Shown here one piece after another: positions 1 through 64,000 of a stretch of DNA of 64,000 nucleotides. A program made the translations under genes and the position numbers. Location: positions 91,560-155,559 of the IMG/VR virus record IMGVR_UViG_3300010396_000002; one strand, 5' to 3'. Origin of the DNA: a virus. The notes beneath the pieces were generated by a model. The model worked only from the letters and a program-made list of their open reading frames with translations, was not told the DNA's origin and did not search any database. How positions within the stretch are numbered: the first letter of the stretch is position 1; the number at the start of each line of letters is the position of its first letter.

Positions 1-3
1 GCC

Positions 4-189
4 ATGTCGAAAGGCGAGAAGCGGGCGAGCAAACGCATCGATCGGAAGACGATGCCTGTTGAGAGTTTCGGGTGCGTTGCCCTCGGATATGCCGCGCGAA
101 GGCGTGCGACGGTCGCAAGGGCGGACGATGACACCCGACGGGGAGCCAAGCACATAGGGCCCCGCACTCCAAACAGGAACGCCTCCTAA
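4..189 (+). CDS. Doubtful small ORF at window edge
   Basis: A 61-codon frame opens three bases into the window, so its ribosome binding site cannot be seen. The product would be basic with no recognisable domain. Third codon positions are less GC-rich than in the clear genes nearby, so this may be non-coding. Confidence 0.25.
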   Translation: MSKGEKRASKRIDRKTMPVESFGCVALGYAARRRATVARADDDTRRGAKHIGPRTPNRNAS

Positions 190-199
190 GCGAGCGGTG

Positions 200-324
200 A
201 AGGGAACACCCTTGAACGGATCCAGGCCCGTGCGGCAAGTGCCACACGGGGGACCATTCGAGCCCCTGTCACCGCGGGAGACTGACTCGGACCGACGAGC
301 GGTAAAGCAGGTGTCGCAACCTGC
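200..324 (+). other. Gene-free stretch with three simple hairpins
   Basis: The roughly 240 bases before the first clear gene hold three short inverted repeats: AAGGG/CCCTT (200-213, loop AACA), CCCGTG/CACGGG with an inner GGCA/TGCC (227-250), and GCAGGT/ACCTGC (307-324). They do not share the GCGCA...GCGT layout of the element family that starts at 371. A structured leader, a small RNA or a processing region are all possible. No intrinsic terminator U-tract and no cloverleaf was found. Confidence 0.35.
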
Positions 325-370
325 ACTGACAGACAGGGCGGGCGCTCTACAACGCTCCCCTGTGACACGC

Positions 371-408
371 GCAAACCCCCGACGTCGCCTTGACGTGCGG
401 GGGTTTGC
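371..408 (+). repeat. Intergenic hairpin element 1
   Basis: Outer stem GCAAACCCCCG (371-381) pairs with CGGGGGTTTGC (398-408), 11 bp. Inner stem ACGTC/GACGT (382-386/392-396) closes loop GCCTT. G397 is left unpaired between the stems. AGGAGG and ATG 428 follow. This is the first and most AT-tolerant member of the family. Confidence 0.8.
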
Positions 409-427
409 CGATCGTAGGAGGCACACC

Positions 428-982
428 ATGCTCAAGTCATCCGGGATCACGGTAGAGCGTCGCGACGCGATGCGGATCGCTCCCCAGCGCGCGGAGCAAC
501 TCCGCAGCCAGCGCGCTAACGGGATGTCGAGCCGCTACGGGCACGCCCCGGTGTGCAGCAACCAGCGATGCGACGGTGAATGTCGCCTCTGCTCGGCTGA
601 CGCCGCGTCCGCTGCCCTCGTTCCGGATGACGCGGCGGACGCTCGCGCCAAGCTAGACCGCACGATCCAGCGCGCGGTCCGTCGCAACTATCGCGCGACC
701 ACGACACCGGCGGTCGTGAAGCGCACGACAGAGACCAGCGCCATCGCAGCAATGCGAGCGGGGGGACTCGCGGATCATCAGATCCGCGCCGCGCTTCTCC
801 AGCGGACCCCCGTTGAGACCGTCGTGAGGACCGCGAACGATGTCCGGCGCGACGTCAGGCGCGCCAAGATCGGCGCGCAAGCGATCCACGACGCGGCGAC
901 GTTCCGCCGCACGATGCAAGCGGACGAGCGGCGCGATCCTCGCGTCTACCTTGACGGCGACGCGGTCGTCATTCCCACGTGA
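428..982 (+). CDS. Cys-rich hypothetical protein
   Basis: 184 residues, started at ATG 428 because AGGAGG lies just upstream; an upstream in-frame extension has no such signal. Residues about 40-58 hold a Cys cluster of the form C-x3-x-C-D-G-x-C-x2-C, probably a metal-binding knuckle. The next gene carries a closely similar motif (C-G-N-G-C-C-D-G-x-C-x2-C), so the two may share an ancestral module. The remainder is Arg/Ala-rich and probably helical. I do not recognise the family. Confidence 0.75.
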   Translation: MLKSSGITVERRDAMRIAPQRAEQLRSQRANGMSSRYGHAPVCSNQRCDGECRLCSADAASAALVPDDAADARAKLDRTIQRAVRRNYRATTTPAVVKRTTETSAIAAMRAGGLADHQIRAALLQRTPVETVVRTANDVRRDVRRAKIGAQAIHDAATFRRTMQADERRDPRVYLDGDAVVIPT

Positions 983-984
983 AC

Positions 985-1025
985 GCGCATACCCCGGGAG
1001 CCGGAAGGCTTGCCGGGGTTACGCG
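985..1025 (+). repeat. Intergenic hairpin element 2
   Basis: ACCCCGG (991-997) pairs with CCGGGGT (1013-1019). Inner AGCC/GGCT closes a GGAA loop. T1011-G1012 are unpaired on the 3' side. GGAGG precedes ATG 1042. Confidence 0.85.
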
Positions 1026-1041
1026 ATCGGAGGCACACACG

Positions 1042-1221
1042 ATGATCCGCACGTTCCAAGGCGAGTATTCTGATAGTCGCACGGCACCATGCGGCAACGG
1101 ATGTTGCGACGGCGCTTGCATCATCTGCGATCCGCCGCGCCCGTGCCTCGGCTGCAACGGGAAGACGCGCGACGACTCCGGTTACTGCCGGAAGTGCCGC
1201 GAACGCAACGGCGACGAGTAG
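1042..1221 (+). CDS. Cys-rich mini-protein, zinc-knuckle-like
   Basis: 59 residues with ten cysteines arranged as CGNGCCDGACIIC, then PCLGC and CRKC, consistent with one or two zinc sites. Zinc-ribbon mini-proteins in phages often bind nucleic acid or host RNA polymerase, but nothing here proves a target. The start is the ATG 6 bases after a GGAGGCACACACG leader. The first motif matches the one in the 428-982 product. Confidence 0.75.
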   Translation: MIRTFQGEYSDSRTAPCGNGCCDGACIICDPPRPCLGCNGKTRDDSGYCRKCRERNGDE

Positions 1222-1259
1222 CGCACACCCCGGGGGACTCGGTCCTGCCGGGGCTGCGT
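1221..1259 (+). repeat. Intergenic hairpin element 3
   Basis: GCGCA (1221-1225, its first G being the last base of the upstream TAG) pairs with TGCGT (1255-1259). CCCCGG (1228-1233) pairs with CCGGGG (1248-1253). Inner GGAC/GTCC closes loop TCG. T1246-G1247 are unpaired. All three stem tiers are clearest here. Confidence 0.9.
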
Positions 1260-1276
1260 CGTTGAAAGGCGGAACC

Positions 1277-1882
1277 ATGACGGACCAAGTCACGGGCGCG
1301 GACATCGCGAAGGCCATGAGGGCAGCGGTAGCCCAAGCGAGGCTAGAGCAGCTCGCCGCGGACACCGAAGCGAAGTCAGACGCGGCGGACATCTCGCGCA
1401 AGCGGGCCCGGTCCTTCTTCGCGCGCCCCACGTCCAGCCCGAACCGCGCGCCCGTCGCACGGTCGACGGATGACGAGCACAACGCGAAGGGATACCCATA
1501 CGAGATCCCGGGTTTCGTGCTCGCCAACGATCGCGGTCTCTATCTCCCCCCTGAGGGGAGCTTCTCCCGCGAGCTTGACCGCGTGTCGCCCGAGATCGAG
1601 GCGGACATGCGAGCGAACCAGATCGAACGCGAAGCCAAGGCGGCGCAAGCTCTTGCCGCGGCAGACGCGGCGGAACGCGCGTACCAGCACGCGCTCGCGA
1701 CGGGCGCACGCAAGGTCGCGACGGCGTGGGTTCAAGCGGAGCGCGCACGGGCGCGCGCGGAGCGCGCTGTCGACGCGGCGAAGCCTCGGCCCGTGTTCCG
1801 CTTCGCCGGACCGAGCGACGCAAAACACGCCGGCCAGATCCAAGCTCAGCGCGGCATCGTCAAGCTCCGCCGCATGTTCTAG
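1277..1882 (+). CDS. Hypothetical protein, Ala-rich helical C-terminus
   Basis: 201 residues from ATG 1277, after an AAAGGCGG leader. The middle contains an aromatic/Pro patch (GYPYEIPGFVLANDRGLYLP), and residues about 110-170 are Ala/Glu/Arg-rich, probably one long helix or coiled coil. The C-terminus is basic (KLRRMF). No known domain is recognised. Confidence 0.7.
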   Translation: MTDQVTGADIAKAMRAAVAQARLEQLAADTEAKSDAADISRKRARSFFARPTSSPNRAPVARSTDDEHNAKGYPYEIPGFVLANDRGLYLPPEGSFSRELDRVSPEIEADMRANQIEREAKAAQALAAADAAERAYQHALATGARKVATAWVQAERARARAERAVDAAKPRPVFRFAGPSDAKHAGQIQAQRGIVKLRRMF

Positions 1883-1922
1883 CGCACACCCGGGGGCTTC
1901 CAAGCCGCCCGGGTTGCTGCGT
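1882..1922 (+). repeat. Intergenic hairpin element 4
   Basis: ACCCGGG (1888-1894) pairs with CCCGGGT (1908-1914). Inner GGCT/AGCC encloses TCCA. G1907 is bulged. GCGCA/TGCGT (1882-1886/1918-1922) forms the base. Confidence 0.85.
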
Positions 1923-1936
1923 GGAAGCGAGGCGCC

Positions 1937-2284
1937 ATGCGCAAGACCATCGACGTCGTACGGGACGTGATCATCGCCATCATCGAAGCCGACCGGGAGC
2001 CTGGCACGGCTCCTACCGGGTGCGCGATCTACGAAGGCGGGGCGACCATCCTGCCGGAGCGCATCCGCGGCCGCGTGCCCAGCAAGATCAGATGGACGGC
2101 GTCCCGTGGGCAGCACGCCTGGGAGGGCGCGCTGTTCACGCTCAAGGCGCTCGGCGTCGACATCGGCCAGCCGCTCAACACCGGCGACACGATCCCGGTG
2201 AGCTGCCACTGCGGGGCAACGGAGGGCCTCCGCGAAGACCCCTACGGTGGCGGCAAGGTCTGCCCCACGCACTACCAGCCGTAA
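1937..2284 (+). CDS. Hypothetical protein with C-terminal Cys/His cluster
   Basis: 115 residues. The N-terminal third is amphipathic, and the C-terminus holds CHCG...C-x2-H, a possible zinc site. The start is the ATG after GAAGCGAGGCGCC, a weak SD. Family not recognised. Confidence 0.7.
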   Translation: MRKTIDVVRDVIIAIIEADREPGTAPTGCAIYEGGATILPERIRGRVPSKIRWTASRGQHAWEGALFTLKALGVDIGQPLNTGDTIPVSCHCGATEGLREDPYGGGKVCPTHYQP

Positions 2285-2325
2285 GCGCACACCCGAGGGC
2301 CTGACGGCTGCTCGGGTCGTGCCGT
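2285..2325 (+). repeat. Intergenic hairpin element 5
   Basis: ACCCGAG (2291-2297) pairs with CTCGGGT (2311-2317), so both arms differ from the common CCCCGG/CCGGGG version in a compensatory way. Inner GCC/GGC closes a TGAC loop. Confidence 0.85.
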
Positions 2326-2341
2326 CGAAAGGACGGTCACC

Positions 2342-2515
2342 ATGTCCAAGCTCTGCGCCAGCATCGTCATCACGTGGGCCGCCGGCCTCGTCGCCGGTCT
2401 GCTCATCCGGTCCAGCGCGGGACAGCACGGGCTGCTCCCGAGCCTCGCGATCGTGGTCGTGTCTGCCGGGGCAGCGGGCGCCATCTTCGCGCTCACTGCG
2501 GGGAGCCGGTCATGA
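2342..2515 (+). CDS. Small two-span membrane protein
   Basis: 57 residues with two hydrophobic segments, at about residues 5-22 and 31-52, joined by a short polar loop with one Arg. The shape is holin-like, but no lysis gene is adjacent, so inner-membrane localisation is all that can be claimed. SD GAAAGGACGG precedes ATG 2342. The stop overlaps the next start (ATGA), indicating translational coupling. Confidence 0.65.
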   Translation: MSKLCASIVITWAAGLVAGLLIRSSAGQHGLLPSLAIVVVSAGAAGAIFALTAGSRS

Positions 2516-2814
2516 GAAAGGACCGCGTCATCAAGTTCTCCACCGGCGGCTATGTGACCGAGAAAGACGGGCGCCGCCGTGCGAAGTTCACCAGGAAGGA
2601 GGCACACGATGAAGCTCGCAAGATCCGTGCAGGCGATGGCCGGTGCACCGTCGTGAGGCTCGTCCCGCCGGTGATCAACGTGACGATCAAGCTCCAGATC
2701 CGCGGGATGGCCGGTACCGTCTGGGACATGGTCGAGGACGCGCTCGATGCTGGCGACGTTCAGGAAATCTTCAACAGCTCGGAGACGCTGGTCCTCTCCG
2801 CCGTATCCGAGTAG
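2512..2814 (+). CDS. Hypothetical protein
   Basis: 100 residues, coupled to the membrane protein gene by ATGA. The N-terminal half is basic (RKDRVIKFSTGGYVTEKDGR) and the C-terminal half acidic and hydrophobic. No recognisable motif. Confidence 0.7.
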   Translation: MRKDRVIKFSTGGYVTEKDGRRRAKFTRKEAHDEARKIRAGDGRCTVVRLVPPVINVTIKLQIRGMAGTVWDMVEDALDAGDVQEIFNSSETLVLSAVSE

Positions 2815-2855
2815 CGCATACCCCGGAGGCTTCTTGCCTGCCGGGGCTGTGCCGT
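2814..2855 (+). repeat. Intergenic hairpin element 6
   Basis: CCCCGG (2821-2826) pairs with CCGGGG (2841-2846). Inner AGGC/GCCT encloses TTCTT. G2840 is bulged. The GCGCA start shares its G with the upstream TAG. Confidence 0.85.
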
Positions 2856-2872
2856 CAGGAGGGCTATCCGCC

Positions 2873-3214
2873 ATGAATGACAAGATCCCCGCCGTGTTCG
2901 AGAACCTGACCGCAGCGTCCCCGCTGGATGACCTCTGTGTCGCGGCCTATATCGCCGCCGCAAACGCTGCCCGCGAGGACATGAAGCCGCAGCGTGCGGG
3001 AGCGTGCCTCGCCTCGGACGATGCGACGATCGCTTACTTGCGCGCCCCATCGACGCGCTCCTGCCTGGAGGACTGGCTCCAAGCGTACCGGCACGACGAG
3101 GGCGTCCTGACCGCGCTGTCCGACGATGCACGCACCCAGGTGCTCGCCTCGGCATGGCGCGCATACGAGGCAACCGTGATGCAAGCGCGCGACGCTGCGC
3201 GGGCCGGTACCTGA
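2873..3214 (+). CDS. Hypothetical helical protein
   Basis: 113 residues, Ala-rich with two Cys, probably all-helical. ATG 2873 follows CAGGAGGGCTATCCGCC. No family recognised. Confidence 0.7.
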   Translation: MNDKIPAVFENLTAASPLDDLCVAAYIAAANAAREDMKPQRAGACLASDDATIAYLRAPSTRSCLEDWLQAYRHDEGVLTALSDDARTQVLASAWRAYEATVMQARDAARAGT

Positions 3215-3253
3215 GCGCACGCCCCCGACCGGAAACGGTGCGGGGGTCGGCGC
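3215..3253 (+). repeat. Intergenic hairpin element 7
   Basis: CCCCCG (3222-3227) pairs with CGGGGG (3241-3246). Inner ACCG/CGGT closes a GAAA tetraloop of the GNRA class (3232-3235). G3240 is bulged. Confidence 0.88.
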
Positions 3254-3272
3254 ATTGAAGGAGGCCGACACC

Positions 3273-4136
3273 ATGATCTGTCCTGGCTACGACGACTGGA
3301 AGACGACCGAGGACCACATCGAGGTGCCCGCAGGCTCCTCCCATGCGGCGCCCGCTGGCCGCTACCAGGGCCCCGACGCGGCCGGGGATCGGCCGTGCAT
3401 CGACACGACGGGCATGACCGAGTCGGAGATCGCCAGGTACGCGGCCGCCGGCGCCGATGCCGTGGCGGAAGCCGAGGCGCTCCGAGAGGACCACGTCGAC
3501 GGCGGCGAGCCGTTCGACCCGAAGGCGTTCGCCGCGGCGCTCGAGTTGGAGCTCGACCGGAACGCGGATCCGAACTGCACGCTCTGCAAGGGCCGCGGCG
3601 TCGTCGTTCAGAAGCACGACGGGCCCGGTGGCGAGCGGCTCACGTGCGACTGCGTGCTGTCCCCTGAGCGCGTCGCCGTCATCGCTGCGGCCGAGGCTGC
3701 CGGCCACGAGAAGATCGCGCCGCGCGCGCGGGACGCCACGGCGGAGCAGCTCGCTGACTGGTGCGCCTCGCGCCATGCCGCCGCCGAGGTCGAAGGCCAG
3801 CGCGAGCTAGGCGCGGCGATCCGAGCCTACTGGGCGAGCGAGCCGGCGATCCTCGCGGTGCGCCGGCACCCATGGGCCGACATCTTCATCGCAAACCACG
3901 ACGGGGCCACGTGCGGGACCTGCCTCCCGTCGGGGATCGACCTGAGCGATCCAACGGTCGAGGTCTTCCAGGTTGGCAGCGACGGCTGGACGGGCCCGGT
4001 CACCTGCACGAAATGCGGCAGACCGATCGACGTCGTCGTCGACGGGATGAAGGCCGTCGCCGATGGCAAGGACGACGAGTCCGTGCTGGCGGAGCTCAAG
4101 CCCGTCGTCGAGCGGCTCAACGAGAAGAAGGGCTGA
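3273..4136 (+). CDS. Zinc-motif hypothetical protein
   Basis: 287 residues from ATG 3273 after AAGGAGG. Two Cys clusters are visible: CTLCKGRG...CDC at residues about 110-130, resembling a DnaJ-type knuckle, and a later C-x2-C / C-x2-C pair (CGTC, CTKC). The region between is Ala/Glu-rich. A nucleic-acid or protein interaction role is possible; the function is unknown. Confidence 0.7.
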   Translation: MICPGYDDWKTTEDHIEVPAGSSHAAPAGRYQGPDAAGDRPCIDTTGMTESEIARYAAAGADAVAEAEALREDHVDGGEPFDPKAFAAALELELDRNADPNCTLCKGRGVVVQKHDGPGGERLTCDCVLSPERVAVIAAAEAAGHEKIAPRARDATAEQLADWCASRHAAAEVEGQRELGAAIRAYWASEPAILAVRRHPWADIFIANHDGATCGTCLPSGIDLSDPTVEVFQVGSDGWTGPVTCTKCGRPIDVVVDGMKAVADGKDDESVLAELKPVVERLNEKKG

Positions 4137-4155
4137 CGGTCGAGCGACCCATGTA

Positions 4156-4197
4156 GCGCAGAGCCCCGGACCGGCAAGGTCGCGGGGCTCGACGCCG
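4156..4197 (+). repeat. Intergenic hairpin element 8
   Basis: GAGCCCCG (4161-4168) pairs with CGGGGCTC (4183-4190). Inner GACC/GGTC encloses GGCAA. G4182 is bulged. A 19-base spacer separates it from the upstream TGA, which is unusual for the family. Confidence 0.88.
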
Positions 4198-4475
4198 TGG
4201 AGGTGTTCGATGCGAACCGTCTTCAATACGCCGTTCCCATCACCGACGACATCGAGATCGAGATGCACAAGGGGGCCACGCCGCTCTCCTTCCAGGAGCA
4301 GCACGGGGCCGCATGTGTCTGGGCCCTCGTCGATACGGAAGCTCCGAAGACGATGCGCCGCTTCCGGCTCGCCGGCACAGGGCATACGCTCGACGCCGAC
4401 GACGGCACGTACGTTGGGACCGCGCAGTTCCGCGGCGGCTCGCTCGTCTTCCACCTGTTCGTCTACCCCGAGTAG
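4197..4475 (+). CDS. Hypothetical protein, start frame inconsistent
   Basis: The frame with gene-like codon use starts at GTG 4197 (or GTG 4203) and gives about 92 residues ending at the TAG that opens element 9. However, the expected SD-ATG signal (GGAGG then ATG 4210) is out of this frame by one base. Either a base is missing just after 4210 or a non-ATG start is used. The product looks like a compact beta-rich domain of unknown function. Confidence 0.55.
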   Translation: MEVFDANRLQYAVPITDDIEIEMHKGATPLSFQEQHGAACVWALVDTEAPKTMRRFRLAGTGHTLDADDGTYVGTAQFRGGSLVFHLFVYPE

Positions 4476-4518
4476 CGCACGCCCCGGGCCTCGACAAAGG
4501 CGCCGGGGCTCAGTGCGT
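4475..4518 (+). repeat. Intergenic hairpin element 9
   Basis: GCCCCGG (4481-4487) pairs with CCGGGGC (4503-4509). Inner GCCT/AGGC encloses CGACAA. G4502 is bulged. Basal GCGCA/TGCGT (4475-4479/4514-4518) is intact. Confidence 0.9.
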
Positions 4519-4526
4519 GGAGGTGC

Positions 4527-6800
4527 ATGATGCGCAACCACGCGCTCCTCGCGCTCGCGAGGTACGCCAAGACTTTCGGCAAGGGCTCCCCATTCGATGC
4601 CCTTGGCTGCGTCCTCGTCGACGGCCACATGGCCGAGGCGACGGACCTCTACACCAGAGTACGCATTGAGCTGCCGGAGCCCGTCATCGACGGGGCGCCG
4701 GCCATGCTCGAGGCGGGCTGGCTCGTCGACGTCGTGAAGCTGTCGGGCAAGGTCCCGATCAAGCTGACCAGCGTCGATCCGACCGAGATTCCCTGCGTCC
4801 ATGAACCGGCCAAGCTCCAAGCGGATGCCGACGGCGCGATCCTCAAGATCGTAGCGAAGACGCCCGCCGCAGAGTTTCCGCGCCCGCTCCGGCCGTTCGA
4901 CATGCCGGCGCGCGCGGACCTCGAGCCTGGCGACTTCGCCAAGGGCGGGCCCGTCGCAGCGGTGCTGCGGGCCGTGTCCACGGACACGGCCAGGGCAGCC
5001 CAGAGCGCGATGCTCTTCGACCGCGACAGGGCGGTTGGTACCGACGGGCACATGCTCTGCGTGCGCAAGTTCGCGCGCGCGCTGCCATTCCCTGACGTGC
5101 TCGTGCCCCGCGCCGCGGTCGAGATCCTGCTCGCCATGTGTGCAAAGTTCGCTCCGCTGGAGCTCAGGGTCGAGGTGACCGGAACCGATGCCAGGTTCAC
5201 CGGCACCTGCGCCGGGGGCCTTCGCTGGTCCGTCACCACGAAACTGGCGGATGCGAAGTTCCCGTCCTACCAGCAAGCGCTCGTCGAGCCCGACACGTTC
5301 ACAACGGTCGACGTCGGCGAGCTGCGCGGCATCGTGCGTGGGCTCGGTGACTGGCGCGTCGCCATCTTCCCCGACGGGGGTGTCGTCGCCTTTGAGGGGC
5401 TGAACGGCAGCGGTGACGCCGCGATGTTCTTCCCCGCGGACCAGCCACCGACGGAGCCGCCTCTGGTCGTGCTAGGCAAGGGCACGCTCGGCGCCGTGCT
5501 CGACATGCTCCCCAAGGAGGGCACGATCGAGATCGGCACCAGCGCAGCGGAGAAGGCGGCGGACAAGGACCGCCTGACGCCGGCGCTGGTCGATGGCTTC
5601 GTCCTGATGCCGATGAAGTACCCCGAGCTGCCTACAGCGGTCGCGGCTGCCGTCAAGGCTGCCTATGCGAAGCCCGCGCAGCCCACCGACTGGAAGCAGT
5701 GGGATGGCTTCAGGGTGTCGGACGGTCCGACGTTCCCACGAGAGGTCAACGTCGACGGGAAAGAGACACTCCCAGATCGTTGGCTTCCCTTCCACCTCGG
5801 AGCACCGGCCGAGGACGACTGCAAGCTCACCGGGCGGCTCGACCCGCCCACGTTCACGAAGCCCCTGTGGGGGCAGGAGGAGACCATGCCCGATCCGAAG
5901 AAGGCGGCCCAAGCCGCCGCCGCAGCCCAGCAACCCAAGCAGGACAAGCCCACCAAGGCGCCAAAGGCCAAGGCCAAGGCCGCCGCAGCGGCCGCGCAGT
6001 CGCCGCAGACGGAGGCCATCCGCCAGACCGGCGCGCCCACGTTCGCGGTTGGCGCCACGGTCCGCCGCGGCCAGGAGGTCGGCACCGTCAAGGAGCTGAT
6101 CGAGCCCTCGCCCGGCTGGCATCGGGCGAGAGTCCAGTGGCCGGGGTCGGAGCAGTTCGTCGACATCGACCAGCTCACCGTGGAGCCGGTGGCCTCGAGC
6201 GCGCAGCCCGTGCCCCCGCCCCCGGCGAGCGGTCCGCGGGTCGTCCAGGGCTCGACCAGGCGCGTCTTCACGGTCGGCCAGATGGGGCTGCCGTCGCTGG
6301 ACAAGCTGGCGGAGCTCGCGCTCTGGCTCGGCGTCTCCGCGGTGCTCGACACCAGGACCCAGCCCCCGAAGAAGGGGCCATGGACCACGGCGGGCGTCGA
6401 GGGCGCGACCTTGACGGGGGCCGGCTGCCCCGTCGTGCGGAGCAACGTCGCCACCCCGATCGCCGACCAGATCGCGGCGCTCCCCGCGGGGTCGGTGTTG
6501 CTCCTCGGGATGGACTGGGCTCCGGGCGACAACGCGGCCTTCATGGCCCTCGCCGAGGGCACCGACTTCGAGGTGCTCCACGTCTGCGTCCTCGACAAGG
6601 CCGAGCTGACGAAGCCGCTCGCCGCGCACGAGGAGCCCTCGGCGAGGTGGGACGAGGTGCAGTGCATCGACCACGGCCAACTCGTCGACTTCATCGCCGG
6701 CAAGATCACCGATTACGGCGCCTACAACGTCAGCGCCGAGTTCGTGGACCCGCTGCCGCCCCGGAGGCCGGTCCTCGCGCTCGCGACGGGCACGGCGTGA
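4527..6800 (+). CDS. DnaN-like sliding clamp fused to KOW-like and DUF488-like domains
   Basis: 757 residues. Residues 1-375 match the three-domain bacterial beta clamp in length and landmarks: an ATDL-type strand near residue 38, a DGHML segment typical of domain II, a KFPSYQQ segment, and a final VLMPM motif near residue 368. A Lys/Ala/Pro-rich linker (about 450-500) leads to a small SH3/KOW-like segment (505-555) and a C-terminal DUF488-like domain (580-750) starting VFTVGQMGLPSLDKL. Clamps encircle DNA and tether polymerases and other enzymes. An in-frame ATG at 5886 with a strong SD may produce the C-terminal half separately. Two neighbouring modification proteins carry clamp-binding-like motifs. 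Confidence 0.78.
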   Translation: MMRNHALLALARYAKTFGKGSPFDALGCVLVDGHMAEATDLYTRVRIELPEPVIDGAPAMLEAGWLVDVVKLSGKVPIKLTSVDPTEIPCVHEPAKLQADADGAILKIVAKTPAAEFPRPLRPFDMPARADLEPGDFAKGGPVAAVLRAVSTDTARAAQSAMLFDRDRAVGTDGHMLCVRKFARALPFPDVLVPRAAVEILLAMCAKFAPLELRVEVTGTDARFTGTCAGGLRWSVTTKLADAKFPSYQQALVEPDTFTTVDVGELRGIVRGLGDWRVAIFPDGGVVAFEGLNGSGDAAMFFPADQPPTEPPLVVLGKGTLGAVLDMLPKEGTIEIGTSAAEKAADKDRLTPALVDGFVLMPMKYPELPTAVAAAVKAAYAKPAQPTDWKQWDGFRVSDGPTFPREVNVDGKETLPDRWLPFHLGAPAEDDCKLTGRLDPPTFTKPLWGQEETMPDPKKAAQAAAAAQQPKQDKPTKAPKAKAKAAAAAAQSPQTEAIRQTGAPTFAVGATVRRGQEVGTVKELIEPSPGWHRARVQWPGSEQFVDIDQLTVEPVASSAQPVPPPPASGPRVVQGSTRRVFTVGQMGLPSLDKLAELALWLGVSAVLDTRTQPPKKGPWTTAGVEGATLTGAGCPVVRSNVATPIADQIAALPAGSVLLLGMDWAPGDNAAFMALAEGTDFEVLHVCVLDKAELTKPLAAHEEPSARWDEVQCIDHGQLVDFIAGKITDYGAYNVSAEFVDPLPPRRPVLALATGTA
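5861..5888 (+). promoter_or_regulatory. Internal hairpin, SD and in-frame ATG
   Basis: Inside the clamp gene, GCCCC (5861-5865) pairs with GGGGC (5870-5874). AGGAGG (5875-5880) and ATG 5886 follow, in the clamp's own frame. Translation from here would give a 304-residue protein with the linker, KOW-like and DUF488-like parts. The arrangement resembles a reduced version of the intergenic elements. Confidence 0.55.
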
Positions 6801-6840
6801 TCCTGCTCCACCGTCCTCGTGACGATGCCTTAGACTGAAC

Positions 6841-6882
6841 GCGCAGGGCCCGGGGCTACCAAGCCGCCGGGCTCGGCGCGTT
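6841..6882 (+). repeat. Intergenic hairpin element 10
   Basis: GCCCGG (6848-6853) pairs with CCGGGC (6867-6872). Inner GGCT/AGCC encloses ACCA. G6866 is bulged. GTTGGAGG follows. Confidence 0.88.
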
Positions 6883-6892
6883 GGAGGACCCG

Positions 6893-7237
6893 ATGAACGA
6901 GTTCGAGAGCAAACGAGAGGCCGCCTACCGCGCCGAGATCGAACGGGCCAGGTCCAACGGTCGCTACTACATCGGCTGGCGCTCCGCGAGCTACTGCTCC
7001 GACGCATCGTGGGCCGTAGCCGCGACGGAGACCGACGCCCGTGCGTTCGCCTCGCTAGGCGCACCATTCGCGGTCGGTGTCTTGTCGGTCGACGACACGC
7101 CGCACGGGCGCGAGTTCGGACGCATCGGAGCATGCGGAGGCAACGCGCCTCCCGATGCACTGCGGGACGTGATCCTGCGCGGTGCGGAGATCGCCAACGT
7201 CGGGACGATCCCCGGCACCAGGATCGTTGCACACTGA
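6893..7237 (+). CDS. Hypothetical protein
   Basis: 114 residues from ATG 6893 (GGAGG 8 bases upstream). Contains an aromatic stretch (YYIGWRSASY) near residue 25 and an even mixture of beta- and helix-forming residues. No domain recognised. Confidence 0.7.
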   Translation: MNEFESKREAAYRAEIERARSNGRYYIGWRSASYCSDASWAVAATETDARAFASLGAPFAVGVLSVDDTPHGREFGRIGACGGNAPPDALRDVILRGAEIANVGTIPGTRIVAH

Positions 7238-7287
7238 GCGCAGAGCCCCGGCTCCTCCTGCAACGGAGGGGTGCGGGGCTCTGGCGT
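7238..7287 (+). repeat. Intergenic hairpin element 11
   Basis: AGAGCCCCG (7242-7250) pairs with CGGGGCTCT (7274-7282), 9 bp. Inner CCTCC/GGAGG encloses TGCAAC. The longer inner stem makes this one of the larger members. Confidence 0.88.
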
Positions 7288-7298
7288 TGGAGGACACG

Positions 7299-8192
7299 AT
7301 GAAGCAGCGCTTCCGCTCAAAGGCGTTCAAGGACGAGTCGATGGCGCTGATCGAGCGCTGCGACAACATCATCACCGGCTACCAGGCGCAGGGCCTACGG
7401 CTCACGCTCAGGCAGCTCTACTACCAGTGCGTCGCCGGCGGTGACGGCCTGGACCCGATCCCCAACACGGAGCAGAGCTACAAGAACCTCGGCTCGCTCG
7501 TGAGCGATGCCAGGCTCGCCGGGCTGCTCGACTGGGACGCGATCGAGGACCGCGGTCGCCGGCCGCGCCGGCAGTCGCAGTGGGACAACATCTCCGACCT
7601 CGTCGACAGCGCCGTGCGCGCCTACCGGCTTCCCCGATGGGAAGGGCAGCGCTGCTACGTCGAGCTCTGGGTGGAGAAGGAGGCCCTCGCCGGTGTCCTC
7701 GAACCCCTCGCGTCCGAGTTCCACGTGACGCTGATGGTCAACAAGGGCTACTCGTCGTCGAGCGCGATGTTCGACAGCGCGCAGCGCTTCAAGGAAGCGC
7801 AGGACAACGACAAGCAGCTCCTGCTCTTCTACCTCGGGGACCACGACCCGAGCGGCGAGGACATGGTCCGCGACATCCGCGAGCGCATGCGGATGTTCGA
7901 GGTCGACTACCTCACCGTGACGAAGCTGGCCCTCACCTGGGACCAGATCCAGAAGTACAACCCGCCGCCCAACCCGGCCAAGCTCTCCGACTCCCGGGCA
8001 AAGGCGTACATCGCGAAGCACGGCACCTCATCGTGGGAGGTGGACGCGCTCCCGCCCAACGTGCTCCAGCAGATCATCCGCGACGCCTTCAAGGCCGAGA
8101 TCGATGAGAGCCTGGTGAAGGCGATCAAGGCCAAGGAGGCGCGCGACAAGCAACGGCTCCGCGAGGCCGCAGCGAAGATCATGCAAACGTGA
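7299..8192 (+). CDS. Spo11/TopoVI-A-like CAP-Toprim protein
   Basis: 297 residues. The N-terminal part (about 30-90) has the winged-helix CAP signature of topoisomerase VI-A/Spo11, with RQLYY (38-42) where the catalytic Tyr sits. A Toprim domain follows: WVEKEAL with Glu126/128, and GDHDPSG with Asp181 and Asp183 as the metal-binding acidic residues. Family members cleave or relax duplex DNA through a 5'-phosphotyrosine link. No B (ATPase) subunit gene is visible, so it could be one of the stand-alone Mini-A proteins known from mobile elements. That assignment is inference; the fold assignment is stronger. Confidence 0.7.
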   Translation: MKQRFRSKAFKDESMALIERCDNIITGYQAQGLRLTLRQLYYQCVAGGDGLDPIPNTEQSYKNLGSLVSDARLAGLLDWDAIEDRGRRPRRQSQWDNISDLVDSAVRAYRLPRWEGQRCYVELWVEKEALAGVLEPLASEFHVTLMVNKGYSSSSAMFDSAQRFKEAQDNDKQLLLFYLGDHDPSGEDMVRDIRERMRMFEVDYLTVTKLALTWDQIQKYNPPPNPAKLSDSRAKAYIAKHGTSSWEVDALPPNVLQQIIRDAFKAEIDESLVKAIKAKEARDKQRLREAAAKIMQT

Positions 8193-8193
8193 C

Positions 8194-8236
8194 GCGCAGA
8201 CCCGGGGCCCGAGAAGGGGTGCCCGGGTCGAGCCGT
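8194..8236 (+). repeat. Intergenic hairpin element 12
   Basis: GACCCGGG (8199-8206) pairs with CCCGGGTC (8222-8229). Inner CCC/GGG encloses GAGAA. About 40 extra bases, including a GCGC-rich repeat, separate it from GAGGAGG and ATG 8277, unlike other members. Confidence 0.82.
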
Positions 8237-8276
8237 GGAAGCCGCGCAGGACAGCAGGCGCGGCGAGGAGGACACG

Positions 8277-8846
8277 ATGTCGAACGTCAGGAGCGAGTTC
8301 TACACGATCAAGGACAAGGACGGGCGCGACGTGTGCCGCGCATGTGGGCGCGAGCACCCGCACAGGTACGAGCACGTCATGTTCACGAGAGGCGCCGTGC
8401 GCTGTGTCGCGGTACCGCTCGACGACCACAACCCGGGCCCCGACTTCGTTCGCGGCAAGATCAAGTCGGTCGCGGACACGTGGGAGCCCGAATGGCTCCG
8501 GGAGATCCAGAACACCGGAGCCGTCGTCCAGTATATTGGAGGGTGGGCCTACGAGGCCGCCAATGGTGCCCTCCACCTGCCCGAGGACGTCCACCCCATG
8601 ACGCGCTCGCGCGCCAGGGCAGCCCGCAAGGGCTTCGGCTACGCGCCCAATCACGAGCCGGTCGGCCAGCACACGGCGCTCAGGGTCGAGCGCGATGAGG
8701 ATGGCTGGTTCTCGAAGGGCGACCCCGACCGAGGCCAGCGGCTCAACGCCAGGGTATCGCTGCCGGCCGACCTGCCGGTATACGACACCGAAGGCGACGC
8801 CATCGCGGATGCGAAGCGCCGCTGGACCAACAAGCCGAAGGGATGA
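8277..8846 (+). CDS. Hypothetical protein with CxxC
   Basis: 189 residues from ATG 8277 after GAGGAGG. CRACGREHPHRYEH near residues 20-33 may bind zinc. The rest is hydrophilic with no recognised domain. Confidence 0.7.
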   Translation: MSNVRSEFYTIKDKDGRDVCRACGREHPHRYEHVMFTRGAVRCVAVPLDDHNPGPDFVRGKIKSVADTWEPEWLREIQNTGAVVQYIGGWAYEAANGALHLPEDVHPMTRSRARAARKGFGYAPNHEPVGQHTALRVERDEDGWFSKGDPDRGQRLNARVSLPADLPVYDTEGDAIADAKRRWTNKPKG

Positions 8847-8848
8847 AC

Positions 8849-8897
8849 GCGCAGACCCCCGGCTCCTCCATCACGGAGGGGCGCGGGGGTCGAGCCG
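8849..8897 (+). repeat. Intergenic hairpin element 13 (orphan)
   Basis: GACCCCCG (8854-8861) pairs with CGGGGGTC (8884-8891). Inner CTCC/GGAG encloses ATCAC. GAGCCGTG follows, but no SD or ATG, so this copy serves no intact gene. Confidence 0.82.
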
Positions 8898-8949
8898 TGC
8901 CGCCGGCTACTCGGGGCGCACCATCGCCGAGGTCAAGGCGCGCAAGTAG
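8898..8949 (+). pseudogene. Truncated gene remnant after orphan element
   Basis: Directly after element 13, a frame without a start codon reads AAGYSGRTIAEVKARK and stops at 8949. It looks like the last 16 codons of a deleted cassette gene, since the residues are protein-like and the TAG precedes the next element. Confidence 0.45.
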
Positions 8950-8959
8950 CACCAGCCCA

Positions 8960-9005
8960 GCGCACGCCCCCGGGAGCACCTCTGCTCTGCGGGGGCTGTG
9001 CCGTC
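8960..9005 (+). repeat. Intergenic hairpin element 14
   Basis: GCCCCCG (8966-8972) pairs with CGGGGGC (8990-8996). Inner GAGCA/TGCTC encloses CCTC. T8988-G8989 are unpaired. Confidence 0.87.
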
Positions 9006-9017
9006 AGGAGAACCGAC

Positions 9018-9236
9018 ATGAGCGACAAGCAATGGCACGACGACCGCATCCCGATGGAGTACCGGATCCGCGCTGCGCGCGAGCACAATGCGCGGATGGA
9101 CGAGCTGATCGCGGCGAGCGAGGAAGAGGCGCGCCGCCTCGATGGTCTTGGAGACCACGTGCGCGCGGAGCAGTGCCGCCGAGACGCGGCCGAGTTCGCA
9201 GCGCAAAAGACCGACTTCGGAGCGGACGCCGCATGA
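9018..9236 (+). CDS. Small charged helical protein
   Basis: 72 residues, almost entirely charged and Ala-rich, and probably a single long helix or coiled coil (residues 15-65). ATG 9018 follows CAGGAGAACCGAC. Confidence 0.7.
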   Translation: MSDKQWHDDRIPMEYRIRAAREHNARMDELIAASEEEARRLDGLGDHVRAEQCRRDAAEFAAQKTDFGADAA

Positions 9237-9239
9237 TCA

Positions 9240-9284
9240 GCGCAGAGCCGGGGGCCCTTCGGGGTTGCCCGGCTCGCGGTCGTG
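9240..9284 (+). repeat. Intergenic hairpin element 15
   Basis: GAGCCGGG (9245-9252) pairs with CCCGGCTC (9268-9275). Inner CCC/GGG closes a TTCG loop (9258-9261), the extra-stable cUUCGg tetraloop. The outer stem differs from the consensus by paired changes. Confidence 0.88.
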
Positions 9285-9294
9285 GAGGGACACC

Positions 9295-9486
9295 ATGTCC
9301 ACGAAGAAGAAGGACCCGCCGCCCAAGGCGATCTGCCGCTGCAAGGTCGCCCACGCGATCACCCAGCGCGAGCGAGAAGAGGCGATGCTGGCTCTCCAGT
9401 GGGCCCGCCAGGACAAGGACGCCAAGGCGATCAGCATCGCGCTCGCCAGGCTAGAGCCGTGCCCGTGCGTACCGAAGGAGACCTGA
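9295..9486 (+). CDS. Small Cys-containing protein
   Basis: 63 residues from ATG 9295 (GGAGG upstream). Four cysteines in two C-x-C pairs (CRC, CPC) flank a helix, suggesting a metal-linked hairpin. Unknown function. Confidence 0.7.
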   Translation: MSTKKKDPPPKAICRCKVAHAITQREREEAMLALQWARQDKDAKAISIALARLEPCPCVPKET

Positions 9487-9489
9487 GCC

Positions 9490-10437
9490 ATGAGCTATCG
9501 CGTATTCTTCTCGTTCTCGAAGGGGCTCGCCAAGCCCATCCTGGTCCCCAAGGGGACGCTCGCGGCGCTCCAGGAGCACGTTGCCCGCGTCGAGAAGGCG
9601 CTCGGGCTCAAGGTCGAGAAGTACAGGGACAACCCGGCGCACTGGCGCGACACCACGCCGACCACGGACATCTCCGACGAAGACTTCTGCAAGCTCGTCG
9701 AGGAGCACAACCGCTGGGTGCGCTGGGTCTACAACTGGTTCGGGGAATGGTCGGAGGCCACCCGGAAGAAGCAAGCGCCCAAGGATGGATGGGGGCGATG
9801 GGAGCGCAGATTCGGGCCGGATCTCCATCTCTACTTCACCGGGTGCAACATCAAGTCCGATCCGCCCGACACGCTCACGCCCGCCGACGCGCAGACGTTC
9901 TGGCACGGCCTCCAAGAGCTGGAGGTGCCCGTCGAGCGGTGGTCGCGCGACTACTACGTCAGCCGGATGCAGCACCTTTACGAGGTCATGCGCGGCAACG
10001 AGAGCGAGGGCGTAACCTTCAACGCGAAGAAGTCGCTCACTCCGCGACAGGCCGCAGCCGTGGTCTGCCTGTTCTCATCGTACATCGACTCGCACGACAT
10101 GCGCCTCGACGTGCCCAACGGATACGACCACCTCGCGTCGTCGTACGACGGTGGCTACGACTGGTGCTCCACGTGCGGCCCGGTGCATCCAGACGACTCC
10201 AGGCAGAGCAACTGCCGGCGCAAGGGATGCGACCTCCGGTCCGAGCGCGGCGAGCTGTCCTGGGTCTTGAAGGACAAGGCCGCGGGCGCCTACCTCGGCA
10301 TGGCGCCAGGGTCCTGGCCCACCAAGCTCAACAAGAAGGTCCGCCACTTCACCAGCCGCTGCGAGGCCGAGGAGCGAGCGAAGAAGTACACGAAGCGCGC
10401 TCTCGTCGTCGTGCCGGTCGGCAAGCGAGACAGGTAA
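9490..10437 (+). CDS. Hypothetical protein with internal zinc-like cluster
   Basis: 315 residues beginning 3 bases after the previous stop. Residues about 222-245 contain WCSTCGP...NC-x4-C, a plausible zinc site. The N-terminal half is rich in Trp and charged residues. I do not recognise the family. It begins a run of five genes (to 11679) with no hairpin element between them. Confidence 0.7.
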   Translation: MSYRVFFSFSKGLAKPILVPKGTLAALQEHVARVEKALGLKVEKYRDNPAHWRDTTPTTDISDEDFCKLVEEHNRWVRWVYNWFGEWSEATRKKQAPKDGWGRWERRFGPDLHLYFTGCNIKSDPPDTLTPADAQTFWHGLQELEVPVERWSRDYYVSRMQHLYEVMRGNESEGVTFNAKKSLTPRQAAAVVCLFSSYIDSHDMRLDVPNGYDHLASSYDGGYDWCSTCGPVHPDDSRQSNCRRKGCDLRSERGELSWVLKDKAAGAYLGMAPGSWPTKLNKKVRHFTSRCEAEERAKKYTKRALVVVPVGKRDR

Positions 10438-10460
10438 CGCGGGCAGAGGAGATCGATCCC

Positions 10461-10724
10461 ATGAACGACGACAACGAGACCACACCGAAGCGCGGAGCGC
10501 TGGACCAGCTCCTGACGATGTACCACCGCCTCATGATGCGCGGCGACGGGCCCGTCATCCAGCTCTCGCCGTTCTACTTCGACGACGGGCACTGGAGGAC
10601 AGATGTCCAAGTTCTGATCGGCGGCCAGGTCGTCGCCGACGGCGAGGGGCGCACGGCGGAGGAGGCCGCAGAGAAGGCGCTCGCCAGGCTGCGCGAGCGT
10701 GCCGCGCAGTTCCCCGACGTCTGA
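10461..10724 (+). CDS. Hypothetical protein
   Basis: 87 residues from ATG 10461 after AGAGGAG. The C-terminal half (GRTAEEAAEKALARLRERAA) is a clear amphipathic helix after a beta-hairpin-like segment. No family recognised. Confidence 0.7.
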   Translation: MNDDNETTPKRGALDQLLTMYHRLMMRGDGPVIQLSPFYFDDGHWRTDVQVLIGGQVVADGEGRTAEEAAEKALARLRERAAQFPDV

Positions 10725-10808
10725 CCGCTCGTGGATTCGGTCGAGCCTGCCCCTTTCCACGAGGAGCAGGCTCCGCCGGGCATCGAGCCCACGGGAAGGA
10801 GATCCCCC

Positions 10809-11297
10809 ATGAAGCCTCAACCGCCGCCCCTGCGGCTTGGTCCGAACGTGCAGTGGTTGGTCGACGGCGCGCTCTCCCGCAAGGGAGGGCCCGTCTCGCC
10901 GGAGACCCAGGGCCTGCTCTTCTGGAGCAAGTTTACCAGCGCCGACCTCCTCGAGCTGGCCGCCTGGTGCCTCGCCGAGGCCGGTACCTCCAAGACCCCG
11001 GAGATCAACCGGGCCTACGACGACGTGACCCTCCTGGCCACCGCGGTGCGCCTCGACGAGGATCTCGCCGCCATCGTCCGCGACTTCGACGACGAGGTGA
11101 CGCGGGTCAAGCTGACGGCGGTCGCGTACGACGAGGCTGGTGCGGAGCGGTCCAAGCCGGTCCGCCAGGTCCCCTACGTCCTGACGTCCAGAGCCCGCGA
11201 GGACGCGATGCACTGGCTGAAGCGTCCGCTCTCCGAGCCCGAGGCTCAGGCGCTGGAGGCGTGCATCAGGCGTTGCCTCACGGAGCCGGCGTCGTGA
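10809..11297 (+). CDS. Hypothetical protein
   Basis: 162 residues from ATG 10809, chosen over an upstream GTG because AAGGAG lies 8 bases before it. Helical, acidic, no motif recognised. Its TGA overlaps the next GTG. Confidence 0.7.
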   Translation: MKPQPPPLRLGPNVQWLVDGALSRKGGPVSPETQGLLFWSKFTSADLLELAAWCLAEAGTSKTPEINRAYDDVTLLATAVRLDEDLAAIVRDFDDEVTRVKLTAVAYDEAGAERSKPVRQVPYVLTSRAREDAMHWLKRPLSEPEAQALEACIRRCLTEPAS

Positions 11298-11533
11298 ACG
11301 TGCAGCAAGAGGAGCGGGTCCGGGAGCTGAGTGAGGCGGCCGCACATTGGGACAAGCTCGCTGAGGAGCAAGACTCGATCGCCGCGGAGGGCAACCCGCT
11401 CGACTGCCCCGACACTTGCGCGGAGCGCGCGAAGATGTACCGGCGCACCGCCGAGTCGCTCCGGTTGCAGATCGCGACGGGTGTCGCGCACTGCGCGTGC
11501 TGCCTCAAGCCCGTGGGAAGGAGCTGGCCGTGA
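11294..11533 (+). CDS. Small Cys-containing helical protein
   Basis: 79 residues from GTG 11294, overlapping the upstream stop (GTGA). A charged helix is followed by CPDTC and HCACC, a possible zinc pair. Coupled at both ends. Confidence 0.65.
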   Translation: MNVQQEERVRELSEAAAHWDKLAEEQDSIAAEGNPLDCPDTCAERAKMYRRTAESLRLQIATGVAHCACCLKPVGRSWP

Positions 11534-11679
11534 TCACGATCCCCACCAAGGCGGACGTCGTCGCCGCGATGCAGGCAGCGCTCACCGCTGCGCTCTCGAC
11601 CAAGGATCCGTGGGGCAACGACTGGGCGACCGGCGTGCTCGGCGCGACGAGCACGGCACCCCGCTCTGATACGCGTTGA
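11530..11679 (+). CDS. Very small ORF ending inside a hairpin
   Basis: 49 residues from GTG 11530 (AAGGAG upstream, GTGA overlap). Its stop codon lies inside the left arm of element 16, so terminating ribosomes would disrupt that stem. The reading frame and spacing support coding. Confidence 0.55.
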   Translation: MITIPTKADVVAAMQAALTAALSTKDPWGNDWATGVLGATSTAPRSDTR

Positions 11680-11717
11680 CCCCCGCATCCTCTCACGAGG
11701 ACCGGGGGTCAACGCGT
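11671..11717 (+). repeat. Intergenic hairpin element 16 (longest stem)
   Basis: ACGCGTTGACCCCCG (11671-11685) pairs perfectly with CGGGGGTCAACGCGT (11703-11717), 15 bp, so the basal GCG and main stems merge. Inner TCCTC/GAGGA encloses TCAC. A stop codon (11677-11679) is embedded in the left arm. Confidence 0.9.
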
Positions 11718-11730
11718 CAGGGGGGGACTG

Positions 11731-12552
11731 ATGAGGGAGACCATGGCCAGAAGGAACGCAGCACGAGGAACGATCCAGGTGAGCGACGAGGTGCGCAGCA
11801 TCCTGGAGCTCTACATCGACGGGTGCACCGGCAACCTCGCCCCCAAGATCGAGCGGCGGCTCAGCCGCGACGAGTACACGAAGGTCAACGAGGTGCTCGT
11901 CGCCGCTGGGGGGCGCTGGCAAGGAACGCTCAAGGTCCCCGGCCGCACCGAGAAGGGTGCCCACGTCTTCCCCCTGGGCAGCGACGCGCGCGCTCTCATC
12001 CGCGCCGTGTTCGAGTCGGGCGAGGTCGCCGACCCGAAGCGTGGGGACTTCTTCCCCACCCCCGACGACCTGGCTCACGACATGGCGAAGCTCGCCGGGT
12101 GCACGTCCGGGATGACCGTCCTCGAGCCAAGCGCAGGCAAGGGCCCCATCGCCGCAGCGGCACGCATCTATGGCGCCACGGTGCTTGTGGTCGAGGAGGA
12201 CGGCGAGCGCCGGGCCCATCTCCAGGCCCGCCAGTTCCAGGTGCTGCCCGGCGGCATCAACGACTTCCTGGCCATCCCGCCGGCGCCGATGTTCGACGCC
12301 GTCGTGATGAACCCGCCATGGTCCCGGCAGCAGGACATCGCCCACGTCACGCACGCGCTCAAGTTCGTGAAGCCCGGCGGGCGTCTCGTCGCCGCCATGT
12401 GGCCTGCCTGGCAAACCAGCACGTTCAAGGTCGCAGAGGCGTTTCGCAAGCTGCTCTCGGGCCTTCAGCACGACGTCACCGAGATCCCCGCAGGCACCTT
12501 CGCCGAGAGCGGGACGCAGATGGCCGGCGTGCTCCTCGTCGTGCAGATGTAG
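11731..12552 (+). CDS. N6-adenine-type DNA methyltransferase
   Basis: 273 residues from ATG 11731 (an alternative ATG lies at 11743). A class I SAM-dependent fold is indicated by FFPTP (108-111) and LEPSAGKGPIA (131-141, motif I), and the catalytic motif IV is NPPW (194-197), typical of amino-methyltransferases acting on adenine N6. It probably methylates phage DNA to evade restriction. There is no partner endonuclease gene next to it. Specificity cannot be read from sequence. Confidence 0.82.
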   Translation: MRETMARRNAARGTIQVSDEVRSILELYIDGCTGNLAPKIERRLSRDEYTKVNEVLVAAGGRWQGTLKVPGRTEKGAHVFPLGSDARALIRAVFESGEVADPKRGDFFPTPDDLAHDMAKLAGCTSGMTVLEPSAGKGPIAAAARIYGATVLVVEEDGERRAHLQARQFQVLPGGINDFLAIPPAPMFDAVVMNPPWSRQQDIAHVTHALKFVKPGGRLVAAMWPAWQTSTFKVAEAFRKLLSGLQHDVTEIPAGTFAESGTQMAGVLLVVQM

Positions 12553-12572
12553 TACCTTCGCTCCTGGACGAC

Positions 12573-12613
12573 GCGCAGACCCCCGGGCTCCATCTGAGCC
12601 GCGGGGGCCGCGT
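12573..12613 (+). repeat. Intergenic hairpin element 17
   Basis: CCCCCG (12580-12585) pairs with CGGGGG (12602-12607). Inner GGCTC/GAGCC encloses CATCT. G12601 is bulged. Confidence 0.88.
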
Positions 12614-12630
12614 CGTTGAAGGAGATCGAC

Positions 12631-12873
12631 ATGCCCAAGCACTGGCCCATCTGTCCCGCCATCGCCTACTGCCTGCGCGTCCTCGCGCTCGACATCGAGA
12701 GCAACCCCCAGGGCATCAACCCCGAGGGCGACACCATCGGCGACATCCTGAACGAGGACACCGAGAACGACCCGCGCACGGAGGAGGGCTTCCGGCGCTG
12801 GCTCAACGTGCACGGCGGTTTCTCCTCGGAGGAGATCGCGGCCGCCGTCGCGGAGGTCTACGCAAGGTCATGA
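12631..12873 (+). CDS. Hypothetical acidic protein
   Basis: 80 residues from ATG 12631 after GAAGGAG. Acidic with a central GDTIGDILNEDTEND stretch. No family recognised. Its stop overlaps the next ATG. Confidence 0.7.
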   Translation: MPKHWPICPAIAYCLRVLALDIESNPQGINPEGDTIGDILNEDTENDPRTEEGFRRWLNVHGGFSSEEIAAAVAEVYARS

Positions 12874-13259
12874 GACTCGCCATCGCCAACAAGGCCATCC
12901 TGCTCACTGGCGACGGGCCTCCCATCCTTCGCGTCGAAGGGCTCGAGACCGCTGCCTACGGCCCAACGTGCGCGGAGATCCGCTTGACCCGTCAGCGGTT
13001 CAAGCGCCTCTTTGGGGTGGCGCCTGTCATCCGCATCCAAGGACGCTTCCACCGCGACGCTATGCTCCAGCGCGACGCCAGCGATGCGGCCGGCCCCGAT
13101 GTCTGGCCCCTCATGAACAACCCCGAGCCGGTCGTCTTCGTTGGTAAAGAGTACATCACGATCCGGCTCACCTACCCCATCGCGAAACGGGACACGCTGC
13201 GGGTCTTTCCGGAAAAGGGGCGCAATGTGCAGATCCGTTTCACGCTCCCCAATACGTAA
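12870..13259 (+). CDS. Hypothetical basic beta-rich protein
   Basis: 129 residues, coupled to the previous gene by ATGA. Alternating hydrophobic and basic residues suggest a beta-barrel or sheet domain; several Arg/Lys clusters would suit nucleic-acid contact. Not recognised. Confidence 0.68.
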   Translation: MRLAIANKAILLTGDGPPILRVEGLETAAYGPTCAEIRLTRQRFKRLFGVAPVIRIQGRFHRDAMLQRDASDAAGPDVWPLMNNPEPVVFVGKEYITIRLTYPIAKRDTLRVFPEKGRNVQIRFTLPNT

Positions 13260-13260
13260 A

Positions 13261-13301
13261 GCGCGCACCCCGGGGGCTACGGCTCGCCGGGGCTGACGCG
13301 T
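13261..13301 (+). repeat. Intergenic hairpin element 18
   Basis: CCCCGG (13268-13273) pairs with CCGGGG (13287-13292). Inner GGGC/GCTC (with one G-U) encloses TACG. G13286 is bulged. ACGCGT follows. Confidence 0.87.
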
Positions 13302-13315
13302 CGAAGGAGGCCGAC

Positions 13316-13516
13316 ATGCAAGACGACCAGGATGGGGGGCTGCTCGCGCGGGCCGACGAAGCGCTCGACCTGCGCACCAGCATCGAGAAGTGGCAGGCCG
13401 AGATCGACGCTGGCGGCATCTCGCCCGAGCGGCGCAAGGATCTGCGCACGTCGATCCGCCTTGCGGAGAAGCGGTGCGCGGAACTGTTGCGGGGTCCGAA
13501 GGGAGGCGCGCGATGA
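13316..13516 (+). CDS. Small helical charged protein
   Basis: 66 residues, two predicted helices (residues 12-32 and 37-60), strongly charged. SD GAAGGAGG. Function unknown. It overlaps the next gene. Confidence 0.7.
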   Translation: MQDDQDGGLLARADEALDLRTSIEKWQAEIDAGGISPERRKDLRTSIRLAEKRCAELLRGPKGGAR

Positions 13517-14001
13517 ACACGACCCACCTACGGCGCATGCTCGCCTCGCAGATCCGCCGCGGCGCCTGGAAGGGGCGCGACTGCTGGTGGACGCTGAAGG
13601 CGTTCGTACGCGCCGTGCCCGAGCTGACCTGGAACGCGATCACCGAGCTCTCGGGCAAGGTCTCCGGCTGCGGCTGCACCGACGACGAGGCCGAGGTCTG
13701 TGGCACCAGCGACTGGTGTTATTGCCCGTGCCATCCGGAGAACGCAGAGAAGCGCTCCCCATGCCGTTGCGGCGAGCCGCAGACCGCCCACGACCCGAGC
13801 GGGATCCCCGGCGTGTGCGACGGGTACGACCCGCAGACCGACAAGCACCTCGCGTGCGACCAGTGCGGCGAGAACCCCCTGGTCGAGTACAACGCGAAGG
13901 CCGGCGACCGCTGCCCCAGGCACGCGTTGCCGGATCCGCGCAGTTCCTGCAATGGCATGCTCCGCGTGACCGGATGCGGCGACCCGGAGTGCTGCCGATG
14001 A
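13513..14001 (+). CDS. Cys-rich protein with several zinc-like sites
   Basis: 162 residues with about 18 cysteines in groups (CGC, CYCPC, CRCG, CDQCG, CGDPECC). Several small zinc sites are likely. The N-terminus is basic and helical. Coupled by ATGA to both neighbours. Function unknown. Confidence 0.72.
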   Translation: MNTTHLRRMLASQIRRGAWKGRDCWWTLKAFVRAVPELTWNAITELSGKVSGCGCTDDEAEVCGTSDWCYCPCHPENAEKRSPCRCGEPQTAHDPSGIPGVCDGYDPQTDKHLACDQCGENPLVEYNAKAGDRCPRHALPDPRSSCNGMLRVTGCGDPECCR

Positions 14002-14384
14002 GCGCGTCCGCCGTCTGGCAGCGGCTCGCCGGTCCGGCGTGCGCGCGACGAGGCGCCCGCGCCGTGCTGCGGGACATCAACGGCGACCTGATGACCCTAG
14101 GCAAGGTGCTCGCAGCCATCTGCAAGGCGTCGCAGACGCCGCCAATCGCGACGCTCCGGCGCCGGTACACGGCACAGTGGAACGCGCGCATCCGCGTGCG
14201 CCGGTTCCTGCATGGCGTCGCGGTTGGCAAGACGCCAGCGCCTCCAGCGTCTTCTGCATCGGTCCGGAACCTGATCCGACGACTGGAGGCGCAGCTCTGC
14301 TCCTGCGAACACTCCAAGGGCCATCGCTGCGTCGAGCAGCGCGCGATGCGTGCCGCCGCGGCCCTCTTGCGAGGCGAGCCGTGA
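13998..14384 (+). CDS. Basic hypothetical protein
   Basis: 128 residues, Arg-rich, with a C-terminal CSCEHSKGHRC segment that could coordinate metal. Possibly nucleic-acid binding. Its TGA overlaps the next GTG. Confidence 0.68.
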   Translation: MSASAVWQRLAGPACARRGARAVLRDINGDLMTLGKVLAAICKASQTPPIATLRRRYTAQWNARIRVRRFLHGVAVGKTPAPPASSASVRNLIRRLEAQLCSCEHSKGHRCVEQRAMRAAAALLRGEP

Positions 14385-14758
14385 CGGAGCGCGCCACGCA
14401 CACGACGCCCAAGGGCGCCGTCGTCCCGATCTTCGCCGGCAAGCTCCACGACTGGAGCAACGTCAACGGCGACGATCCCAAGGGGCTCGGTACGATCGAG
14501 GTCATCGTCCACGAGACCTTCGTGCAATGGGTCTACCTGTACCCGAGGCACCCGCCGACAGCGATCCACGTCCCCAACGGGCTCGACCCGAACGAGCCTC
14601 CACCGCTCCCGAAGCCGGAGAGCATGTGGGCCAAGTGCAACTGCTCCAAGGCGGTCGGAGGCTCCGAGCACATCTGCGGCGGCTGCGGCCAGCCCTACTT
14701 CATCGAGATCCACGGCTGGGCCGATGGGTACTGCACCTACTGCTACCACCGAGGTTGA
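14381..14758 (+). CDS. Hypothetical protein with C-terminal zinc ribbon
   Basis: 125 residues from GTG 14381. The C-terminal half holds CNC...CGGCGQPY...CTYC, a four-Cys ribbon-like arrangement. The N-terminal half is beta-rich with a conserved-looking Pro segment (NEPPPLPKPE). Confidence 0.7.
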   Translation: MTERATHTTPKGAVVPIFAGKLHDWSNVNGDDPKGLGTIEVIVHETFVQWVYLYPRHPPTAIHVPNGLDPNEPPPLPKPESMWAKCNCSKAVGGSEHICGGCGQPYFIEIHGWADGYCTYCYHRG

Positions 14759-14760
14759 AC

Positions 14761-15183
14761 ATGACGCGCGAGCAGATGATCGCCATCGTGACCGAACGAA
14801 GCGCCGGAGCGACGCCCGCCGTCGACCCGTGCCGCGTGTATGACGCGAGCGGGGCCTACGTCTGGTTCGACGAGAACGCGACGGAGTTGGACGTGTGCGA
14901 GCGGTGCGCCGACAAACTGGTCGAGCGACGCAGCACGGGAACCGATTCCATCGAGGTCTTCCCCCGCGGTGAGAAGACCGACGTGATCCATTCCTGCGGC
15001 GGATGCGGTTGCCCGCTCCTCGACGTCCTCACCAAGGATGGCGCGGAAGACGAGCTGTCTCACTGGGAGACGCACGGCGCGCCGAAGGACGCCGGCGAGT
15101 GGCGCGAGTTCGGCCTCATGGTCCAGTCGATCCCCGACGAGCACCTCCCGCGCGTCGTCCCCTTCCTCAGCACAGGAGCTTGA
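14761..15183 (+). CDS. Hypothetical protein with paired CxxC
   Basis: 140 residues. CERC near residue 42 and CGGCGC near 80 form two C-x2-C pairs, a likely zinc-ribbon. The remainder is acidic. No known family. Confidence 0.7.
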   Translation: MTREQMIAIVTERSAGATPAVDPCRVYDASGAYVWFDENATELDVCERCADKLVERRSTGTDSIEVFPRGEKTDVIHSCGGCGCPLLDVLTKDGAEDELSHWETHGAPKDAGEWREFGLMVQSIPDEHLPRVVPFLSTGA

Positions 15184-15185
15184 GC

Positions 15186-15596
15186 ATGGAAGCGTTCATC
15201 CACATCGACAGCTTCGCTGGGAGGACCAAGCACAAGGTCAACGTGATCGGCGCGACGCCGAAGCGGTTCCGCGTCGAGGTCATCGACCAGTTTGTGACCG
15301 TTGCCACGCGCAAGCACCACAAGGGCTCCGTCCTCCTGGTGCCGCGCTACGCCGTGCGCGACGAGGCCGGCAAGCCGATCGAGTGCCCCGACGCGTTCCT
15401 CGAGAACGATCACGGCTTCTTCACGCTGACGCCGGTGTCAGACAAGGCGAAGGACTGGCTCTTCGCTCACTGCAACCCGAAGCCACGTCGAGGCGATTCA
15501 CTGCACTTCGACGACCGCCAGTACGTGCAGGAGATCCTCGTCGCCATGAAGTTCAACGCGGGGCTCGTCTGGGTCGCGGGGAGGGTGCGGGTGTGA
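15186..15596 (+). CDS. Hypothetical beta-rich protein
   Basis: 136 residues. Alternating beta-strand pattern with basic patches (ATPKRFRVEV, RKHHKG). It ends by overlapping the methyltransferase GTG start, so the two are translationally coupled and may work together. This is inference from arrangement only. Confidence 0.68.
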   Translation: MEAFIHIDSFAGRTKHKVNVIGATPKRFRVEVIDQFVTVATRKHHKGSVLLVPRYAVRDEAGKPIECPDAFLENDHGFFTLTPVSDKAKDWLFAHCNPKPRRGDSLHFDDRQYVQEILVAMKFNAGLVWVAGRVRV

Positions 15597-17890
15597 AACA
15601 CGTCTTCCGCTCCGCCTGCCTCTTCGCCGGGGCCGGCGCCATGGCCTACGGTGCCAAGGAGGCCAGCCAGCGCTTCCGCGAGCACGGGGCATCGTTCGAG
15701 CTCTGTGGTGCGTACGACTACGACGCCTACGCCTGCCAGGCTTACGAGTACCTCAACGACAGCCCCTGCGCGCAGCTCGACGCGGCCACGATCACGCTGG
15801 AGCAGATCCGGAAGCTGTTCGGCGAGAAGCCGCCCGACGCGGCATGGATCAGCGCCCCGTGCCAGGGTGCCTGCAAGATGCTGCCCGAGGCCAAGGCCGC
15901 GACGCCGAAGTACGTGGCGATGAACGACCTCAGCCTCCGCGGCGTGCAGACGCTGCTCGACGCGTATCCGGACGATCCGATCCCGCTGATCTTCTTCGAG
16001 AACGTGCCCAACATCACGACCCGGGCGAAGCAGATGCTTCGCGATCTGCGCAAGCTTGCGAAGTCCCGCGGGTACGTGCAGCACGAGGGCTATCACGAGG
16101 CGCGCCATCTCGGAGACCTAGCGCAGCGAAGAAAGCGCTGGTTCGCCGTCTGGCGGCACCCGAGCAAGGTCCCCGTCTTCCTCTACATGCCGCCGCACAA
16201 GGCGGGCAAGGTGTGCGGGGACGTGCTCGGGCCTCTGCCGCTCCCGAACGATCCGCGGGGTGGCCCGATGCACCGGCTCAGCAACACGAGCATGATCAAC
16301 CTTCTCCGGCTCTGGGCGATCCCCGCCGGCGGCGACTGGCGGGACTTGATCCAGGACGACGTGCCGCGGCGGGAGCGCTTCCGGCGCCAGCACATCGAAC
16401 GCTGGGACGATCCAAGCGTCACCATCGGCGGCCCCGGCAGCAACGGGGCCTGCGCAGTGCAGGACCCACGGCCGGCGGGAGGCGTCGACCTGCTCGGCGG
16501 CAAGGCCCCAACGCAGGAGCAGCTCGAGCGCTGGGAGCAAGAGGGCGTCCACGCGGACGGGGCCGTGCACTTCTTCAAGGGCAAGCACGGCGTGCGCCCC
16601 TGGAGCAAGCCGGCGCGCACGGTCATCGCCGGCCCAGGCAACGACGCGACGGCGGATCCACGCGTTCTGCTCCAGCCTCAGGCCGGGAACGGCCGGATGC
16701 ACTGGGGGAAGTACGTGGTCGTGCCCATGAACGGCACGGCTCCGTGCGTGACGACGGCGTTGCGCGTCGGTTCCGGCGCACCCAGCATCGCCGATGATCG
16801 GGTCGACCTATCAACCGGGCCGCAGTTCAACCGGCGCTGGGGCGTGCTCTCGCCGGGGGAGCCGAGCGACACGGTGACTACCGCCGGACGGCCGCAGTGC
16901 GGCGCCTTCTCCTACGCCGCGCCGGCGCCCGAGCCGGTGGACCTCGTGCCGAAGCAGAAGTGCTACGACGCCGGCTATGGCGTCCTCGCCAAGGGCCAGC
17001 CTAGCCGGACCATCGCCACCAAGGCGGACCCCGGATGCGGGGCCTACGCCATCGCCGACGAGGTACCGGCTCCGCTCCAGCTCGAGCTTGGCTGTGCTCC
17101 GCATGCTGGCGCCTACGGCGTGACCGGCTTCGACCAGGAGCAGGCCACGATCACCGCCCACCACAAGGTCGACAACCGACCGGCAGCCGTTGCCGACCCT
17201 CGGCCCACCCCCGCTTACGTCGTGCTCTCCCACGAGGAGACCAAGCGGATCGTGGACGGCGAGGTCCGCGTCCCGTTCGCCATCGTCGACCAGGAGAACC
17301 CCGGGGAGGCGCTCGCCATCGTCGACGACCTGGAGAAACCGCCGTACCGCTGGGTCGAGACGAAGCCCAAGACGAAGCGGGGGAAGCCCAAGCGCAAGAA
17401 GGAGACGGTCGCCCTCGTTCTCATCTCGGCCGACGGCACATGGCACCGGCCGCTGACCACGCTGGAGCTCGCCGTGCTCCAGTCCTTCCCCGCCGTGCAC
17501 AACGGCAAGCCGCTCGACTTCGGAGGCGGGAGCACGGCACAGCGCACCGTCATCGGGAACGCCGTGCCGTGCAAGGTGGCGAAGGCCATCGCCGAGCAGA
17601 TGCTGCTCTCCCTCGTCGTTGCCGCCACGGTCGGCTTCACCCTCGGCGACCCTGGCACGCCGGTCTGGGTCAAGAACGTCCGCGCCCTCGAGCGCCAGCT
17701 CCAGCGCGAGGGCTATGTAGTCGTGAAGGGGCGCGGCACGCTCAACTTCACGACGGGCGAGATGCTCGACGACGGCTTCGCCCGATGGCGGGCAGCGAAG
17801 CCGAAGAAGAAGGCCCGCCATCGGGCACGCACGCTGCCCCGGGCCATCCCGAGGCCGGTGCATGTCGCGCCTGCCCACGCCTACGCATGA
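15593..17890 (+). CDS. C5-cytosine DNA methyltransferase, large repeat-bearing form
   Basis: 765 residues from GTG 15593. Classic motifs in order: I FAGAG (11-15), IV PCQ with catalytic Cys90, VI ENV (136-138), VIII QRRKR (178-182), and IX/X near the end (LQSFP...GNAVP). Typical enzymes are 330-450 residues; here motif VIII and motif IX are separated by more than 400 residues. That segment contains about six degenerate repeats built as T-[IV]-x(7-10)-G-A-x-x-[IV]-x-D, near residues 280-540, probably part of the target-recognition region. It adds a methyl group to C5 of cytosine in phage DNA, likely as protection. Confidence 0.85.
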   Translation: MKHVFRSACLFAGAGAMAYGAKEASQRFREHGASFELCGAYDYDAYACQAYEYLNDSPCAQLDAATITLEQIRKLFGEKPPDAAWISAPCQGACKMLPEAKAATPKYVAMNDLSLRGVQTLLDAYPDDPIPLIFFENVPNITTRAKQMLRDLRKLAKSRGYVQHEGYHEARHLGDLAQRRKRWFAVWRHPSKVPVFLYMPPHKAGKVCGDVLGPLPLPNDPRGGPMHRLSNTSMINLLRLWAIPAGGDWRDLIQDDVPRRERFRRQHIERWDDPSVTIGGPGSNGACAVQDPRPAGGVDLLGGKAPTQEQLERWEQEGVHADGAVHFFKGKHGVRPWSKPARTVIAGPGNDATADPRVLLQPQAGNGRMHWGKYVVVPMNGTAPCVTTALRVGSGAPSIADDRVDLSTGPQFNRRWGVLSPGEPSDTVTTAGRPQCGAFSYAAPAPEPVDLVPKQKCYDAGYGVLAKGQPSRTIATKADPGCGAYAIADEVPAPLQLELGCAPHAGAYGVTGFDQEQATITAHHKVDNRPAAVADPRPTPAYVVLSHEETKRIVDGEVRVPFAIVDQENPGEALAIVDDLEKPPYRWVETKPKTKRGKPKRKKETVALVLISADGTWHRPLTTLELAVLQSFPAVHNGKPLDFGGGSTAQRTVIGNAVPCKVAKAIAEQMLLSLVVAATVGFTLGDPGTPVWVKNVRALERQLQREGYVVVKGRGTLNFTTGEMLDDGFARWRAAKPKKKARHRARTLPRAIPRPVHVAPAHAYA

Positions 17891-17893
17891 ACC

Positions 17894-17940
17894 GCGCACG
17901 CCCCGGGGCTCTTGCAAGAGGAGCTGCCGGGGCATGCCAT
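17894..17940 (+). repeat. Intergenic hairpin element 19
   Basis: GCCCCGG (17900-17906) pairs with CCGGGGC (17927-17933). The inner arm CTCTT/AAGAG has only GC between it, so the real loop must be wider. Extra GAGCTG bases lie between the stems. Confidence 0.82.
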
Positions 17941-17951
17941 TGGAGGATTCA

Positions 17952-18482
17952 ATGACCAAGACCATGATCGTGACCCCAGCCATGATCGACAGGGCCCGTG
18001 CGCTGCTCTTGCGCCGGAAGGAAGTGCCCGGCGCGTTCGTGCACACACGCGGCGAGCTGCTCGCTCAGGTGTGCGCGATCGTCGAGATGCTGGATGAGCA
18101 CTTCGACGTGAAAGCCTTCGACCACAAGCACCTGTGGGTGGCCCAGGGCCCTCGCAGCTACCAGGCCCGCAAGACGCTCGAGGTCGACTGGGCCCGCAAG
18201 GTCATCGACGACGCGCTCGCGCACCTCGACACGCTGAAGCCCCACGAGGACCCGCCCGAGATCGTGAAGGCTGCCAAGGAGCTGGAGGGCGCGTACGGCG
18301 CCGTGGTCGACGCCGCGCACGAGTTCTACACGAGCATGGACCTCAGGAAGCTCCTCAAGCACCAGCCCCCGAGCGAGGTGAAGGTCCCCGGGTACCGCCT
18401 CGCCGACCTCGCCGATGCCGTCCGGGCCTGGAAGGACGCCGGGCAGGCGCTGCTCGACTTGCAGGCCAAGCAGAAGCGATGA
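17952..18482 (+). CDS. Hypothetical helical protein
   Basis: 176 residues from ATG 17952 after TTGGAGGATTCA. Predominantly helical, mixed charge. No motif recognised. Its stop overlaps the next ATG. Confidence 0.7.
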   Translation: MTKTMIVTPAMIDRARALLLRRKEVPGAFVHTRGELLAQVCAIVEMLDEHFDVKAFDHKHLWVAQGPRSYQARKTLEVDWARKVIDDALAHLDTLKPHEDPPEIVKAAKELEGAYGAVVDAAHEFYTSMDLRKLLKHQPPSEVKVPGYRLADLADAVRAWKDAGQALLDLQAKQKR

Positions 18483-18679
18483 GGCCGCAGAAGTCCCCGG
18501 CGAAGCGCCTGGAGAAAGCGCGTGCGAGACGGCGAGACTTCTCCGCGCGCGGGTCGACCTGCCCGCTCTGCCGCCAGGAGTTCCGAACGTGCGAGCACAC
18601 GATCCAGCAGGCCATGGACCGGCTGGACGAGGACGTGACGCTCGCCGAGGTCGAAGCAGCGAAGGACCGCTCACAATAG
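18479..18679 (+). CDS. Small zinc-motif basic protein
   Basis: 66 residues. A basic N-terminus is followed by CPLCRQEF-x2-C-x-H, which resembles a C-x2-C/C-x-H zinc knuckle, then an acidic helix. Possibly nucleic-acid binding. Confidence 0.7.
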   Translation: MRPQKSPAKRLEKARARRRDFSARGSTCPLCRQEFRTCEHTIQQAMDRLDEDVTLAEVEAAKDRSQ

Positions 18680-18724
18680 GCGCACGGCTCGGGCTCCCAT
18701 CGGGGGGCGCCGAGCTTGTGCACG
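18680..18724 (+). repeat. Intergenic hairpin element 20 (divergent, pairing kept)
   Basis: GCTCGG (18687-18692) pairs with CCGAGC (18710-18715). Inner GCTCCC/GGGGGC encloses a 4-base loop. G18709 is bulged. Both outer arms differ from CCCCGG/CCGGGG by matching changes, which is strong evidence for selection on pairing. Confidence 0.87.
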
Positions 18725-18735
18725 TGGAGGAGAAC

Positions 18736-19104
18736 ATGAAGACGCGAACAGGTTGGGTTGTGTGCGGAGTAGCGGATCAGACATGGGCCTACATGGCGAA
18801 GCCCGAGAGTGGCTTCGGGCTACCCGAGGATCGTCACACCTTCACCATCGAACCGAGCGAGGCGCACATCATCCGGGCAACGGGCCGCGAGGAAGCGGCC
18901 AGGAGGGCGAGCGCGATCCTCGGTCGCAAGGTCGGTCTCGGTCTGCCGAGCCCTGGAGACCGGCGAGTCGGCGCGCTCGCGCCGGGGCTCGGTGCCGCCC
19001 TGCCGCCGAGCATCGCCTCCGAGGCCAACGAGTCTGACGCGGGCGAGTGGCTCGAGTTCGTGCGCGACGTGCGGGCCTTCCGCAACGGGCCGGCGACATG
19101 GTGA
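18736..19104 (+). CDS. Hypothetical protein
   Basis: 122 residues from ATG 18736 after GTGGAGGAG. The N-terminal half looks alpha/beta; the C-terminal half has a Gly/Pro/Leu-rich linker (GLGLPSPGDRRVGALAPGLG). Not recognised. Confidence 0.68.
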   Translation: MKTRTGWVVCGVADQTWAYMAKPESGFGLPEDRHTFTIEPSEAHIIRATGREEAARRASAILGRKVGLGLPSPGDRRVGALAPGLGAALPPSIASEANESDAGEWLEFVRDVRAFRNGPATW

Positions 19105-19146
19105 GCGCATCCCCGAGGGCCGCAGGGCCGCTCGGGTTGAGCCCGT
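19105..19146 (+). repeat. Intergenic hairpin element 21
   Basis: CCCGAG (19112-19117) pairs with CTCGGG (19131-19136). Inner GGCC/GGCC encloses GCAG. G19130 is bulged. CCCGTGGAGG follows. Confidence 0.87.
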
Positions 19147-19155
19147 GGAGGTACC

Positions 19156-19413
19156 ATGCCGGACACCACGGACGAGGACATCATCCGCATCACCGTCGAC
19201 GTCGAGAGGTGCGGCCGCTCCACCAGGACCAAGGCGTCGAGTTGGGCCTACGTCGACGCGCCGCCCAACGTGCGCCGCCACATCGCCCCCGAGACGTTCG
19301 TCGAAGCCGTCGCCGAGCTCGTTGTCAACGGCTACACCGTCACCGTCGAGCCGAAGATCGAGGACATCTCGCTCCTCGACTGGTACGGCGGCCAGCTTCC
19401 CACCGGAACGTGA
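19156..19413 (+). CDS. Hypothetical protein
   Basis: 85 residues with a beta-alpha-beta pattern and a C-terminal Leu/Asp/Trp segment (ISLLDWYGG). No family recognised. Confidence 0.7.
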   Translation: MPDTTDEDIIRITVDVERCGRSTRTKASSWAYVDAPPNVRRHIAPETFVEAVAELVVNGYTVTVEPKIEDISLLDWYGGQLPTGT

Positions 19414-19428
19414 GAGGATCGAACCACC

Positions 19429-19770
19429 ATGAGCGACGTCAGCAACGACCGCGATATGCGCCTCGCCCAGGAGATCGCGAGCCGCTGGCCCACCCACGGT
19501 GACTGGGCTTTCGACTACATGTACCCCGGCTTCTTCCGGTACTACTCGGACAGGTTGGGGTGCTCGGTGTTCTTCACGCCCGACTTTAACGAAGAGGGGG
19601 CGCTCGACATGCAGCTCCAGGACGATGTCGGGAACGCCATCGACAACGACGTGATCCCCTACGCCTTCGTCAAGTACCAGGAGCCGCTGACCGCCGACTT
19701 CATGCACGACGAGGTCGTCAAGGCGCTGGCGCTCGTCGATGCCTACTACATGCAGGCCGCGAAGCCATGA
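19429..19770 (+). CDS. Hypothetical acidic protein, Tyr/Phe-rich
   Basis: 113 residues from ATG 19429 (GAGAGGATC upstream). Aromatic-rich (FDYMYPGFFRYY) and acidic. Overlaps the mom-like start, so probably co-translated with it. Confidence 0.68.
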   Translation: MSDVSNDRDMRLAQEIASRWPTHGDWAFDYMYPGFFRYYSDRLGCSVFFTPDFNEEGALDMQLQDDVGNAIDNDVIPYAFVKYQEPLTADFMHDEVVKALALVDAYYMQAAKP

Positions 19771-20509
19771 GCATCGACAACGCCACCATGCGCTGGAAGT
19801 ACGGCCGCGAGGGGTTCTTGCTGGACCTCGAGCGCGGTGTCTTCAACCCGAGCGGGTACGATGTCGTGCGCGTGCGCGAGCAGAGCGGCTCGGCGGCCTT
19901 CGTCGGCGAGCACCACTACTCGGGGACCTGGAAGGGCGGCGGGCTCGTCTTCGACCTGATGCACCACGCGAAGCGCGTCGGCGTCGCCGTCTACTCGCAG
20001 CCCGGCGGGCCCAAGGTGCTCGGCGCCTGGTTCCCCGGCCACGAGAAGACCTCGCTGGAGCTCAGCCGACTCGTGCTGCTCGACGAGGTTCCATTCAACG
20101 CCGAGACGTGGATGCTCGCCCGCACGCGCGATCTTCTCTGGCGCGACGGGTACACCGGGGTCGTGAGCTACTCCGATCCGATGCCGCGCCCGCGCGCGGA
20201 CGGGAGCTTGCTCTTCCCCGGCCACGTCGGGACGACCTACAAGGCCGCCTCCGCGATCTATACGGGCCAGACCAAGGGCGAGGCCCAGTGGCTCTTCCGG
20301 GACGGCACCGTCTTCCCGTCGCGCGACCGGACCAAGATCCGCGCCTTCGCCTTCGGGCAGGACACGTGCAAGGGCTGGGACTACGCGAAGGACGTGCTCC
20401 TCGCCCAGGGGGCCCCGCCGTTCGAGTTCGCCTTCGGCGACGAGCGAGCGTCCGCCTGGTGCGACTCATCATTGCGGGCGTCAAGCAGCCCGCGTTGCCG
20501 TTCACCTGA
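19767..20509 (+). CDS. mom: Mom-like adenine modification protein (apparent frameshift near 3' end)
   Basis: The frame from ATG 19767 matches the GNAT-like Mom family of phage Mu, which converts adenine in phage DNA to a carbamoylmethyl form that blocks many restriction enzymes. Landmarks are LSRLVLLDEVPFNAETW (99-115), VVSYSDP (132-138) and GHVGTTYKAA (152-161). Beyond residue about 229 this frame turns into Ser/Arg-rich, non-protein-like sequence that runs to 20570 across the next gene. The -1 frame instead ends naturally at 20509 with VKQPALPFT, one base before GGAGGGCGC and the next ATG. I therefore infer a missing base near 20455. The C-terminus resembles a clamp-binding peptide. Confidence 0.72.
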
Positions 20510-20518
20510 GGAGGGCGC

Positions 20519-20746
20519 ATGCCCATCGACGCGAAGGCCGTGCGGCCCGGCGACATCACGTACCACCTGAACATGGATCCGGAGAGCGCGCAGGTGCGCG
20601 TCCGAGGCGAGCCTTGGGCCATGCTGCTCTGGCACAACGGCGTTGCCAGGGTCGAAGGCTACCCCAACAACACCATCGACGGCGCCCGCGCCGACGTGCT
20701 CCTGATGCTCTCAGCGGAGGCCCTGAAGCGGGCCAGGAAGAGGTAG
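20519..20746 (+). CDS. Hypothetical protein
   Basis: 75 residues from ATG 20519 after GAGGAGGGCGC. Beta-rich N-terminus and a basic C-terminal helix (EALKRARKR). It lies between the mom-like and DpdA-like genes and may act with them, but no family is recognised. Confidence 0.68.
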   Translation: MPIDAKAVRPGDITYHLNMDPESAQVRVRGEPWAMLLWHNGVARVEGYPNNTIDGARADVLLMLSAEALKRARKR

Positions 20747-20751
20747 TTGCC

Positions 20752-21000
20752 ATGGCTGACACGCAAGCAGGTCGCAAGTTCAAGCCCGGCGACCGGGTCG
20801 ACTGGACCCGCATCTACAAGGTGAGCAACGTCACCGAGCGCTGGCGACGCGTCTTCGGAGACGGCCCGTACACCGTCAAAAGTGTTGAGGTCGATGCGAC
20901 CGACAACCCGCTGATCACCATCAAGCCCAACAAGAGGCCGCCGCCTGGCGAAGACCTTACATTCACCGAGTCGTGGTTCGACAAGGTCGGTGCCACGTGA
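20752..21000 (+). CDS. Small SH3/KOW-like hypothetical protein
   Basis: 82 residues. The start FKPGDRVDWTRIYKVS resembles the opening strands of SH3/KOW barrels. Overlaps the next gene by GTGA. Confidence 0.65.
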   Translation: MADTQAGRKFKPGDRVDWTRIYKVSNVTERWRRVFGDGPYTVKSVEVDATDNPLITIKPNKRPPPGEDLTFTESWFDKVGAT

Positions 21001-21473
21001 GCGCGCCCAAGCCAATCCCTGCCGCGCTGGAGGACGTTGGCGCCGTCGTTCGCCGGTGCTGGCCCGGCTGTGCCGAGGTGCAAGGCGTCGACCCGGTCAA
21101 GGTGCGCGTCGAGGTCGTGCCCCACGTCGAGCGGCGACAGCACGGTCACCGCCGTGGATGGGAACTCGTCATCGCTCGCGATCCGGGACACGGCGGCACC
21201 CTGCGGGCCATCGAGAACGCGCGGGCGATCGAGGAGCTTGCTCGGAGCTTCGAGGACGCCGGCTTCGACGTCCTCCGCCACGAGGACGGCCGCCGTGTCG
21301 TGCTCGGCTGGACGCGTAGCTCCGAACCGCACAGGAAGGGGATGCGGGCGCGCCTCGTCGAGCTTGGGCCGTGGCACCCGGACCGGGACCGTCGCCGAGC
21401 TGAGCTGCTCGCACAGCGCAACCCGCGCGCAATCGCCGAGATGACCGGCCACGCCGCTCCGACCAGTGAGTAG
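20997..21473 (+). CDS. Hypothetical basic protein
   Basis: 158 residues from GTG 20997. Mixed alpha/beta with many Arg/His (RRQHGHRRGWELVIARDPG). Directly upstream of the DpdA-like gene. Not recognised. Confidence 0.66.
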   Translation: MSAPKPIPAALEDVGAVVRRCWPGCAEVQGVDPVKVRVEVVPHVERRQHGHRRGWELVIARDPGHGGTLRAIENARAIEELARSFEDAGFDVLRHEDGRRVVLGWTRSSEPHRKGMRARLVELGPWHPDRDRRRAELLAQRNPRAIAEMTGHAAPTSE

Positions 21474-21476
21474 GCC

Positions 21477-22250
21477 ATGCGCGCCGGGAGCTTCTTCCTC
21501 GGCACGCACATGCCGGGCTGGCTCGCCGATCCACGCTTCGCTGAGGTCCCGCTCTTCGTCTCCCGCCGGAGGCTCGTCAAGCGGCGCACACTCCCCCGAG
21601 CCAAAGGCCGCTGGGCCTGCGACTCGGGCGGGTTCATGGAGCTGTCCCTCTTCGGCGGATGGACCGTCGGGCCTCGTCAGTACGCCGGCGAGATCCGCAG
21701 GTTCCGCGACGAGATCGGCGGCATGGCGTGGGCCGCGCCGAACGACTGGATGTGCGAGCCCGGCATCCTCCGTTCGACGGGCCTCGACGTCGTCGAGCAC
21801 CAGCGGCGCACCGTCGCCAACCTGCTGGAGCTCCGGTCCATCGCCCCGGACCTCCCCTTCGTGCCGGTCCTTCAGGGCTGGCAGGTGGACGACTATCTAC
21901 GATGCGTCGATGCGTACGACCGCGCCGGCGTGAACCTCCGCAAGGAGCCCGTCGTCGGCGTTGGCACGGTCTGCCGGCGCCAGAACACGACGGAGGGAGC
22001 GCGAATTGTCCGCAAGCTCGCCGGCCTTGGGCTCAAGCTCCACGGCTTCGGCTTCAAGGTGACGGGGCTCAGGGCGTGCGGAGACGCGCTCGTCAGCGCC
22101 GACTCGTTGGCCTGGTCCTTCCGGGCTCGCAGATCGGATCCGCTTCCAGGTCACTCCCACAAGTCGTGCGCGAACTGCCCCGACTTCGCGCTAGCATGGC
22201 GCGGGGAGATCGAAGCGGGGCTCGTACCCAGGCAACTCGCCCTGTTCTAG
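21477..22250 (+). CDS. DpdA/TGT-like DNA base-exchange protein (DUF7221-type)
   Basis: 257 residues resembling the phage tRNA-guanine-transglycosylase-like family related to DpdA, which inserts 7-deazaguanine bases into DNA. Key segments are ACDSGGF (47-53, the TGT catalytic region), AAPNDWMCEP (86-95), VPVLQGW (129-135), GVGTVCRR (161-168) and LHGFGFK (188-194), plus a late HKSCANC that may bind zinc. It ends in RQLALF, which fits the sliding-clamp-binding consensus QL-x-LF. No queuosine or preQ0 synthesis genes (FolE, QueD, QueE, QueC) are evident here, so substrate would have to come from the host or from genes outside the window. Confidence 0.75.
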   Translation: MRAGSFFLGTHMPGWLADPRFAEVPLFVSRRRLVKRRTLPRAKGRWACDSGGFMELSLFGGWTVGPRQYAGEIRRFRDEIGGMAWAAPNDWMCEPGILRSTGLDVVEHQRRTVANLLELRSIAPDLPFVPVLQGWQVDDYLRCVDAYDRAGVNLRKEPVVGVGTVCRRQNTTEGARIVRKLAGLGLKLHGFGFKVTGLRACGDALVSADSLAWSFRARRSDPLPGHSHKSCANCPDFALAWRGEIEAGLVPRQLALF

Positions 22251-22260
22251 AAGGTGGTGC

Positions 22261-23210
22261 ATGGAGCAACTCGGCCTCTTCAAGGCGCGCGCCATCAAGG
22301 TGCGCAAGGTCGCCAGGAAACGGAAGCGGCCCGAGGCGCCACCGCTCGAGGCCTGGGACGGCAACCCACGCGTGAAGGTCGCCTCGATCGGGGGCGGCCT
22401 CTCGACTCGTTCGCCATGCTCGTCGACCGCGTCCAGCATGGCGAGGTGCCCGAGCTTGCGATCTTCGCGGACGTGACCGATCCGGAGCGGAAGGACCCCG
22501 GGGAGTGGCCGGTCACCTACCAATACCTCCGGGAGGTCGTGATGCCGTACTGCGACCAGCACGGCATCGAGTTCGATTGGCTCGACACGACGCGCTCGCC
22601 CATCCGCGGGCACCGCTCCCTGTTCGGCTACTTCGCCGCCATGCGCCTGATGCCGAGCCGCATGAGCCGGCTGTGCACCTCGGCAGCGAAGGTCGAGCGC
22701 GTCACCGACGAGCTGATCCAGCGCTACCCCACCAGGCCCGTCGAAGTGTGGGTCGGCTTCGAGGCGGGCGAGGAGATCCGCCTCAAGCGCGACCCGCACG
22801 CCGCCGGCGTTGTCGGGCTCGCCGGGAACTGGCGCGTCAACCGCTTCCCGCTCATGGAGCGGAACCTCTGCCGGTGCAGGTGCGAGGACGTGCTGAAGGC
22901 TGCCGGCCTCCCGGTGCCTCCCGGCAGTGCGTGCATGCTGTGCCCCTACAGCACGCGCGGCGACTTCAAACGGCTCGAGCATCAAGAGCCCGAGGCATTC
23001 GCCTTCGGAGAGCGCATGGAGGACAACTGCCAGCGCACGAAGAAGAACGACAAGGTCATGCGCTACGGCTACGAGAAGGGCGACGGCACCGACCCGCCGC
23101 TCCGGCTCTGGGTCGAGAAGCCGTACACGCCCAGGGTCATGCCGTGCGAGGTCTGCGGTCGCCCTGAGCGCGCCCGCAAGAACGTGGGCTGCGACTACAT
23201 CGCAGCATGA
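22261..23210 (+). CDS. PP-loop (PAPS-reductase-like) protein, frame interrupted
   Basis: Begins at ATG 22261 (AAGGTGGTGC upstream) with MEQLGLF, a clamp-binding-like motif. The N-terminal frame reads to VASIGGG near residue 46, then the protein-like frame shifts: DSFAMLVDRV continues in another frame and runs to 23210. Joined, they give VASIGGGLDSFAML, the ATP-binding PP-loop. The simplest reading is a 2-base duplication (CTCTC for CTC) near 22400. Later CRCRCEDVL and CMLCPYS segments provide the Cys motifs of the family. PP-loop enzymes adenylate a substrate in sulfur or base-modification chemistry; the real substrate is unknown. Confidence 0.68.
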
Positions 23211-23485
23211 TGGAGGACGCATTGGACGAGAAGCCGTGCACGATCGATGGCGTCGACTACCCGAGCTGTGCGGCAGCGGCGAGGGCGCTCGGGGTCACGT
23301 ACCAGGCCATCCAGAGCCGCATCAAGACCCGACTGAACGGCGGACCACACAAGCGAGGTCGCAAGCCGAAGGCCGTCACGCTCGATGGCATCACCGCAAC
23401 GCTGGACGAGCACGCGACGCGCCTTGGCATTTCGCGATCGGCGGTGTGTGGACGCGCCAAGCGACGCGCCAAGCGAGCGAAGTAG
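23207..23485 (+). CDS. Small HTH-type DNA-binding protein
   Basis: 92 residues. YPSCAAAARALGVTYQAIQS (about 17-36) has helix-turn-helix character, and a second similar unit (DEHATRLGISRSAVCGR) follows near residue 66, with a basic tail. The same motif is seen in the 34393-34737 product. ATG 23207 or 23210 may be the start, overlapping the upstream stop. A TTG at 23222 with GGAGG is an alternative. Confidence 0.62.
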   Translation: MMEDALDEKPCTIDGVDYPSCAAAARALGVTYQAIQSRIKTRLNGGPHKRGRKPKAVTLDGITATLDEHATRLGISRSAVCGRAKRRAKRAK

Positions 23486-23487
23486 AA

Positions 23488-23531
23488 GCGCACAGCCCGG
23501 ACCTCGACAAGAGGTGCCGGGCTTCGTGCGT
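23488..23531 (+). repeat. Intergenic hairpin element 22
   Basis: AGCCCGG (23494-23500) pairs with CCGGGCT (23517-23523). Inner ACCTC/GAGGT encloses GACAA. G23516 is bulged. GCGCA/TGCGT forms the base. A near-ideal copy. Confidence 0.9.
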
Positions 23532-23545
23532 CGAGGAGGCAGACC

Positions 23546-24118
23546 ATGCCGAAGACCAAGCAGAAGCCCGTCAGCGAAGCCACGATCGCCAAGGTCGCGA
23601 AGGAGACTGGCAAGCCGTTCAATGACGGCGGCGCATACATGAGCAGCCGCTTCAAGGACTGGACGGGGTGCGTCCGGTACCTGTTCACGCTCACCAGCGA
23701 CCCGAAGCGCGTCGAGGACTTCCTGCGCTCCAAGAACATGCGCTGGTGCAGCGACAACCGCGCGAGGAGCGGGAAGGCGACCGTCGCCGACCTCAAGCGA
23801 TACATCGCGCACTGGCTGTCGAAGCCCGGGTCGATGGGCTCCGGGATCGTCGAGATCCTCGGGATCGATGTGCCCAATTCGCCGATCCCGGATGCCAAGG
23901 CGGTGACGCTCGAGGCCGCCATGAACGCCGGCAGGCTGAAGGCCTGGGACGCCTTCCTCCAGATCGCCGAGACGGCGCGCGTCATCCAGGAGACGGCCAC
24001 CCGGAGCCCGACGGATCCGGCAGCGCTTGCCGAGGTGTCGCGGCTGGTGTCGATCCTGCGCATGACGACGCTCGTCTCCGAGCCCACCAAGCCGAAGCGC
24101 CCGGCGAGACGCCGGTGA
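23546..24118 (+). CDS. Hypothetical protein
   Basis: 190 residues from ATG 23546 after GAGGAGG. Mostly helical, with a basic N-terminus and C-terminus (KPKRPARRR). No domain recognised. It overlaps the next GTG. Confidence 0.7.
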   Translation: MPKTKQKPVSEATIAKVAKETGKPFNDGGAYMSSRFKDWTGCVRYLFTLTSDPKRVEDFLRSKNMRWCSDNRARSGKATVADLKRYIAHWLSKPGSMGSGIVEILGIDVPNSPIPDAKAVTLEAAMNAGRLKAWDAFLQIAETARVIQETATRSPTDPAALAEVSRLVSILRMTTLVSEPTKPKRPARRR

Positions 24119-24264
24119 GCGTCTTCCTCACGAAGCCCAGGCGCCGCGTCCAGCCCCATCCGCGCCGGAAGTGCGCGTGGTGCTCGAGGACCGTGGCGCA
24201 CGGGCCCCGCAACGATCCCTACCCCCACGACTGCATAGGCGTCTATCACTGGAGGCGACCATGA
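24115..24264 (+). CDS. Mini zinc-like basic protein
   Basis: 49 residues from GTG 24115 (GTGA overlap). KCAWCSR-x(15)-HDC gives a C-x2-C...H-x-C arrangement. Very basic. Overlaps the next ATG. Confidence 0.6.
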   Translation: MSVFLTKPRRRVQPHPRRKCAWCSRTVAHGPRNDPYPHDCIGVYHWRRP

Positions 24265-24452
24265 AGAAGAGGATCCGCATCGAGGCCGACGCACTCGGCC
24301 GCATCCGTTTGCGCGACCATGCCACCGGCCAGATCCTGGAGAGCGAACTCCGGACGCCTGACCTCTCGGCGCTCGTCGGGCATCGGATCGAGACCGGCAC
24401 CGTCTGCAACGACGGCTCGATCGTGTTGGACCTCGAGCACGAGCCGTCATGA
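24261..24452 (+). CDS. Small hypothetical protein
   Basis: 63 residues from ATG 24261 (GGAGGCGACC upstream). Beta-rich, no motif. ATGA overlap with the PP-loop gene that follows. Confidence 0.65.
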   Translation: MKKRIRIEADALGRIRLRDHATGQILESELRTPDLSALVGHRIETGTVCNDGSIVLDLEHEPS

Positions 24453-25363
24453 ACCTCCACCAGTGGCTCCGGATGCCCGAGGCTTGGCGCCCTCCGATCG
24501 TCGTGTCGGACGGTATGGGCGTAGATTCGCAGGGCGTGCTGCTCCTACTCAAGCGCCTGGGGATCAGACCCAAGGCGGTGCTCCACGCCGACACAGGGAA
24601 CGAGAAGGAGGTCACCATCCAGGCCAGGGAATGGCGTCGGCGCTGGCTCGCCGAGAACGGCTTCCCGGAGCTGACGATGGTCCGCCGACCCCCTGGCGTT
24701 TCCAAGAGGACCGGGCTCCCCTACGCGACGATCGCCGAGAAGGCCATCGCCTACGAGATTTATCCAGGGATCACCTTCGACAAGCACTCGTGCTCGAAGG
24801 AATGGAAGATCGACCCCATGGATGACTGGGTCCTCGCCCAGCCTTGGGCGAAGACTGCCATCGCGCGGGGCCAGGGCGTATGGCGCGTCATCGGCTACGA
24901 CGCCGGCCCCAAGGATGCGCGCCGTGGTCACGAGATCCACGATGATCACCGCTTCCGGTTCATCTATCCGCTACGCGACGTGAAGTGGGACCGCGGGCGC
25001 ATCCAGTACGAGCTCTCTGTCGAGGGGATCCGCCAGTTCCCGAAGAGCGCCTGCAAGATTTGCAAGGCGAACAAGCCGTGGGAGATCGCCCAGATCGTCG
25101 CGCACGATCCGAAGGGGGCCGACGAGATCATCGCCGTCGAGGCCGCCGGCGCCGCACGTGGCCGCACCGTCGAGGGGCTATGGGGGCGCACCGTGAAGGG
25201 ACAGCGCGGCGCCGTGCCGCATCCCGGGCGGATGACGGACTTCATCAACCAGCTCCGTAGCGACCCCGCAGAGTTGAAGCGGCACCTCGCCATGGCCCCC
25301 CGGTTCGAGGTGAACGGCAGCCTGTGTGACAGCGATGGTGGCGACTGTCACACAGACGCTTGA
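24449..25363 (+). CDS. PP-loop (PAPS-reductase-like) protein
   Basis: 304 residues. The PP-loop variant SDGMGVDS (20-27) lies at the N-terminus, followed by LHADTGNE (49-56), as in phage PAPS-reductase-family proteins. Cys pairs appear at CSKEW and CKICKANKPWE. The fold binds ATP and activates a substrate by adenylation. This is the second of three such genes in the window. It is coupled to the upstream gene (ATGA). The 3' end of the gene contains an inverted repeat (see 25322). Confidence 0.72.
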   Translation: MNLHQWLRMPEAWRPPIVVSDGMGVDSQGVLLLLKRLGIRPKAVLHADTGNEKEVTIQAREWRRRWLAENGFPELTMVRRPPGVSKRTGLPYATIAEKAIAYEIYPGITFDKHSCSKEWKIDPMDDWVLAQPWAKTAIARGQGVWRVIGYDAGPKDARRGHEIHDDHRFRFIYPLRDVKWDRGRIQYELSVEGIRQFPKSACKICKANKPWEIAQIVAHDPKGADEIIAVEAAGAARGRTVEGLWGRTVKGQRGAVPHPGRMTDFINQLRSDPAELKRHLAMAPRFEVNGSLCDSDGGDCHTDA

Positions 25364-25387
25364 CCAGCCCGCTCGACTGTCACACAC
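25322..25387 (+). repeat. Triple CTGTCACACA-type repeat
   Basis: CTGTGTGACAG (25322-25332) is the exact inverse complement of CTGTCACACAG (25345-25355), and a third copy CTGTCACACAC lies at 25377-25387. The first two fall in the last codons of the PP-loop gene. This could be an operator array, or a hairpin in RNA with a 12-base loop. Confidence 0.6.
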
Positions 25388-25406
25388 TCGGTTCGGACGA
25401 CACGGC

Positions 25407-25448
25407 GCGCAGCCCCGGAGCACCCACGCTCGCGGGGCTCGTCGCGTC
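25407..25448 (+). repeat. Intergenic hairpin element 23 (last copy)
   Basis: AGCCCCG (25411-25417) pairs with CGGGGCT (25433-25439). Inner GAGC/GCTC encloses ACCCAC. G25432 is bulged. It stands 40 bases after the upstream stop. I see no further member to the right. Confidence 0.87.
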
Positions 25449-25457
25449 AGGGGCGCC

Positions 25458-25478
25458 ATGCGCTCCGAGGAGCGATGA
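25458..25478 (+). CDS. Possible six-codon leader peptide MRSEER
   Basis: ATG 25458 stands where other elements place their gene start, but the frame ends after six codons in TGA. That TGA overlaps the ATG (25475) of the next gene, and its codons contain that gene's SD (GAGGAG). It could act as a translated leader. Confidence 0.35.
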   Translation: MRSEER

Positions 25479-25693
25479 CCATGCACCACGAGATGAGCGC
25501 CGAGGAAGCAGAGGTGGCGATCCAGGACGAGGTGGACCAGGCCGAGGCGCACTTCGTCAAGGAGCGAGCGCAGGTCATTCGCTTCCTGGCGCAGCGCGGG
25601 CGGCTGACCGCGGAGCAGATCGCGGTGCGCGTCAACCTCGACGAGGCCGAGATCGCCACGGTCATCGCCTTCCAGGAGGTCAAGCCGTCATGA
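25475..25693 (+). CDS. Small helical, HTH-like protein
   Basis: 72 residues. An acidic helix is followed by IRFLAQRGRLTAEQIAVRVN, which resembles a winged-helix recognition unit. Possibly a small regulator. Coupled to the next gene. Confidence 0.62.
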   Translation: MTMHHEMSAEEAEVAIQDEVDQAEAHFVKERAQVIRFLAQRGRLTAEQIAVRVNLDEAEIATVIAFQEVKPS

Positions 25694-25926
25694 GCGACTT
25701 CTGGGTCCAGTTCGACAACCGCGCCTCGGGAACCATCCAGGCGAAGGACGAAGCGGAAGCGCGCACCGAGGGTGAGAAGCTCGGCAAGGTGCGCCAGGTC
25801 GACGTCATCCCGTACCCGAGGTCGCCGGTGCTGGTCGGCGACCGCAAGACCCCCGCGTTCTGCTTCGGCAAGGACGAGTGCCTCGGGCGCACGTCGTGCC
25901 CGCGCAGTCGCGCCTGCGACGACTAG
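25690..25926 (+). CDS. Small Cys-containing protein
   Basis: 78 residues; the C-terminus carries CFGKDEC-x5-CPRSRAC, four cysteines that could form one zinc site. ATGA overlap upstream. Function unknown. Confidence 0.65.
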   Translation: MSDFWVQFDNRASGTIQAKDEAEARTEGEKLGKVRQVDVIPYPRSPVLVGDRKTPAFCFGKDECLGRTSCPRSRACDD

Positions 25927-25935
25927 GAGGAGAAC

Positions 25936-26757
25936 ATGTCCACGAAGAACAAGCCAAGCCCCGATAACGAGGCGCTGGTCGACAATTACCCCGTGCTCAA
26001 GGCGTGGCTGACGAAGGTCGGCGCCCGGTACCAGTGGTCGTCGCCGTGCTCCGATGCAGCGGGCCCGCTCGCCGCCACGATCTACCACTACACGATCAAG
26101 GGGGCAGGGCCGTTCATCGTGCTCGTCCACCCCGACAAGCACGGCTGGAACGTCTACACGGCGTGCTCGAGCAACAAGGTCGACGAGACGTTCGCTGACG
26201 CCGAGTACCGCCTCGGACTCCCGAAGACCACCACGTGGTGCCCTGGGTGCGAGTGGGAGCCGCCCCCTCAAGGCGTCGGGCCCAAGAAGCCCATCAGGCC
26301 CCCGCACACGTGCGGCAAGGTCGAGCAACCCCCGGAGACGCCGGCGGCCGGTAGCAAGACGCTCATCGACAAGTACGACGAGCTGGCCGCAGCGCACGTC
26401 TCCGCCATCCGGCAGCACGAGGCGCATGCCGCCGGTCTCCGTCAGCGAATCTCGATGGCGCGCAAGAACCTCCGCGCCTTCGAGGCCAGCAGCGGTACGG
26501 ACCGCGAGGCGCTCACCCTCGCCATCCAGGCGCTCCGCGACCCGCTGCCGCTGCCCACCCTCACGGAGGAGGAGACCGAAGCCTTCGAGCACCTGGTGAC
26601 GAACGTCATGCTTCCGGCGCCGGAGCACGAGATCCCCGCCTACCTGCACCAGCACCTTGACGCGCTCCACGACAAGGGCTTGCTCCGGTACCGTCAGCGA
26701 GACGGCTGGAGCCTCACCAGCGCAGGCGAGGCGACGTACGCGGAGCTCACCCGATGA
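25936..26757 (+). CDS. Hypothetical protein with coiled-coil and CxxC
   Basis: 273 residues from ATG 25936 after AGGAGGAGAAC. The N-terminal half has CPGCEW (about 100) and a Pro-rich linker; residues 150-190 look coiled-coil; the C-terminal 80 residues (HLDALHDKGLLRYRQRDGWS) resemble a winged-helix domain. Not recognised. Confidence 0.68.
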   Translation: MSTKNKPSPDNEALVDNYPVLKAWLTKVGARYQWSSPCSDAAGPLAATIYHYTIKGAGPFIVLVHPDKHGWNVYTACSSNKVDETFADAEYRLGLPKTTTWCPGCEWEPPPQGVGPKKPIRPPHTCGKVEQPPETPAAGSKTLIDKYDELAAAHVSAIRQHEAHAAGLRQRISMARKNLRAFEASSGTDREALTLAIQALRDPLPLPTLTEEETEAFEHLVTNVMLPAPEHEIPAYLHQHLDALHDKGLLRYRQRDGWSLTSAGEATYAELTR

Positions 26758-27083
26758 GCGCCGCGGTCTGGCGCGACGACAAGCTCAGCCCGCACACCGA
26801 GGTAACGTGCTTCACCTGTCAGCCGTGCGCGGAGGACCGCGTAGCGAGCAAGGGGATCCACAGCCTCGTGATCGTCCACGTGCGCTTCTTTCGCGCCGGC
26901 GACTGGACCAGGCGAGGCTTCATGCCAAGCATCCGGGTTGGCGGAGGCGGGGCCACTGGGGAGATCCACGAGGGCACCGACGACGACGCGTACGCGCGAG
27001 CGCGTGCCGATGGTGAGGCCATGCTCGACAGCGCGGAGAAGGCGCTGGAGGATGCCATCGCGGCCATGCCGCGGAAAGGCTGA
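26754..27083 (+). CDS. Hypothetical protein
   Basis: 109 residues, overlapping the upstream stop. CFTCQPC near residue 20 is a possible metal site; the C-terminus is helical and acidic. Unknown. Confidence 0.66.
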   Translation: MSAAVWRDDKLSPHTEVTCFTCQPCAEDRVASKGIHSLVIVHVRFFRAGDWTRRGFMPSIRVGGGGATGEIHEGTDDDAYARARADGEAMLDSAEKALEDAIAAMPRKG

Positions 27084-27090
27084 GTACGTC

Positions 27091-27717
27091 ATGTCCAAGG
27101 GGGTCTTGTTTTCCATCGGCTACGGCAGCAGCCCGAGCGCGCCGCGCGACAAGCGCCAGCCCGGGTCGCTGCCGGGGCCCGAGTCGCTTGTGGAGCTGGT
27201 GCGCCGGCTCGACATCGACAGCCTGATCGACTGCCGGGCCGCGCCGGGGCCTGCGACGCTCGCCGACACGAAGCTCGTGAAGGGGACCAAGCGTCGGGTC
27301 TGGAAGTCCGGGCGCATCATCTATTGCAGGGGCGGCTTCACCCGTTACGAGCTCGCAGAGCTGCTCGGCAAGCGGTACCGCTGGGACGGCGACAAGCTCG
27401 GGGGGCCTGGTGGAGGCGTCGAGGGCCCCACGCCTCGGGGCCTCGACATGCTCGAGGACGCCTACCACCGCGGACGGCGTCTCCTGCTCCTCTGCGCCGA
27501 AGCCCACCCGCTCGGGTGCCACCGCCACCATCAGATCGCGGTGAGGGGCGACATCTGGATGCCCAGCATGGGCAAGCCCCTCGCGGATCGAAAGATCCCC
27601 GTGCTGCACATCTTCGGCGACGCCGTCGTCAAGGCGACCGTCCTGCACGAGGCCGCGCAGCATGGAACCAAGAACGCCGAGGCCGACGACCTGGCCGACT
27701 ACTACGTGAAGGAGTGA
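27091..27717 (+). CDS. DUF488-family protein
   Basis: 208 residues with the DUF488 pattern: FSIGYG (7-12), SLIDCRA near residue 45, and the C-terminal LLLLCAE...GCHRHH near residues 130-145, the Cys/His segment typical of the family. The biochemical role of DUF488 is not established. A divergent relative forms the C-terminus of the clamp fusion (4527-6800), so the phage carries two copies. Confidence 0.75.
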   Translation: MSKGVLFSIGYGSSPSAPRDKRQPGSLPGPESLVELVRRLDIDSLIDCRAAPGPATLADTKLVKGTKRRVWKSGRIIYCRGGFTRYELAELLGKRYRWDGDKLGGPGGGVEGPTPRGLDMLEDAYHRGRRLLLLCAEAHPLGCHRHHQIAVRGDIWMPSMGKPLADRKIPVLHIFGDAVVKATVLHEAAQHGTKNAEADDLADYYVKE

Positions 27718-27719
27718 CC

Positions 27720-28214
27720 GTGAAGAAGACCACCCCCATCGCCGCGGGCCTCATGCTCGCGGCTGCGTTGCCGCTGGTGAGCGCGGACTGCTCGTACGTG
27801 ATGAACGGCTGGACGTGCACGGTGATCGGCGTTGACCCGTGCGACGGGGCTGCGGATCGGGAGGTCGTGACGATCTCCTACTCGCAGCACGTCACGGACT
27901 CGACGACCGCGTGCCAACTCGCCGTGGCGGAAGCCAAGGCCCGCGGCCTCGTCGGCGAGATCAACCCGAACACCGGGTTCCACGGCGATCCGGTCTGCCA
28001 GAACTGCTTCATCGGAGCGAACCCATCCGCGGGCGTCAGCAAGGGCAAGCCGCCCGGTGGTGGTGGCGGGCCCTCGTGCCTCGTTGGGGCGACCGGCGCG
28101 GGCGGCGGCTTCGGCGTCGGCGGGAGCTTCGGCGTCGGCCCCACGACGACCGTGACCGGCGCTGGTGGCAGCTTCGGCGTCGCTGCTACCACGGTCGGAG
28201 CGGGCGGAGCGTGA
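27720..28214 (+). CDS. Secreted Gly-rich protein
   Basis: 164 residues from GTG 27720 (AAGGAG upstream). KKTTPIAAGLMLAAALPLVSA is a clear signal peptide. A Cys-containing domain follows, and the last 50 residues repeat GGSFGV/GAGG units. An exported protein among cytoplasmic early genes is unexpected; cell-surface modification or superinfection exclusion are possibilities. Confidence 0.65.
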   Translation: MKKTTPIAAGLMLAAALPLVSADCSYVMNGWTCTVIGVDPCDGAADREVVTISYSQHVTDSTTACQLAVAEAKARGLVGEINPNTGFHGDPVCQNCFIGANPSAGVSKGKPPGGGGGPSCLVGATGAGGGFGVGGSFGVGPTTTVTGAGGSFGVAATTVGAGGA

Positions 28215-28441
28215 CCGACGTCTCGCCGTACGTCGCGGCCGTGCGCGTGTGGGAGCGCCACAACGGCCGCCGTCTCACCGCTGACGAGTCGAAGGCGTTC
28301 AGTCGGTCCTGGGACGTCTACTGCTCGGAGCGCAGGGCATCCTACGGATGGCGCCAGGTGCCCGAGTTGACCGCGGAGGACGGGGATCTGTTCGGGAGGC
28401 GCTGGACGCCGCCATGGGCCGAGGAGGGCCCGCAGCCATGA
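28211..28441 (+). CDS. Small hypothetical protein
   Basis: 76 residues from GTG 28211, overlapping the secreted-protein stop. Trp/Arg-rich, no motif. Coupled to the next gene by ATGA. Confidence 0.62.
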   Translation: MTDVSPYVAAVRVWERHNGRRLTADESKAFSRSWDVYCSERRASYGWRQVPELTAEDGDLFGRRWTPPWAEEGPQP

Positions 28442-28752
28442 TCGTTGCGTTGCTAACCCGCATCGGCCTCGTGCGCGTTGTGCGCGACCTGAAGTACGTC
28501 AACGGCGCGTTCGTGCCGCAACCTCCGCGCGTGCGCTGGCCGTTCTCGGTGAGCCCGTGGTGGATCTGGAGGCTCCACTTTCTCAACGGTCTGCGTGGCC
28601 TCTTGAGGAGGCCAACCTACGTGCCGGCCATGGGTGATTGGTTCGGCGTCTTCCGGAACAAGCCAGGCGTCGTGAAGTGGGAGAATGGTCGTCTGCTTCC
28701 GCGCCGCTGGGGCTTCTACATCGTCGGCTTCGAGTTCGGAGACCGTGGATGA
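28438..28752 (+). CDS. Small basic, possibly membrane-associated protein
   Basis: 104 residues with hydrophobic N-terminus and many Arg/Trp (VSPWWIWRLHFLNGLRGLLRR). May sit at the membrane surface. Unknown. Confidence 0.6.
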   Translation: MIVALLTRIGLVRVVRDLKYVNGAFVPQPPRVRWPFSVSPWWIWRLHFLNGLRGLLRRPTYVPAMGDWFGVFRNKPGVVKWENGRLLPRRWGFYIVGFEFGDRG

Positions 28753-28969
28753 ACCCGCTGAACGCGTTCCTCTGGCTGCTCGCCATCGCCGTCGGCGTCT
28801 TCTCGCCCGGCCCTGGGTCCTGCGCCGGTACTACTACTTCAAGGCGCTCTGGACGATGCGCAGGGTCGCGCGCTCCCTCCCGGAGGGGAGCCACGAGCGC
28901 ATCGAACTGGAGCAGATCATCGAAGACCTCAAGGCGTCCGACTGGGACGAGGAGAGCGACGACCCATGA
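28749..28969 (+). CDS. Small membrane protein, frame interrupted
   Basis: From ATG 28749 the frame gives a hydrophobic segment (LNAFLWLLAIAVGV), then loses protein character near 28798. In the -1 frame a convincing tail (RPWVLRRYYYFKALW, then acidic) continues to TGA 28969, which overlaps the next ATG in the pattern usual here. I infer one missing base. Joined, it is about 73 residues: one transmembrane span plus a basic/acidic cytoplasmic tail. Confidence 0.55.
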
Positions 28970-29148
28970 CGTCGACACCGGAAGGCCTCGCGGCGCTGCT
29001 CTCGCTTGGCTGGTGCTGCCCTACCAAGGACCCGAATCTGTGCGGGGCACCCCCCGCCCGCACAGAGCCGGAAGCGCCAACTCCGGCCGAGGTGCTCACC
29101 TGCACGATCGTGTGCCAGCGCGGCCACCGGCACGAGGGCGAGCGATGA
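28966..29148 (+). CDS. Small Cys-containing protein
   Basis: 60 residues with WCCPTKDPNLC and CTIVC-x3-H-x-H, possibly one zinc site. Coupled on both sides. Confidence 0.6.
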   Translation: MTSTPEGLAALLSLGWCCPTKDPNLCGAPPARTEPEAPTPAEVLTCTIVCQRGHRHEGER

Positions 29149-29423
29149 AGGCCGCGCACCTCGAAGCTGCCGGCCGCTGGCTGGAGAAGCACCCCCGTCT
29201 CGGCGCACTGCGGGTGCCCGTCTTCGTTCGCGAGGAGGCGGAGGCCCACGTGCGCAGGCAGAAGCTGGTCCTCGAGATCCACATGCTCGCCGGGCGGGAG
29301 GCCGCGTTCGCCGCGCTCTACCTGGCATGGGGACTCGCCCTCGCGTCTAGGGTCCGCCCGACCCCCAACATGTCCGTCGAGGATGGGCTGGAGCTCGTCC
29401 GTTCCCTGATCCTGGCCGGCTGA
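29145..29423 (+). CDS. Hypothetical helical protein
   Basis: 92 residues, mostly helical; the middle (HMLAGREAAFAALYLAWGLA) is hydrophobic enough to be a membrane-associated helix. Unknown. Confidence 0.66.
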   Translation: MKAAHLEAAGRWLEKHPRLGALRVPVFVREEAEAHVRRQKLVLEIHMLAGREAAFAALYLAWGLALASRVRPTPNMSVEDGLELVRSLILAG

Positions 29424-29439
29424 CCGGCCCGAGGAGACC

Positions 29440-29850
29440 ATGCCGATCACCAGCAAGCAGACGTCCGCCTGGACGGAAACGATCACCAGTTCCAACGGCT
29501 GCACCGTCTCGGTTTCCGGGACGAGCGGCTCCGACATGCTCACCGTCGAGGTGTACGTGCCTGGCTCCGGCTACGGCCCCGCCGAGACCCCCGACAGTAG
29601 GACCAGCACCACGATCTCGCTCGCCGAGTGGTGCAGCCTGGTCATGCTCGTGGAGGCGAAGGTCCCGGCGTCCGGGCCCTCACGGACCGAGCGCCTCCTC
29701 GCGATGCGCGTCGAGGACGCCTGCCAGCTCGACCCGGTGATGATCGGGAACGCTCGCGTTCGCAGGTTCGGCGAGCACTCCTGGATCGTCAACGGCGCCG
29801 CAGTCGCCAATCTCGAGAGCGCGCTCGCGCTCATCGCGGCCGCCGACTGA
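29440..29850 (+). CDS. Hypothetical Thr/Ser-rich protein
   Basis: 136 residues from ATG 29440 after GAGGAGACC. Beta-type N-terminal half rich in Ser/Thr/Gly, helical C-terminal half. Not recognised. Confidence 0.68.
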   Translation: MPITSKQTSAWTETITSSNGCTVSVSGTSGSDMLTVEVYVPGSGYGPAETPDSRTSTTISLAEWCSLVMLVEAKVPASGPSRTERLLAMRVEDACQLDPVMIGNARVRRFGEHSWIVNGAAVANLESALALIAAAD

Positions 29851-30119
29851 TGGCCGCTGCGAAGAAGAGACCGCGCAGCTACGGCGCAGCCATCGGCTAT
29901 GCTCGGGAGCTGCTCGCCACGACGGGGATCGTGGTCCCCTGGCAGGTGAATGCAGAGGGCTTCGAGGCGGGCCACGTGATGCACCGCCTCGTCCATCTCG
30001 GGGAGGCCGTGCAGATCATGGGGAGCACCCTGTACGCTACCCCGGCAGTTGCAGCGAAGATCCAGACCATCATCGACGAGAGCAAGGCGCCGCCTGATGC
30101 GGTCGCCGCAGAGGAGTGA
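29850..30119 (+). CDS. Hypothetical protein
   Basis: 89 residues, start overlapping the upstream stop (TGATG). Basic N-terminus. It immediately precedes the Sak4-like ATPase, with which it is probably co-expressed. Confidence 0.66.
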   Translation: MAAAKKRPRSYGAAIGYARELLATTGIVVPWQVNAEGFEAGHVMHRLVHLGEAVQIMGSTLYATPAVAAKIQTIIDESKAPPDAVAAEE

Positions 30120-30121
30120 CC

Positions 30122-31504
30122 ATGGCTCAGAAGACGTACGACTTTCATGCGGTCGACGCGGTCCGCGAAGAGATCCTGCTCAGGGCCGCGATCTGCGGGA
30201 CGGCCGGGTCCGGCAAGACCAGGACGGCTCTGATCGTGGCCGCGCGCATCAAGGCGCGCATGAAGCTGGAGGGACCGATCGTCGTGCTCGACACGGAGCA
30301 CAAGAGCGCGCTTCGCTATGCGTACAGCCCGCGCACCCGCAGCGGCTATCACTTCAAGCACATCCCGATGCCGCCCAACGACAACAGCATCGAGGCGTAT
30401 GTGGCGGCGATCGAGCACGCAGAGAGCATCGGCGCGAGCGTCGTAGTCGTCGACAGCTTGTCGCACGCCTGGTCGGGGGCCGGAGGCGTGCTCGAGGCCG
30501 TCGACGAGGTCACCGGGCAGAGCCGGAACAAGGACACGTTCGGCAGCGGGTGGCGCGTGATGTCCCCGAAGCAGACCCGGTTCATCGAACGTATCATGAA
30601 CACGAAGGCGCACGTCATCGTCACCATGCGCGCGGAGCAGGACTATGTCGTGCAGGAGAACGAGCGCGGGAAGAAGGAGCCTGTGAAGCTCGGGCTGGCT
30701 CCCGTGCAGCGCAAGAACCAGGACTACGAGTACGATCTGTTCTTCTTCATGTCCGCGCCGACGAACGACCTCGTCGTCGAGAAGAGTCGCGTGATCGACC
30801 GCCCGGCCCTGGAGATCGGCCGGCACTACATCAAGCCCGGCGACGACTTCGCGGACCACGTCGTCGACTGGCTGGAGGACGTCGACGCTGCGCCAGCGCC
30901 CGTTCAGCCGCCCGTGCCGCCCGCTCCAGTGCCTCAAGCGCCGGCATTCGTCGCCCGCAACCTCGACGAGGCGGAGAAGAAGACCGTGGCCGAGGGCATC
31001 CTGGCCGCAGAGCACAAGGACCAAGAGCGGTACAAGGCGGCGATCAAAGCGTTCACTGCTTGGTGCTCTGCGAACGGCATCCCGAAGGATCAGTACCAGG
31101 CCGCGCTCGCCAAGGTGAAGGAGGACATCTCCAAGCCGAAGGCCGCCTCGGTCGCGCCCTTCCAGGACATCGCCGACCCGACGGAGCGCGTCTCGCACTG
31201 GTTCGCCGCCGTCGACAAGGCCGACAGCGCCACCGTCGACCAGCTCGAGACCATGGCCGGCCTGAAGGAGCCCCACGACGGGGTGAGGGCCGACGTTCTC
31301 ACCCGCATCGACGCTCGCCGGGATGCGCTGTCCCGTGCCGCGAAGAATGCGCCGCAGAAGTCCCCGAACCGTCCACAGGACCCGGGCGACGAACCCAACG
31401 TGCATCAGGGGGCCATGGACCCCGGTCCGGACGCGAGCCCGGAGGAGCGCGCGGCGGCCTTCGCTGAGGCTGAGGCCGGGCTCTTCGCCGGCGTAGGGGG
31501 GTAG
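30122..31504 (+). CDS. RecA-fold ATPase, Sak4-like recombinase
   Basis: 460 residues. Walker A GTAGSGKT (26-33), Walker B VVVVDS (106-111) and a downstream IVTMRAEQDY segment match phage Sak4-type/AAA_24 NTPases, which pair single strands during phage recombination. The core is about 250 residues; beyond a Pro/Ala-rich linker (about 258-280) there is a roughly 180-residue extension with two helical blocks not usual for Sak4. SD GAGGAG precedes ATG 30122. Confidence 0.75.
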   Translation: MAQKTYDFHAVDAVREEILLRAAICGTAGSGKTRTALIVAARIKARMKLEGPIVVLDTEHKSALRYAYSPRTRSGYHFKHIPMPPNDNSIEAYVAAIEHAESIGASVVVVDSLSHAWSGAGGVLEAVDEVTGQSRNKDTFGSGWRVMSPKQTRFIERIMNTKAHVIVTMRAEQDYVVQENERGKKEPVKLGLAPVQRKNQDYEYDLFFFMSAPTNDLVVEKSRVIDRPALEIGRHYIKPGDDFADHVVDWLEDVDAAPAPVQPPVPPAPVPQAPAFVARNLDEAEKKTVAEGILAAEHKDQERYKAAIKAFTAWCSANGIPKDQYQAALAKVKEDISKPKAASVAPFQDIADPTERVSHWFAAVDKADSATVDQLETMAGLKEPHDGVRADVLTRIDARRDALSRAAKNAPQKSPNRPQDPGDEPNVHQGAMDPGPDASPEERAAAFAEAEAGLFAGVGG

Positions 31505-31505
31505 T

Positions 31506-31829
31506 GTGGAGCGCTTCCTTCTCCGCGACGTCGAACCCACGGGCTCGACCCCCACCATCGCGCTCGCCTGCCGTGCTGGCGGGACCTCGACGCTGACGCG
31601 CACGACCGAGCCCACATACCCGGAGAATCCCCGCGCCCAGGCTCTCCGGGATCTGCGGGTTGGCTCCGACCATCTGACGCTCCGCAGAGCCGCTGCGCTA
31701 CTCAACCTGACCGGCGCAGAGCTCTCGGCCATCGAGGCGGGGAGCAAGACCTTCGCTCGCGAGTCGGACTGGGCCCGCGCAGAGGACATCCTGCGGGGCG
31801 CCTGCTCCGATCCGAAGGGAGGCACGTGA
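31506..31829 (+). CDS. Probable XRE-type HTH protein
   Basis: 107 residues from GTG 31506. LRDLRVGSDHLTLRRAAALL followed by LTGAELSAIEAGSKTF has the layout of a Cro/C1 helix-turn-helix (residues about 48-85). Likely a transcription regulator. Confidence 0.62.
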   Translation: MERFLLRDVEPTGSTPTIALACRAGGTSTLTRTTEPTYPENPRAQALRDLRVGSDHLTLRRAAALLNLTGAELSAIEAGSKTFARESDWARAEDILRGACSDPKGGT

Positions 31830-32133
31830 TGTCCCATTACACCTTCGGGCAGCTCCTGCGCGCCTATCGGCTCGGCTTCTTCTGGTCGGAGGAGCACGGA
31901 ATCTTCATCCGTCTATCGACGCCCAATGCGACCGGTAGCATCGCCGAGGTCGCGCCGCCAGACTGTCTGCCGATCAAGTCGGCGACCGTGGAGCACCGCG
32001 TGTGCGACACGGAGGAGCAGAAGCATGCCTTGCTCCGCGCTAGCCCTGCCTTCGAGGCGGTGCGTCTCTCGGCGCTGTGCAGGTCACCAGCTACGAGACG
32101 TGGGCCCTCGACGACGAGGGCAGGAGGGTGTGA
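31829..32133 (+). CDS. Hypothetical protein, frame interrupted
   Basis: ATG 31829 follows GGGAGGCACGTG. The frame is convincing through about residue 78 (ending SPAFEAV), then becomes Arg/Ser-rich. The -1 frame gives VQVTSYETWALDDEGRRV and a stop at 32133 that overlaps the next ATG. A missing base near 32065 is inferred. Function unknown. Confidence 0.5.
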
Positions 32134-32505
32134 TGCCTGACGCGAAAGAAGCCGACGCGCCGGCAGTGCAAGAACTGCCCATGGAAGAAGGGGAGCGACC
32201 CTACCAAGATCCCGCGCTACGACCGGGCGCTGCACGAGAAGCTCGGCGAGAACACGATCGCTCGCCACCCGTTGCTCTCCGTCGTCGAACCGACACGGAC
32301 GATGGCGTGCCACGAGACGACCGACACCAACCGGCTCGCCTGCGTCGGCTGGCTCATGCACCAGCTCTGGCGAGGCAACAACATCGGCCTCCGGCTCGCC
32401 GCAAGCGCCGGGCACGTCGACACCAACGTGGAGACGGTCGGACCACAGCACCAGACGTTTGAGGACACGCTGCCGAAGAAGCGGCGCACGAGGAGGACCG
32501 GATGA
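32133..32505 (+). CDS. DUF6283-like protein, frame interrupted near start
   Basis: The frame ending at 32505 reads QCKNCPWKKG, then IPRYDRALHEKL, MACHE, ACVGWL and NNIGLRLAASAG, which fit the DUF6283 family found in many phages (C-x2-CPW zinc-like motif, then H/C motifs). It has no start codon of its own; ATG 32133, overlapping the upstream stop, is in a different frame and must shift by one base near 32147. Joined it would start MPDAKKPTRRQCKNCPW. The biochemical role of DUF6283 is unknown. Confidence 0.58.
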
Positions 32506-32864
32506 CGAAGGACGAAGAGCGAACGCTCGACGGGCTGGATGAGGCCCTGCGGCCCGGCAATTACGACCCGAAGGTCCCTCAGCGTGCACGGGATCTCGCC
32601 GAGCGCCTACGCAACCTCCTCGATGGCGACGAGACGCTGGTCGACCTCGGGACCTGCATCGGGGCCGCGTGCATCCGCGAGCACGGCACCCGGATCGCCA
32701 CCCGCCGGGGCACAGGACCAGCCTCGATCTACATCCTGTGCGACGAATGCTTCGACACGCGCCTCGAGGCCGAGGCGAAGCCCCACATGGTCGAGGTCCG
32801 CGGCGTCGCATGGATCCGTCACCTCGGGCTTCACACACTGCACCATGGGAAGGAGACCGGATGA
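32502..32864 (+). CDS. Hypothetical protein with zinc-like Cys
   Basis: 120 residues, ATGA overlap with the DUF6283 gene. Cys at CIGAAC and CDEC may form one metal site. Unknown. Confidence 0.66.
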   Translation: MTKDEERTLDGLDEALRPGNYDPKVPQRARDLAERLRNLLDGDETLVDLGTCIGAACIREHGTRIATRRGTGPASIYILCDECFDTRLEAEAKPHMVEVRGVAWIRHLGLHTLHHGKETG

Positions 32865-33226
32865 TGCCCACGCTGTTCCGCGTCGTGTCGCGCGATGGAG
32901 AGCGCGGGCGCATCGACACCACCAGGCCGCCTCTCCCACAGGCAACAGCCGAGGCGACGGCCGCCAAGCTCAACGCGGCCTACGAGAAGGACGGGCGCCT
33001 CCACTGGGTCATCCCGGTGATCGACGGCCTCAACCGGGCCGAGGAGGCGCTCTTCGCCGCTCTCCTGGTGAGCCCCGGGGGCTTCTACGTCTCCGGGCAG
33101 GACGTGAGCGCTGCCAAGCGACTGGTCCACGCCGAGGTCGCCAAGCTCGAGGACCACGGCAAGGACCAGCCGGCTCACCAGCGCTGGTGGGCCGAGGCGA
33201 TCATCAAGAAAGGACGTGCGGCATGA
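32861..33226 (+). CDS. Hypothetical protein
   Basis: 121 residues beginning ATGATG at 32861 after AAGGAG. Mixed alpha/beta. No family recognised. Overlaps the next ATG. Confidence 0.68.
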   Translation: MMPTLFRVVSRDGERGRIDTTRPPLPQATAEATAAKLNAAYEKDGRLHWVIPVIDGLNRAEEALFAALLVSPGGFYVSGQDVSAAKRLVHAEVAKLEDHGKDQPAHQRWWAEAIIKKGRAA

Positions 33227-34092
33227 GCGCGATCTACTTCCACAGCAGGACGGGCGAGGAGGCGAGGCTCAGTGGCGCCGAGAGGGCTCACCTGCGCCAG
33301 GTCGCCATCGGTGCAGCTATCGGCGCGCTCGGGATCGACGATCCGTTCCGCGAGCACTGGGTCTACAAGGCGGTCCGTCCGAGGCTGCGCCCAGGCGCGG
33401 AGCGCTTCATCGCCACGACACTCGCGGTCGGGCACGACACCAAGCTGGCCATGCCCGGCCTGCCGGAGGGCAGCGGCGAGTACGCTGCGATCGACGTGCT
33501 CCTCAACACCGCCATCGTGCTCGGGTCGCCGGTGGTCCAGCTCGCCGCGCGCCTGCACGGGTACTGCGAGTCGCACTGCTACGTCGAGGGGGCGGATCGG
33601 TACTGGCTCGTCGACATCATCGAGCAGGGCCTCAAGACCAATGTGCTGCGCTCCAAGCTCCTGGGCAACGGCCTCGGCTGGGAGGACGTCGTGCGCCTGC
33701 TCTGCGCTCCGGAGTCGCAGGACCCGGTCAGCGAGATCGTCTGCTCGTTCAGCGTGTGCGACAGCTTCCCGAACAAGCCCGACGCGTGGGACCAGGATAC
33801 TTGGTACGACCTCTCCAAGGACGAGCAGTGGTCCATCGCGCTCCCCGGTATCCGCCAGAAACCGTGGCTCCGGATCTCCCCCGAGACGCTCGGCAAGCCC
33901 TGCTTCGGGTCCACCCTCACGCTGTTCGACTTCGACGCGGCCTGGTCCGGGCCGAAGCCGGAGGTCGGCGTCTACCTGTCCACCAAGCCGGCACAGAAGC
34001 ACGTCTGTACGAAGTGCGGTGGCATCGGCGCCCGCAACCACATCTGCTGCGAGCGGTGCCACGGCACCGGGGAGGAGCCCCATGCCGGGTGA
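33223..34092 (+). CDS. Hypothetical protein with C-terminal zinc finger-like motif
   Basis: 289 residues. The body is acidic and globular with a YCESHCY segment; the end has CTKCGGIG-x4-CCERCHGTG, a DnaJ-like C-x2-C-G-x-G pair. Not assignable to a known family. Confidence 0.7.
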   Translation: MSAIYFHSRTGEEARLSGAERAHLRQVAIGAAIGALGIDDPFREHWVYKAVRPRLRPGAERFIATTLAVGHDTKLAMPGLPEGSGEYAAIDVLLNTAIVLGSPVVQLAARLHGYCESHCYVEGADRYWLVDIIEQGLKTNVLRSKLLGNGLGWEDVVRLLCAPESQDPVSEIVCSFSVCDSFPNKPDAWDQDTWYDLSKDEQWSIALPGIRQKPWLRISPETLGKPCFGSTLTLFDFDAAWSGPKPEVGVYLSTKPAQKHVCTKCGGIGARNHICCERCHGTGEEPHAG

Positions 34093-34396
34093 CCAGGACC
34101 GCCCGTGCCCGAAGTGCGGGGCGTCGAGCGAGTACGTCGCGCCGGAGACCGTAGACGTCGGGATCGGCGAAATCCCCATCGAGCCTGACTCGTGGACCTG
34201 TCCGACGCACGGCAACTGGTGCTGGATGGGGATGGGCGATACCGACCTCCGGATGGAGTACCCCGACGGTCCTTCGTCCGAAGGAACCGCCATCCGAGAT
34301 GCCTTGCGCGCCGCGCTCGCGCCCGCCCGCGAGGCGCACGACGGGCACGCGGAGCTGGATCCGACCTGCCCGTTCTGCACGGGAGCGGTGACATGA
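34082..34396 (+). CDS. Zinc-ribbon-like hypothetical protein
   Basis: 104 residues; CPKCG at the N-terminus, CPTHGNWC in the middle and CPFC near the end. Overlaps the upstream gene by 11 bases and the next by ATGA. Confidence 0.68.
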   Translation: MPGDQDRPCPKCGASSEYVAPETVDVGIGEIPIEPDSWTCPTHGNWCWMGMGDTDLRMEYPDGPSSEGTAIRDALRAALAPAREAHDGHAELDPTCPFCTGAVT

Positions 34397-34737
34397 ACAC
34401 GCGACCCCGGCCAGTCACCATTCGCGGCAAGGAGTACCCGTCACAGAGCGAAGCCGCGAGGGCGCTCGGTCTGACACGTGGCGCGATCTGGCACCGCGTC
34501 CATCCTTCATGGAACGCGTCCAGGCGCGGAGGTCCGCTCATCTTCTTCGCGGGGAGATGGGCCAAGCGCGCCGAGCATGCGCGGAGCGCCCGCATCTCCT
34601 ACAAGTCGATGAAGAAAATCATCTCTTGGCGCACTTTCCGATTCCGTGCCGCCGCTCACTCGACCTTGCACGGCGATGTACCGCTGCGCTTCGATGGGAA
34701 GCCGCTTCCTACCAAGCCACCCCGGAGGGACCAGTGA
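34393..34737 (+). CDS. HTH-type DNA-binding protein
   Basis: 114 residues. YPSQSEAARALGLTRGAIWH (15-34) matches the motif in the 23207-23485 product. It is basic throughout and ends in PLPTKPPRRDQ. Such short motifs occur as NUMOD-like DNA-binding units. Confidence 0.65.
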   Translation: MNTRPRPVTIRGKEYPSQSEAARALGLTRGAIWHRVHPSWNASRRGGPLIFFAGRWAKRAEHARSARISYKSMKKIISWRTFRFRAAAHSTLHGDVPLRFDGKPLPTKPPRRDQ

Positions 34738-35021
34738 TCGTGCCGCACCAGTGCCCGCTCTGCGGCGGTCCGACATCAACCTCGATCTGCCCCACCTGCG
34801 CAATGGATTTGGAGACGCTCGGCGCCGTGCTCCCCGACCCCGCAGCGACGCCGGAGGAGGTGCGCGCCTGGGCCGTCGCTAACAAGGTGACCGTCTTCCG
34901 CTGCAACCCGACGGAGGAGCCGCCCGAACCTCCCCCGCCTCCGAGGGTTCCTCGCGGCCGTGACGTGGATCTGCTCGTCGCGAAGATGCCGCTCCCAACA
35001 AAACCCCCCGGAAGGAAGTGA
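34734..35021 (+). CDS. Zinc-ribbon protein
   Basis: 95 residues from GTG 34734. CPLCGG-x6-CPTC (about 7-20) is a compact zinc ribbon, then a Pro-rich linker. Ends PLPTKPPGRK, almost the same tail as the preceding gene. Confidence 0.68.
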   Translation: MIVPHQCPLCGGPTSTSICPTCAMDLETLGAVLPDPAATPEEVRAWAVANKVTVFRCNPTEEPPEPPPPPRVPRGRDVDLLVAKMPLPTKPPGRK

Positions 35022-35024
35022 CGC

Positions 35025-35234
35025 GTGCCCGAGAAAACCGCTCCCAACTTCGCCGATGTTCGCGCACTACAGCGCGGCGACCAGGTCCGGATGCCATGCG
35101 CGCCCGAGGTCTGGCAGACCGTTTACGCAGTTCGGGACCTCGGCCACAACATCTTCGCCATCGACTTCGGCACCCGTGGCGAGGTTGGCTGCGGTGGCGA
35201 GATGCCGCTGGAGATCAGGAAGGCCCATGGCTGA
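35025..35234 (+). CDS. Small hypothetical protein
   Basis: 69 residues from GTG 35025 (GGAAGGAAG upstream). Compact beta-like pattern, no motif. Overlaps the next gene by 8 bases. Confidence 0.62.
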   Translation: MPEKTAPNFADVRALQRGDQVRMPCAPEVWQTVYAVRDLGHNIFAIDFGTRGEVGCGGEMPLEIRKAHG

Positions 35235-35496
35235 GAAGACCATCCCCGAGGTCGTAACCGAGGTACTCACCTACGTGCCGCAGCACCGGGCCACCGACCG
35301 CGCCATCGTGCTCGCCGAGATCCTGAACGAGCACGGGGAGCCGCTGGAACTCGCGCTGCGCGCGCTGCCGGCGGAGGACCAGACCCGGATCGGCCTCGAC
35401 GACATCGTCGACAGATCGAAGCTCAGCGCCGAGGAGATGCGCCGGCTCTTCATCGGGGACGCCTTGGCGCACGACCCGCGCAAGCTCCCGTACTAG
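35227..35496 (+). CDS. Small helical protein
   Basis: 89 residues, helical and acidic. ATG 35227 follows AGGAAGGCCC. Not recognised. Confidence 0.66.
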   Translation: MAEKTIPEVVTEVLTYVPQHRATDRAIVLAEILNEHGEPLELALRALPAEDQTRIGLDDIVDRSKLSAEEMRRLFIGDALAHDPRKLPY

Positions 35497-35504
35497 GAGG
35501 CCCT

Positions 35505-35798
35505 GTGAGATACGGCGTCTGCGACACGAGCCCCACGCACCCCAACCGCACCGGCGACATCCATGCATGGTGGGATCCACGGGCGGGCCGATGGAAGCGG
35601 CGTACGACGCCCGAGCACGTCCGCGCAGGGCTGCCCGGCTGGGTCCACCCTGCCATCCTCGAAGCGAAGCTGTCGGAGAACCCCGCCGAGTCCGTCGCGA
35701 AGTCCATCGCCCAGTACCGGGCCTGGTACCGCTACGCCGACATTGTCAGCATCGAAAGCCAAGCGCGCGCTTTTGACATCCTCCCGAGGTTGCCATGA
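35505..35798 (+). CDS. Hypothetical protein
   Basis: 97 residues from GTG 35505 after TAGGAGGCCCT. Trp-rich N-terminal half, helical C-terminal half. Directly upstream of, and overlapping, the third PP-loop gene. Confidence 0.66.
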   Translation: MRYGVCDTSPTHPNRTGDIHAWWDPRAGRWKRRTTPEHVRAGLPGWVHPAILEAKLSENPAESVAKSIAQYRAWYRYADIVSIESQARAFDILPRLP

Positions 35799-36622
35799 TC
35801 CCCGACCTCGCCTCCTACGACTGGGTCGAGATGTCCTCCAGCGGCGGCAAGGACTCGCTCGCGATGAAGGCTTACGTCTCGGGCCTGCTCCGGGAGCGAG
35901 GTCTTCTCGATCGAGGCGTTGTCGTCCATGCGGACCTCGGCCGCGTCGAATGGCCGGGCACGCCGGCGCTTGTCGAGCGCCAGGCAGCGCACCTCGGCCT
36001 CCGCTTCATCAAGGTGAAGCGCCCCCAGGGCGACCTCCTCGAGCACGTCGAGAAGCTCGGGAAGTGGCCGATGCCGACGCAGCGCTACTGCACCGCCGAC
36101 CACAAGCGGGGCCAGATCCTGACGGCCTTCACCGCGCTCGCCGAGGAGGCCCGCGCCGCCGGTGTCGAGCGCGCTGCGCTGGCGGGACACGGATTCAACC
36201 GGCCCATCCGGATCCTCAACTGTGTCGGCCTCCGCGCCGAGGAGAGCCCCGGCCGGAGGCGGCGCCCCGCGCTTGTGCGCGACAAGCGGGCATCGACCCG
36301 CCGCAAGGAGGTCGACGTCTGGCTGCCCATCCAGCAGCTCACCACCGACGAGGTGTGGAGGCTCTGCCACGCCTCCGGCGCGCCCATCCATCCGGCGTAT
36401 GCGGCGGGCCTCCCGCGCGCGTCGTGCGTGTTCTGCATCTACATGCCCGAGGACGCGCTCCGCATTGCGGCGAAGGAGCATCCCAGCCTCCTGGCCGAGT
36501 ATGTCGCCGTCGAGCAGCGGATCGGGCACACGTTCAAGCGCCACCTGCCGATCGCGAAGGTCGCGGCGGACGTCGCCGCTGGTATCGTGCCCACCAACTC
36601 TGTCTCGAGTTGGTGCATGTGA
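35795..36622 (+). CDS. PP-loop (PAPS-reductase/DndC-like) protein
   Basis: 275 residues with the canonical PP-loop SSGGKDS (15-21). VVHADLG near residue 47, YCTADHKRG near 95, NCVGLRAEES near 145 and SCVFCIYM near 212 follow the phage PAPS-reductase pattern. This is the most intact of three PP-loop proteins here. DndC-type relatives act in DNA phosphorothioation, but no DndD/DndE partners are visible, so the substrate remains open. Confidence 0.76.
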   Translation: MIPDLASYDWVEMSSSGGKDSLAMKAYVSGLLRERGLLDRGVVVHADLGRVEWPGTPALVERQAAHLGLRFIKVKRPQGDLLEHVEKLGKWPMPTQRYCTADHKRGQILTAFTALAEEARAAGVERAALAGHGFNRPIRILNCVGLRAEESPGRRRRPALVRDKRASTRRKEVDVWLPIQQLTTDEVWRLCHASGAPIHPAYAAGLPRASCVFCIYMPEDALRIAAKEHPSLLAEYVAVEQRIGHTFKRHLPIAKVAADVAAGIVPTNSVSSWCM

Positions 36623-36648
36623 GGCGGTGCCCGCCCCCCGGAGGACGT

Positions 36649-38715
36649 ATGGTCGACCTGTGCTTCAGTGGCTCATCGCGCAAGCTCGCGGCGCTCTGTT
36701 CTGCTTCGGCGGCCCTCCCGACGATCGATCATGTCGGCTCATCGGAAGTTGGCACCGCGCTCCACGAATTCGTCGAGTACCTCGTCGAGACGGCAGAGCG
36801 CCGGTACGCCGACGGAGAGCCACAGCTCAGCCACGAGGCTGCTCGCCGGGATCACTCGGTGCAGGGTGAGCTGGAGGAGATCGCCGACCGGAACGCGCTC
36901 ACCGGCGAGGCGCGCAGCATCTTCCTAGCCAGGGCCCGCGGCTTCTGGTGGGAGGTTCCCGAGGCCTGCTTGAGCGAGGTCGCGCTCGGCTACGTCAAGG
37001 GAGGCGCCGTCGAGGTAGCAGGAGGGAAGGGGAACTACACGCTCCACGAGGGCGCTGCCCCGTTCGCCGCCACGATCGACCTGCTCTGGGCCGAGCCGTA
37101 CCCGTTCCGGTTCGACCACGTCGACCCACGCCCCATCGTGCCCGTCGGCTCCACGCTCCACGTGGTCGACGTCAAGACGGGTGATGAGCTCTACGTGGAG
37201 CCGGTCGATCACAACGCGCAGCTCGGCCTCGGCGCCGTGCTCGCGTCGCGCTGGGTGCGCTGGGAAGGTGAGCCGTCGGTGCAGACCGGGATCCTCTGGT
37301 TCCGGAAGGGCCCCGCCGTCATCGAGTACGCACGCGATACGTGGACGGCCGACCGGGTCACCGATGAGATGCGCAAGCTCGGCGCCGAAATCCAGGCCGT
37401 GCGCGCCCAGCGCAAGCTGCTGACCGAAGGCAAGCCGCTCGACGGCCTCGTGGAGGGCGACCACTGCACCTACTGCCCGGCCCGCCAAGCCTGCCCGGCC
37501 AAGGTCGCCAGCGTCGCGGCCCTCGTCGGCGCCGAGCGAGGGCTCCTCGAGCCTGGTGCACTCTCCGACGAGCAGCTCGCCAAGGCGGTCGCGTTCCTGC
37601 CGACGCTGACGCGGCTAGCGGACACCATCCGGACGCTCGCCAAGGCCAGGGTCGAGCAGACGGGGCGCCCGCTCTCGCTTGCCGTCGGCAAGGCATGGGG
37701 GCCGCATCCGACGAAGACCAAGTCCTTCGCCGTCGACGCGGTCCGGTCCGTGCTCGAGGACGTGCTCGGAGTCGACGGAGCCTCGCGAGCGATCGATCCA
37801 CCCAAGGTGACCGCCGCCGGCATCAAGCGGGAGCTGGAGCGCCAGTACGGCCGCGAGAACACCTCCACCGTCACCAAGGTGATGCGGACCGTCTATGCCA
37901 AGGCGGGCGAGGTCGCCGGCGCCATCGTGGAGACGGATGGGACCGAGTGCGGCCCCTACAAGGATCTCTCGGTGCTCAGCGGGCCATTGAGCCCGGCAGC
38001 ACCGCTACTCCCCGGAGGCGCGGTTCATATGGAGCCGCCCGCGCCTCGCAGGAAGGTCACGAAGCGGCGGAAGGAAGGAGCAGTCGATGAACAAGATGGA
38101 AGCGGTGACGGGCATCACCAGGGCGGAGCGGAAGGCGATGGAGCGGGCGGCGAGCAAGCCTCCGTTCACGGCACCAGCACCGAGCAAGCGCCATGTGCGC
38201 CACAGCATCAAGGCGTCGATGGCCTGGCTGAAGGCGGCAATCGGCCCGGCGGACGTCTCGATCAAGACCGGGGTGCGTTCGGGCCGGAGGCTGAAGCGGG
38301 CCCGGAGGGCGGAGCGGAACCGGCTGGAGCGGGAGCGGCAGGCGAAGGTGATCTACGCGCAGGTGGCGCGGGAGCGTCTACCGCCTGGAGCGACGTTCCC
38401 GCGGGAGCACTGGCACGACGTGGACCACTGGGCGACGGAGACGCCGGCGGAGAGAGCGGAGCGGCTCTATCCACGGGGGGAGCCGCTCCTGGTGAAGCCG
38501 TACCGGCGGTGACGGAGGGCGGAGCGTTCGCCACGGCGGAGGTGCACGAGACGGCGCCTCCGCCGGCACCCTCCCCATCTCGGCCGAAGGCCCCGCGCAC
38601 GCCGTGCCCCGAGTGCGGGTCGCTTGGCAAGCACAGGACGAAGCCGCTCTGTTCTCTTAGCGCGAAGGCGCGGCGACTGCGCGTCGCTACGACCACCCCG
38701 CTCACCCCGAGGTAG
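36649..38715 (+). CDS. Cas4/RecB-like nuclease; 3' boundary uncertain
   Basis: From ATG 36649 (CCGGAGGACGT upstream; GTG 36619 overlapping the PP-loop stop is an alternative). Nuclease landmarks: Cys17, His39 (GTALHEF), Asp144 (ATIDLLW), DVK at 174-176 and Gln191, plus Cys273, Cys276 and Cys282 (HCTYCPARQAC). With Cys17 these form the four-Cys Fe-S arrangement of Cas4/DUF2800-type 5'-3' exonucleases. The PD-(D/E)XK part ends by about residue 475. The frame then stays open to 38715, but from about 38085 it is Gly/Ala-rich and off-frame-like, while a better frame encodes 38087-38512. A missing base near 38085 that removed the true stop (TGA 38088-38090) is likely. Confidence 0.7.
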   Translation: MVDLCFSGSSRKLAALCSASAALPTIDHVGSSEVGTALHEFVEYLVETAERRYADGEPQLSHEAARRDHSVQGELEEIADRNALTGEARSIFLARARGFWWEVPEACLSEVALGYVKGGAVEVAGGKGNYTLHEGAAPFAATIDLLWAEPYPFRFDHVDPRPIVPVGSTLHVVDVKTGDELYVEPVDHNAQLGLGAVLASRWVRWEGEPSVQTGILWFRKGPAVIEYARDTWTADRVTDEMRKLGAEIQAVRAQRKLLTEGKPLDGLVEGDHCTYCPARQACPAKVASVAALVGAERGLLEPGALSDEQLAKAVAFLPTLTRLADTIRTLAKARVEQTGRPLSLAVGKAWGPHPTKTKSFAVDAVRSVLEDVLGVDGASRAIDPPKVTAAGIKRELERQYGRENTSTVTKVMRTVYAKAGEVAGAIVETDGTECGPYKDLSVLSGPLSPAAPLLPGGAVHMEPPAPRRKVTKRRKEGAVDEQDGSGDGHHQGGAEGDGAGGEQASVHGTSTEQAPCAPQHQGVDGLAEGGNRPGGRLDQDRGAFGPEAEAGPEGGAEPAGAGAAGEGDLRAGGAGASTAWSDVPAGALARRGPLGDGDAGGESGAALSTGGAAPGEAVPAVTEGGAFATAEVHETAPPPAPSPSRPKAPRTPCPECGSLGKHRTKPLCSLSAKARRLRVATTTPLTPR
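38087..38512 (+). CDS. Basic hypothetical protein overlapping the nuclease frame
   Basis: 141 residues from ATG 38087 after AAGGAG. Third codon positions are strongly GC, the product is a sensible Lys/Arg-rich helical protein, and its TGA overlaps GTG 38509. It lies entirely inside the nuclease's open frame, but in a different phase, and I consider it the real gene in this stretch. Confidence 0.6.
   Translation: MNKMEAVTGITRAERKAMERAASKPPFTAPAPSKRHVRHSIKASMAWLKAAIGPADVSIKTGVRSGRRLKRARRAERNRLERERQAKVIYAQVARERLPPGATFPREHWHDVDHWATETPAERAERLYPRGEPLLVKPYRR
38509..38715 (+). CDS. Possible small zinc-like protein
   Basis: From GTG 38509, 68 residues in the nuclease frame: a Pro/Ala-rich start followed by PCPECGSLGKHRTKPLC, a probable zinc knuckle. 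It is best read as its own gene, coupled by GTGA to the gene before it, rather than as the nuclease's tail. Confidence 0.5.
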   Translation: MTEGGAFATAEVHETAPPPAPSPSRPKAPRTPCPECGSLGKHRTKPLCSLSAKARRLRVATTTPLTPR

Positions 38716-38717
38716 CC

Positions 38718-39374
38718 ATGCGTACCCACATCGCGGCCTTCGCGTGCCTGCTGGTCTGCTGTTCCAAGCCAGCCGACCCGCCAGCCATCGAGGCGCCTCG
38801 GGACGACCTCGGGACGACCCCGTGCTGCGCGCGCGCCCTGGAGCACGATCGTGCCCGGGGCCGAGCACACGGGCACGAAGACGTCTGCCTAGAAGGGAGC
38901 CACCCATGGTGTGACGACCGCGGGCGAGGCGATGGGCTATGCACGATCCTGTGCGTGCGGGACGAGGTCGACCGCGAGCAAGTCTTCGCGGCGCGGTACT
39001 ATCGCGCGGCGAGTGCCGGACATGGTGTCATCCACCCTCCTGCCCCAACGTTGGTCGCCGCCGCGGCCCACGATGCCCTCCGACACGCCGGCATGGGAGC
39101 GCCCATCTTGGAAGTGCCGCGGGTGGAGTGCTACACGGGTTTCAGCGGCGGGTTGGAGTGCGAGCCGGCCGCATGGCCGTGTGCCTCGGAGAGGCACCTA
39201 CGACACTCTCGCGTGCGCCGCTTCTACGCGGTGGATCCCGTCACTAGGACGAACGCGTACGCGTGCTGCGAGGTCGGGAGCGAGACGTGCAGCGTGCCTG
39301 CGCGCCCATGGCCGTGCGACAACGACGACCGGGACTGCGAAGCGCCGCCCCCGATCTGGGAGCAGCCCGACTGA
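38718..39374 (+). CDS. Predicted Cys-rich lipoprotein
   Basis: 218 residues. Residues 1-15 form a signal peptide with lipobox LLVCC, suggesting lipid attachment. The mature part has about 14 more cysteines, which fits disulfide bonding outside the cytoplasm. Phage lipoproteins sometimes block superinfection; its position as the last plus-strand gene and SD GAGGTAGCC give no further clue. No family recognised. Confidence 0.66.
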   Translation: MRTHIAAFACLLVCCSKPADPPAIEAPRDDLGTTPCCARALEHDRARGRAHGHEDVCLEGSHPWCDDRGRGDGLCTILCVRDEVDREQVFAARYYRAASAGHGVIHPPAPTLVAAAAHDALRHAGMGAPILEVPRVECYTGFSGGLECEPAAWPCASERHLRHSRVRRFYAVDPVTRTNAYACCEVGSETCSVPARPWPCDNDDRDCEAPPPIWEQPD

Positions 39375-39387
39375 GCAAACGGGCTGC
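39362..39387. terminator. Hairpin at convergent junction
   Basis: GCAGCCCG (39362-39369) pairs with CGGGCTGC (39380-39387) around a 10-base loop that includes the stop codon of the plus-strand lipoprotein. The minus-strand operon ends at 39401. It could terminate in both directions, although no U-tract is present on either strand. Confidence 0.45.
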
Positions 39388-39400
39388 GCGCGCTTGGCGG

Positions 39401-41359
39401 CTAGTAGCTCAGCGCCGACTTGATGGCCGCCTTGATGTCGCCGGTCCCGTTGGCGGCCGCATCGTTGTGGATGCCGTCCGTGTAGTACCGGCCGGTCGGC
39501 GCGGTCGACGAGTTGTAGATCGTGGTGTTCTGGTAGATGGCCGTGCCATCGACCGTCGTGCAGTAGGACGCGCGCGCTGCGCAAGCGGAAGCAATCGCGG
39601 TGCGGTAATCCCCGAGCGTGGAGCCCGAGATCGCGGCCTCGCTCGCCGGGCTCACGCGCGGGAACGGTGTCTGCGCGTAGACGTGGGTGGACGGAGACGC
39701 CGTGTGGATCTTGTCGAGCAGGTCACCGTACCCAGTGCCGAAGGCGGGCGCCGCGGGGGTGCCCCACTGCGCGCCGTTCGAGTAGTCGTTCGTGCTGAGC
39801 TGGATCCACAGGTAGCTTGTGGATGTACCGTCGAGCGCAGACGCGAGCGCCGTCGCCAGCGTCGACCGCTGAGCGCCGGTGCCACCGATGTAGAACAGTT
39901 CCGAGCCGCCCCAGCACCAGCACGTGACGCCGCCGGTGCCCGTCGTGGGGAAGTCGGCGCGGACCTTCGCCGTGACCGAGTTCTGGAAAGGCGCGGCGGG
40001 GTAGAACCCGCTGAAGATCGAGTCGGCGAGAAAGACCAGGCGCTTCTGGGGTGGGCCGGTCGGGAAGACCTGGCTCGCTCCGACGGGGATCCGCAGCGCG
40101 GTGACGAACACGCCTGTCGGCGGGTACGGCACGCCCGCCGAGAAGAAAATCTCGTTGCCCTCCCACAGGTCGACCGTCCGGTTAGTGCCCGCAGGCAGAA
40201 CGAAGTCGTCCGTGCCGCTGATGTTGAAGGTCTCCTGGTTCTGGGCGAAATAGATGCCGCTGACGTAGGCGCCGATACCGCTCTGCGAAGCGAAGTTGTT
40301 GAAATTGTCGTACCAGTCGTAGCCGATGTTGCGGCTCGACACGCCGCTCACGCGCAGGCGCGCGTATGCGTTGCGGACCGTGTACCCGGATCCGGCCACG
40401 CTGAGCTTGCTGTCGAAGTACATCCCGTCCGTCGTCGGGATGCGGCGCTCGCTGTAGTTGGTAAGTGTCGGCGATCCAGTCACCGTCAGCGCGACGGACG
40501 CAGAGCCGTGCGGCGTGATCGTGGTGGCGCTCCCGTTCCAGTCGCGGCCCGCGTCGAAGTCGAAGCTCGGCGTGATCCCCGCCGGCCAGGATCCGATGAA
40601 CGAGAACCGGCTGGTCGTCGTGCCGATCGCGGTGAGCGCGGCGGCGTTGGCGCTGCTCAGCTCGGATGGGATGACCGCCCATGCGCAGACGGAGCCGGAG
40701 GCGAGGGACAGGTAGGTGGCGTCGCTCGACAGGCCGATGTTGGTCACGCACGTCGAGTCGGGCGCGGACCCCTGCGTCAGCAGCCCCTTGTCCACGAGCG
40801 AGGAGCCGTTCTGCGCGAACAGGATGTGGCTGTCAGAGGCGCGCCAGACGAGCACCATCCGGTGCAGGCCGAGGGTGAACTGCGCGGCGGTGGCACTGTC
40901 CAGGCCGATGGGATTCGAGTTGCCAGCGGAGATCGCGTAGACCCCGTTGAACTGGTTGACGAGGCGCCAGCCCTTCGAGCTTGTATTGTTGCTCCCGACG
41001 ATCTGCTCACCCGGGTACGCCGGGAAGGACATCGCAGGGTTGGCGAACGCGAAGTAGACGACGGCGAGTGTCGAGCCAGGCGCCCACGCGAGCGTCGATC
41101 CGGTCGTGGACTTGATGGTCTTCCCGGCGCTGAAGGTATCCACGCCGGCGCCGGCGAGGAAGACCCCGCGCGCGCTTGAGTTCGTCGCTTGGAGGCCGCC
41201 CCCGACGTGCGCCGGTCCCGTCGTGAGCCCGAGCTTCGTATCCGCGAGCGCGACGTTTCCGAGCGCCAGCGCGAGCAGTGCCGGCAGGACGGCCGCCCGA
41301 CGGCGTACCAGAACCAGCACCGCGACGAACGCGGCGAAGAGAATGGCGGCTTGCGGCAT
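39401..41359 (-). CDS. SGNH/GDSL-type hydrolase, secreted or virion-associated
   Basis: 652 residues; the start was chosen at 41359, just after the upstream stop at 41362. The N-terminal 40 residues hold two hydrophobic segments ending VALA-D, a likely signal or anchor. Residues 45-430 are beta-rich, fibre- or lectin-like. The C-terminal 210 residues carry the SGNH blocks: FLADS (Ser447), GGSELF, STND (Asn524) and DGIH (Asp628, His631). Such enzymes de-esterify glycans; as the last gene of the fibre operon it may deacetylate or cleave host surface polysaccharide. Confidence 0.7.
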   Translation of the reverse strand: MPQAAILFAAFVAVLVLVRRRAAVLPALLALALGNVALADTKLGLTTGPAHVGGGLQATNSSARGVFLAGAGVDTFSAGKTIKSTTGSTLAWAPGSTLAVVYFAFANPAMSFPAYPGEQIVGSNNTSSKGWRLVNQFNGVYAISAGNSNPIGLDSATAAQFTLGLHRMVLVWRASDSHILFAQNGSSLVDKGLLTQGSAPDSTCVTNIGLSSDATYLSLASGSVCAWAVIPSELSSANAAALTAIGTTTSRFSFIGSWPAGITPSFDFDAGRDWNGSATTITPHGSASVALTVTGSPTLTNYSERRIPTTDGMYFDSKLSVAGSGYTVRNAYARLRVSGVSSRNIGYDWYDNFNNFASQSGIGAYVSGIYFAQNQETFNISGTDDFVLPAGTNRTVDLWEGNEIFFSAGVPYPPTGVFVTALRIPVGASQVFPTGPPQKRLVFLADSIFSGFYPAAPFQNSVTAKVRADFPTTGTGGVTCWCWGGSELFYIGGTGAQRSTLATALASALDGTSTSYLWIQLSTNDYSNGAQWGTPAAPAFGTGYGDLLDKIHTASPSTHVYAQTPFPRVSPASEAAISGSTLGDYRTAIASACAARASYCTTVDGTAIYQNTTIYNSSTAPTGRYYTDGIHNDAAANGTGDIKAAIKSALSY

Positions 41360-41361
41360 GG

Positions 41362-42006
41362 TCAGAAGGTCAGGGCGACGGTGAAGGCGACGCTCGAGCC
41401 CGCAGTGATGCCGTCGAGGTAGGTCGCGTTGGTGCCTGCCGGCCACGTCATGCCACCCCCAGCGGCCAGGTAGCTCCCGCTCGCCACCCCTCCAGCAGTG
41501 AGCGACGCGCCAGCGTCGACGCCCAGGCCTGGGTTGTAGGGGCCCACATACAAGGCGTTGGAGGCGTCGGTGTCGGTGACCAGGATCCCCCGGAAGCCCG
41601 TGGCCGAGTAGCAGGACCAGACGACCGCGGAGCCGCCCCCATCCCCTCCGGGGCCGTCGGTGATGCCAGTGCCCGTGGTTGCTGGACCCGAGCCGGTGTT
41701 CGCCGAGATCCCCGCCGTCGTTGCGGCGCAGATCCGGCCATTCGCCTGGGCGACCTGCCCGACGACGTAGGACGTGTCGACCACCCACTTCGCGGCGAGC
41801 GGCGCAGCCGTGCCCGTCGCGGTCCCCCCCCACGTGATCAGGACGGAGGACTTCACGTCCTCCACGTCGGAGATGGACTTGAGCTTGTGGCTCGGAGCCG
41901 GTTCGCTCGATGACACGGGCCCCGGCGCCGGGCCTGGTGAGCTCGGGCAGCCGATGAGCGCGAAGGCGAACGACAACAGCAGCACGAAACGTGCGAGACG
42001 CGTCAT
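41362..42006 (-). CDS. Predicted lipoprotein in the fibre operon
   Basis: 214 residues: signal peptide with lipobox LIGC (residues 16-19), then a Pro/Ser-rich tether and a Gly/Thr-rich beta domain. GAGGATCTTC lies before the ATG. The plan (lipobox, Pro/Ser linker, about 170-residue beta domain) matches the 61801-62448 lipoprotein. Confidence 0.66.
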   Translation of the reverse strand: MTRLARFVLLLSFAFALIGCPSSPGPAPGPVSSSEPAPSHKLKSISDVEDVKSSVLITWGGTATGTAAPLAAKWVVDTSYVVGQVAQANGRICAATTAGISANTGSGPATTGTGITDGPGGDGGGSAVVWSCYSATGFRGILVTDTDASNALYVGPYNPGLGVDAGASLTAGGVASGSYLAAGGGMTWPAGTNATYLDGITAGSSVAFTVALTF

Positions 42007-42036
42007 GAAGATCCTCGTGATGTGGTGGAGCGAGAA

Positions 42037-43860
42037 CTAGGCGGTAAGGCCGACACCGGATGCGGCAGCGCTGACGAGCGCCTCGAGCGCATTGGCCTTG
42101 GCTGCCAGGCTCGCGAGCGCGCTCTGCACGTTCTGCATGTCGGTCTGCGAGTAGCTGACTCCAGCCGTGATCGGGGAGAGCGTACCGGAGGGAGTGCCCC
42201 CGGTGCTGTCGGTGAGCTGACCGATCCGGTTTGGCTTCGCGATCGGGGTCGCTCCGTAGAAGCCGAGCAGCGTGCCCGAGGTGCCGATCTTGAGGCCCGC
42301 CGCGGTTGCCACGATGATGTCGGCATTGCCGGCCTGGGTCAGGTGGAACTCGTACCCCTCGAGCGTGAGCTTGCCGTTGTTGCCGGTGCCGTTGGTGCCG
42401 CCGGTGCCCGCAGGCCCCGCCGACAACAGCACGTCGCCACCGTTGTTGTTGTTGGTCGCAGGGGGAACGCTCTGGCCTGGTTGCCCGATGATGGTGAGCG
42501 ATTGCCCGTTCCTGCTTCCATTCCCCGCCGCCGGGACGATGGTGAGAGTACAGTTGTTGCCGCTCCCAGGGTCGGCAAATGCGGTCGTTGCCGGAATGCT
42601 GAGCCCGCCGACTGTCCCCGGAGCCCCACTCCCGCCAGTGCCTGGAGCCCCGCCGACGATCACCACGTTGCCGCCGTTGTTGTTGTTCGCGGTGCCGGTC
42701 TGATTCTGCCCGGCCTGCCCCTGGATCGTGAGCGGCTGCCCTGCGGCCGCGCCGGTGCCGCCGAGCTGGTACTGGCCCAGCGTCGGCCCCGCGATCCCGC
42801 TTGCCCAGAACACGTCGACCGCGGAGAGTGTGATCCCCAGCGTGGAGACGGTCATCGAGTAACCGCCACCGTCGATCTCGACGGTGCCCTGCGTGCCCGC
42901 TGCTCCGCTGCCACCCGTGCCCGCCGAGCCACCGCGCAGGAACAGCGTCCCGCCGGGGTTGTTGTCGTTGCCGGTCCCGAGCTGGCTCTGCCCTGACTGG
43001 GCCTGGATCGTCATCGCCAGGCCGGCAGCTCCGCCGATGTTGCCGAGCTGGCTCTGCCCGATGAACGGAGCGCCGGCGGTCGCCTCGAAGTACATCTGCT
43101 GAATGTCGGTGACCGTCGCGCCGAGCAGGTCGATCACCGTGATCTCCACCCCGTCGCCGAGCGCCAGCGTGGCCCCGCTATTCGTCGAGCTGACGAGGGG
43201 CACCGACGCGTGCGTTGCGCCCTTGATGGCCGCAGCGATCTGGTTGCCCGCTTGGAGCTTCAGCGCGCCCGTCGACGCCACGTTCGTCGAGGCCGTGGCG
43301 AAGGACGTGGCCCGGAGCTGCCCGTTGCCATCCCGGATCGGGATCGTGTTGTCGGTCGGGTTGACGTCGACCGGGTTGACCAGCGAGGCGCGGAGGGCCG
43401 CGTTGATCAACTTGCACCAGCCGAACGCTGGGTCGGTCTCGAGCTGCTCGCCGAAGCATCCAACCAGTGCCGGCCCCACGGCGAACTTCGTCGTGGTCTG
43501 CGTCTTCGAGTAGTCGATGACGTCTTGCCCAGGCTGCGCGTTCGGGGGCCCGACTCTCCCGCCGTTGATCAAAACCTGAAGGATCCCGGCCGAGTTGTCG
43601 GCGCCCGTCGTGAGCGTGAACTGGCCGGTCTTCACGCCATTGTAGGAGCTCGTGACGATCGACGCGGTCAGCGCCGCAGCGCTCGACGTCTCGTCCGTCG
43701 CGGTGACCGTGTAGACCACGCTGGTGACGCCGGCCGTGCTCGCGAGCCGGCCGTACACGGTGGCGTTCGACGCCAGGCCGGTGATCGGCGCTCCGGGCGC
43801 GAGCCAGTTCTGGCCGTCGCTGCTCCACTGGATCAGGGGGCTCGGGGTCACACCAGGCAT
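42037..43860 (-). CDS. Gly/Asn-rich repeat tail fibre-like protein
   Basis: 607 residues. The middle third holds at least three repeats of about 65 residues (around 265-330, 355-415 and 440-500) built on a LTIQGQAGQ-type segment, an Asn/Gly tract (NNNNGG) and a GGxxGTGGSG run. The C-terminus is helical and could trimerise. Composition and position indicate a fibre or collar adhesin. GAGGAGACCACG precedes the start. Confidence 0.65.
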   Translation of the reverse strand: MPGVTPSPLIQWSSDGQNWLAPGAPITGLASNATVYGRLASTAGVTSVVYTVTATDETSSAAALTASIVTSSYNGVKTGQFTLTTGADNSAGILQVLINGGRVGPPNAQPGQDVIDYSKTQTTTKFAVGPALVGCFGEQLETDPAFGWCKLINAALRASLVNPVDVNPTDNTIPIRDGNGQLRATSFATASTNVASTGALKLQAGNQIAAAIKGATHASVPLVSSTNSGATLALGDGVEITVIDLLGATVTDIQQMYFEATAGAPFIGQSQLGNIGGAAGLAMTIQAQSGQSQLGTGNDNNPGGTLFLRGGSAGTGGSGAAGTQGTVEIDGGGYSMTVSTLGITLSAVDVFWASGIAGPTLGQYQLGGTGAAAGQPLTIQGQAGQNQTGTANNNNGGNVVIVGGAPGTGGSGAPGTVGGLSIPATTAFADPGSGNNCTLTIVPAAGNGSRNGQSLTIIGQPGQSVPPATNNNNGGDVLLSAGPAGTGGTNGTGNNGKLTLEGYEFHLTQAGNADIIVATAAGLKIGTSGTLLGFYGATPIAKPNRIGQLTDSTGGTPSGTLSPITAGVSYSQTDMQNVQSALASLAAKANALEALVSAAASGVGLTA

Positions 43861-43881
43861 CGTGGTCTCCTCGTCTCGTGA

Positions 43882-44148
43882 TCAGCGCGCAGCGGGTGCG
43901 TCCGGGCGCACAGGAACTGTCGGAGCCTTCGCCCGAGCCTCGGCCAGCGGCTGCTCTGCGGCCGCCTTCTTCGCAGCCTTCGCGTGCGCCGCGTCGGTGT
44001 CCTCCGCGAGCTGGTGGAGCACCTTCGCCCGGCAGGGCAGCCCGCAGACGTGCTTCGGGGCAGCCGTGCCGATCCGGATCCGTTCGTAGGTCGCCCCAGC
44101 GGGCTCGGATGTATTGCAGCCGTCACACTTCGTCTCGGTCGTTTGCAT
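43882..44148 (-). CDS. Small zinc-like protein
   Basis: 88 residues: C-x2-C (CDGCN) and CGLPC in the N-terminal 40 residues, followed by a Lys/Ala-rich helix and Pro-rich tail. Role unknown. The SD is weak (GGATGG). Confidence 0.6.
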   Translation of the reverse strand: MQTTETKCDGCNTSEPAGATYERIRIGTAAPKHVCGLPCRAKVLHQLAEDTDAAHAKAAKKAAAEQPLAEARAKAPTVPVRPDAPAAR

Positions 44149-44342
44149 AGGGAACCATCCTACACGGTCGCACGTTTGCGGCGGATCACGCCCATTCTGC
44201 GCGTTCCTGCGCCATCAAATTCCGCTGCTGGCGATTGACAGGCGGGGTAGGGGAGCCCACCCTCGCGCACAGACGGGCGCCGCGGGGCTCTCACCCCCCA
44301 ACGGTCGCCCTGACACCCACGAGCCTAGAAGGAGGCCCGAAG
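44149..44342. other. Divergent intergenic region
   Basis: The 194 bases separate the minus-strand gene ending at 44148 from the plus-strand lipoprotein. It has TTGACA (44235-44240) without a convincing -10 box 17 bases away, and a GAGCCC/GGGCTC inverted repeat (about 44253-44300). The only clear signal is AAGGAGG before ATG 44343. Confidence 0.4.
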
Positions 44343-44729
44343 ATGCTTCTCACACGTTACGGCAGCGCGTTCGCTGTCGCCATCCTCTCCGCTGTCAGTC
44401 TGTTCACGTACGGGTGCAGCTCCGACTCGCCCGGCTCCTCCTCGGGAGGCGATGAGTGCGGCGCTTCCGGATACATCGCGTGCCCACCATTCAGCGCGGA
44501 TGGTGGCATCCCGCCGATCTTCACACCCACGTGCTACGACCCGCTGACCAGCAACGTCAACTGCGGGGGGTGCGGGATCGCCTGCGGCGCAGATGCCATT
44601 TGCATCAACGGCGAGTGTGCGTGTGGCCCTCAGGGCAGTTCGTGCGCAGCGGACTCCAACTGCTGCGCAGGGCTGCGGTGCCTCCCCGAGCAAAACGGGT
44701 CCGTTCCGCGCACGTGCGGAGTCTCGTGA
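44343..44729 (+). CDS. Cys-rich lipoprotein, host-type (moron candidate)
   Basis: 128 residues. Signal peptide with lipobox FTYGC, then CYDP...NCGGCGIACGADAIC followed by GECACGPQGSSC, a Cys pattern common in large Polyangium/Sorangium-type myxobacterial proteins. It is the only plus-strand gene inside the minus-strand module and ends exactly where the next minus-strand gene stops. These traits suggest a cargo gene acquired from a host and expressed separately, for instance in lysogeny. Confidence 0.68.
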   Translation: MLLTRYGSAFAVAILSAVSLFTYGCSSDSPGSSSGGDECGASGYIACPPFSADGGIPPIFTPTCYDPLTSNVNCGGCGIACGADAICINGECACGPQGSSCAADSNCCAGLRCLPEQNGSVPRTCGVS

Positions 44730-45722
44730 TCACGTCGCACTGCCCCATTTGAGCAGTGCCCGCCATACGCTGTACCCGCCCGCATCCTCCCAGTAGAACA
44801 AGATCCCACCAGGGCCAGCGCTCGTGTCGTTGAATGTTCCGATCGTGGTCCCGTTGGTGTCTTTGAAAATGACCACAGGCCCGCTAGCGGCAAGATTGTG
44901 CACCGCATCTCCGACGACATAGAAAAGCGCCGTCTGGCCGCCTGAAAAGCTCGGGTTGTCGAGCGTCCAGTTCCTGCCCGTCGTGAACGACACCAGGTTG
45001 TTGAGCGTGATGACGTCCCATTGCGTCGGGTCGAGGCTCTGATCGCTGTCAGGTGATGCGGGTCGCCCAATCCTGAGATTGGTCCTCGCGCCGGCCCCGC
45101 TCTTCGTGAAGAGCCCCGTCTGTGTCGCGCTCACCATGTTCGAGATCGTCGTCGAACCATTCATGGTCGCCGTGCTGCTCGAGTCGGTGACCAGGCTCGT
45201 GCCGGTCTCGAGGTGGAGCTCCGCGTTCCCCAGCAGCGTAACGTCGGAGCCGCTCGCGTTCGGCCCTCGCCCGTCGATGACGAGGTGTCCCGGCGCCATC
45301 GTGCTTGCACCGACGTGGAATGTCGACCCAGCGAGCTGGTAGGCGTCGACGAAGAACTCCCACTCCCCCGCCTGGACGACGTTCGTAGGGCCCGTGAATA
45401 CCGTGTCCCCGCTGAAGGTCACGGTGCTGTTGAAGTCGACGGTAGCGCCGACCAGCGTCTGGAACGTCGCCCCGCTCTCGATCAGCATCGTGCCGAAGAC
45501 GTTCGCCGTGACGATGTCCGTCGCCGAGAACGGCGCCTCGATCGTGATGTTCCCGCCTCCCGCCGGGAAGTCGAGCGTCATGCCCGTGAGCAGGTTGTAC
45601 TGGCCGCCAGCGCTGCCGTCGACTGCGTTCGCCAGGTTCGAGCGCCACGCGTTCGCGACCGCTGCCGTAAAGGTGCTCGTCCCTGCCACGAAGGGCAGCG
45701 AGGGGACCAACCCGAAGGACAT
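44730..45722 (-). CDS. Beta-helix-like fibre or adhesin protein
   Basis: 330 residues, Thr/Ser/Gly-rich, with short alternating strands, consistent with a right-handed beta-helix or lectin. It has no Cys. It probably belongs to the tail fibre set. Confidence 0.6.
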   Translation of the reverse strand: MSFGLVPSLPFVAGTSTFTAAVANAWRSNLANAVDGSAGGQYNLLTGMTLDFPAGGGNITIEAPFSATDIVTANVFGTMLIESGATFQTLVGATVDFNSTVTFSGDTVFTGPTNVVQAGEWEFFVDAYQLAGSTFHVGASTMAPGHLVIDGRGPNASGSDVTLLGNAELHLETGTSLVTDSSSTATMNGSTTISNMVSATQTGLFTKSGAGARTNLRIGRPASPDSDQSLDPTQWDVITLNNLVSFTTGRNWTLDNPSFSGGQTALFYVVGDAVHNLAASGPVVIFKDTNGTTIGTFNDTSAGPGGILFYWEDAGGYSVWRALLKWGSAT

Positions 45723-45730
45723 GATCTACC

Positions 45731-46663
45731 TCAGAGAGTGCCCACAGGCGCGGGCGCGTTGTAGAGGGTCGCCCACTGGATCGCGCCGTTGCTGCGACGG
45801 ATCCAGTAGATGGCGACGTTCTTGAGGATGTACCGGAGCCCCTCCTGGGAGGCGATGACGGGCGCCGATGATCCAGCCGGAAGCGCGCTCAGCGTCGCCA
45901 CGTTGCCGGGTAGGAGCGCATTGACGGCGGTCTGGTTGAGCGCGAGCTGGATCGTTCCCGACTTCGACAGCACCGGCGTCGTCACGGTCGGGTAGGTGAC
46001 CTTGAGGCACTGCGCGTTCCAGTAGGAGACGCCGAGCCCGCTCCCGATCGGGTACCAGCCCGGATCCCGCCGCTGGGTGACGAACACGTCGTAGTCATGC
46101 TTCGGCGGGATCAGATCGTTCGCGCCGGCGTTGCAGGTGATGGTGCAGGGGAAGATCGGGTCCGTGTTCGCCAACAGCCCGAGGTTCGAGAGGAGCGGCC
46201 CGATCGCCGTCGTGTTCCCCGCTGCGAACGTGTACCCACCGGCCGTGGTGAGCGAGAGCGTCTTGTCGAACAGGGGGCTCAGCCCCGAGTTGTGCAGCCG
46301 GCTCCCGGTGACCTCGTAGCCCGGCGTCTGGTCCAGACTGCCGTCGGCGAGCTGCGGTCCGGGGTAGTGCGGCAGGCCGTCGGGATCGACGATCATGATC
46401 TGCCCGCCGCCCGTGTAGAAGTGCGGCCCGATCGCGGAGTCGGGCAGGTCGAGAGCGAAGTTGGAGACCGGGATGACCGAAGGCCACCAGGCATTCGCGG
46501 CAAGGACGCCCGTGACCCCGACGATCCTGATCTGCTTCCCCGTGAACTGCCCGGCCCCGGAAGCCATCCAGACACGGATGCCGCCGGAGCCATTGTTCGT
46601 CACGCTGGTGATCGCGACCTTTGGGGCCGCGAACAGCCGGAACTGCGGGTAGTTCAGGATCAC
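45731..46663 (-). CDS. Hypothetical tail-associated protein
   Basis: 310 residues starting at GTG 46663, which overlaps the upstream TGA (GTGA). Beta-rich with many aromatic residues. The order of the operon suggests a fibre or baseplate-periphery part. No family recognised. Confidence 0.62.
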   Translation of the reverse strand: MILNYPQFRLFAAPKVAITSVTNNGSGGIRVWMASGAGQFTGKQIRIVGVTGVLAANAWWPSVIPVSNFALDLPDSAIGPHFYTGGGQIMIVDPDGLPHYPGPQLADGSLDQTPGYEVTGSRLHNSGLSPLFDKTLSLTTAGGYTFAAGNTTAIGPLLSNLGLLANTDPIFPCTITCNAGANDLIPPKHDYDVFVTQRRDPGWYPIGSGLGVSYWNAQCLKVTYPTVTTPVLSKSGTIQLALNQTAVNALLPGNVATLSALPAGSSAPVIASQEGLRYILKNVAIYWIRRSNGAIQWATLYNAPAPVGTL

Positions 46664-47628
46664 GTGGCAGGAGCGAGAGCCGGTTTGTCGGCGACGGGCG
46701 CCGGCGCTTCGGGCTGCATAGCCTCGGCAGGCGGAGGCGGGAGCGTGATGGTGCCGGCCCTGGCGGCGACCCCGAACGCCTTCCAGGCACCCTCTGCGTC
46801 GACCGTCGGCAGGGCCTCTGGAGGAGCGATCCCCAGACGCCCGACGCGGTAGAGCGCCATCGGATCGATGTGCCCGGCCACCAGGTTGCTGGCATCGTCG
46901 CGGCTCAGCGTGAACGTGACGGCGACCTCGGGGAGCTGACCGGCAGGCGGGTGCTGCATCACCTGCGGCTCGAGGGCCGTTCCACCGATGGCGACGAGCC
47001 AGGTCTCCGGCTCCGGCTCGCCGGTGAGCGTGAACGCGAAGAGCGTCGGCGGCCCGCTCGGCGCCGGTTCCATCTTGAGCTCGATCGAAGGCGCGCCCTC
47101 GTCGAAGCGCATCAGCCCGAACTCGAACGCCGTATGGTTGACCGCGAAGGCGACGACCACGTCGCCCTTCTGCGGCCCCAGCGCCTTGATGGTCGCCCTC
47201 GCGACATCGTCGAGCGGGCCGGGCTCCCGAACATCTTGCGTCGGAGCCCCGGCCATCGCCGGGGTCACCTTCGAGCTGGGCTCGACGGACCCGAGCGCCT
47301 GTACGTGGACGAAGGGGCCACACGCCATCTTGAAGAGCTGCTGCGCGACCGCGGGCAGCGCGATTGGTGGCCCGAAGACCTTGGCCAGTTGTTGCTGCCC
47401 GATGATGGAATCGGCCGTCGCGATGACGACCATCGGGGGCTCGTCGTTCTGCGATGTCCATTCCTCGAGCCTGGCGAGGATGACCGGGAGCGCCTCGATC
47501 GTTGCCTGCCGCAGACGCGCGGCGCGTCCGTGCGGAGGCTTCGGCAGGTCGGAGGCGGTGACCGAGAACGAGCCCTTGGCGGTGGTGAAGACGTAGGCGG
47601 GGGTCTGGGGTGTCGTCATGCGAGGCAT
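46660..47628 (-). CDS. Hypothetical protein
   Basis: 322 residues from ATG 47628 (an in-frame ATG at 47619 is an alternative; neither has a strong SD). Alpha/beta with an acidic/Pro-rich C-terminus. It sits between the gp48-like gene and the fibre genes. Unknown. Confidence 0.62.
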   Translation of the reverse strand: MPRMTTPQTPAYVFTTAKGSFSVTASDLPKPPHGRAARLRQATIEALPVILARLEEWTSQNDEPPMVVIATADSIIGQQQLAKVFGPPIALPAVAQQLFKMACGPFVHVQALGSVEPSSKVTPAMAGAPTQDVREPGPLDDVARATIKALGPQKGDVVVAFAVNHTAFEFGLMRFDEGAPSIELKMEPAPSGPPTLFAFTLTGEPEPETWLVAIGGTALEPQVMQHPPAGQLPEVAVTFTLSRDDASNLVAGHIDPMALYRVGRLGIAPPEALPTVDAEGAWKAFGVAARAGTITLPPPPAEAMQPEAPAPVADKPALAPAT

Positions 47629-47629
47629 C

Positions 47630-48280
47630 CTACAGGAGCGTGACGTCCATGACGCCGGCGCCGACGGTATCGCCGATCAGGAAGCCCCCCTGGTCGGTGC
47701 CGATCACGAACTGGTTCCAGCCAGGCGCCATGAGCTGGAGCTCCGACTGGATCTTCTGCATCAGGGGACGCAGATCCGAGGCGACAGGCGGCGGCTGGAG
47801 ACGCACGGCGAGGAGAGCGTTGGTGGAGAACCACTCGAAGCCAGGCGGCCCAGGGTAGGCGCCGGGCAGGTAGGTGATCTGCTGGGTCGGGGTCGCGAAG
47901 CCGAGAAACAGGTTTCCGGCGAGCTGCTGGACCACCTGGTAGAGCTGCGCAAGGTCGTTGCCGGCGAAGCCCAGGAAGCGAGCCCCCACCGCAGCGCGGC
48001 GGGCGACCAGCGTGTCGGTTGGCCCTGGCCGGAGCGAGCAGGCTTGCTCCCACGTCGGAAGCGTCTCCTGCATCGCAGGCGGGTACATCTGGTTCTTGAG
48101 GCGCTTGACCGCTGCCCAGGCGTTGCTGATCTCGACGGCCTCGGCCCAGGCCATCGCCTGGTTCACCGGGTCGTCCTTGTTGATGCCCGGATCGAGCGCG
48201 GTCAGGAGCGCCTGGTAGGCGACCTCGGCATCGTCCGGTCCGCCCCCGAGGGGAGCTGCGAGAGGGTACCCGAGCAGCAT
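47630..48280 (-). CDS. gp48-like tail protein (DUF2313/YmfQ type)
   Basis: 216 residues. ALLTALDPGI and LPTWEQACSL followed by ARRAAVGAR match the layout of the Mu gp48/YmfQ family, which lies directly after the baseplate J gene in Mu-like phages and connects baseplate to fibres. Its ATG overlaps the upstream stop. Confidence 0.62.
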   Translation of the reverse strand: MLLGYPLAAPLGGGPDDAEVAYQALLTALDPGINKDDPVNQAMAWAEAVEISNAWAAVKRLKNQMYPPAMQETLPTWEQACSLRPGPTDTLVARRAAVGARFLGFAGNDLAQLYQVVQQLAGNLFLGFATPTQQITYLPGAYPGPPGFEWFSTNALLAVRLQPPPVASDLRPLMQKIQSELQLMAPGWNQFVIGTDQGGFLIGDTVGAGVMDVTLL

Positions 48281-48879
48281 CAGCGGTAGGCCTCCAGCAC
48301 GACGTGGCGCACGTTCTCGTGCTCGGTTCGGTTCACCTCGCGGACGGCGTACCTGCCCTGTTTCGAGAGCAGCACCTCGTGCTCGCCTGGGTGGACGGAG
48401 TGATCTGCGATCGGGAGGCCGTGCGCGCCCCGGATCTCGAGGATGATGCCATGGTCCCGCCCCTTCGGGGCACCGACGGCGCCGCGCGCATACCCGACGG
48501 CGACCTCTGGGCGCGTGCTTGTGCTGCTCAGCGCCTTGAGCCCGAGCACCTTCGACTTGAGGATCGCGTCCGCCTGTTTCTTGGTGAGGCCGCCGAGCCC
48601 CCGATAGACCGTCCCGACGTCCGACCCGTGCCAGGCGATCGCCTGGCTGAGATCCCTGACGATCTGCTTGGAGCCCGACGGTCCCTGACCCGTCTCGTCC
48701 GTCTTCCGGATGCGCTTCGTCGTCTGGTCGTCGGCCGTGAACGCCATGATCGCCCGCTTGTGCTCCGAGGTCAGCTCTCGTGGCGAGTCCGGCGCGTTCC
48801 TGCTTGGTAGCGTCGCCGTGTTCGTCGTGCCGACGACCCAGCGTCCGTCATCGCCACGCTCCTGGTCCTCCCAGCCCAT
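48280..48879 (-). CDS. Mono-ADP-ribosyltransferase-like protein in tail operon
   Basis: 199 residues. The three signatures of R-S-E class transferases appear in order: VYRGL with Arg93, the LSSTSTRP strand (Ser119-Thr120-Ser121), and GEHEVLL with the E-x-E pair Glu166/Glu168. These enzymes move ADP-ribose from NAD+ to a target protein (compare T4 Alt/ModA or VIP2-type toxins). Residues 1-80 look like the usual helical lobe. Sited between baseplate genes, it may be carried in the virion and injected. The substrate is unknown. Confidence 0.72.
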   Translation of the reverse strand: MGWEDQERGDDGRWVVGTTNTATLPSRNAPDSPRELTSEHKRAIMAFTADDQTTKRIRKTDETGQGPSGSKQIVRDLSQAIAWHGSDVGTVYRGLGGLTKKQADAILKSKVLGLKALSSTSTRPEVAVGYARGAVGAPKGRDHGIILEIRGAHGLPIADHSVHPGEHEVLLSKQGRYAVREVNRTEHENVRHVVLEAYR

Positions 48880-48885
48880 GAACCG

Positions 48886-49629
48886 TTAGGACCCCCCCTC
48901 GACGAGGAGCGGCACCCCGCCGCCGAGGTCGGAGAGCTTTACGATCGTTCCCCCGCTCGACCAGGACCCGGTCCACGTCGAACTCTGGAGGGTGAGATGC
49001 GAGCCATCGGTGACGGTCACCGTCCACGGCCCGTTCACCACGAGACCGCCGGTCGTGACGGCCCCCTGGATCATCACGTTGTCCCCGGTCGTGAAGGAGC
49101 CCGTGCTCGACATGCCCAGCTTCACCAACCCGCCGTTGGTCGCGGCGCTCGTGATCGCCTGCACGCCGCCGGGGTCGCTCGTCGGCACGTACACGGTGAG
49201 CACGTTGGTGCCGGCGTGCATCACCATCGGCGGCATAACAGTGTAGGGGGCCGGCCCGTCGAAGGAGCACCGAGCCCAGTTGAAGACCACCGTCTCGAGC
49301 TGGAAGGTCGTGTTGAGCCAGGTGCCCGGCGTCTGCGCGAGCGGGAGTGCCGTCGCCGTGTAGATGCCCGTAGCGGTCTTCGAGATCGTCGGGTAGCTCG
49401 AGCTCCCGGTGCCCCACTCCGCGACGCTCCATGACGGCACGACGGGTGTCGGAGCCGCCGTGGTCGTCGTCGCGAAGATCGTTCGCATCCGCGCGTATGT
49501 CAGCGAGAGCTGCGCCTGCGTGTCGGCCATCAGGTTGACCTGGGCCGCGCACCAGTCCGTGAGCGAGTTCGAGATGACCCGCGCGTCCTGCATCGGGGCG
49601 CCGAAGGTCGAGGCTGTAAGCTGTCGCAT
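48886..49629 (-). CDS. Hypothetical baseplate-region protein
   Basis: 247 residues, Thr-rich, beta-type C-terminus, coiled N-terminal helix (residues 15-50). It lies between gp47-like and gp48-like genes, a position usually empty in Mu, so it is an insertion into the standard order. Unknown. Confidence 0.6.
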   Translation of the reverse strand: MRQLTASTFGAPMQDARVISNSLTDWCAAQVNLMADTQAQLSLTYARMRTIFATTTTAAPTPVVPSWSVAEWGTGSSSYPTISKTATGIYTATALPLAQTPGTWLNTTFQLETVVFNWARCSFDGPAPYTVMPPMVMHAGTNVLTVYVPTSDPGGVQAITSAATNGGLVKLGMSSTGSFTTGDNVMIQGAVTTGGLVVNGPWTVTVTDGSHLTLQSSTWTGSWSSGGTIVKLSDLGGGVPLLVEGGS

Positions 49630-49630
49630 C

Positions 49631-51163
49631 TCAGAACACCCTGAAGGCGAGGTTGGACGGCACGAAGATCCGTGGCGGGTCCATCGACGTGTCGGGGATC
49701 GGCGGCGTGATCACGCTCGTGGTCGTGCTTGCCAGGTAGGTGACCCCGAAGTCGAAGTTGCCGATCTCCGGGAAGCTGCTCTTTGGCAGCGCCGCGGCGA
49801 GCATCGTCACGGTGAGGTCGGACGGGAACATCACGTCGGTGCTCGGCTGCCGGAACGCGCGCGGGAGCAGCTCGGGCTGGTTCGTGATCTGCCCGGGGCC
49901 CAGCTTCGCGATCTCCGCGACGATGGCCGAGGCGTACTGCACGATGTTCTGAGCCCAGGCGCTGATGTAGGTGCCCGCCAGCGTGCCGCCGAAGCCGGCG
50001 AAGTTCCCGGTCACCTGGATCGAGTAGGTCCCGAAGACATCGATCACGTTCGACACGGTGAAGGGGCCGCGCATGATGCCCACGGCGCCGGTGTTCGGGT
50101 CGGTGAAGCTCGGATCCCAGAGCCCGATCTGGTTGCCGACCTGAGGCGGATTCGACACGTGCGAGATCGTCGCGATGTTCGAGCCCCAGAGCGTGATCCG
50201 CACGTCCTCGGTCGGCCACGTGTTCGGGTCGGTCCACCCGCCGCCAGCGCCACCCGCTCCGATGGGTGCCGGGAGCGTGAGCTTGACGGTGACGTCGACC
50301 CCCTGCGGCGTGACGCCGACGACGTTGATGTTCTCCTCGCCCGGGAAGACGGCCGCGATGGCGGCGCGCACCGTGTTGAGCGTGCCAGCGGCGGGGACCC
50401 GGTTCGCCGTCGCTGCCGTGCACGCCACGGTCGCCGTTGCTGCGCCGCCGGGGCCCGGAAAGCCGTAGGCGCCCTGCACGTCGGCCGTGGAGTCCTGCGC
50501 GGTCTGAACCAGCATGGACCAGTTGCCACCGACCGGAGGAGCGCTCAGCTTCTCGAGTAGGCGCTGCCGAAGCGCGTCGTCGCCGGCGGGGTTGGTCCCG
50601 TCAGGGTTGCCGTCCGCGGCTGTGCCGTTCGTGATCCCGTTGCCGTCGACGGCGAAGGTGACCTGGAGCGTACCGATCTCGGCGCTGTCCCAGGTGCCGA
50701 GCGTGCCCCCTGTCTGGTTGCCGGAGGGGCCCGCGACGAGGGCCTGGATGAGGACGTCGGCGCCAGTCGTGAGGCCGGTGTACGCCTGCACGGTCTTGTA
50801 CTGCTGGCTCCCGATCGTCGCCGTGAAGTTCGCCGGGATCGGTGTCGGGCCCGAGCAGGTGATGAGCCCGCCGCCGGAGGCGAAGCCAGCGGGTCGCGGG
50901 AACACACCGAAGACCGCGCACAGGTTGATCAGATCCTGGCCCTTCGCCTTCAGCGGGTTCGCCGCGTCCTCGGAGAGCTGCCCCGACGCGATGGCGATGG
51001 CCGTCTGCTTTGTGTAGGCCAGCGCCCGGTTATAGAGCTCCCCGCCGACGCCGAGGTTGGCCTTGATGTTCTGGCGGCTGAACGCATAGCTGAGCGTGTT
51101 CAGGAAATTCGAGAGCAGCTTGCTCGGCGCCGGCCAGGCGATGGAGGGGGCTTGCGTCGTCAT
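49631..51163 (-). CDS. Baseplate J / gp47-like protein
   Basis: 510 residues. The start (about 20-80, LSYAFSRQNI...YTKQTAIAIA), DDALRQRLLEKL near 195 and VDVTVKLTL near 285 match the baseplate J family (wedge). It is longer than usual (about 380): an insertion of Gly/Pro-rich beta sequence lies near residues 295-390. It comes after the gp46-like gene, as in Mu. Confidence 0.75.
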   Translation of the reverse strand: MTTQAPSIAWPAPSKLLSNFLNTLSYAFSRQNIKANLGVGGELYNRALAYTKQTAIAIASGQLSEDAANPLKAKGQDLINLCAVFGVFPRPAGFASGGGLITCSGPTPIPANFTATIGSQQYKTVQAYTGLTTGADVLIQALVAGPSGNQTGGTLGTWDSAEIGTLQVTFAVDGNGITNGTAADGNPDGTNPAGDDALRQRLLEKLSAPPVGGNWSMLVQTAQDSTADVQGAYGFPGPGGAATATVACTAATANRVPAAGTLNTVRAAIAAVFPGEENINVVGVTPQGVDVTVKLTLPAPIGAGGAGGGWTDPNTWPTEDVRITLWGSNIATISHVSNPPQVGNQIGLWDPSFTDPNTGAVGIMRGPFTVSNVIDVFGTYSIQVTGNFAGFGGTLAGTYISAWAQNIVQYASAIVAEIAKLGPGQITNQPELLPRAFRQPSTDVMFPSDLTVTMLAAALPKSSFPEIGNFDFGVTYLASTTTSVITPPIPDTSMDPPRIFVPSNLAFRVF

Positions 51164-51582
51164 CGCATCACCGGAAGGGTCATCGCCTTCGACGTGCCGA
51201 GGTTCGTGTACTTCACGAAGCCGAGCGTCGTCTCGTTGCCGTCATCGCCCATGGTGACCGAGAGACCCGAGATCGCGCCCTCCGTCACGAGGGCGCCGAG
51301 CGCGTTCAGCCAGGCCTGTTTCTGGGCGTTCAGGTTCTGCTCCGTGATGATGTCGAAGTCGATCCGGCTGTTCCGCACGATGAGCTGGACCCTCTGGTCC
51401 GTGCCGTCCATCCCGGCGACGTTCCCGCTCCCGTCGGTCGCCATCGCATAGCTCCCATCGATCGTGATGAGCCAGGCGACGACGTTGGTCGCCTGAGCAG
51501 GAACGGGAGTGGTGACGATGCCGCCGAGGGGGACGAAGCCGAACGGCGCAGCGCCGAAGCCGAGGGGACCAGAGGATGACAT
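51160..51582 (-). CDS. gp46/W-like baseplate wedge protein
   Basis: 140 residues; QRVQLIVRNSRIDFDIITEQ and a C-terminal GLSVTMGDDG segment are typical of the small gp25/gp46 wedge. Gene order supports this. Confidence 0.68.
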   Translation of the reverse strand: MSSSGPLGFGAAPFGFVPLGGIVTTPVPAQATNVVAWLITIDGSYAMATDGSGNVAGMDGTDQRVQLIVRNSRIDFDIITEQNLNAQKQAWLNALGALVTEGAISGLSVTMGDDGNETTLGFVKYTNLGTSKAMTLPVMR

Positions 51583-51585
51583 GGA

Positions 51586-52248
51586 TCAGGGGACCGGGGT
51601 TCCGTTTACCGTGACGCCACCAGGCGCGACGATCGCGATCGTTCCGCCCGGCCCGAGAGTGATCGAGCAGGTGTGCACACCGTCGTCGTACGTGAGCAGA
51701 ACGAAGTTCTCGGTCACAGCGCATTGCGCCGAGATCGTACTGTTGGACCAGGACATGCCGCACCCCGTTGCACCTGCGACCAACAGCGTATCGTTGACCT
51801 GGACCGTGACCGTGCCGCCGGCGGCATCCAGCACGATCCGAGGGCTCGTCAGCGTCGTTCCGTCGCCGTAGAGCCCGATGGTGTCCGCCGCGCCGGTGCG
51901 CTGCTCGAGGTGGGCCTTGAAGCCGTAGGCGGTGATGAAGCGGTCGGTCGGGAGCGGCGCAGCGCCTTGCCATGTAGCAACCTGGAGCCACTCGCGCTCG
52001 TCCCGCCCGAAGGCAACGACCTTGTCCTGACCGATCGTCGCGGTGAACACACGGGCGGCTGCTCCACCGCTAGCCGCCGAGGCAAACCCCCCGAGGAACC
52101 CACCAGGGCAGAGCACCGGAAGAGACGCGCCGACGCCGGCATTCGTGGTCGAGTCTCCCACGTTGAGGGTCGGCCCGCCCGACTCCATCCCCGCGGCGAT
52201 GCCACAGAGCGGCTCCCAGTCGATCCAGTCGTCGTCGCCGCCGCTCAT
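51586..52248 (-). CDS. gp45/V-like baseplate spike protein
   Basis: 220 residues from ATG 52248, overlapping the upstream stop. After an OB-like N-terminal half, the last 50 residues are an alternating Gly/Thr/Val beta-prism (TITLGP-type repeats ending APGGVTVNGTPVP) like the spike of gpV/gp45. It should form the membrane-piercing tip. Confidence 0.7.
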   Translation of the reverse strand: MSGGDDDWIDWEPLCGIAAGMESGGPTLNVGDSTTNAGVGASLPVLCPGGFLGGFASAASGGAAARVFTATIGQDKVVAFGRDEREWLQVATWQGAAPLPTDRFITAYGFKAHLEQRTGAADTIGLYGDGTTLTSPRIVLDAAGGTVTVQVNDTLLVAGATGCGMSWSNSTISAQCAVTENFVLLTYDDGVHTCSITLGPGGTIAIVAPGGVTVNGTPVP

Positions 52249-53495
52249 GATCCAGGTGGCTCCCCCACCACGAGCGCGCCCTTCGGGATGAGCACGAGCT
52301 CGGTCCACTCGCCGTCGTTGGCGGTGAGGTGCAGCGTGCGCTCAAGCAGAAACATGCTCTGGTCAAGCGCGCGGGCGTCGACACGGACGCGGCCGCACGT
52401 GCCCACGGTCCAGACGCCGCCTGTGAGGGCGGACGTCATTCCATCGACGCGGCCCTTCACCACGAAGGCGTGCTGGGCCCTCGACCCGAGGATCAGGAGG
52501 GCCGCGTTCATTGCCTTCTTCGCGTCGCCCGAGAATTTGTCCTTCTTGAAGAGCGGCTTGTACGGGTGGACCGAGCTCGAGTACGCCGACAGCGACGGGA
52601 AGTCGTCCAGTTCGATCGCCTTGACCGAGGCCTTGGGCCTCGAGACGTTGTTCACCGGCCCCGCGTCGCCGACCTGCACCTGCGCTTGCTGCCCGGTGAC
52701 GTTGACCTCGCTGTACTGGCCCTTGTTGCTGCTCGTGATCTCGACCTCTTCGTAGAAGACGTCGAACCCATCGGGCAGCGGGCTGTCTGGATCCGCTGGA
52801 AGACCGACCTGGAAGGTGTTCGGCTGCGTGAAGTCGGGCTGAACCAGGCGGATGTTGCCGTCCCCGTCGGTCAGCATCACGACCCCGCAGCGGGTCACGA
52901 TCTTGTGGAGGAAGGCCGCGCACGTCTCGCCCTCGTGAGCCGCGGCTGCCTTGAACTTCATCGCGGAGACGGGGAACGGCGGCGCGGTCCCGCCTGGCAG
53001 CGGCTTGCCGGAGAGCGCGTCGATGTGCGCCTGCGAGTCGGCCAGGACAGACAGCGCCTGCCCCGGCAGCGAGGCCATGATCGGCTGGAGCACCGCGAGC
53101 ACAACCCCCTCGACGCTCTTGTCGGACGCGGAGCGGATCGAGTCGTCGGGGTCGACGTTCGCCTCGTGCGCCGTGCAGAGCAGGCTCTGGCAGCTCAGCG
53201 TCAGCGTTGCCGAGCCCTTGGCGCTGTACTTCTCCTTGACCTCCTGGATCAGGAAGCTGCCCTGCGTCGCGCCGGCGATCGAGAGCTGCACCTCCTCGCC
53301 CTTCTGCAAGCCGGCGAGGTAGTCCGAGAACGCTGGATCACCCGCCGCTGGGTTGAGCAGTGGTGAGACCTCGATCTCGACGGAGCCGAGCGGGTCCATG
53401 AACCCGTCCTTCAGGGTCGCGCTCATGCACGTGTCGATGGTCAGCCCCGTCCTTGGGTTCACCAGGAGGAAGCGGTTGCGCGCAGGAATGGTCAT
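52245..53495 (-). CDS. gp44/D-like baseplate hub protein
   Basis: 416 residues; internal segments LTLSCQSLL, CAAFLHKIVTRCGV and YSEVNVTGQ match the hub fold shared with T4 gp27 and Mu gp44. Sits between the N-like and spike genes, as expected. Stop and start overlap both neighbours. Confidence 0.72.
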   Translation of the reverse strand: MTIPARNRFLLVNPRTGLTIDTCMSATLKDGFMDPLGSVEIEVSPLLNPAAGDPAFSDYLAGLQKGEEVQLSIAGATQGSFLIQEVKEKYSAKGSATLTLSCQSLLCTAHEANVDPDDSIRSASDKSVEGVVLAVLQPIMASLPGQALSVLADSQAHIDALSGKPLPGGTAPPFPVSAMKFKAAAAHEGETCAAFLHKIVTRCGVVMLTDGDGNIRLVQPDFTQPNTFQVGLPADPDSPLPDGFDVFYEEVEITSSNKGQYSEVNVTGQQAQVQVGDAGPVNNVSRPKASVKAIELDDFPSLSAYSSSVHPYKPLFKKDKFSGDAKKAMNAALLILGSRAQHAFVVKGRVDGMTSALTGGVWTVGTCGRVRVDARALDQSMFLLERTLHLTANDGEWTELVLIPKGALVVGEPPGS

Positions 53496-54442
53496 GCCGC
53501 GCTCGCGTAGTACCTGAGCGTGCTGCGCTTCGGTACTTCAGGCTGGCCGAGGTAGGTCACGTTGAGCTTGATGATGTCGGAGAGGTCGTTCCCGGTCTGC
53601 GCTGCGAACTGGTCCAGCGTCGTCGGCTCCGAGAGCGTGCGCGAGGCCACAGGCCGGCTCTGCTGCGCGATCGTGACGGATGCCTGCACGAGGTAGGCGC
53701 GGAACGAGAGCAGCGCATCATCCGCCTGCCATGTCAGCACGCTGTCGAGCGCGTTGATGGCGTCGATCATTGTATCGACGATGCCGACCAGGCTGTTGAT
53801 GGCGCCGAGCACGGCGGAGGTGAAGGAGAAGACCGACGAGGCGATCGAGCCCCAGAGGCTCCTCAGGCTCACGGTCGACGTCGACGTCAGCCCGAACTGC
53901 GTCAGCACCATCATGCTTGGAAGGCTCGAGGCCGCGGAGACGTTCCAGTAAGCGCAGAGCGCGTCGGCGTTCCCAGCCAGCGTCGCCGGGTCCGACGTCG
54001 TGATGTTGCCGAAGAAGGCGATGGTGGTGCTCGGGCTCTCGTTCGTCTCCTCCCACTGCGCCCGGACCAGGGCCCCCGAGAGGTTGTCGGCGGAAATCTC
54101 GAAGTGAACGGCCTTGAGCACCGCGCGTACGCGCCCGAGCAGGGGGTGGTCCAGGTTCCCGGCCTTCCCCGTCTGCATCGTCGCCATGACGGCCTGGTAG
54201 TATTCGGGGAACCAGCGCGCGTAGCCGTTCGGCACCGGGATGGTGCAGGTGTTGATGAAGTAGAGCTCCAACTCGAAGGGGCTCGAGTCCCGGCCGGTGT
54301 AGTCGTGGCCCTGGACGTCGACGTAGGGCCAGGTGCGGACGGCCTGCCGGAACTTGAAGTCCCCCGACATCTTCCGGTACTGGGGGAAAGGGTTGTCCTG
54401 CCAGGCCGGAGGCGGCAGGTCTTGAACGATCGTGGAATCCAT
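53492..54442 (-). CDS. gp43/N-like DNA circularisation family protein
   Basis: 316 residues; the N-terminal PPPAWQDNPF and GRDSSPFELELYF segments match DNA_circ_N proteins, found after the tape measure in Mu-like phages. Ends with a LysM-like short C-terminal strand set (DLSDIIKLNVTYLG). Start at 54442; the long open frame beyond it is a shadow of the tape-measure gene. Confidence 0.7.
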   Translation of the reverse strand: MDSTIVQDLPPPAWQDNPFPQYRKMSGDFKFRQAVRTWPYVDVQGHDYTGRDSSPFELELYFINTCTIPVPNGYARWFPEYYQAVMATMQTGKAGNLDHPLLGRVRAVLKAVHFEISADNLSGALVRAQWEETNESPSTTIAFFGNITTSDPATLAGNADALCAYWNVSAASSLPSMMVLTQFGLTSTSTVSLRSLWGSIASSVFSFTSAVLGAINSLVGIVDTMIDAINALDSVLTWQADDALLSFRAYLVQASVTIAQQSRPVASRTLSEPTTLDQFAAQTGNDLSDIIKLNVTYLGQPEVPKRSTLRYYASAA

Positions 54443-54444
54443 GG

Positions 54445-56619
54445 TCAGGCAGTCGGGAGACCCGCGCCAGAGGTCGCGCTGCCGTGCTTCTTCGCTGCCC
54501 GCTCGAGCGCGATGGCAGCGCGCGACAGATCGCCGGCGGCCTTCTCGTGCGCGCCGGCGGCCGCCTTGTGCTCGGCGACGCCGCCATGTTCGGCGGCCAT
54601 CGAGAAGCCCTGGTTGGCATACATGGGCAGGCCGTTCGCTCCGAACGTGTTCCCGAGCGCGGCGTCGACGCGGGACGAAGTGCTTGCCCAAGCAACGTCG
54701 GCTGCTGAGTTGCCCACCCTCGCCCGAGCGGCCATGGCGTTCCGCACGGCTTGCGCTTCCACGTCCTTGTTGGACGCGTCCGCCGTCTCGTCCCCGAGCC
54801 CGCCTTCGACGAGCAGGCGGTACCTGTCCGCTTCCCCTGCGGCGGTGAGGCGCTTCGCGTTGATCGCTCGGTACTGCGCGCTGTTCGGGTCGAGGCCCTT
54901 CAACTGGGTCTCGTACAACTGCTCGCGTGCCTCGGCCTGCGTCACCTTCTCGGCGTTCGTCGTGCCCTTGATGATCCCGAGCGCCGCCAGTGCGGTGGCG
55001 ATGCCCATGATCGTGAGGCCCAGCATCTCGATGCCCTTCATGAGCATGTTGATCGGTGCCTTGTTCTCGAGGAACCCCTTCCCCAGCTCGACCAGGGCCG
55101 GGAGCAGGGAGTCCGCGACCTGGGCCTTGAGCTGCTGCTGCACCGACTCCCACTGCGAGGCGGCGCTCTCCTGCTTCGTCGCGGCGTCCGCGAGGATGTC
55201 CTTGTAGGACCCCTGGCTGTTGGCGAGTTCGCCGAAGCGGTCGATGACCGCCTGCTGTGCCTGCGCCAGCTTCTGCTCGTCGGTTCCCTTCGCGCCCGAG
55301 TACGCCTTGTTGAACGTCTCGAAGAAGGGCTGGATCGACTCGAAGCCGGTGCGCCCGAACTGCTTCTTGAGCCACTCCTCGGCCGGCGCCGCGTTGGTCT
55401 TGTCGTGGCTCTGCCGGCGCGCCTTGACCATGAGGTCGCCGAGAACCTGATCCAGCGGGCGCCGCGTTGCCGTCGCGTGTCCCGTCGCGTCCGTTGAGTA
55501 GACGTCGACCCCCTGGGTCTTCAGCTTCGTCGCATGGGCGATGAGCCCCTGCATGAAGTTGGCCATGGCGTTGCCGCCGGTCTTTCCACCAGAGCCAAGC
55601 ACCGAGGCCTGCATCATGGCGTTCGCTTCGCGCATGCCTGCCGCGTCGGTCGCGAAGCCTGCGGCCTTCATGCGAGCGGTGTTGCGGTCGTAGTCCTTGA
55701 TCGCCTCGTCGAACGAGGCCCCGTTCTTGCGGGCGGAGTAGACGACGTTGGCCATCATGTCGCCCATCGCTTCGGACGACTTGATGCCGAAGCGCTTCAT
55801 GAGCTGGCCGACCGCATCGCCGACCTTGCCAGCGTCCTCGCCCGTCGCCTGCGACACCTTGGCGATCACGTCGCGCATCCCGCGCGCGCCGGAGAGGTCC
55901 CCGCTCGCCTGCGCGGCCGCACCGACACCGTGCGCGACCTGCTCCGCTGTCATCCCCTTGTTGGAGATGGCGGTCTGCTCGAACTCCTTGCGCATCGCTG
56001 TCGTGTCCGCGAGCGGGCCACCAGGCTGCCGGTTGTGGATCGCGATGTCCCTCACCGTGTCGTCGAGGCGCATCGCCTCCCGGACGGCATTCTGAAGCTC
56101 GGAGAAGGCGTAGTGCCCGATGCGCGACAGGCCCTGGATCGTTCCCTGGACGGACTGCTTGGCGGCCTGCATCGCGATGGCATTCGCGAGGCCCATCCGC
56201 ATCATGCGGGGGGAGAGGCCGGTGAAGCTGGCGATCCAGTACATCCGCACGCGCTCGGCATCGCGCTGCTCGCGCTTCACGCGCTGCTCGGCACGCCGTT
56301 CGTCGCGCTTGGCCTCCTGAGCCATCTCGCGCTCGATCCTGGCCGCAGTCTTCTCGACCTCCTTCCAGCGCTGCTCTTCGGCCTTCTTCGCCGTCTTCTC
56401 GGTGCGCTCGATCTCGGCCCTGATCGCCGCCTCGGTCGTGCGGGCCGTCCCAAGCTTCTGGTCCATCGCCCGGCGGGCCTCGACAGCAGCGCGCATTTCG
56501 GCGCGCTCTTTGGCCACGGCCTGACGGACACCGTCCTCGCCGATATCCTTGATCGCCTGCTTGAGGTCGTCGTCCCCGATCGCGGCGAACTTCCACTGGA
56601 TGACCTTCGGATCGGCCAT
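54445..56619 (-). CDS. Tape measure protein
   Basis: 724 residues. A long coiled coil (30-140, Glu/Lys/Arg-rich), a Gly/Ala-rich central region with tail-tape landmarks, and a hydrophobic segment near 560-580 (MLGLTIMGIATALAALGII) that could cross the host membrane. The length would set a short to medium tail. It lies upstream of the N-like gene, in canonical order. Confidence 0.8.
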   Translation of the reverse strand: MADPKVIQWKFAAIGDDDLKQAIKDIGEDGVRQAVAKERAEMRAAVEARRAMDQKLGTARTTEAAIRAEIERTEKTAKKAEEQRWKEVEKTAARIEREMAQEAKRDERRAEQRVKREQRDAERVRMYWIASFTGLSPRMMRMGLANAIAMQAAKQSVQGTIQGLSRIGHYAFSELQNAVREAMRLDDTVRDIAIHNRQPGGPLADTTAMRKEFEQTAISNKGMTAEQVAHGVGAAAQASGDLSGARGMRDVIAKVSQATGEDAGKVGDAVGQLMKRFGIKSSEAMGDMMANVVYSARKNGASFDEAIKDYDRNTARMKAAGFATDAAGMREANAMMQASVLGSGGKTGGNAMANFMQGLIAHATKLKTQGVDVYSTDATGHATATRRPLDQVLGDLMVKARRQSHDKTNAAPAEEWLKKQFGRTGFESIQPFFETFNKAYSGAKGTDEQKLAQAQQAVIDRFGELANSQGSYKDILADAATKQESAASQWESVQQQLKAQVADSLLPALVELGKGFLENKAPINMLMKGIEMLGLTIMGIATALAALGIIKGTTNAEKVTQAEAREQLYETQLKGLDPNSAQYRAINAKRLTAAGEADRYRLLVEGGLGDETADASNKDVEAQAVRNAMAARARVGNSAADVAWASTSSRVDAALGNTFGANGLPMYANQGFSMAAEHGGVAEHKAAAGAHEKAAGDLSRAAIALERAAKKHGSATSGAGLPTA

Positions 56620-56622
56620 GGG

Positions 56623-57006
56623 CTACATGCCTCCGAAGAGGTCGTCGAGTTGTTGCTCGGCCCAGTCGGCGACGGCCTCGGTCTGGCTGAAGCCCTTCGC
56701 CTCGACGAAGGACGCGTGCTCGCTGCGCGCCCCCCACTCGCACGAGATGAGACCGCCGGAGACCGTGACCTCCCCGCGGCCCGTGGTTTCCTCCAGGTCG
56801 CCGGTCTTGCGCTTGTAGGCCGCGAGATCCTTGTTGCGCTCCGTGGCCTGGTCGAGCGTATAGGCGAGCATCTCGGGGATGTCCGTCAGCGCAGCGATCT
56901 CGTCCTCGACGAGATCGAGCCCACCCGCGAGCTCGCCGAGCTGGCGCAAGACCGCTTCCATCTCCTCGGTGCCGTCGACGGAGAAGTCCCAGAGGAGCGC
57001 GGGCAT
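56623..57006 (-). CDS. Tail completion-like protein
   Basis: 127 residues with a WGARSEHASFVEAKG segment that resembles the HK97 gp10 type of tail proteins. Mostly helical. Located between the assembly ORFs and the tape measure. Confidence 0.5.
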   Translation of the reverse strand: MPALLWDFSVDGTEEMEAVLRQLGELAGGLDLVEDEIAALTDIPEMLAYTLDQATERNKDLAAYKRKTGDLEETTGRGEVTVSGGLISCEWGARSEHASFVEAKGFSQTEAVADWAEQQLDDLFGGM

Positions 57007-57009
57007 CGT

Positions 57010-57720
57010 TCAGTCCGTGGTCGGCTTCGCGGCGGCGAGCTCCGCCTCCAGCTCCGCAATCCTGCGCAGCGCATCCTCGAGCTTGGCCTCGGCGTCGTCG
57101 CGCTCCTTCAGCGCCGCCTCGCACGCCTTCGTCTCCTTGTCGGCCTGCCATGCGAAGTGCGCGGCCATGTTGACGATGTCCTGGCGCTCATAGCCGGAGA
57201 GCCTCGCGTCGACGCTGTCGTTCTCGGCGAGGAACGGGCGGAGCGCCGCCATCACCTCCGCGCTGATCCGAGGCGCTTTCGAGAACTCGGCGCAGGTGGC
57301 GAGGTACAGGTTGTAGAGCGCCATCCACTGCTCGTACCGCAGGTTCTGGCGCATCCAGTCCGGGCTCATGAACGCGGCGAAGTTCGACGGCTTCTCGACG
57401 CCCCCCTCGTTCACCACGTTGCGGCAGACGTACCAGAGCGCTTCGATCGCCTCGGTCTGCACGTGCAGGCGCTGGTCGTTGAAGGCGGACTCCCACCCGT
57501 CTCCGCCGCGCTGCTTCGCGAACTTCATCCGGTGGCCGGCGGCCTTCGCGATGATGTCGTCGTCGATAACGGGGGTCGGCAGCACGATGGCGATCTTCAC
57601 CAGCTCGGCGCCATTCGCCCGCACGAAGTCGGAGACCTTCCAGATTTTGAAGGGCTGCACCTGGCTCTTGATGAACCTGTCGGCGGCGCCCTCCTGGTAC
57701 TTGTACTCCGGGGTCGTCAT
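57010..57720 (-). CDS. Probable tail assembly protein
   Basis: 236 residues. The globular N-terminal part is followed by a coiled coil in the last 45 residues. Its position between tube and tape measure is where tail assembly chaperones lie. No frameshift slippery site was seen at its boundary with the neighbour. Confidence 0.55.
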   Translation of the reverse strand: MTTPEYKYQEGAADRFIKSQVQPFKIWKVSDFVRANGAELVKIAIVLPTPVIDDDIIAKAAGHRMKFAKQRGGDGWESAFNDQRLHVQTEAIEALWYVCRNVVNEGGVEKPSNFAAFMSPDWMRQNLRYEQWMALYNLYLATCAEFSKAPRISAEVMAALRPFLAENDSVDARLSGYERQDIVNMAAHFAWQADKETKACEAALKERDDAEAKLEDALRRIAELEAELAAAKPTTD

Positions 57721-58370
57721 CGTTTCCTCTGCGGTGGATGTGGCCTCTCAGGAGGCTTCGGCGGCGGCGGGGCGCTCTTCTCCTTGGCCTTCATCGCGGC
57801 CGCCCAGGCGAGATGGTGCCCGTCGAGCAGTTCGCTCGCGGGCAGGTTCCAGTAGCGGTCCTTGCGCTCGTCCCAGAGCATCTTAGTCGCCCCCGCGACC
57901 ATGTTCTTGCACTCCGCCATGAAGACGACGAAGGCCCCGTTTGCCGGATGGCTGGCGCCGAGCAACAGCGCCTTCTGCCATGCCTTGACGTCGGTGCGGC
58001 CGCCCCAGAACGTTGGGCAGATCCGGTCAAGCCCGTCGAGCACCTCGCCGGCAAGCGTGTCGAAGGCGTTCTGGTAGACTTCGCCGACCTGCTCCGCCGA
58101 GTCGAAGGCAAGGCGCCCCTGCTGCGGGATCCAGAGGGTCGCCGCGACGATCGCACGGCACTCGCGTGCAATGGCGACCTTGGCGGGGATGCCTGGTTCC
58201 GCGGCATCGTCCTGCGCCAGAGCGAAGACGAGCGCGGGGACAGCGCGAACGGTGAGGGGGAGGTCGGGGTCGGAAGGGAACCGCCAGGAGAGGCGGTGCT
58301 CTGGGCGAAGAGGGAGGAGAGAGCGCCAGAGCCGGTCAGGCGGCACGTCGGGAGGAGGGCCCGCGCGCAT
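57717..58370 (-). CDS. Probable tail assembly protein
   Basis: 217 residues, Pro-rich at both ends. WGGRTDVKAWQKALLL resembles helical segments of assembly proteins. ATGA overlap with the next gene supports a paired function. Confidence 0.55.
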   Translation of the reverse strand: MRAGPPPDVPPDRLWRSLLPLRPEHRLSWRFPSDPDLPLTVRAVPALVFALAQDDAAEPGIPAKVAIARECRAIVAATLWIPQQGRLAFDSAEQVGEVYQNAFDTLAGEVLDGLDRICPTFWGGRTDVKAWQKALLLGASHPANGAFVVFMAECKNMVAGATKMLWDERKDRYWNLPASELLDGHHLAWAAAMKAKEKSAPPPPKPPERPHPPQRKR

Positions 58371-58376
58371 GATGCG

Positions 58377-58781
58377 TCACTGGAAGAGGGAAGCGTCCCC
58401 GTCCAGCGAGAAGTCGATCTCCGTGATCGCGCCGTCGGAGCTCGTGATCTTCGGCCCCGCCTTGAGGTGGCAGTTGCCCTCGGCCGCTGCGCCGTCGGAG
58501 TACCGGGTGATCCGGTAGTTGAGGGTTTCGCCGTTCACGAAGCAGGCTTCCAGGTCGATGCCGTTGGCCGTGTACTGGAAGTCGACGTGGTCCTTCGCTT
58601 CGATCTGGCGGATCGTGGAGCCGATGGTCTGCCCCATGTAGCCGCGCAGGAGCGCGCGCAGCGTCTCGCGCTTGCCGTCGAGGTTGGTGTTGAGGCTGAC
58701 GTTGTTGGCCCGGAGCCCCCCGCCCTGCGTCGGGCTGAAGAGCTCCAGGAAGTAGAGTTCACCGGGTCCTGCTTGACTCAT
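58377..58781 (-). CDS. Tail tube protein
   Basis: 134 residues, right size for the inner tube subunit and directly after the sheath gene. Beta-rich with EIDFSLDGD near the C-terminus, typical of the tube barrel. Confidence 0.72.
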   Translation of the reverse strand: MSQAGPGELYFLELFSPTQGGGLRANNVSLNTNLDGKRETLRALLRGYMGQTIGSTIRQIEAKDHVDFQYTANGIDLEACFVNGETLNYRITRYSDGAAAEGNCHLKAGPKITSSDGAITEIDFSLDGDASLFQ

Positions 58782-58819
58782 CTTCTTCGATCTCCGTCAG
58801 ATGTCGGGGCCCGGCGCGC

Positions 58820-61063
58820 TCACTGCGGAGCGGAGACCTCCGCAAGGGTCGTGCGCTGGAAGAGGTTATGGCGCGGCGCGCGGAGGTCGGAGGTGATCGC
58901 CCACCCGCCCTGCTCGAGGATCTGGCAGACCGTCGAGGCGACCATCTGCTTCTGGTAGGTCGGGTCCAAGATCGGCTTTCCGTCCTGAAACTGCCCGCAC
59001 ATCGCGTTGATCATCGACTTGAACGCCGATTCGACCATGCGCGGGTAGACCTGACCGGGGACCGGGAGGACGCCGCTCTTCGGGTTCGCCTGGATGTTCC
59101 CCTGGTTGAAGCCCTGCGCCAGGGCCTTGCTGGTCCACTGCACGCGGACCTCGAACAGCACGCTCCCGATGTGGCCCTCGCGGGCCCGGAAGTCCTGCGT
59201 CGTCGTCGGCGATCCGGTCGGCAGGTAGCAGTAGGTCGAGATGTCGCGCCCGATGAACGCCTGGCCGTTGCCGTTGAACTCGATGTCGCAGCACCCGCCG
59301 TTGAGCAGCGTGAGCCGGTCGCTCTCGGTCCACCAGTTCGCCTTGTTGAAGGGCGCGGGGAACGAGCAGACGGTCCCCTTGACCGAGTTCGTCGTGTAGT
59401 TGGTCAAGTTGACCGCGCAGTAGGCGCTCTGCTCCTTCGACAGGATCCCGGTGTAGTGCGCCGCGTTCATGCACGGCGGCCAGTCGCAGCCGTGGATCGG
59501 GATGTCCTTCATGAACACGCTGTTGATGACGCTCGACTGCGACACGGCGGTCGCCTGCGTCGAGGTCCCGTCGACGCCGTACTCGAGCATCTGGTTCTTG
59601 CCAGACGCCGGCGCGAGCGACCGGGTGATGTAGGCCGCGTACTCGCCGAGCTGCCCGTCCGACGAGGAGACGGCGCTCGTCGAAGTCGCCTCGATCGCGT
59701 GGTACGTGAAGCCGCCGGGGGTCTGGTCGATCGCCTCGATCGCGGCTGCCACGTTCGGCGTCCCGCTGCCCGGCGTGACGGAGCCCGGGGACACCGTCGT
59801 CGCGTTGGTCGGGTCGGAGAAGGCGAAGCGCACCTGCGCCAACCAGTAGGCGCTGAGCGAACCCACCTCGTACGTGGTGAGCGTGATCGTCGTGTCCGAG
59901 CCGGTCGTGCCGTTGTGCTCGGAGGTGTCCCAGCCAGCGACCTTGGCGACGCCAGAGCCGCTCGTGAACTGCACGCCCTTCGGGCTCGGGCCGTCCGTGT
60001 TCGACGCCCAGGTGACCGAGCCGTTCGAGTTGGCCGTGCCCGTGCTCCCCGCCGTGCCACCCGTGAAGGTCGAGGTCAGGAGGGAGGCCATCTCGGAGGC
60101 CTGCACGGCGCCTACGTTGGCGACGTTGTTCGGGCCGGCGTTCGTGAAGGCGCCCGCCGTGAGCCCGAGCGCCGCGAGCACGCCCGTCGTGCCGGACACG
60201 ATGCTCCCGCCGGCGCCGGAGCCCATCTGGTTGGTGACGAACTCGAGCTGCCCGCTCCCGTTGTCCTGCACGAAGGCGCCGACCAACTGCTGGTTGATCT
60301 TCGCGATGTAGAGGTTCTCGGTGTTCTCCGAGCCGGAGAACGAGATGGTCTGCTGGCCACCGATGCCGGCGACCGTGACCACGAGCGTGGAGCCCGGCGT
60401 CAGGGCGACGTAGGTCGCGCCGCTGCCGGTCTTCGTCGCCGCCGTCGCATGGATCGTGAGCGTGCTCGCCGATCCCTGTTCGTCGACCTTGCCCAGGAAT
60501 GTATCCCCGTTCGCGAGGGACACGGGGAAGCTGCCCGGCGAGCTGGTCTCGCTGCCCGCCGTCGGCGTCGCGCCGGCCGTCGCCGAGAAGGGCAGGTGCG
60601 CGTTGCCGTTGATGGCGGCCACCATGTCGTCGACCGTCTTCGACAGCGGGTCGGTCGCCCCGACCACGGTCGCCACGTCGTCCTCGATCCCGACGTTGCA
60701 CGCCGACATCGAGAAGTTGCAGCCGACGGTCGCCGCGTTGGCGAGCACGAAGCTCCTGGTGCTCGCCGTTGCGCCGCCGGCGTCGGCCCAGGCCACGGCC
60801 GACACCTGGACGCTCGGATCGACCAGCCGGAGCGCGCGGAGCATCCAGGAGATCGGCGAGCGCGCGCCGAAGCGCGTGTCGCAGTCGGCCTGGCTCCCGA
60901 TCGGAGCGCCCAGCGTCTCGACGACCTCGGTGCCGCTCGAGAGCTTGGCGCCGATGAGCATGACGTTCCGGGTCGACCCCAGCGTCAGCTCGCTCCCCTG
61001 CGCGGGCAGGAGCAGCGTCTGGAAGTATGGAATCGGCCAGGTGGTAGGGGGGAACGCGGCCAT
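58820..61063 (-). CDS. Tail sheath protein with large insertion
   Basis: 747 residues, against about 490 for Mu gp39. The N-terminal 130 and C-terminal 300 residues (YITRSLA, GCDWPPCMNA, FGRDISTYC-type, ending VCQILEQGGWAITSDLRA) fit the sheath fold. Residues about 135-430 are Gly/Ser/Thr-rich with repeated short strands and probably form domains on the outside of the tail. Confidence 0.72.
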   Translation of the reverse strand: MAAFPPTTWPIPYFQTLLLPAQGSELTLGSTRNVMLIGAKLSSGTEVVETLGAPIGSQADCDTRFGARSPISWMLRALRLVDPSVQVSAVAWADAGGATASTRSFVLANAATVGCNFSMSACNVGIEDDVATVVGATDPLSKTVDDMVAAINGNAHLPFSATAGATPTAGSETSSPGSFPVSLANGDTFLGKVDEQGSASTLTIHATAATKTGSGATYVALTPGSTLVVTVAGIGGQQTISFSGSENTENLYIAKINQQLVGAFVQDNGSGQLEFVTNQMGSGAGGSIVSGTTGVLAALGLTAGAFTNAGPNNVANVGAVQASEMASLLTSTFTGGTAGSTGTANSNGSVTWASNTDGPSPKGVQFTSGSGVAKVAGWDTSEHNGTTGSDTTITLTTYEVGSLSAYWLAQVRFAFSDPTNATTVSPGSVTPGSGTPNVAAAIEAIDQTPGGFTYHAIEATSTSAVSSSDGQLGEYAAYITRSLAPASGKNQMLEYGVDGTSTQATAVSQSSVINSVFMKDIPIHGCDWPPCMNAAHYTGILSKEQSAYCAVNLTNYTTNSVKGTVCSFPAPFNKANWWTESDRLTLLNGGCCDIEFNGNGQAFIGRDISTYCYLPTGSPTTTQDFRAREGHIGSVLFEVRVQWTSKALAQGFNQGNIQANPKSGVLPVPGQVYPRMVESAFKSMINAMCGQFQDGKPILDPTYQKQMVASTVCQILEQGGWAITSDLRAPRHNLFQRTTLAEVSAPQ

Positions 61064-61064
61064 C

Positions 61065-61781
61065 TCAGCTCTCCACCGCGGCCTGGGTCGCCGCCTTCGC
61101 CGCCGTCTTCGCGCGCTCCGCCAGGAACTGGGCGAGGTTCACGCGGAAGTTGGACGGCATGTCCTCGGTTACCAGCTTGCCGGCGCTGTCCTTCACGGGG
61201 GCGCCCGCCTTGTCGGTCTTCGGGACCTGGCGCATCCAGACGAGGTGGCCGTTGCCGTTCGTGTGCAGCTTGACGGCGCCGGTCTTGAGCACGTCGGCGT
61301 GCGCCTCGCCGAGCCGCTTCGCGTGCTCCGCCATGGCCTGCGCGTGCGCGGAAACCGCGTCCTCGTCCTTCGTGTTCGCCGGGGGCGTCGGCGCGACGAA
61401 CTGGTCGGAGGCTTGGAGCGCGACCATGACCTGGTGCTTCAGGTGCGCGTCTGCGGCCGCGGCCTTCCGCTGCTCGTGCGCGGACAGGAGGCGCGCGTGG
61501 GCGTCGTGCGGGAAGTTGACGTCCTCCTCGCCGAGGATCACGAGCGTGCCCGCAGCGGCCTCGTTACGGATGCGCTTGTGCTGGAGCACCACCGTCGGCG
61601 CCGGCACGTAGGTCGCCGCCTTGTGCCCGAGCGTTGGCGCTTGGCCCTTCTCCGGCTCCGGCGGCTTGACGTACTTGACGCCGATGTACCGTTCCTCGCC
61701 CGGCACGTGCGGGTCGTGGACGAGGTACGGGAGCGACGTGCCCGGCTGGATCGCAGCCTGCACCAAGAGGAAACGCGCCAT
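61065..61781 (-). CDS. Hypothetical structural-module protein
   Basis: 238 residues, Ala/His-rich and helical in the middle, with a Lys/Ala C-terminal tail. Upstream of the sheath, where head-tail joining parts often lie. Unknown. Confidence 0.6.
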   Translation of the reverse strand: MARFLLVQAAIQPGTSLPYLVHDPHVPGEERYIGVKYVKPPEPEKGQAPTLGHKAATYVPAPTVVLQHKRIRNEAAAGTLVILGEEDVNFPHDAHARLLSAHEQRKAAAADAHLKHQVMVALQASDQFVAPTPPANTKDEDAVSAHAQAMAEHAKRLGEAHADVLKTGAVKLHTNGNGHLVWMRQVPKTDKAGAPVKDSAGKLVTEDMPSNFRVNLAQFLAERAKTAAKAATQAAVES

Positions 61782-61800
61782 GTAGATCCCTCGCTTCGGG

Positions 61801-62448
61801 TCAGAGCATCTGAACGCAGGAGCGCTTCATGAACGCGCTTCCGGTGAAGTAGAAGACGCCGTGCGCGGCGGCCGAGACCGGCATCACGCACAGCGTCGTG
61901 CTGGAGCCCTTGTCGACCACGGTCACCGTGTAGGCCCCGAGGTCGAGACGGGTGAGCTCGATGGTGGCGCCGGCGGGGATCGCTCCGGCGTCGACGTAGT
62001 CGCCGTCGAGCTGAACGGTCAGGCCCCCGGTCAGCGTCGCCGCGGGGATGACCCGCCACGGCCCGCCGTACCAACCCACCACCACGGTCCCGCTGGCCGT
62101 CGTGATGTCGGCCCCGCGGTCGACGTCGGGCTCGATGACCCAGGCCCCGCCATTGGTCGGCGGAGGGCTCAGCGGGATGATCGTCGTCCATCCGTCGTCG
62201 GTCGTGAGCGTCGACGTCGGGACGTACGCGAAGTGCCCGGGAGGGTTGCCGCCGAGCAGCCGGGCGAAGTGCTGGACCGTCGGCGGAGTGACCTGCCGGA
62301 GCGCCGCGGCGTTCGGGTAGATCCCTTCGGCCAGGATCGGGCCGCTCGGCGCGGCCTTGAGGGGCGGCGGTGTCGGCGCTGGCGAGCTGGCCGGGCACCC
62401 GAGGAGGACCAGCGCGGCCAGGAGGAGCGCGAAGCGCTGTGAGAGCAT
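61801..62448 (-). CDS. Predicted lipoprotein in structural operon
   Basis: 215 residues: signal peptide with lipobox VLLGC (about 14-18), a Pro/Ala/Ser tether, then a beta-rich domain. A lipoprotein between virion genes is unusual. It may act on the host envelope during assembly or exclusion. Confidence 0.64.
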   Translation of the reverse strand: MLSQRFALLLAALVLLGCPASSPAPTPPPLKAAPSGPILAEGIYPNAAALRQVTPPTVQHFARLLGGNPPGHFAYVPTSTLTTDDGWTTIIPLSPPPTNGGAWVIEPDVDRGADITTASGTVVVGWYGGPWRVIPAATLTGGLTVQLDGDYVDAGAIPAGATIELTRLDLGAYTVTVVDKGSSTTLCVMPVSAAAHGVFYFTGSAFMKRSCVQML

Positions 62449-62450
62449 GG

Positions 62451-63443
62451 CTACGTGTCCTTCTCGGTTGGTCCTGCCGGCACCACGGCGTCGAGCACGT
62501 GCAGCGGGCCCCGCGGGTCGGAGTCGTCGACGATGTTGAGCCCGGTCTGGAGATCCATCGGCTGCTCGCTCGGGAGCGGGGTCGGCATCCCGATCCCCTC
62601 GCTCACCTGCAACGTGCAGACGATAGCGGGGAAGCCCCGGACTGCCGGCTGGTCCTGAGCTCCGCCGGGCACCGGCACCGGGCCGATGAGCATTGGGGCA
62701 CTGCCCTGAAAGTCGACGCCCATCCCGCAGAGACCAAGAACAACGTCGAGCGCGGCGTCGGCGAAGTGATCTGGGTGATGCTCGAGCGAGAAGGCCCTCT
62801 GGAAGCTGCCCTCAACAGCGCCGAAAACCCCGTACCTGTCCTCCCAGCCGCCGGGGAGCAGGAGCTGGTTCCAGATCCAGGCCAGCTTGATGGTCGAGAG
62901 CCGGTAGTCCATCAGCGTGGACCAGCTCTTCATCACGCTCGACTCGCGCCAGCACCAGAGGCCCGGGACTCGAGGGACGCCGTTCGCGACCGGACCGATG
63001 AAGGCCCAGACCGCGGAGCCGTCGACCATGGCGTTGGTCGCCCCGGTCGGCCCCGGCGCCGCGCCCGTCCTCCCGCCCTGCGTGCACAGGATCAGGTTGC
63101 CGGTGCCCGGCGTCGTCACGCCGATGGTGGCGAGGCTGTCCTCGGCAAATACCGTGTCCGGCGCCCAGGCGGGGAGGCCCGACGTCTCCGGCCCATCCTG
63201 CCTGCTCCGCAGGAACATCGCATTGGGCCTGCCCAGCGGGTTCCAGCGGTGAAGCGCTCCGGGCAGGACCGCGACGCCCGGCGTACCGTTCAGGTTCGCG
63301 AACTTCGGGTTGAGGTCTCCGCTCAGGAAGATGTTGGCGAAGTTGAGCAGCCCGTCGAGGACCGGATCCGCGAGCGCCGAGTCCGTGTTCCCGGGAGGGA
63401 TCGGATAGGCCTGGGGCCCCAGCTTCGCCGCCGGCGATGGCAT
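62451..63443 (-). CDS. Hypothetical virion-associated protein
   Basis: 330 residues, Gly/Pro/Trp-rich, with several aromatic segments (WIWNQLLLPGGWEDRYG). ATGA overlap with the kinase-like gene. No family recognised. Confidence 0.6.
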   Translation of the reverse strand: MPSPAAKLGPQAYPIPPGNTDSALADPVLDGLLNFANIFLSGDLNPKFANLNGTPGVAVLPGALHRWNPLGRPNAMFLRSRQDGPETSGLPAWAPDTVFAEDSLATIGVTTPGTGNLILCTQGGRTGAAPGPTGATNAMVDGSAVWAFIGPVANGVPRVPGLWCWRESSVMKSWSTLMDYRLSTIKLAWIWNQLLLPGGWEDRYGVFGAVEGSFQRAFSLEHHPDHFADAALDVVLGLCGMGVDFQGSAPMLIGPVPVPGGAQDQPAVRGFPAIVCTLQVSEGIGMPTPLPSEQPMDLQTGLNIVDDSDPRGPLHVLDAVVPAGPTEKDT

Positions 63444-63832
63444 CAGCCTTCCTCGATCCGGACGCCGCGGGCGCGGAGCTCAGGCTCGATCTGGCGGAAC
63501 ACCGTCTCGACCCCCTTGGCCATCGCTTCCTGTCCCTTGTTCCGTGCGACCTTAGGCTCGAGCATGTGGATCACGAGGTCGACGGGCTTGCCCTCCGGGT
63601 GAGCGGCGAGCCACTTCCGGAGCGCCCGCACGACGGCGACGCCTTCCACGACCAGCGGGCCCTCCTGGTCGAACCAGGTGGCGGCCTCCGCCGAGGCATC
63701 GGACCAGTCCAGGACCCCGACAAGATCGTCGGTGTGCAGCACCTCCGGCGCGCCGGTGATGGCGGCGACCCAGCGCGAGAGGCTGGTCTTGCCCGTGCGG
63801 GGACCGCCTACCAGTGCGTACCGCCCCGCCAT
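63443..63832 (-). CDS. P-loop kinase-like protein
   Basis: 129 residues from ATG 63832, overlapping the upstream stop. Walker A GGPRTGKTS (9-17), then LHTDDLVG near 36 and GPLVVEGVAV near 62 match small P-loop kinases. Substrate unknown. The function in a structural operon is unclear. Confidence 0.68.
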   Translation of the reverse strand: MAGRYALVGGPRTGKTSLSRWVAAITGAPEVLHTDDLVGVLDWSDASAEAATWFDQEGPLVVEGVAVVRALRKWLAAHPEGKPVDLVIHMLEPKVARNKGQEAMAKGVETVFRQIEPELRARGVRIEEG

Positions 63833-64000
63833 CAGAACGGCGGGGTGCGACCGCTCGCGTCGATGGCGACGAGGTGCAGCACATAGTGCAGCGACTTCTC
63901 GAACTGCACGCCGCGTGCGCCGAGCGCGTAGTTGCGCGGGCCCTGTGGCCACTGCGCGGTGTACCAATACTCGAACCCAGGCGCCTCCGCAGGGTTGAGC
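63832..64000 (-). CDS. C-terminal end of a gene cut by the window edge
   Basis: The reading frame that ends at TGA 63832 is open to the window edge: 55 codons ending SGRTPPF. The sequence (FEYWYTAQWPQG) looks coding, and its stop overlaps the kinase-like start in the usual ATGA manner. The start lies outside. Confidence 0.62.
   Translation of the reverse strand, partial: LNPAEAPGFEYWYTAQWPQGPRNYALGARGVQFEKSLHYVLHLVAIDASGRTPPF

Follow-up and report, generated by a model that had tools for sequence, protein, structure and literature searches.

Phages offer several precedents for short elements that recur next to genes or that place an RNA fold beside a ribosome binding site. The start-associated and extended start-associated sequences (SAS and ESAS) of cluster K mycobacteriophages are repeated just upstream of the start codons of a subset of genes, in one orientation and in part of the genome only; the SAS is a conserved 13-bp sequence, whereas the ESAS are sequence-conserved 17-bp repeats that contain inverted repeats with a variable spacer (PMC3203893). 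In T7, hairpins between a stop codon and the next ribosome binding site of a long transcript are processed by host RNase III. In T4, one phage factor acts at the translation initiation regions of many early mRNAs, with RegA recognizing A+U-rich, unstructured sites and RegB cutting GGAG (PMC3014915). Single-gene operators such as the MS2 coat-protein hairpin combine a stem, a single bulged purine and an upper stem-loop with a conserved loop, placed by a start site. Finally, REP/RAYT elements are sequence-conserved, imperfect intergenic hairpins that carry a conserved short tag before the stem, occur in both orientations, and are tied to a Y1 transposase.

Here we describe a folded RNA hairpin, about 45 bases long and differing in sequence but not in shape, that a large unclassified bacteriophage and two distant relatives place in front of 15 to 37 genes of one long operon, which points to an undescribed RNA signal that controls those genes together. 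The window analyzed is a 64,000-nucleotide stretch, positions 91,560 to 155,559 of IMG/VR record IMGVR_UViG_3300010396_000002, and forms part of a 155,559-base phage genome with 123-base terminal repeats (hereafter G000). The original prediction, made from the sequence alone, was of at least 23 two-tier hairpins between positions 371 and 25448, each between a stop codon and the next Shine-Dalgarno (SD) and each composed of GCGCA, an outer stem, an inner stem-loop, a bulged G on the 3′ side, and GCGT followed by the SD. That observation is confirmed: all 23 copies are present on the + strand, 22 of them canonical (Table 1). A descriptor scan (GCGC[A/G], outer stem, inner stem, one bulged base on the 3′ side) of the + strand of the first 26 kb gave 24 hits, about 22 of them distinct, against 0–4 in 20 first-order Markov shuffles, and MFE folds gave the same stem, 1-nt 3′ bulge and inner stem-loop for nearly every copy. 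On the same criteria, the other 91 kb of this genome has no copy.

Table 1. Hairpin copies in the window, with the genes they precede and individual peculiarities. G001 is one of the two related phages.
Copy	Position	Strand	Downstream feature	Remarks
1	369–415	+	ORF 428–982	First of the operon; ortholog copy in G001 at 148911
2	985–1030	+	ORF 1042–1221	
3	1221–1265	+	ORF 1277–1882	Overlaps stop codon TAG; ortholog copy in G001 at 149534
4	1882–1925	+	ORF 1937–2284	
5	2285–2328	+	ORF 2342–2515	
6	2814–2858	+	ORF 2873–3214	
7	3215–3258	+	ORF 3273–4136	
8	4156–4200	+		
9	4475–4520	+	ORF 4527–6800	Ortholog G001_250 also has a hairpin
10	6841–6884	+	ORF 6893–7237	
11	7238–7291	+	ORF 7299–8192	8-bp inner stem
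12	8194–8239	+		SD about 35 nt downstream
13	8849–8901	+	Copy 14 rather than a gene	
14	8960–9007	+	ORF 9018–9236	
15	9240–9285	+	ORF at 9295	
16	11673–11720	+		Deviant: long perfect outer helix, ACGCGTT instead of GCGCA, different bulge; 29.6 bits
17	12573–12619	+		
18	13261–13304	+	ORF at 13316	
19	17894–17944	+		
20	18680–18727	+		
21	19105–19148	+	ORF 19156–19413	
22	23488–23534	+	ORF 23546–24118	
23	25405–25450	+		Last copy

The placement proposed for every copy requires some refinement, as the first copy follows non-coding DNA rather than a gene, and copies 12 and 13 depart from the usual arrangement downstream. Nevertheless, the copies lie mostly flush between a stop codon and the next SD: about two thirds start within −1 to +5 nt of the predicted stop codon, 16 of 23 here and 48 of 75 over three phages. 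Two related phages in IMG/VR, whose tail sheath proteins are 57% and 53% identical, carry 37 and 15 more copies, and in each of the three genomes the copies are sense-oriented, intergenic and confined to one operon. We found no sigma-70-like promoter and no T-tract terminator above chance at 300–13400, so the sites lie inside a long transcript; the two terminator-like sites there, compared with 5.5 expected, are not at a hairpin copy.

The reading of these copies as a new intergenic RNA hairpin family is supported, having withstood, as far as they could be applied, the two outcomes that had been named in advance as fatal to it, namely a lack of significant covariation and a failure of the copies to align structurally across related phages. 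In place of R-scape, which was not run, covariation counts were compared with column shuffles and slid registers, and exceeded all 500 shuffles and all slid registers both on the unfitted MAFFT alignment of the 23 copies and on 70–82 copies. The former gave 51 double-sided changes against 18 shuffled; 82 rows gave 210 against 64, with slid registers falling to 41–53% paired from 92%. Although the covariance alignments A2 and A10 were fitted to the model, the alignment of the 23 copies was not. Across the phages, the hairpin occurs in part before orthologous genes, which keep it while the inner stems change with compensation. G-U/U-G pairs far outnumber A-C/C-A mismatches (45 against 9), so the sense RNA is the selected form. 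Within otherwise variable stems, the bulged base is G in 66 of 69 copies and the pair above it is purine–pyrimidine in 68 of 69, while the next pair up is freely purine–pyrimidine or pyrimidine–purine. To the original description we add a third, lower helix, in which GCGC pairs with GCGU; it has four or more pairs in 48 of 69 copies, against 25 in shuffles.

No Rfam 15 family matches, either at gathering score or at E values up to 3 over positions 1–26000 of the window, and there was no match to the hairpin in 490 kb of other phage and bacterial loci. Two pattern scans of viral contigs gave about 90 stretches, among which only the two relatives have more than isolated hits, and a stricter third pattern gave none; a single 34.7-bit hit in IMGVR_UViG_3300005436_000501 is probably a product of the pattern selection. 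Relatives of the protein encoded at 7299–8192, on 12 phage contigs, are accompanied by neither hairpins nor a PHAX domain (see below). Terminase and sheath scans of viral contigs returned only the same two relatives plus one weak, partial terminase match in a 20-kb contig, which was not followed up. INPHARED contained no DNA match to positions 1–25000 and no tail-sheath or PHAX match, so that no host was identified.

What might these elements do? We consider them one family of cis-acting mRNA elements repeated through one long polycistronic operon, each comprising the lower helix, a variable internal loop, a GC-rich outer stem, one bulged G on the 3′ side closed by a purine–pyrimidine pair, an inner stem of 4–8 bp, and a short loop of free sequence. 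Their structure, the RNA level, their placement and their spread to two relatives are established by the analysis, whereas the mechanism that follows is our inference, without expression or binding data behind it. In this view, the fixed parts, that is, the bulged G with its neighboring pairs, the lower helix and the flank, would be a docking site for an RNA-binding factor, which acts on the adjacent SD or cuts there, and would thereby set the translation of all these cistrons together, as an RNA regulon. We give this reading as a whole a probability of roughly 0.5; that the hairpin is a structured RNA element is almost certain, and that it acts through a trans-acting reader is somewhat more likely than not. 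Of the roles originally suggested, RNA–protein recognition or translation control fits best and RNase processing stays possible, although none of them is shown.

The leading candidate reader is the phage's own protein with a PHAX-type RNA-binding domain (PF10258), a domain best known from eukaryotic snRNA export, although that this protein is the reader is unlikely on present evidence. The domain is encoded in all three phages, at E values of 1.1e-10, 1e-5 and 5.7e-9 and at 43.7, 38.5 and 27.9 bits against a family cut-off of 25, and in none of 12 hairpin-less phages or 14 control genomes. However, as the three phages are relatives, this co-occurrence is close to one observation, and an unrelated 141.6-kb phage with a PHAX domain has no such hairpins. 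Nor were hairpins found in eight PHAX-bearing Chloroflexota genomes, though only 150 of many candidates per bacterial genome were scored. The PHAX gene is not in the hairpin operon. An AlphaFold model on three sequences had a mean pLDDT of only 44 and was not used, so that whether the phage protein adopts the known fold of the domain is left undecided. The published eukaryotic work that we consulted does not show hairpin or bulge recognition by this domain, and its RBD is not visible in the export complex structure. If this unlikely but not excluded possibility were true, a bacteriophage would run an RNA regulon in which dozens of cistrons of one operon each carry a stem–bulge hairpin read by a phage-encoded PHAX-type protein, to switch or process the whole operon cistron by cistron.

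Alternatively, the hairpins may be processing sites, at which a host double-strand ribonuclease of the RNase III type or an unknown phage endoribonuclease turns one long operon transcript into separate mRNAs with hairpin-protected ends. Their position exactly between cistrons of a long promoter-less transcript is consistent with this idea, and two stacked helices with a one-sided bulge and an internal loop resemble RNase III signals. Yet no RNase III is encoded by any of the three phages, so a host enzyme would be needed, and RNase III needs no fixed bulged G, fixed closing pair or GCGCA flank, all of which are kept here; transcript ends were not mapped, and we regard this as the strongest of the alternatives but still doubtful. 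Less likely is a passive translational element that simply separates cistrons, keeps the SD free of upstream pairing, acts as a standby site or blocks reinitiation by terminating ribosomes, with no dedicated reader. The flush arrangement of stop codon, hairpin and SD, and the absence of hairpins where genes overlap, would suit such a role. However, replacing the hairpin by shuffled sequence does not change predicted SD accessibility (0.464 against 0.463, p = 0.43), so passive exposure is unlikely, and a passive hairpin would need neither a fixed bulged G and closing pair nor restriction to one operon while other same-strand gaps lack it.

Two further possibilities appear remote. The hairpins could be mRNA stability elements that block 3′ exonucleases at cistron ends, like the stable intergenic hairpins of T4 and REP-type elements, considering that the folds are very stable (−25 to −40 kcal/mol) and that stable tetraloops such as UUCG and GNRA recur; this does not explain the fixed bulge, the flanks and the proximity to the SD, and the copies precede each gene inside one transcript rather than lying at transcript ends. 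Least likely is a DNA-level element, such as an operator, a promoter hairpin or a mobile palindrome of the REP or IS200 type that happens to form a palindrome. Every copy does contain an inverted repeat, and G002, the other related phage, carries one IS200-type Y1 transposase gene. Against this stand the excess of G-U over A-C, the lack of stem sequence conservation, the single orientation relative to genes, the exact placement, and the absence of a Y1 transposase (PF01797) from the two genomes with terminal repeats, G000 and G001.

Most phage translational operators are single sites, whereas here one operon repeats a covarying RNA structure before up to 37 cistrons, providing natural multi-copy data on what a reader tolerates: the bulged G and the purine–pyrimidine closing pair are fixed, while stems and loop are free. 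If a trans-acting reader exists, it would be a new way for a virus to control a whole operon after transcription, and a portable RNA–protein pair for tools. The PHAX domain in these phages and in Chloroflexota also opens the question of what this RNA-binding domain does outside eukaryotes.

The original prediction knew of no described motif with this plan and named the cluster K SAS/ESAS as the closest idea, a comparison that is apt: the hairpins share with them a position just upstream of the start codons of a subset of genes in one genome region, but the sequence is unrelated. The window contains 17 matches, with up to 3 mismatches, to the 13-bp GGGATAGGAGCCC-like start-site sequence, against 24.7 expected, and the stems of the hairpins differ in sequence and covary around a fixed bulged G. 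The T7 RNase III sites share the location between stop codon and ribosome binding site, yet they are longer, few per genome, and without a fixed bulge or flank. T4 RegA and RegB are analogues in how they would work, through one factor at many initiation regions, but neither uses a shared hairpin. REP/RAYT elements resemble the present copies as numerous intergenic imperfect hairpins with a short tag, but here the inner stems all differ and a single orientation is used. The MS2-type operator shares the stem, single bulged purine and upper stem-loop beside a start site; it occurs once per genome with a conserved loop, whereas the element described here occurs at 15–37 sites, with free loops and with the bulge on the 3′ side.

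The 155,559-base virus record, of which the window comprises bases 91560-155559, has 123-base identical ends, and the genome is thus probably complete. Its proteins include a tail sheath, portal, major head protein, terminase and DnaB-type helicase, identifying it as a tailed phage with a contractile tail. Comparison with INPHARED returned no named relative, either at the DNA level over 1-25000 or by tail sheath. In the first 25.4 kb of the window, 23 hairpins occur on the + strand, so that the repeated intergenic hairpins of the original prediction are indeed present, while the only - strand model hits in this region are mirror images of + strand copies. A purely mechanical descriptor gives 24 hits (about 22 distinct) against 0-4 in shuffled sequence, and the rest of the genome has none on the same criteria.

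A typical copy reads GCGCA, 0-3 bases, the 5′ strand of an outer stem (mostly CCCCGG or CCCCCG), an inner stem of 4-8 bp with a loop of 3-6, one G, the outer 3′ strand, 1-5 bases, and GCSGU, followed by the Shine-Dalgarno (SD). Over 69 copies, the bulged base is G in 66, and the pair just above it is G-C, G-U or A-U in 68, whereas the next pair up is freely G-C, C-G, A-U or G-U. The flanks further pair as a third, lower helix: 48 of 69 copies have four or more consecutive pairs between GCGCA and the 3′ flank, against 25 on average and 35 at most after shuffling that flank. Variants in G001, one of two related phages introduced below, keep this lower helix with other sequences, as judged by eye, for example in two of its gaps (see table).

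Covariation, the absence of which had been named in advance as grounds for rejecting the family, is evident in the stems. On the MAFFT alignment of the 23 window copies, which was not fitted to any structure, 89.8% of cells pair against 69.8% in shuffles, with 51 double-sided changes against 18, and every slid register fails. On 82 rows from three phages the corresponding values are 92.2% and 210 against 64, although that alignment was fitted to the model and leans towards it. The shuffles do not correct for relatedness, and R-scape was not run, but the copies are mutually very different in their inner stems. G-U or U-G pairs number 45 and A-C or C-A mismatches 9, which points to the sense strand as RNA. 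The interpretation of these repeats as a new family of RNA hairpins is supported.

A DNA pattern scan of 2.9 million viral contigs brought in two other phages with many copies, IMGVR_UViG_3300035695_000001 (G001; 162,811 bases, 127-base identical ends) and IMGVR_UViG_3300042090_001664 (G002; 82,332 bases). They are relatives of the phage under study (G000): the tail sheath is 57% and 53% identical, and 79 proteins of G000 have a reciprocal best match in one or both. Using the covariance model R2, we count 23, 37 and 15 sense copies in G000, G001 and G002; only these three related phages carry the motif, their host is unknown, and no match occurs in 490 kb of other phage and bacterial loci. In each genome the copies lie in one stretch of co-directional genes, as delineated by our own codon-usage gene caller. 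Hairpin-bearing orthologs exist, such as G000_148/G001_228, G000_150/G001_229 and G000_157/G001_250. In the first pair the outer stem is kept while the inner stem has changed on both sides, and in the second pair the inner stem is wholly different. Some orthologs have the hairpin in one phage only.

Of the copies with a predicted stop codon within 150 nt upstream, 48 of 68 start at -1 to +5 nt from it, and most end 6-16 nt before the start codon. Where genes overlap there is no hairpin; where the gap in this operon is 35-100 nt there usually is one, while same-strand gaps elsewhere in the genomes nearly all lack it. The region 300-13400 of the window has no sigma-70-like promoter and fewer T-tract terminators than expected. 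This supports one long transcript in which the elements are internal signals, although no expression data exist. In all three phages, a non-coding region of 1.3-1.7 kb separates the divergent genes from the first hairpin; it is mostly not conserved but has a 59-base block 86% identical between G000 and G001, and could hold the operon's promoter, an origin or a structured RNA. Distinct from the hairpins, the 10-mer TGTGTGACAG occurs 14 times in G000 (about 0.14 expected), in part in inverted pairs in gaps, whereas G001 instead has TGCTAGACA 45 times (0.46 expected) and G002 has neither. These look like phage-specific operator or promoter elements.

Coordinates of features in the three phages and in other loci examined (L numbers denote stretches of sequence)
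Feature	Location	Strand
Non-coding region before the first hairpin, G000	window 1-368 and upstream (genome 90603-91928)	
Non-coding region before the first hairpin, G001	147166-148911	
Non-coding region before the first hairpin, G002	20804-22229 (reversed)	
Gaps with lower-helix variants, G001	152968 and 86345	
Sites of the 10-mer TGTGTGACAG, G000	window 25323-25386 and 11 other sites across the genome (L004, L005, L006)	
PHAX RNA-binding domain in a phage, PF10258 (G000_144)	L007:8379-9134	-
PHAX RNA-binding domain in a phage, PF10258	L089:14575-15348	
PHAX RNA-binding domain in a phage, PF10258	L095:1529-2221	
PHAX RNA-binding domain in a phage, motif match	L113:10001-10174	
IS200-type Y1 transposase gene, G002	23865-24227	-
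Proteins shared among these phages, matching DUF5131, the PAPS-reductase domain, a SLOG-type family and weakly DUF488	L006:9293-10213, L006:3354-3962, L007:1119-1607, window 27052-27717	

Considering that the bulged G, its R-Y neighbor, the lower helix and the flanks are fixed inside otherwise variable stems, these look like recognition features. Simple exposure of the SD is not supported, as predicted SD accessibility is 0.464 with the native hairpin and 0.463 with a shuffled one (p = 0.43). We therefore favor a trans-acting reader that controls translation or cutting at each cistron, a mechanism that is inferred, in contrast to the structure, RNA level and placement of the hairpins and their spread to two relatives, which are shown here. 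Among the proteins shared by all three phages that we scanned, one is a recognized RNA binder: G000_144 and its counterparts G001_205 and G002_81 match PF10258, the PHAX RNA-binding domain, at 1.1e-10, 1e-5 and 5.7e-9, and match solved PHAX domains. The full protein set was not scanned, so other RNA-binding proteins may have been missed. Twelve hairpin-less phages and 14 control genomes have no such match. On the other hand, an unrelated 141.6-kb phage (G016) has a PHAX domain but no such hairpins, and eight Chloroflexota genomes have PHAX-domain proteins, some with what looks like an N-terminal cold-shock-type domain. No paper on PHAX domains in phages or bacteria was found in the literature searched. 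The PHAX link is therefore a lead, not a result. Other proteins shared among these phages match families listed in the table, but their role is unknown.

Alternatively, the hairpins may be sites of RNase III-type processing, which is the strongest rival; the phages encode no RNase III, but a host enzyme could act. Passive insulation, 3′-end stabilizers and DNA-level elements each fail on one or more observations. An IS200-type Y1 transposase gene sits in the G002 contig only.

No Rfam family matches the hairpins. Among described systems, the ESAS of cluster K share their position, orientation and regional restriction, but are sequence-conserved, and their core is not in the window above chance. 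The RegA and RegB proteins of T4 act at many early initiation regions, but on unstructured or GGAG sites. We call the hairpins a new RNA motif family, of a kind, namely repeated phage mRNA signals at start sites, that has looser precedents.
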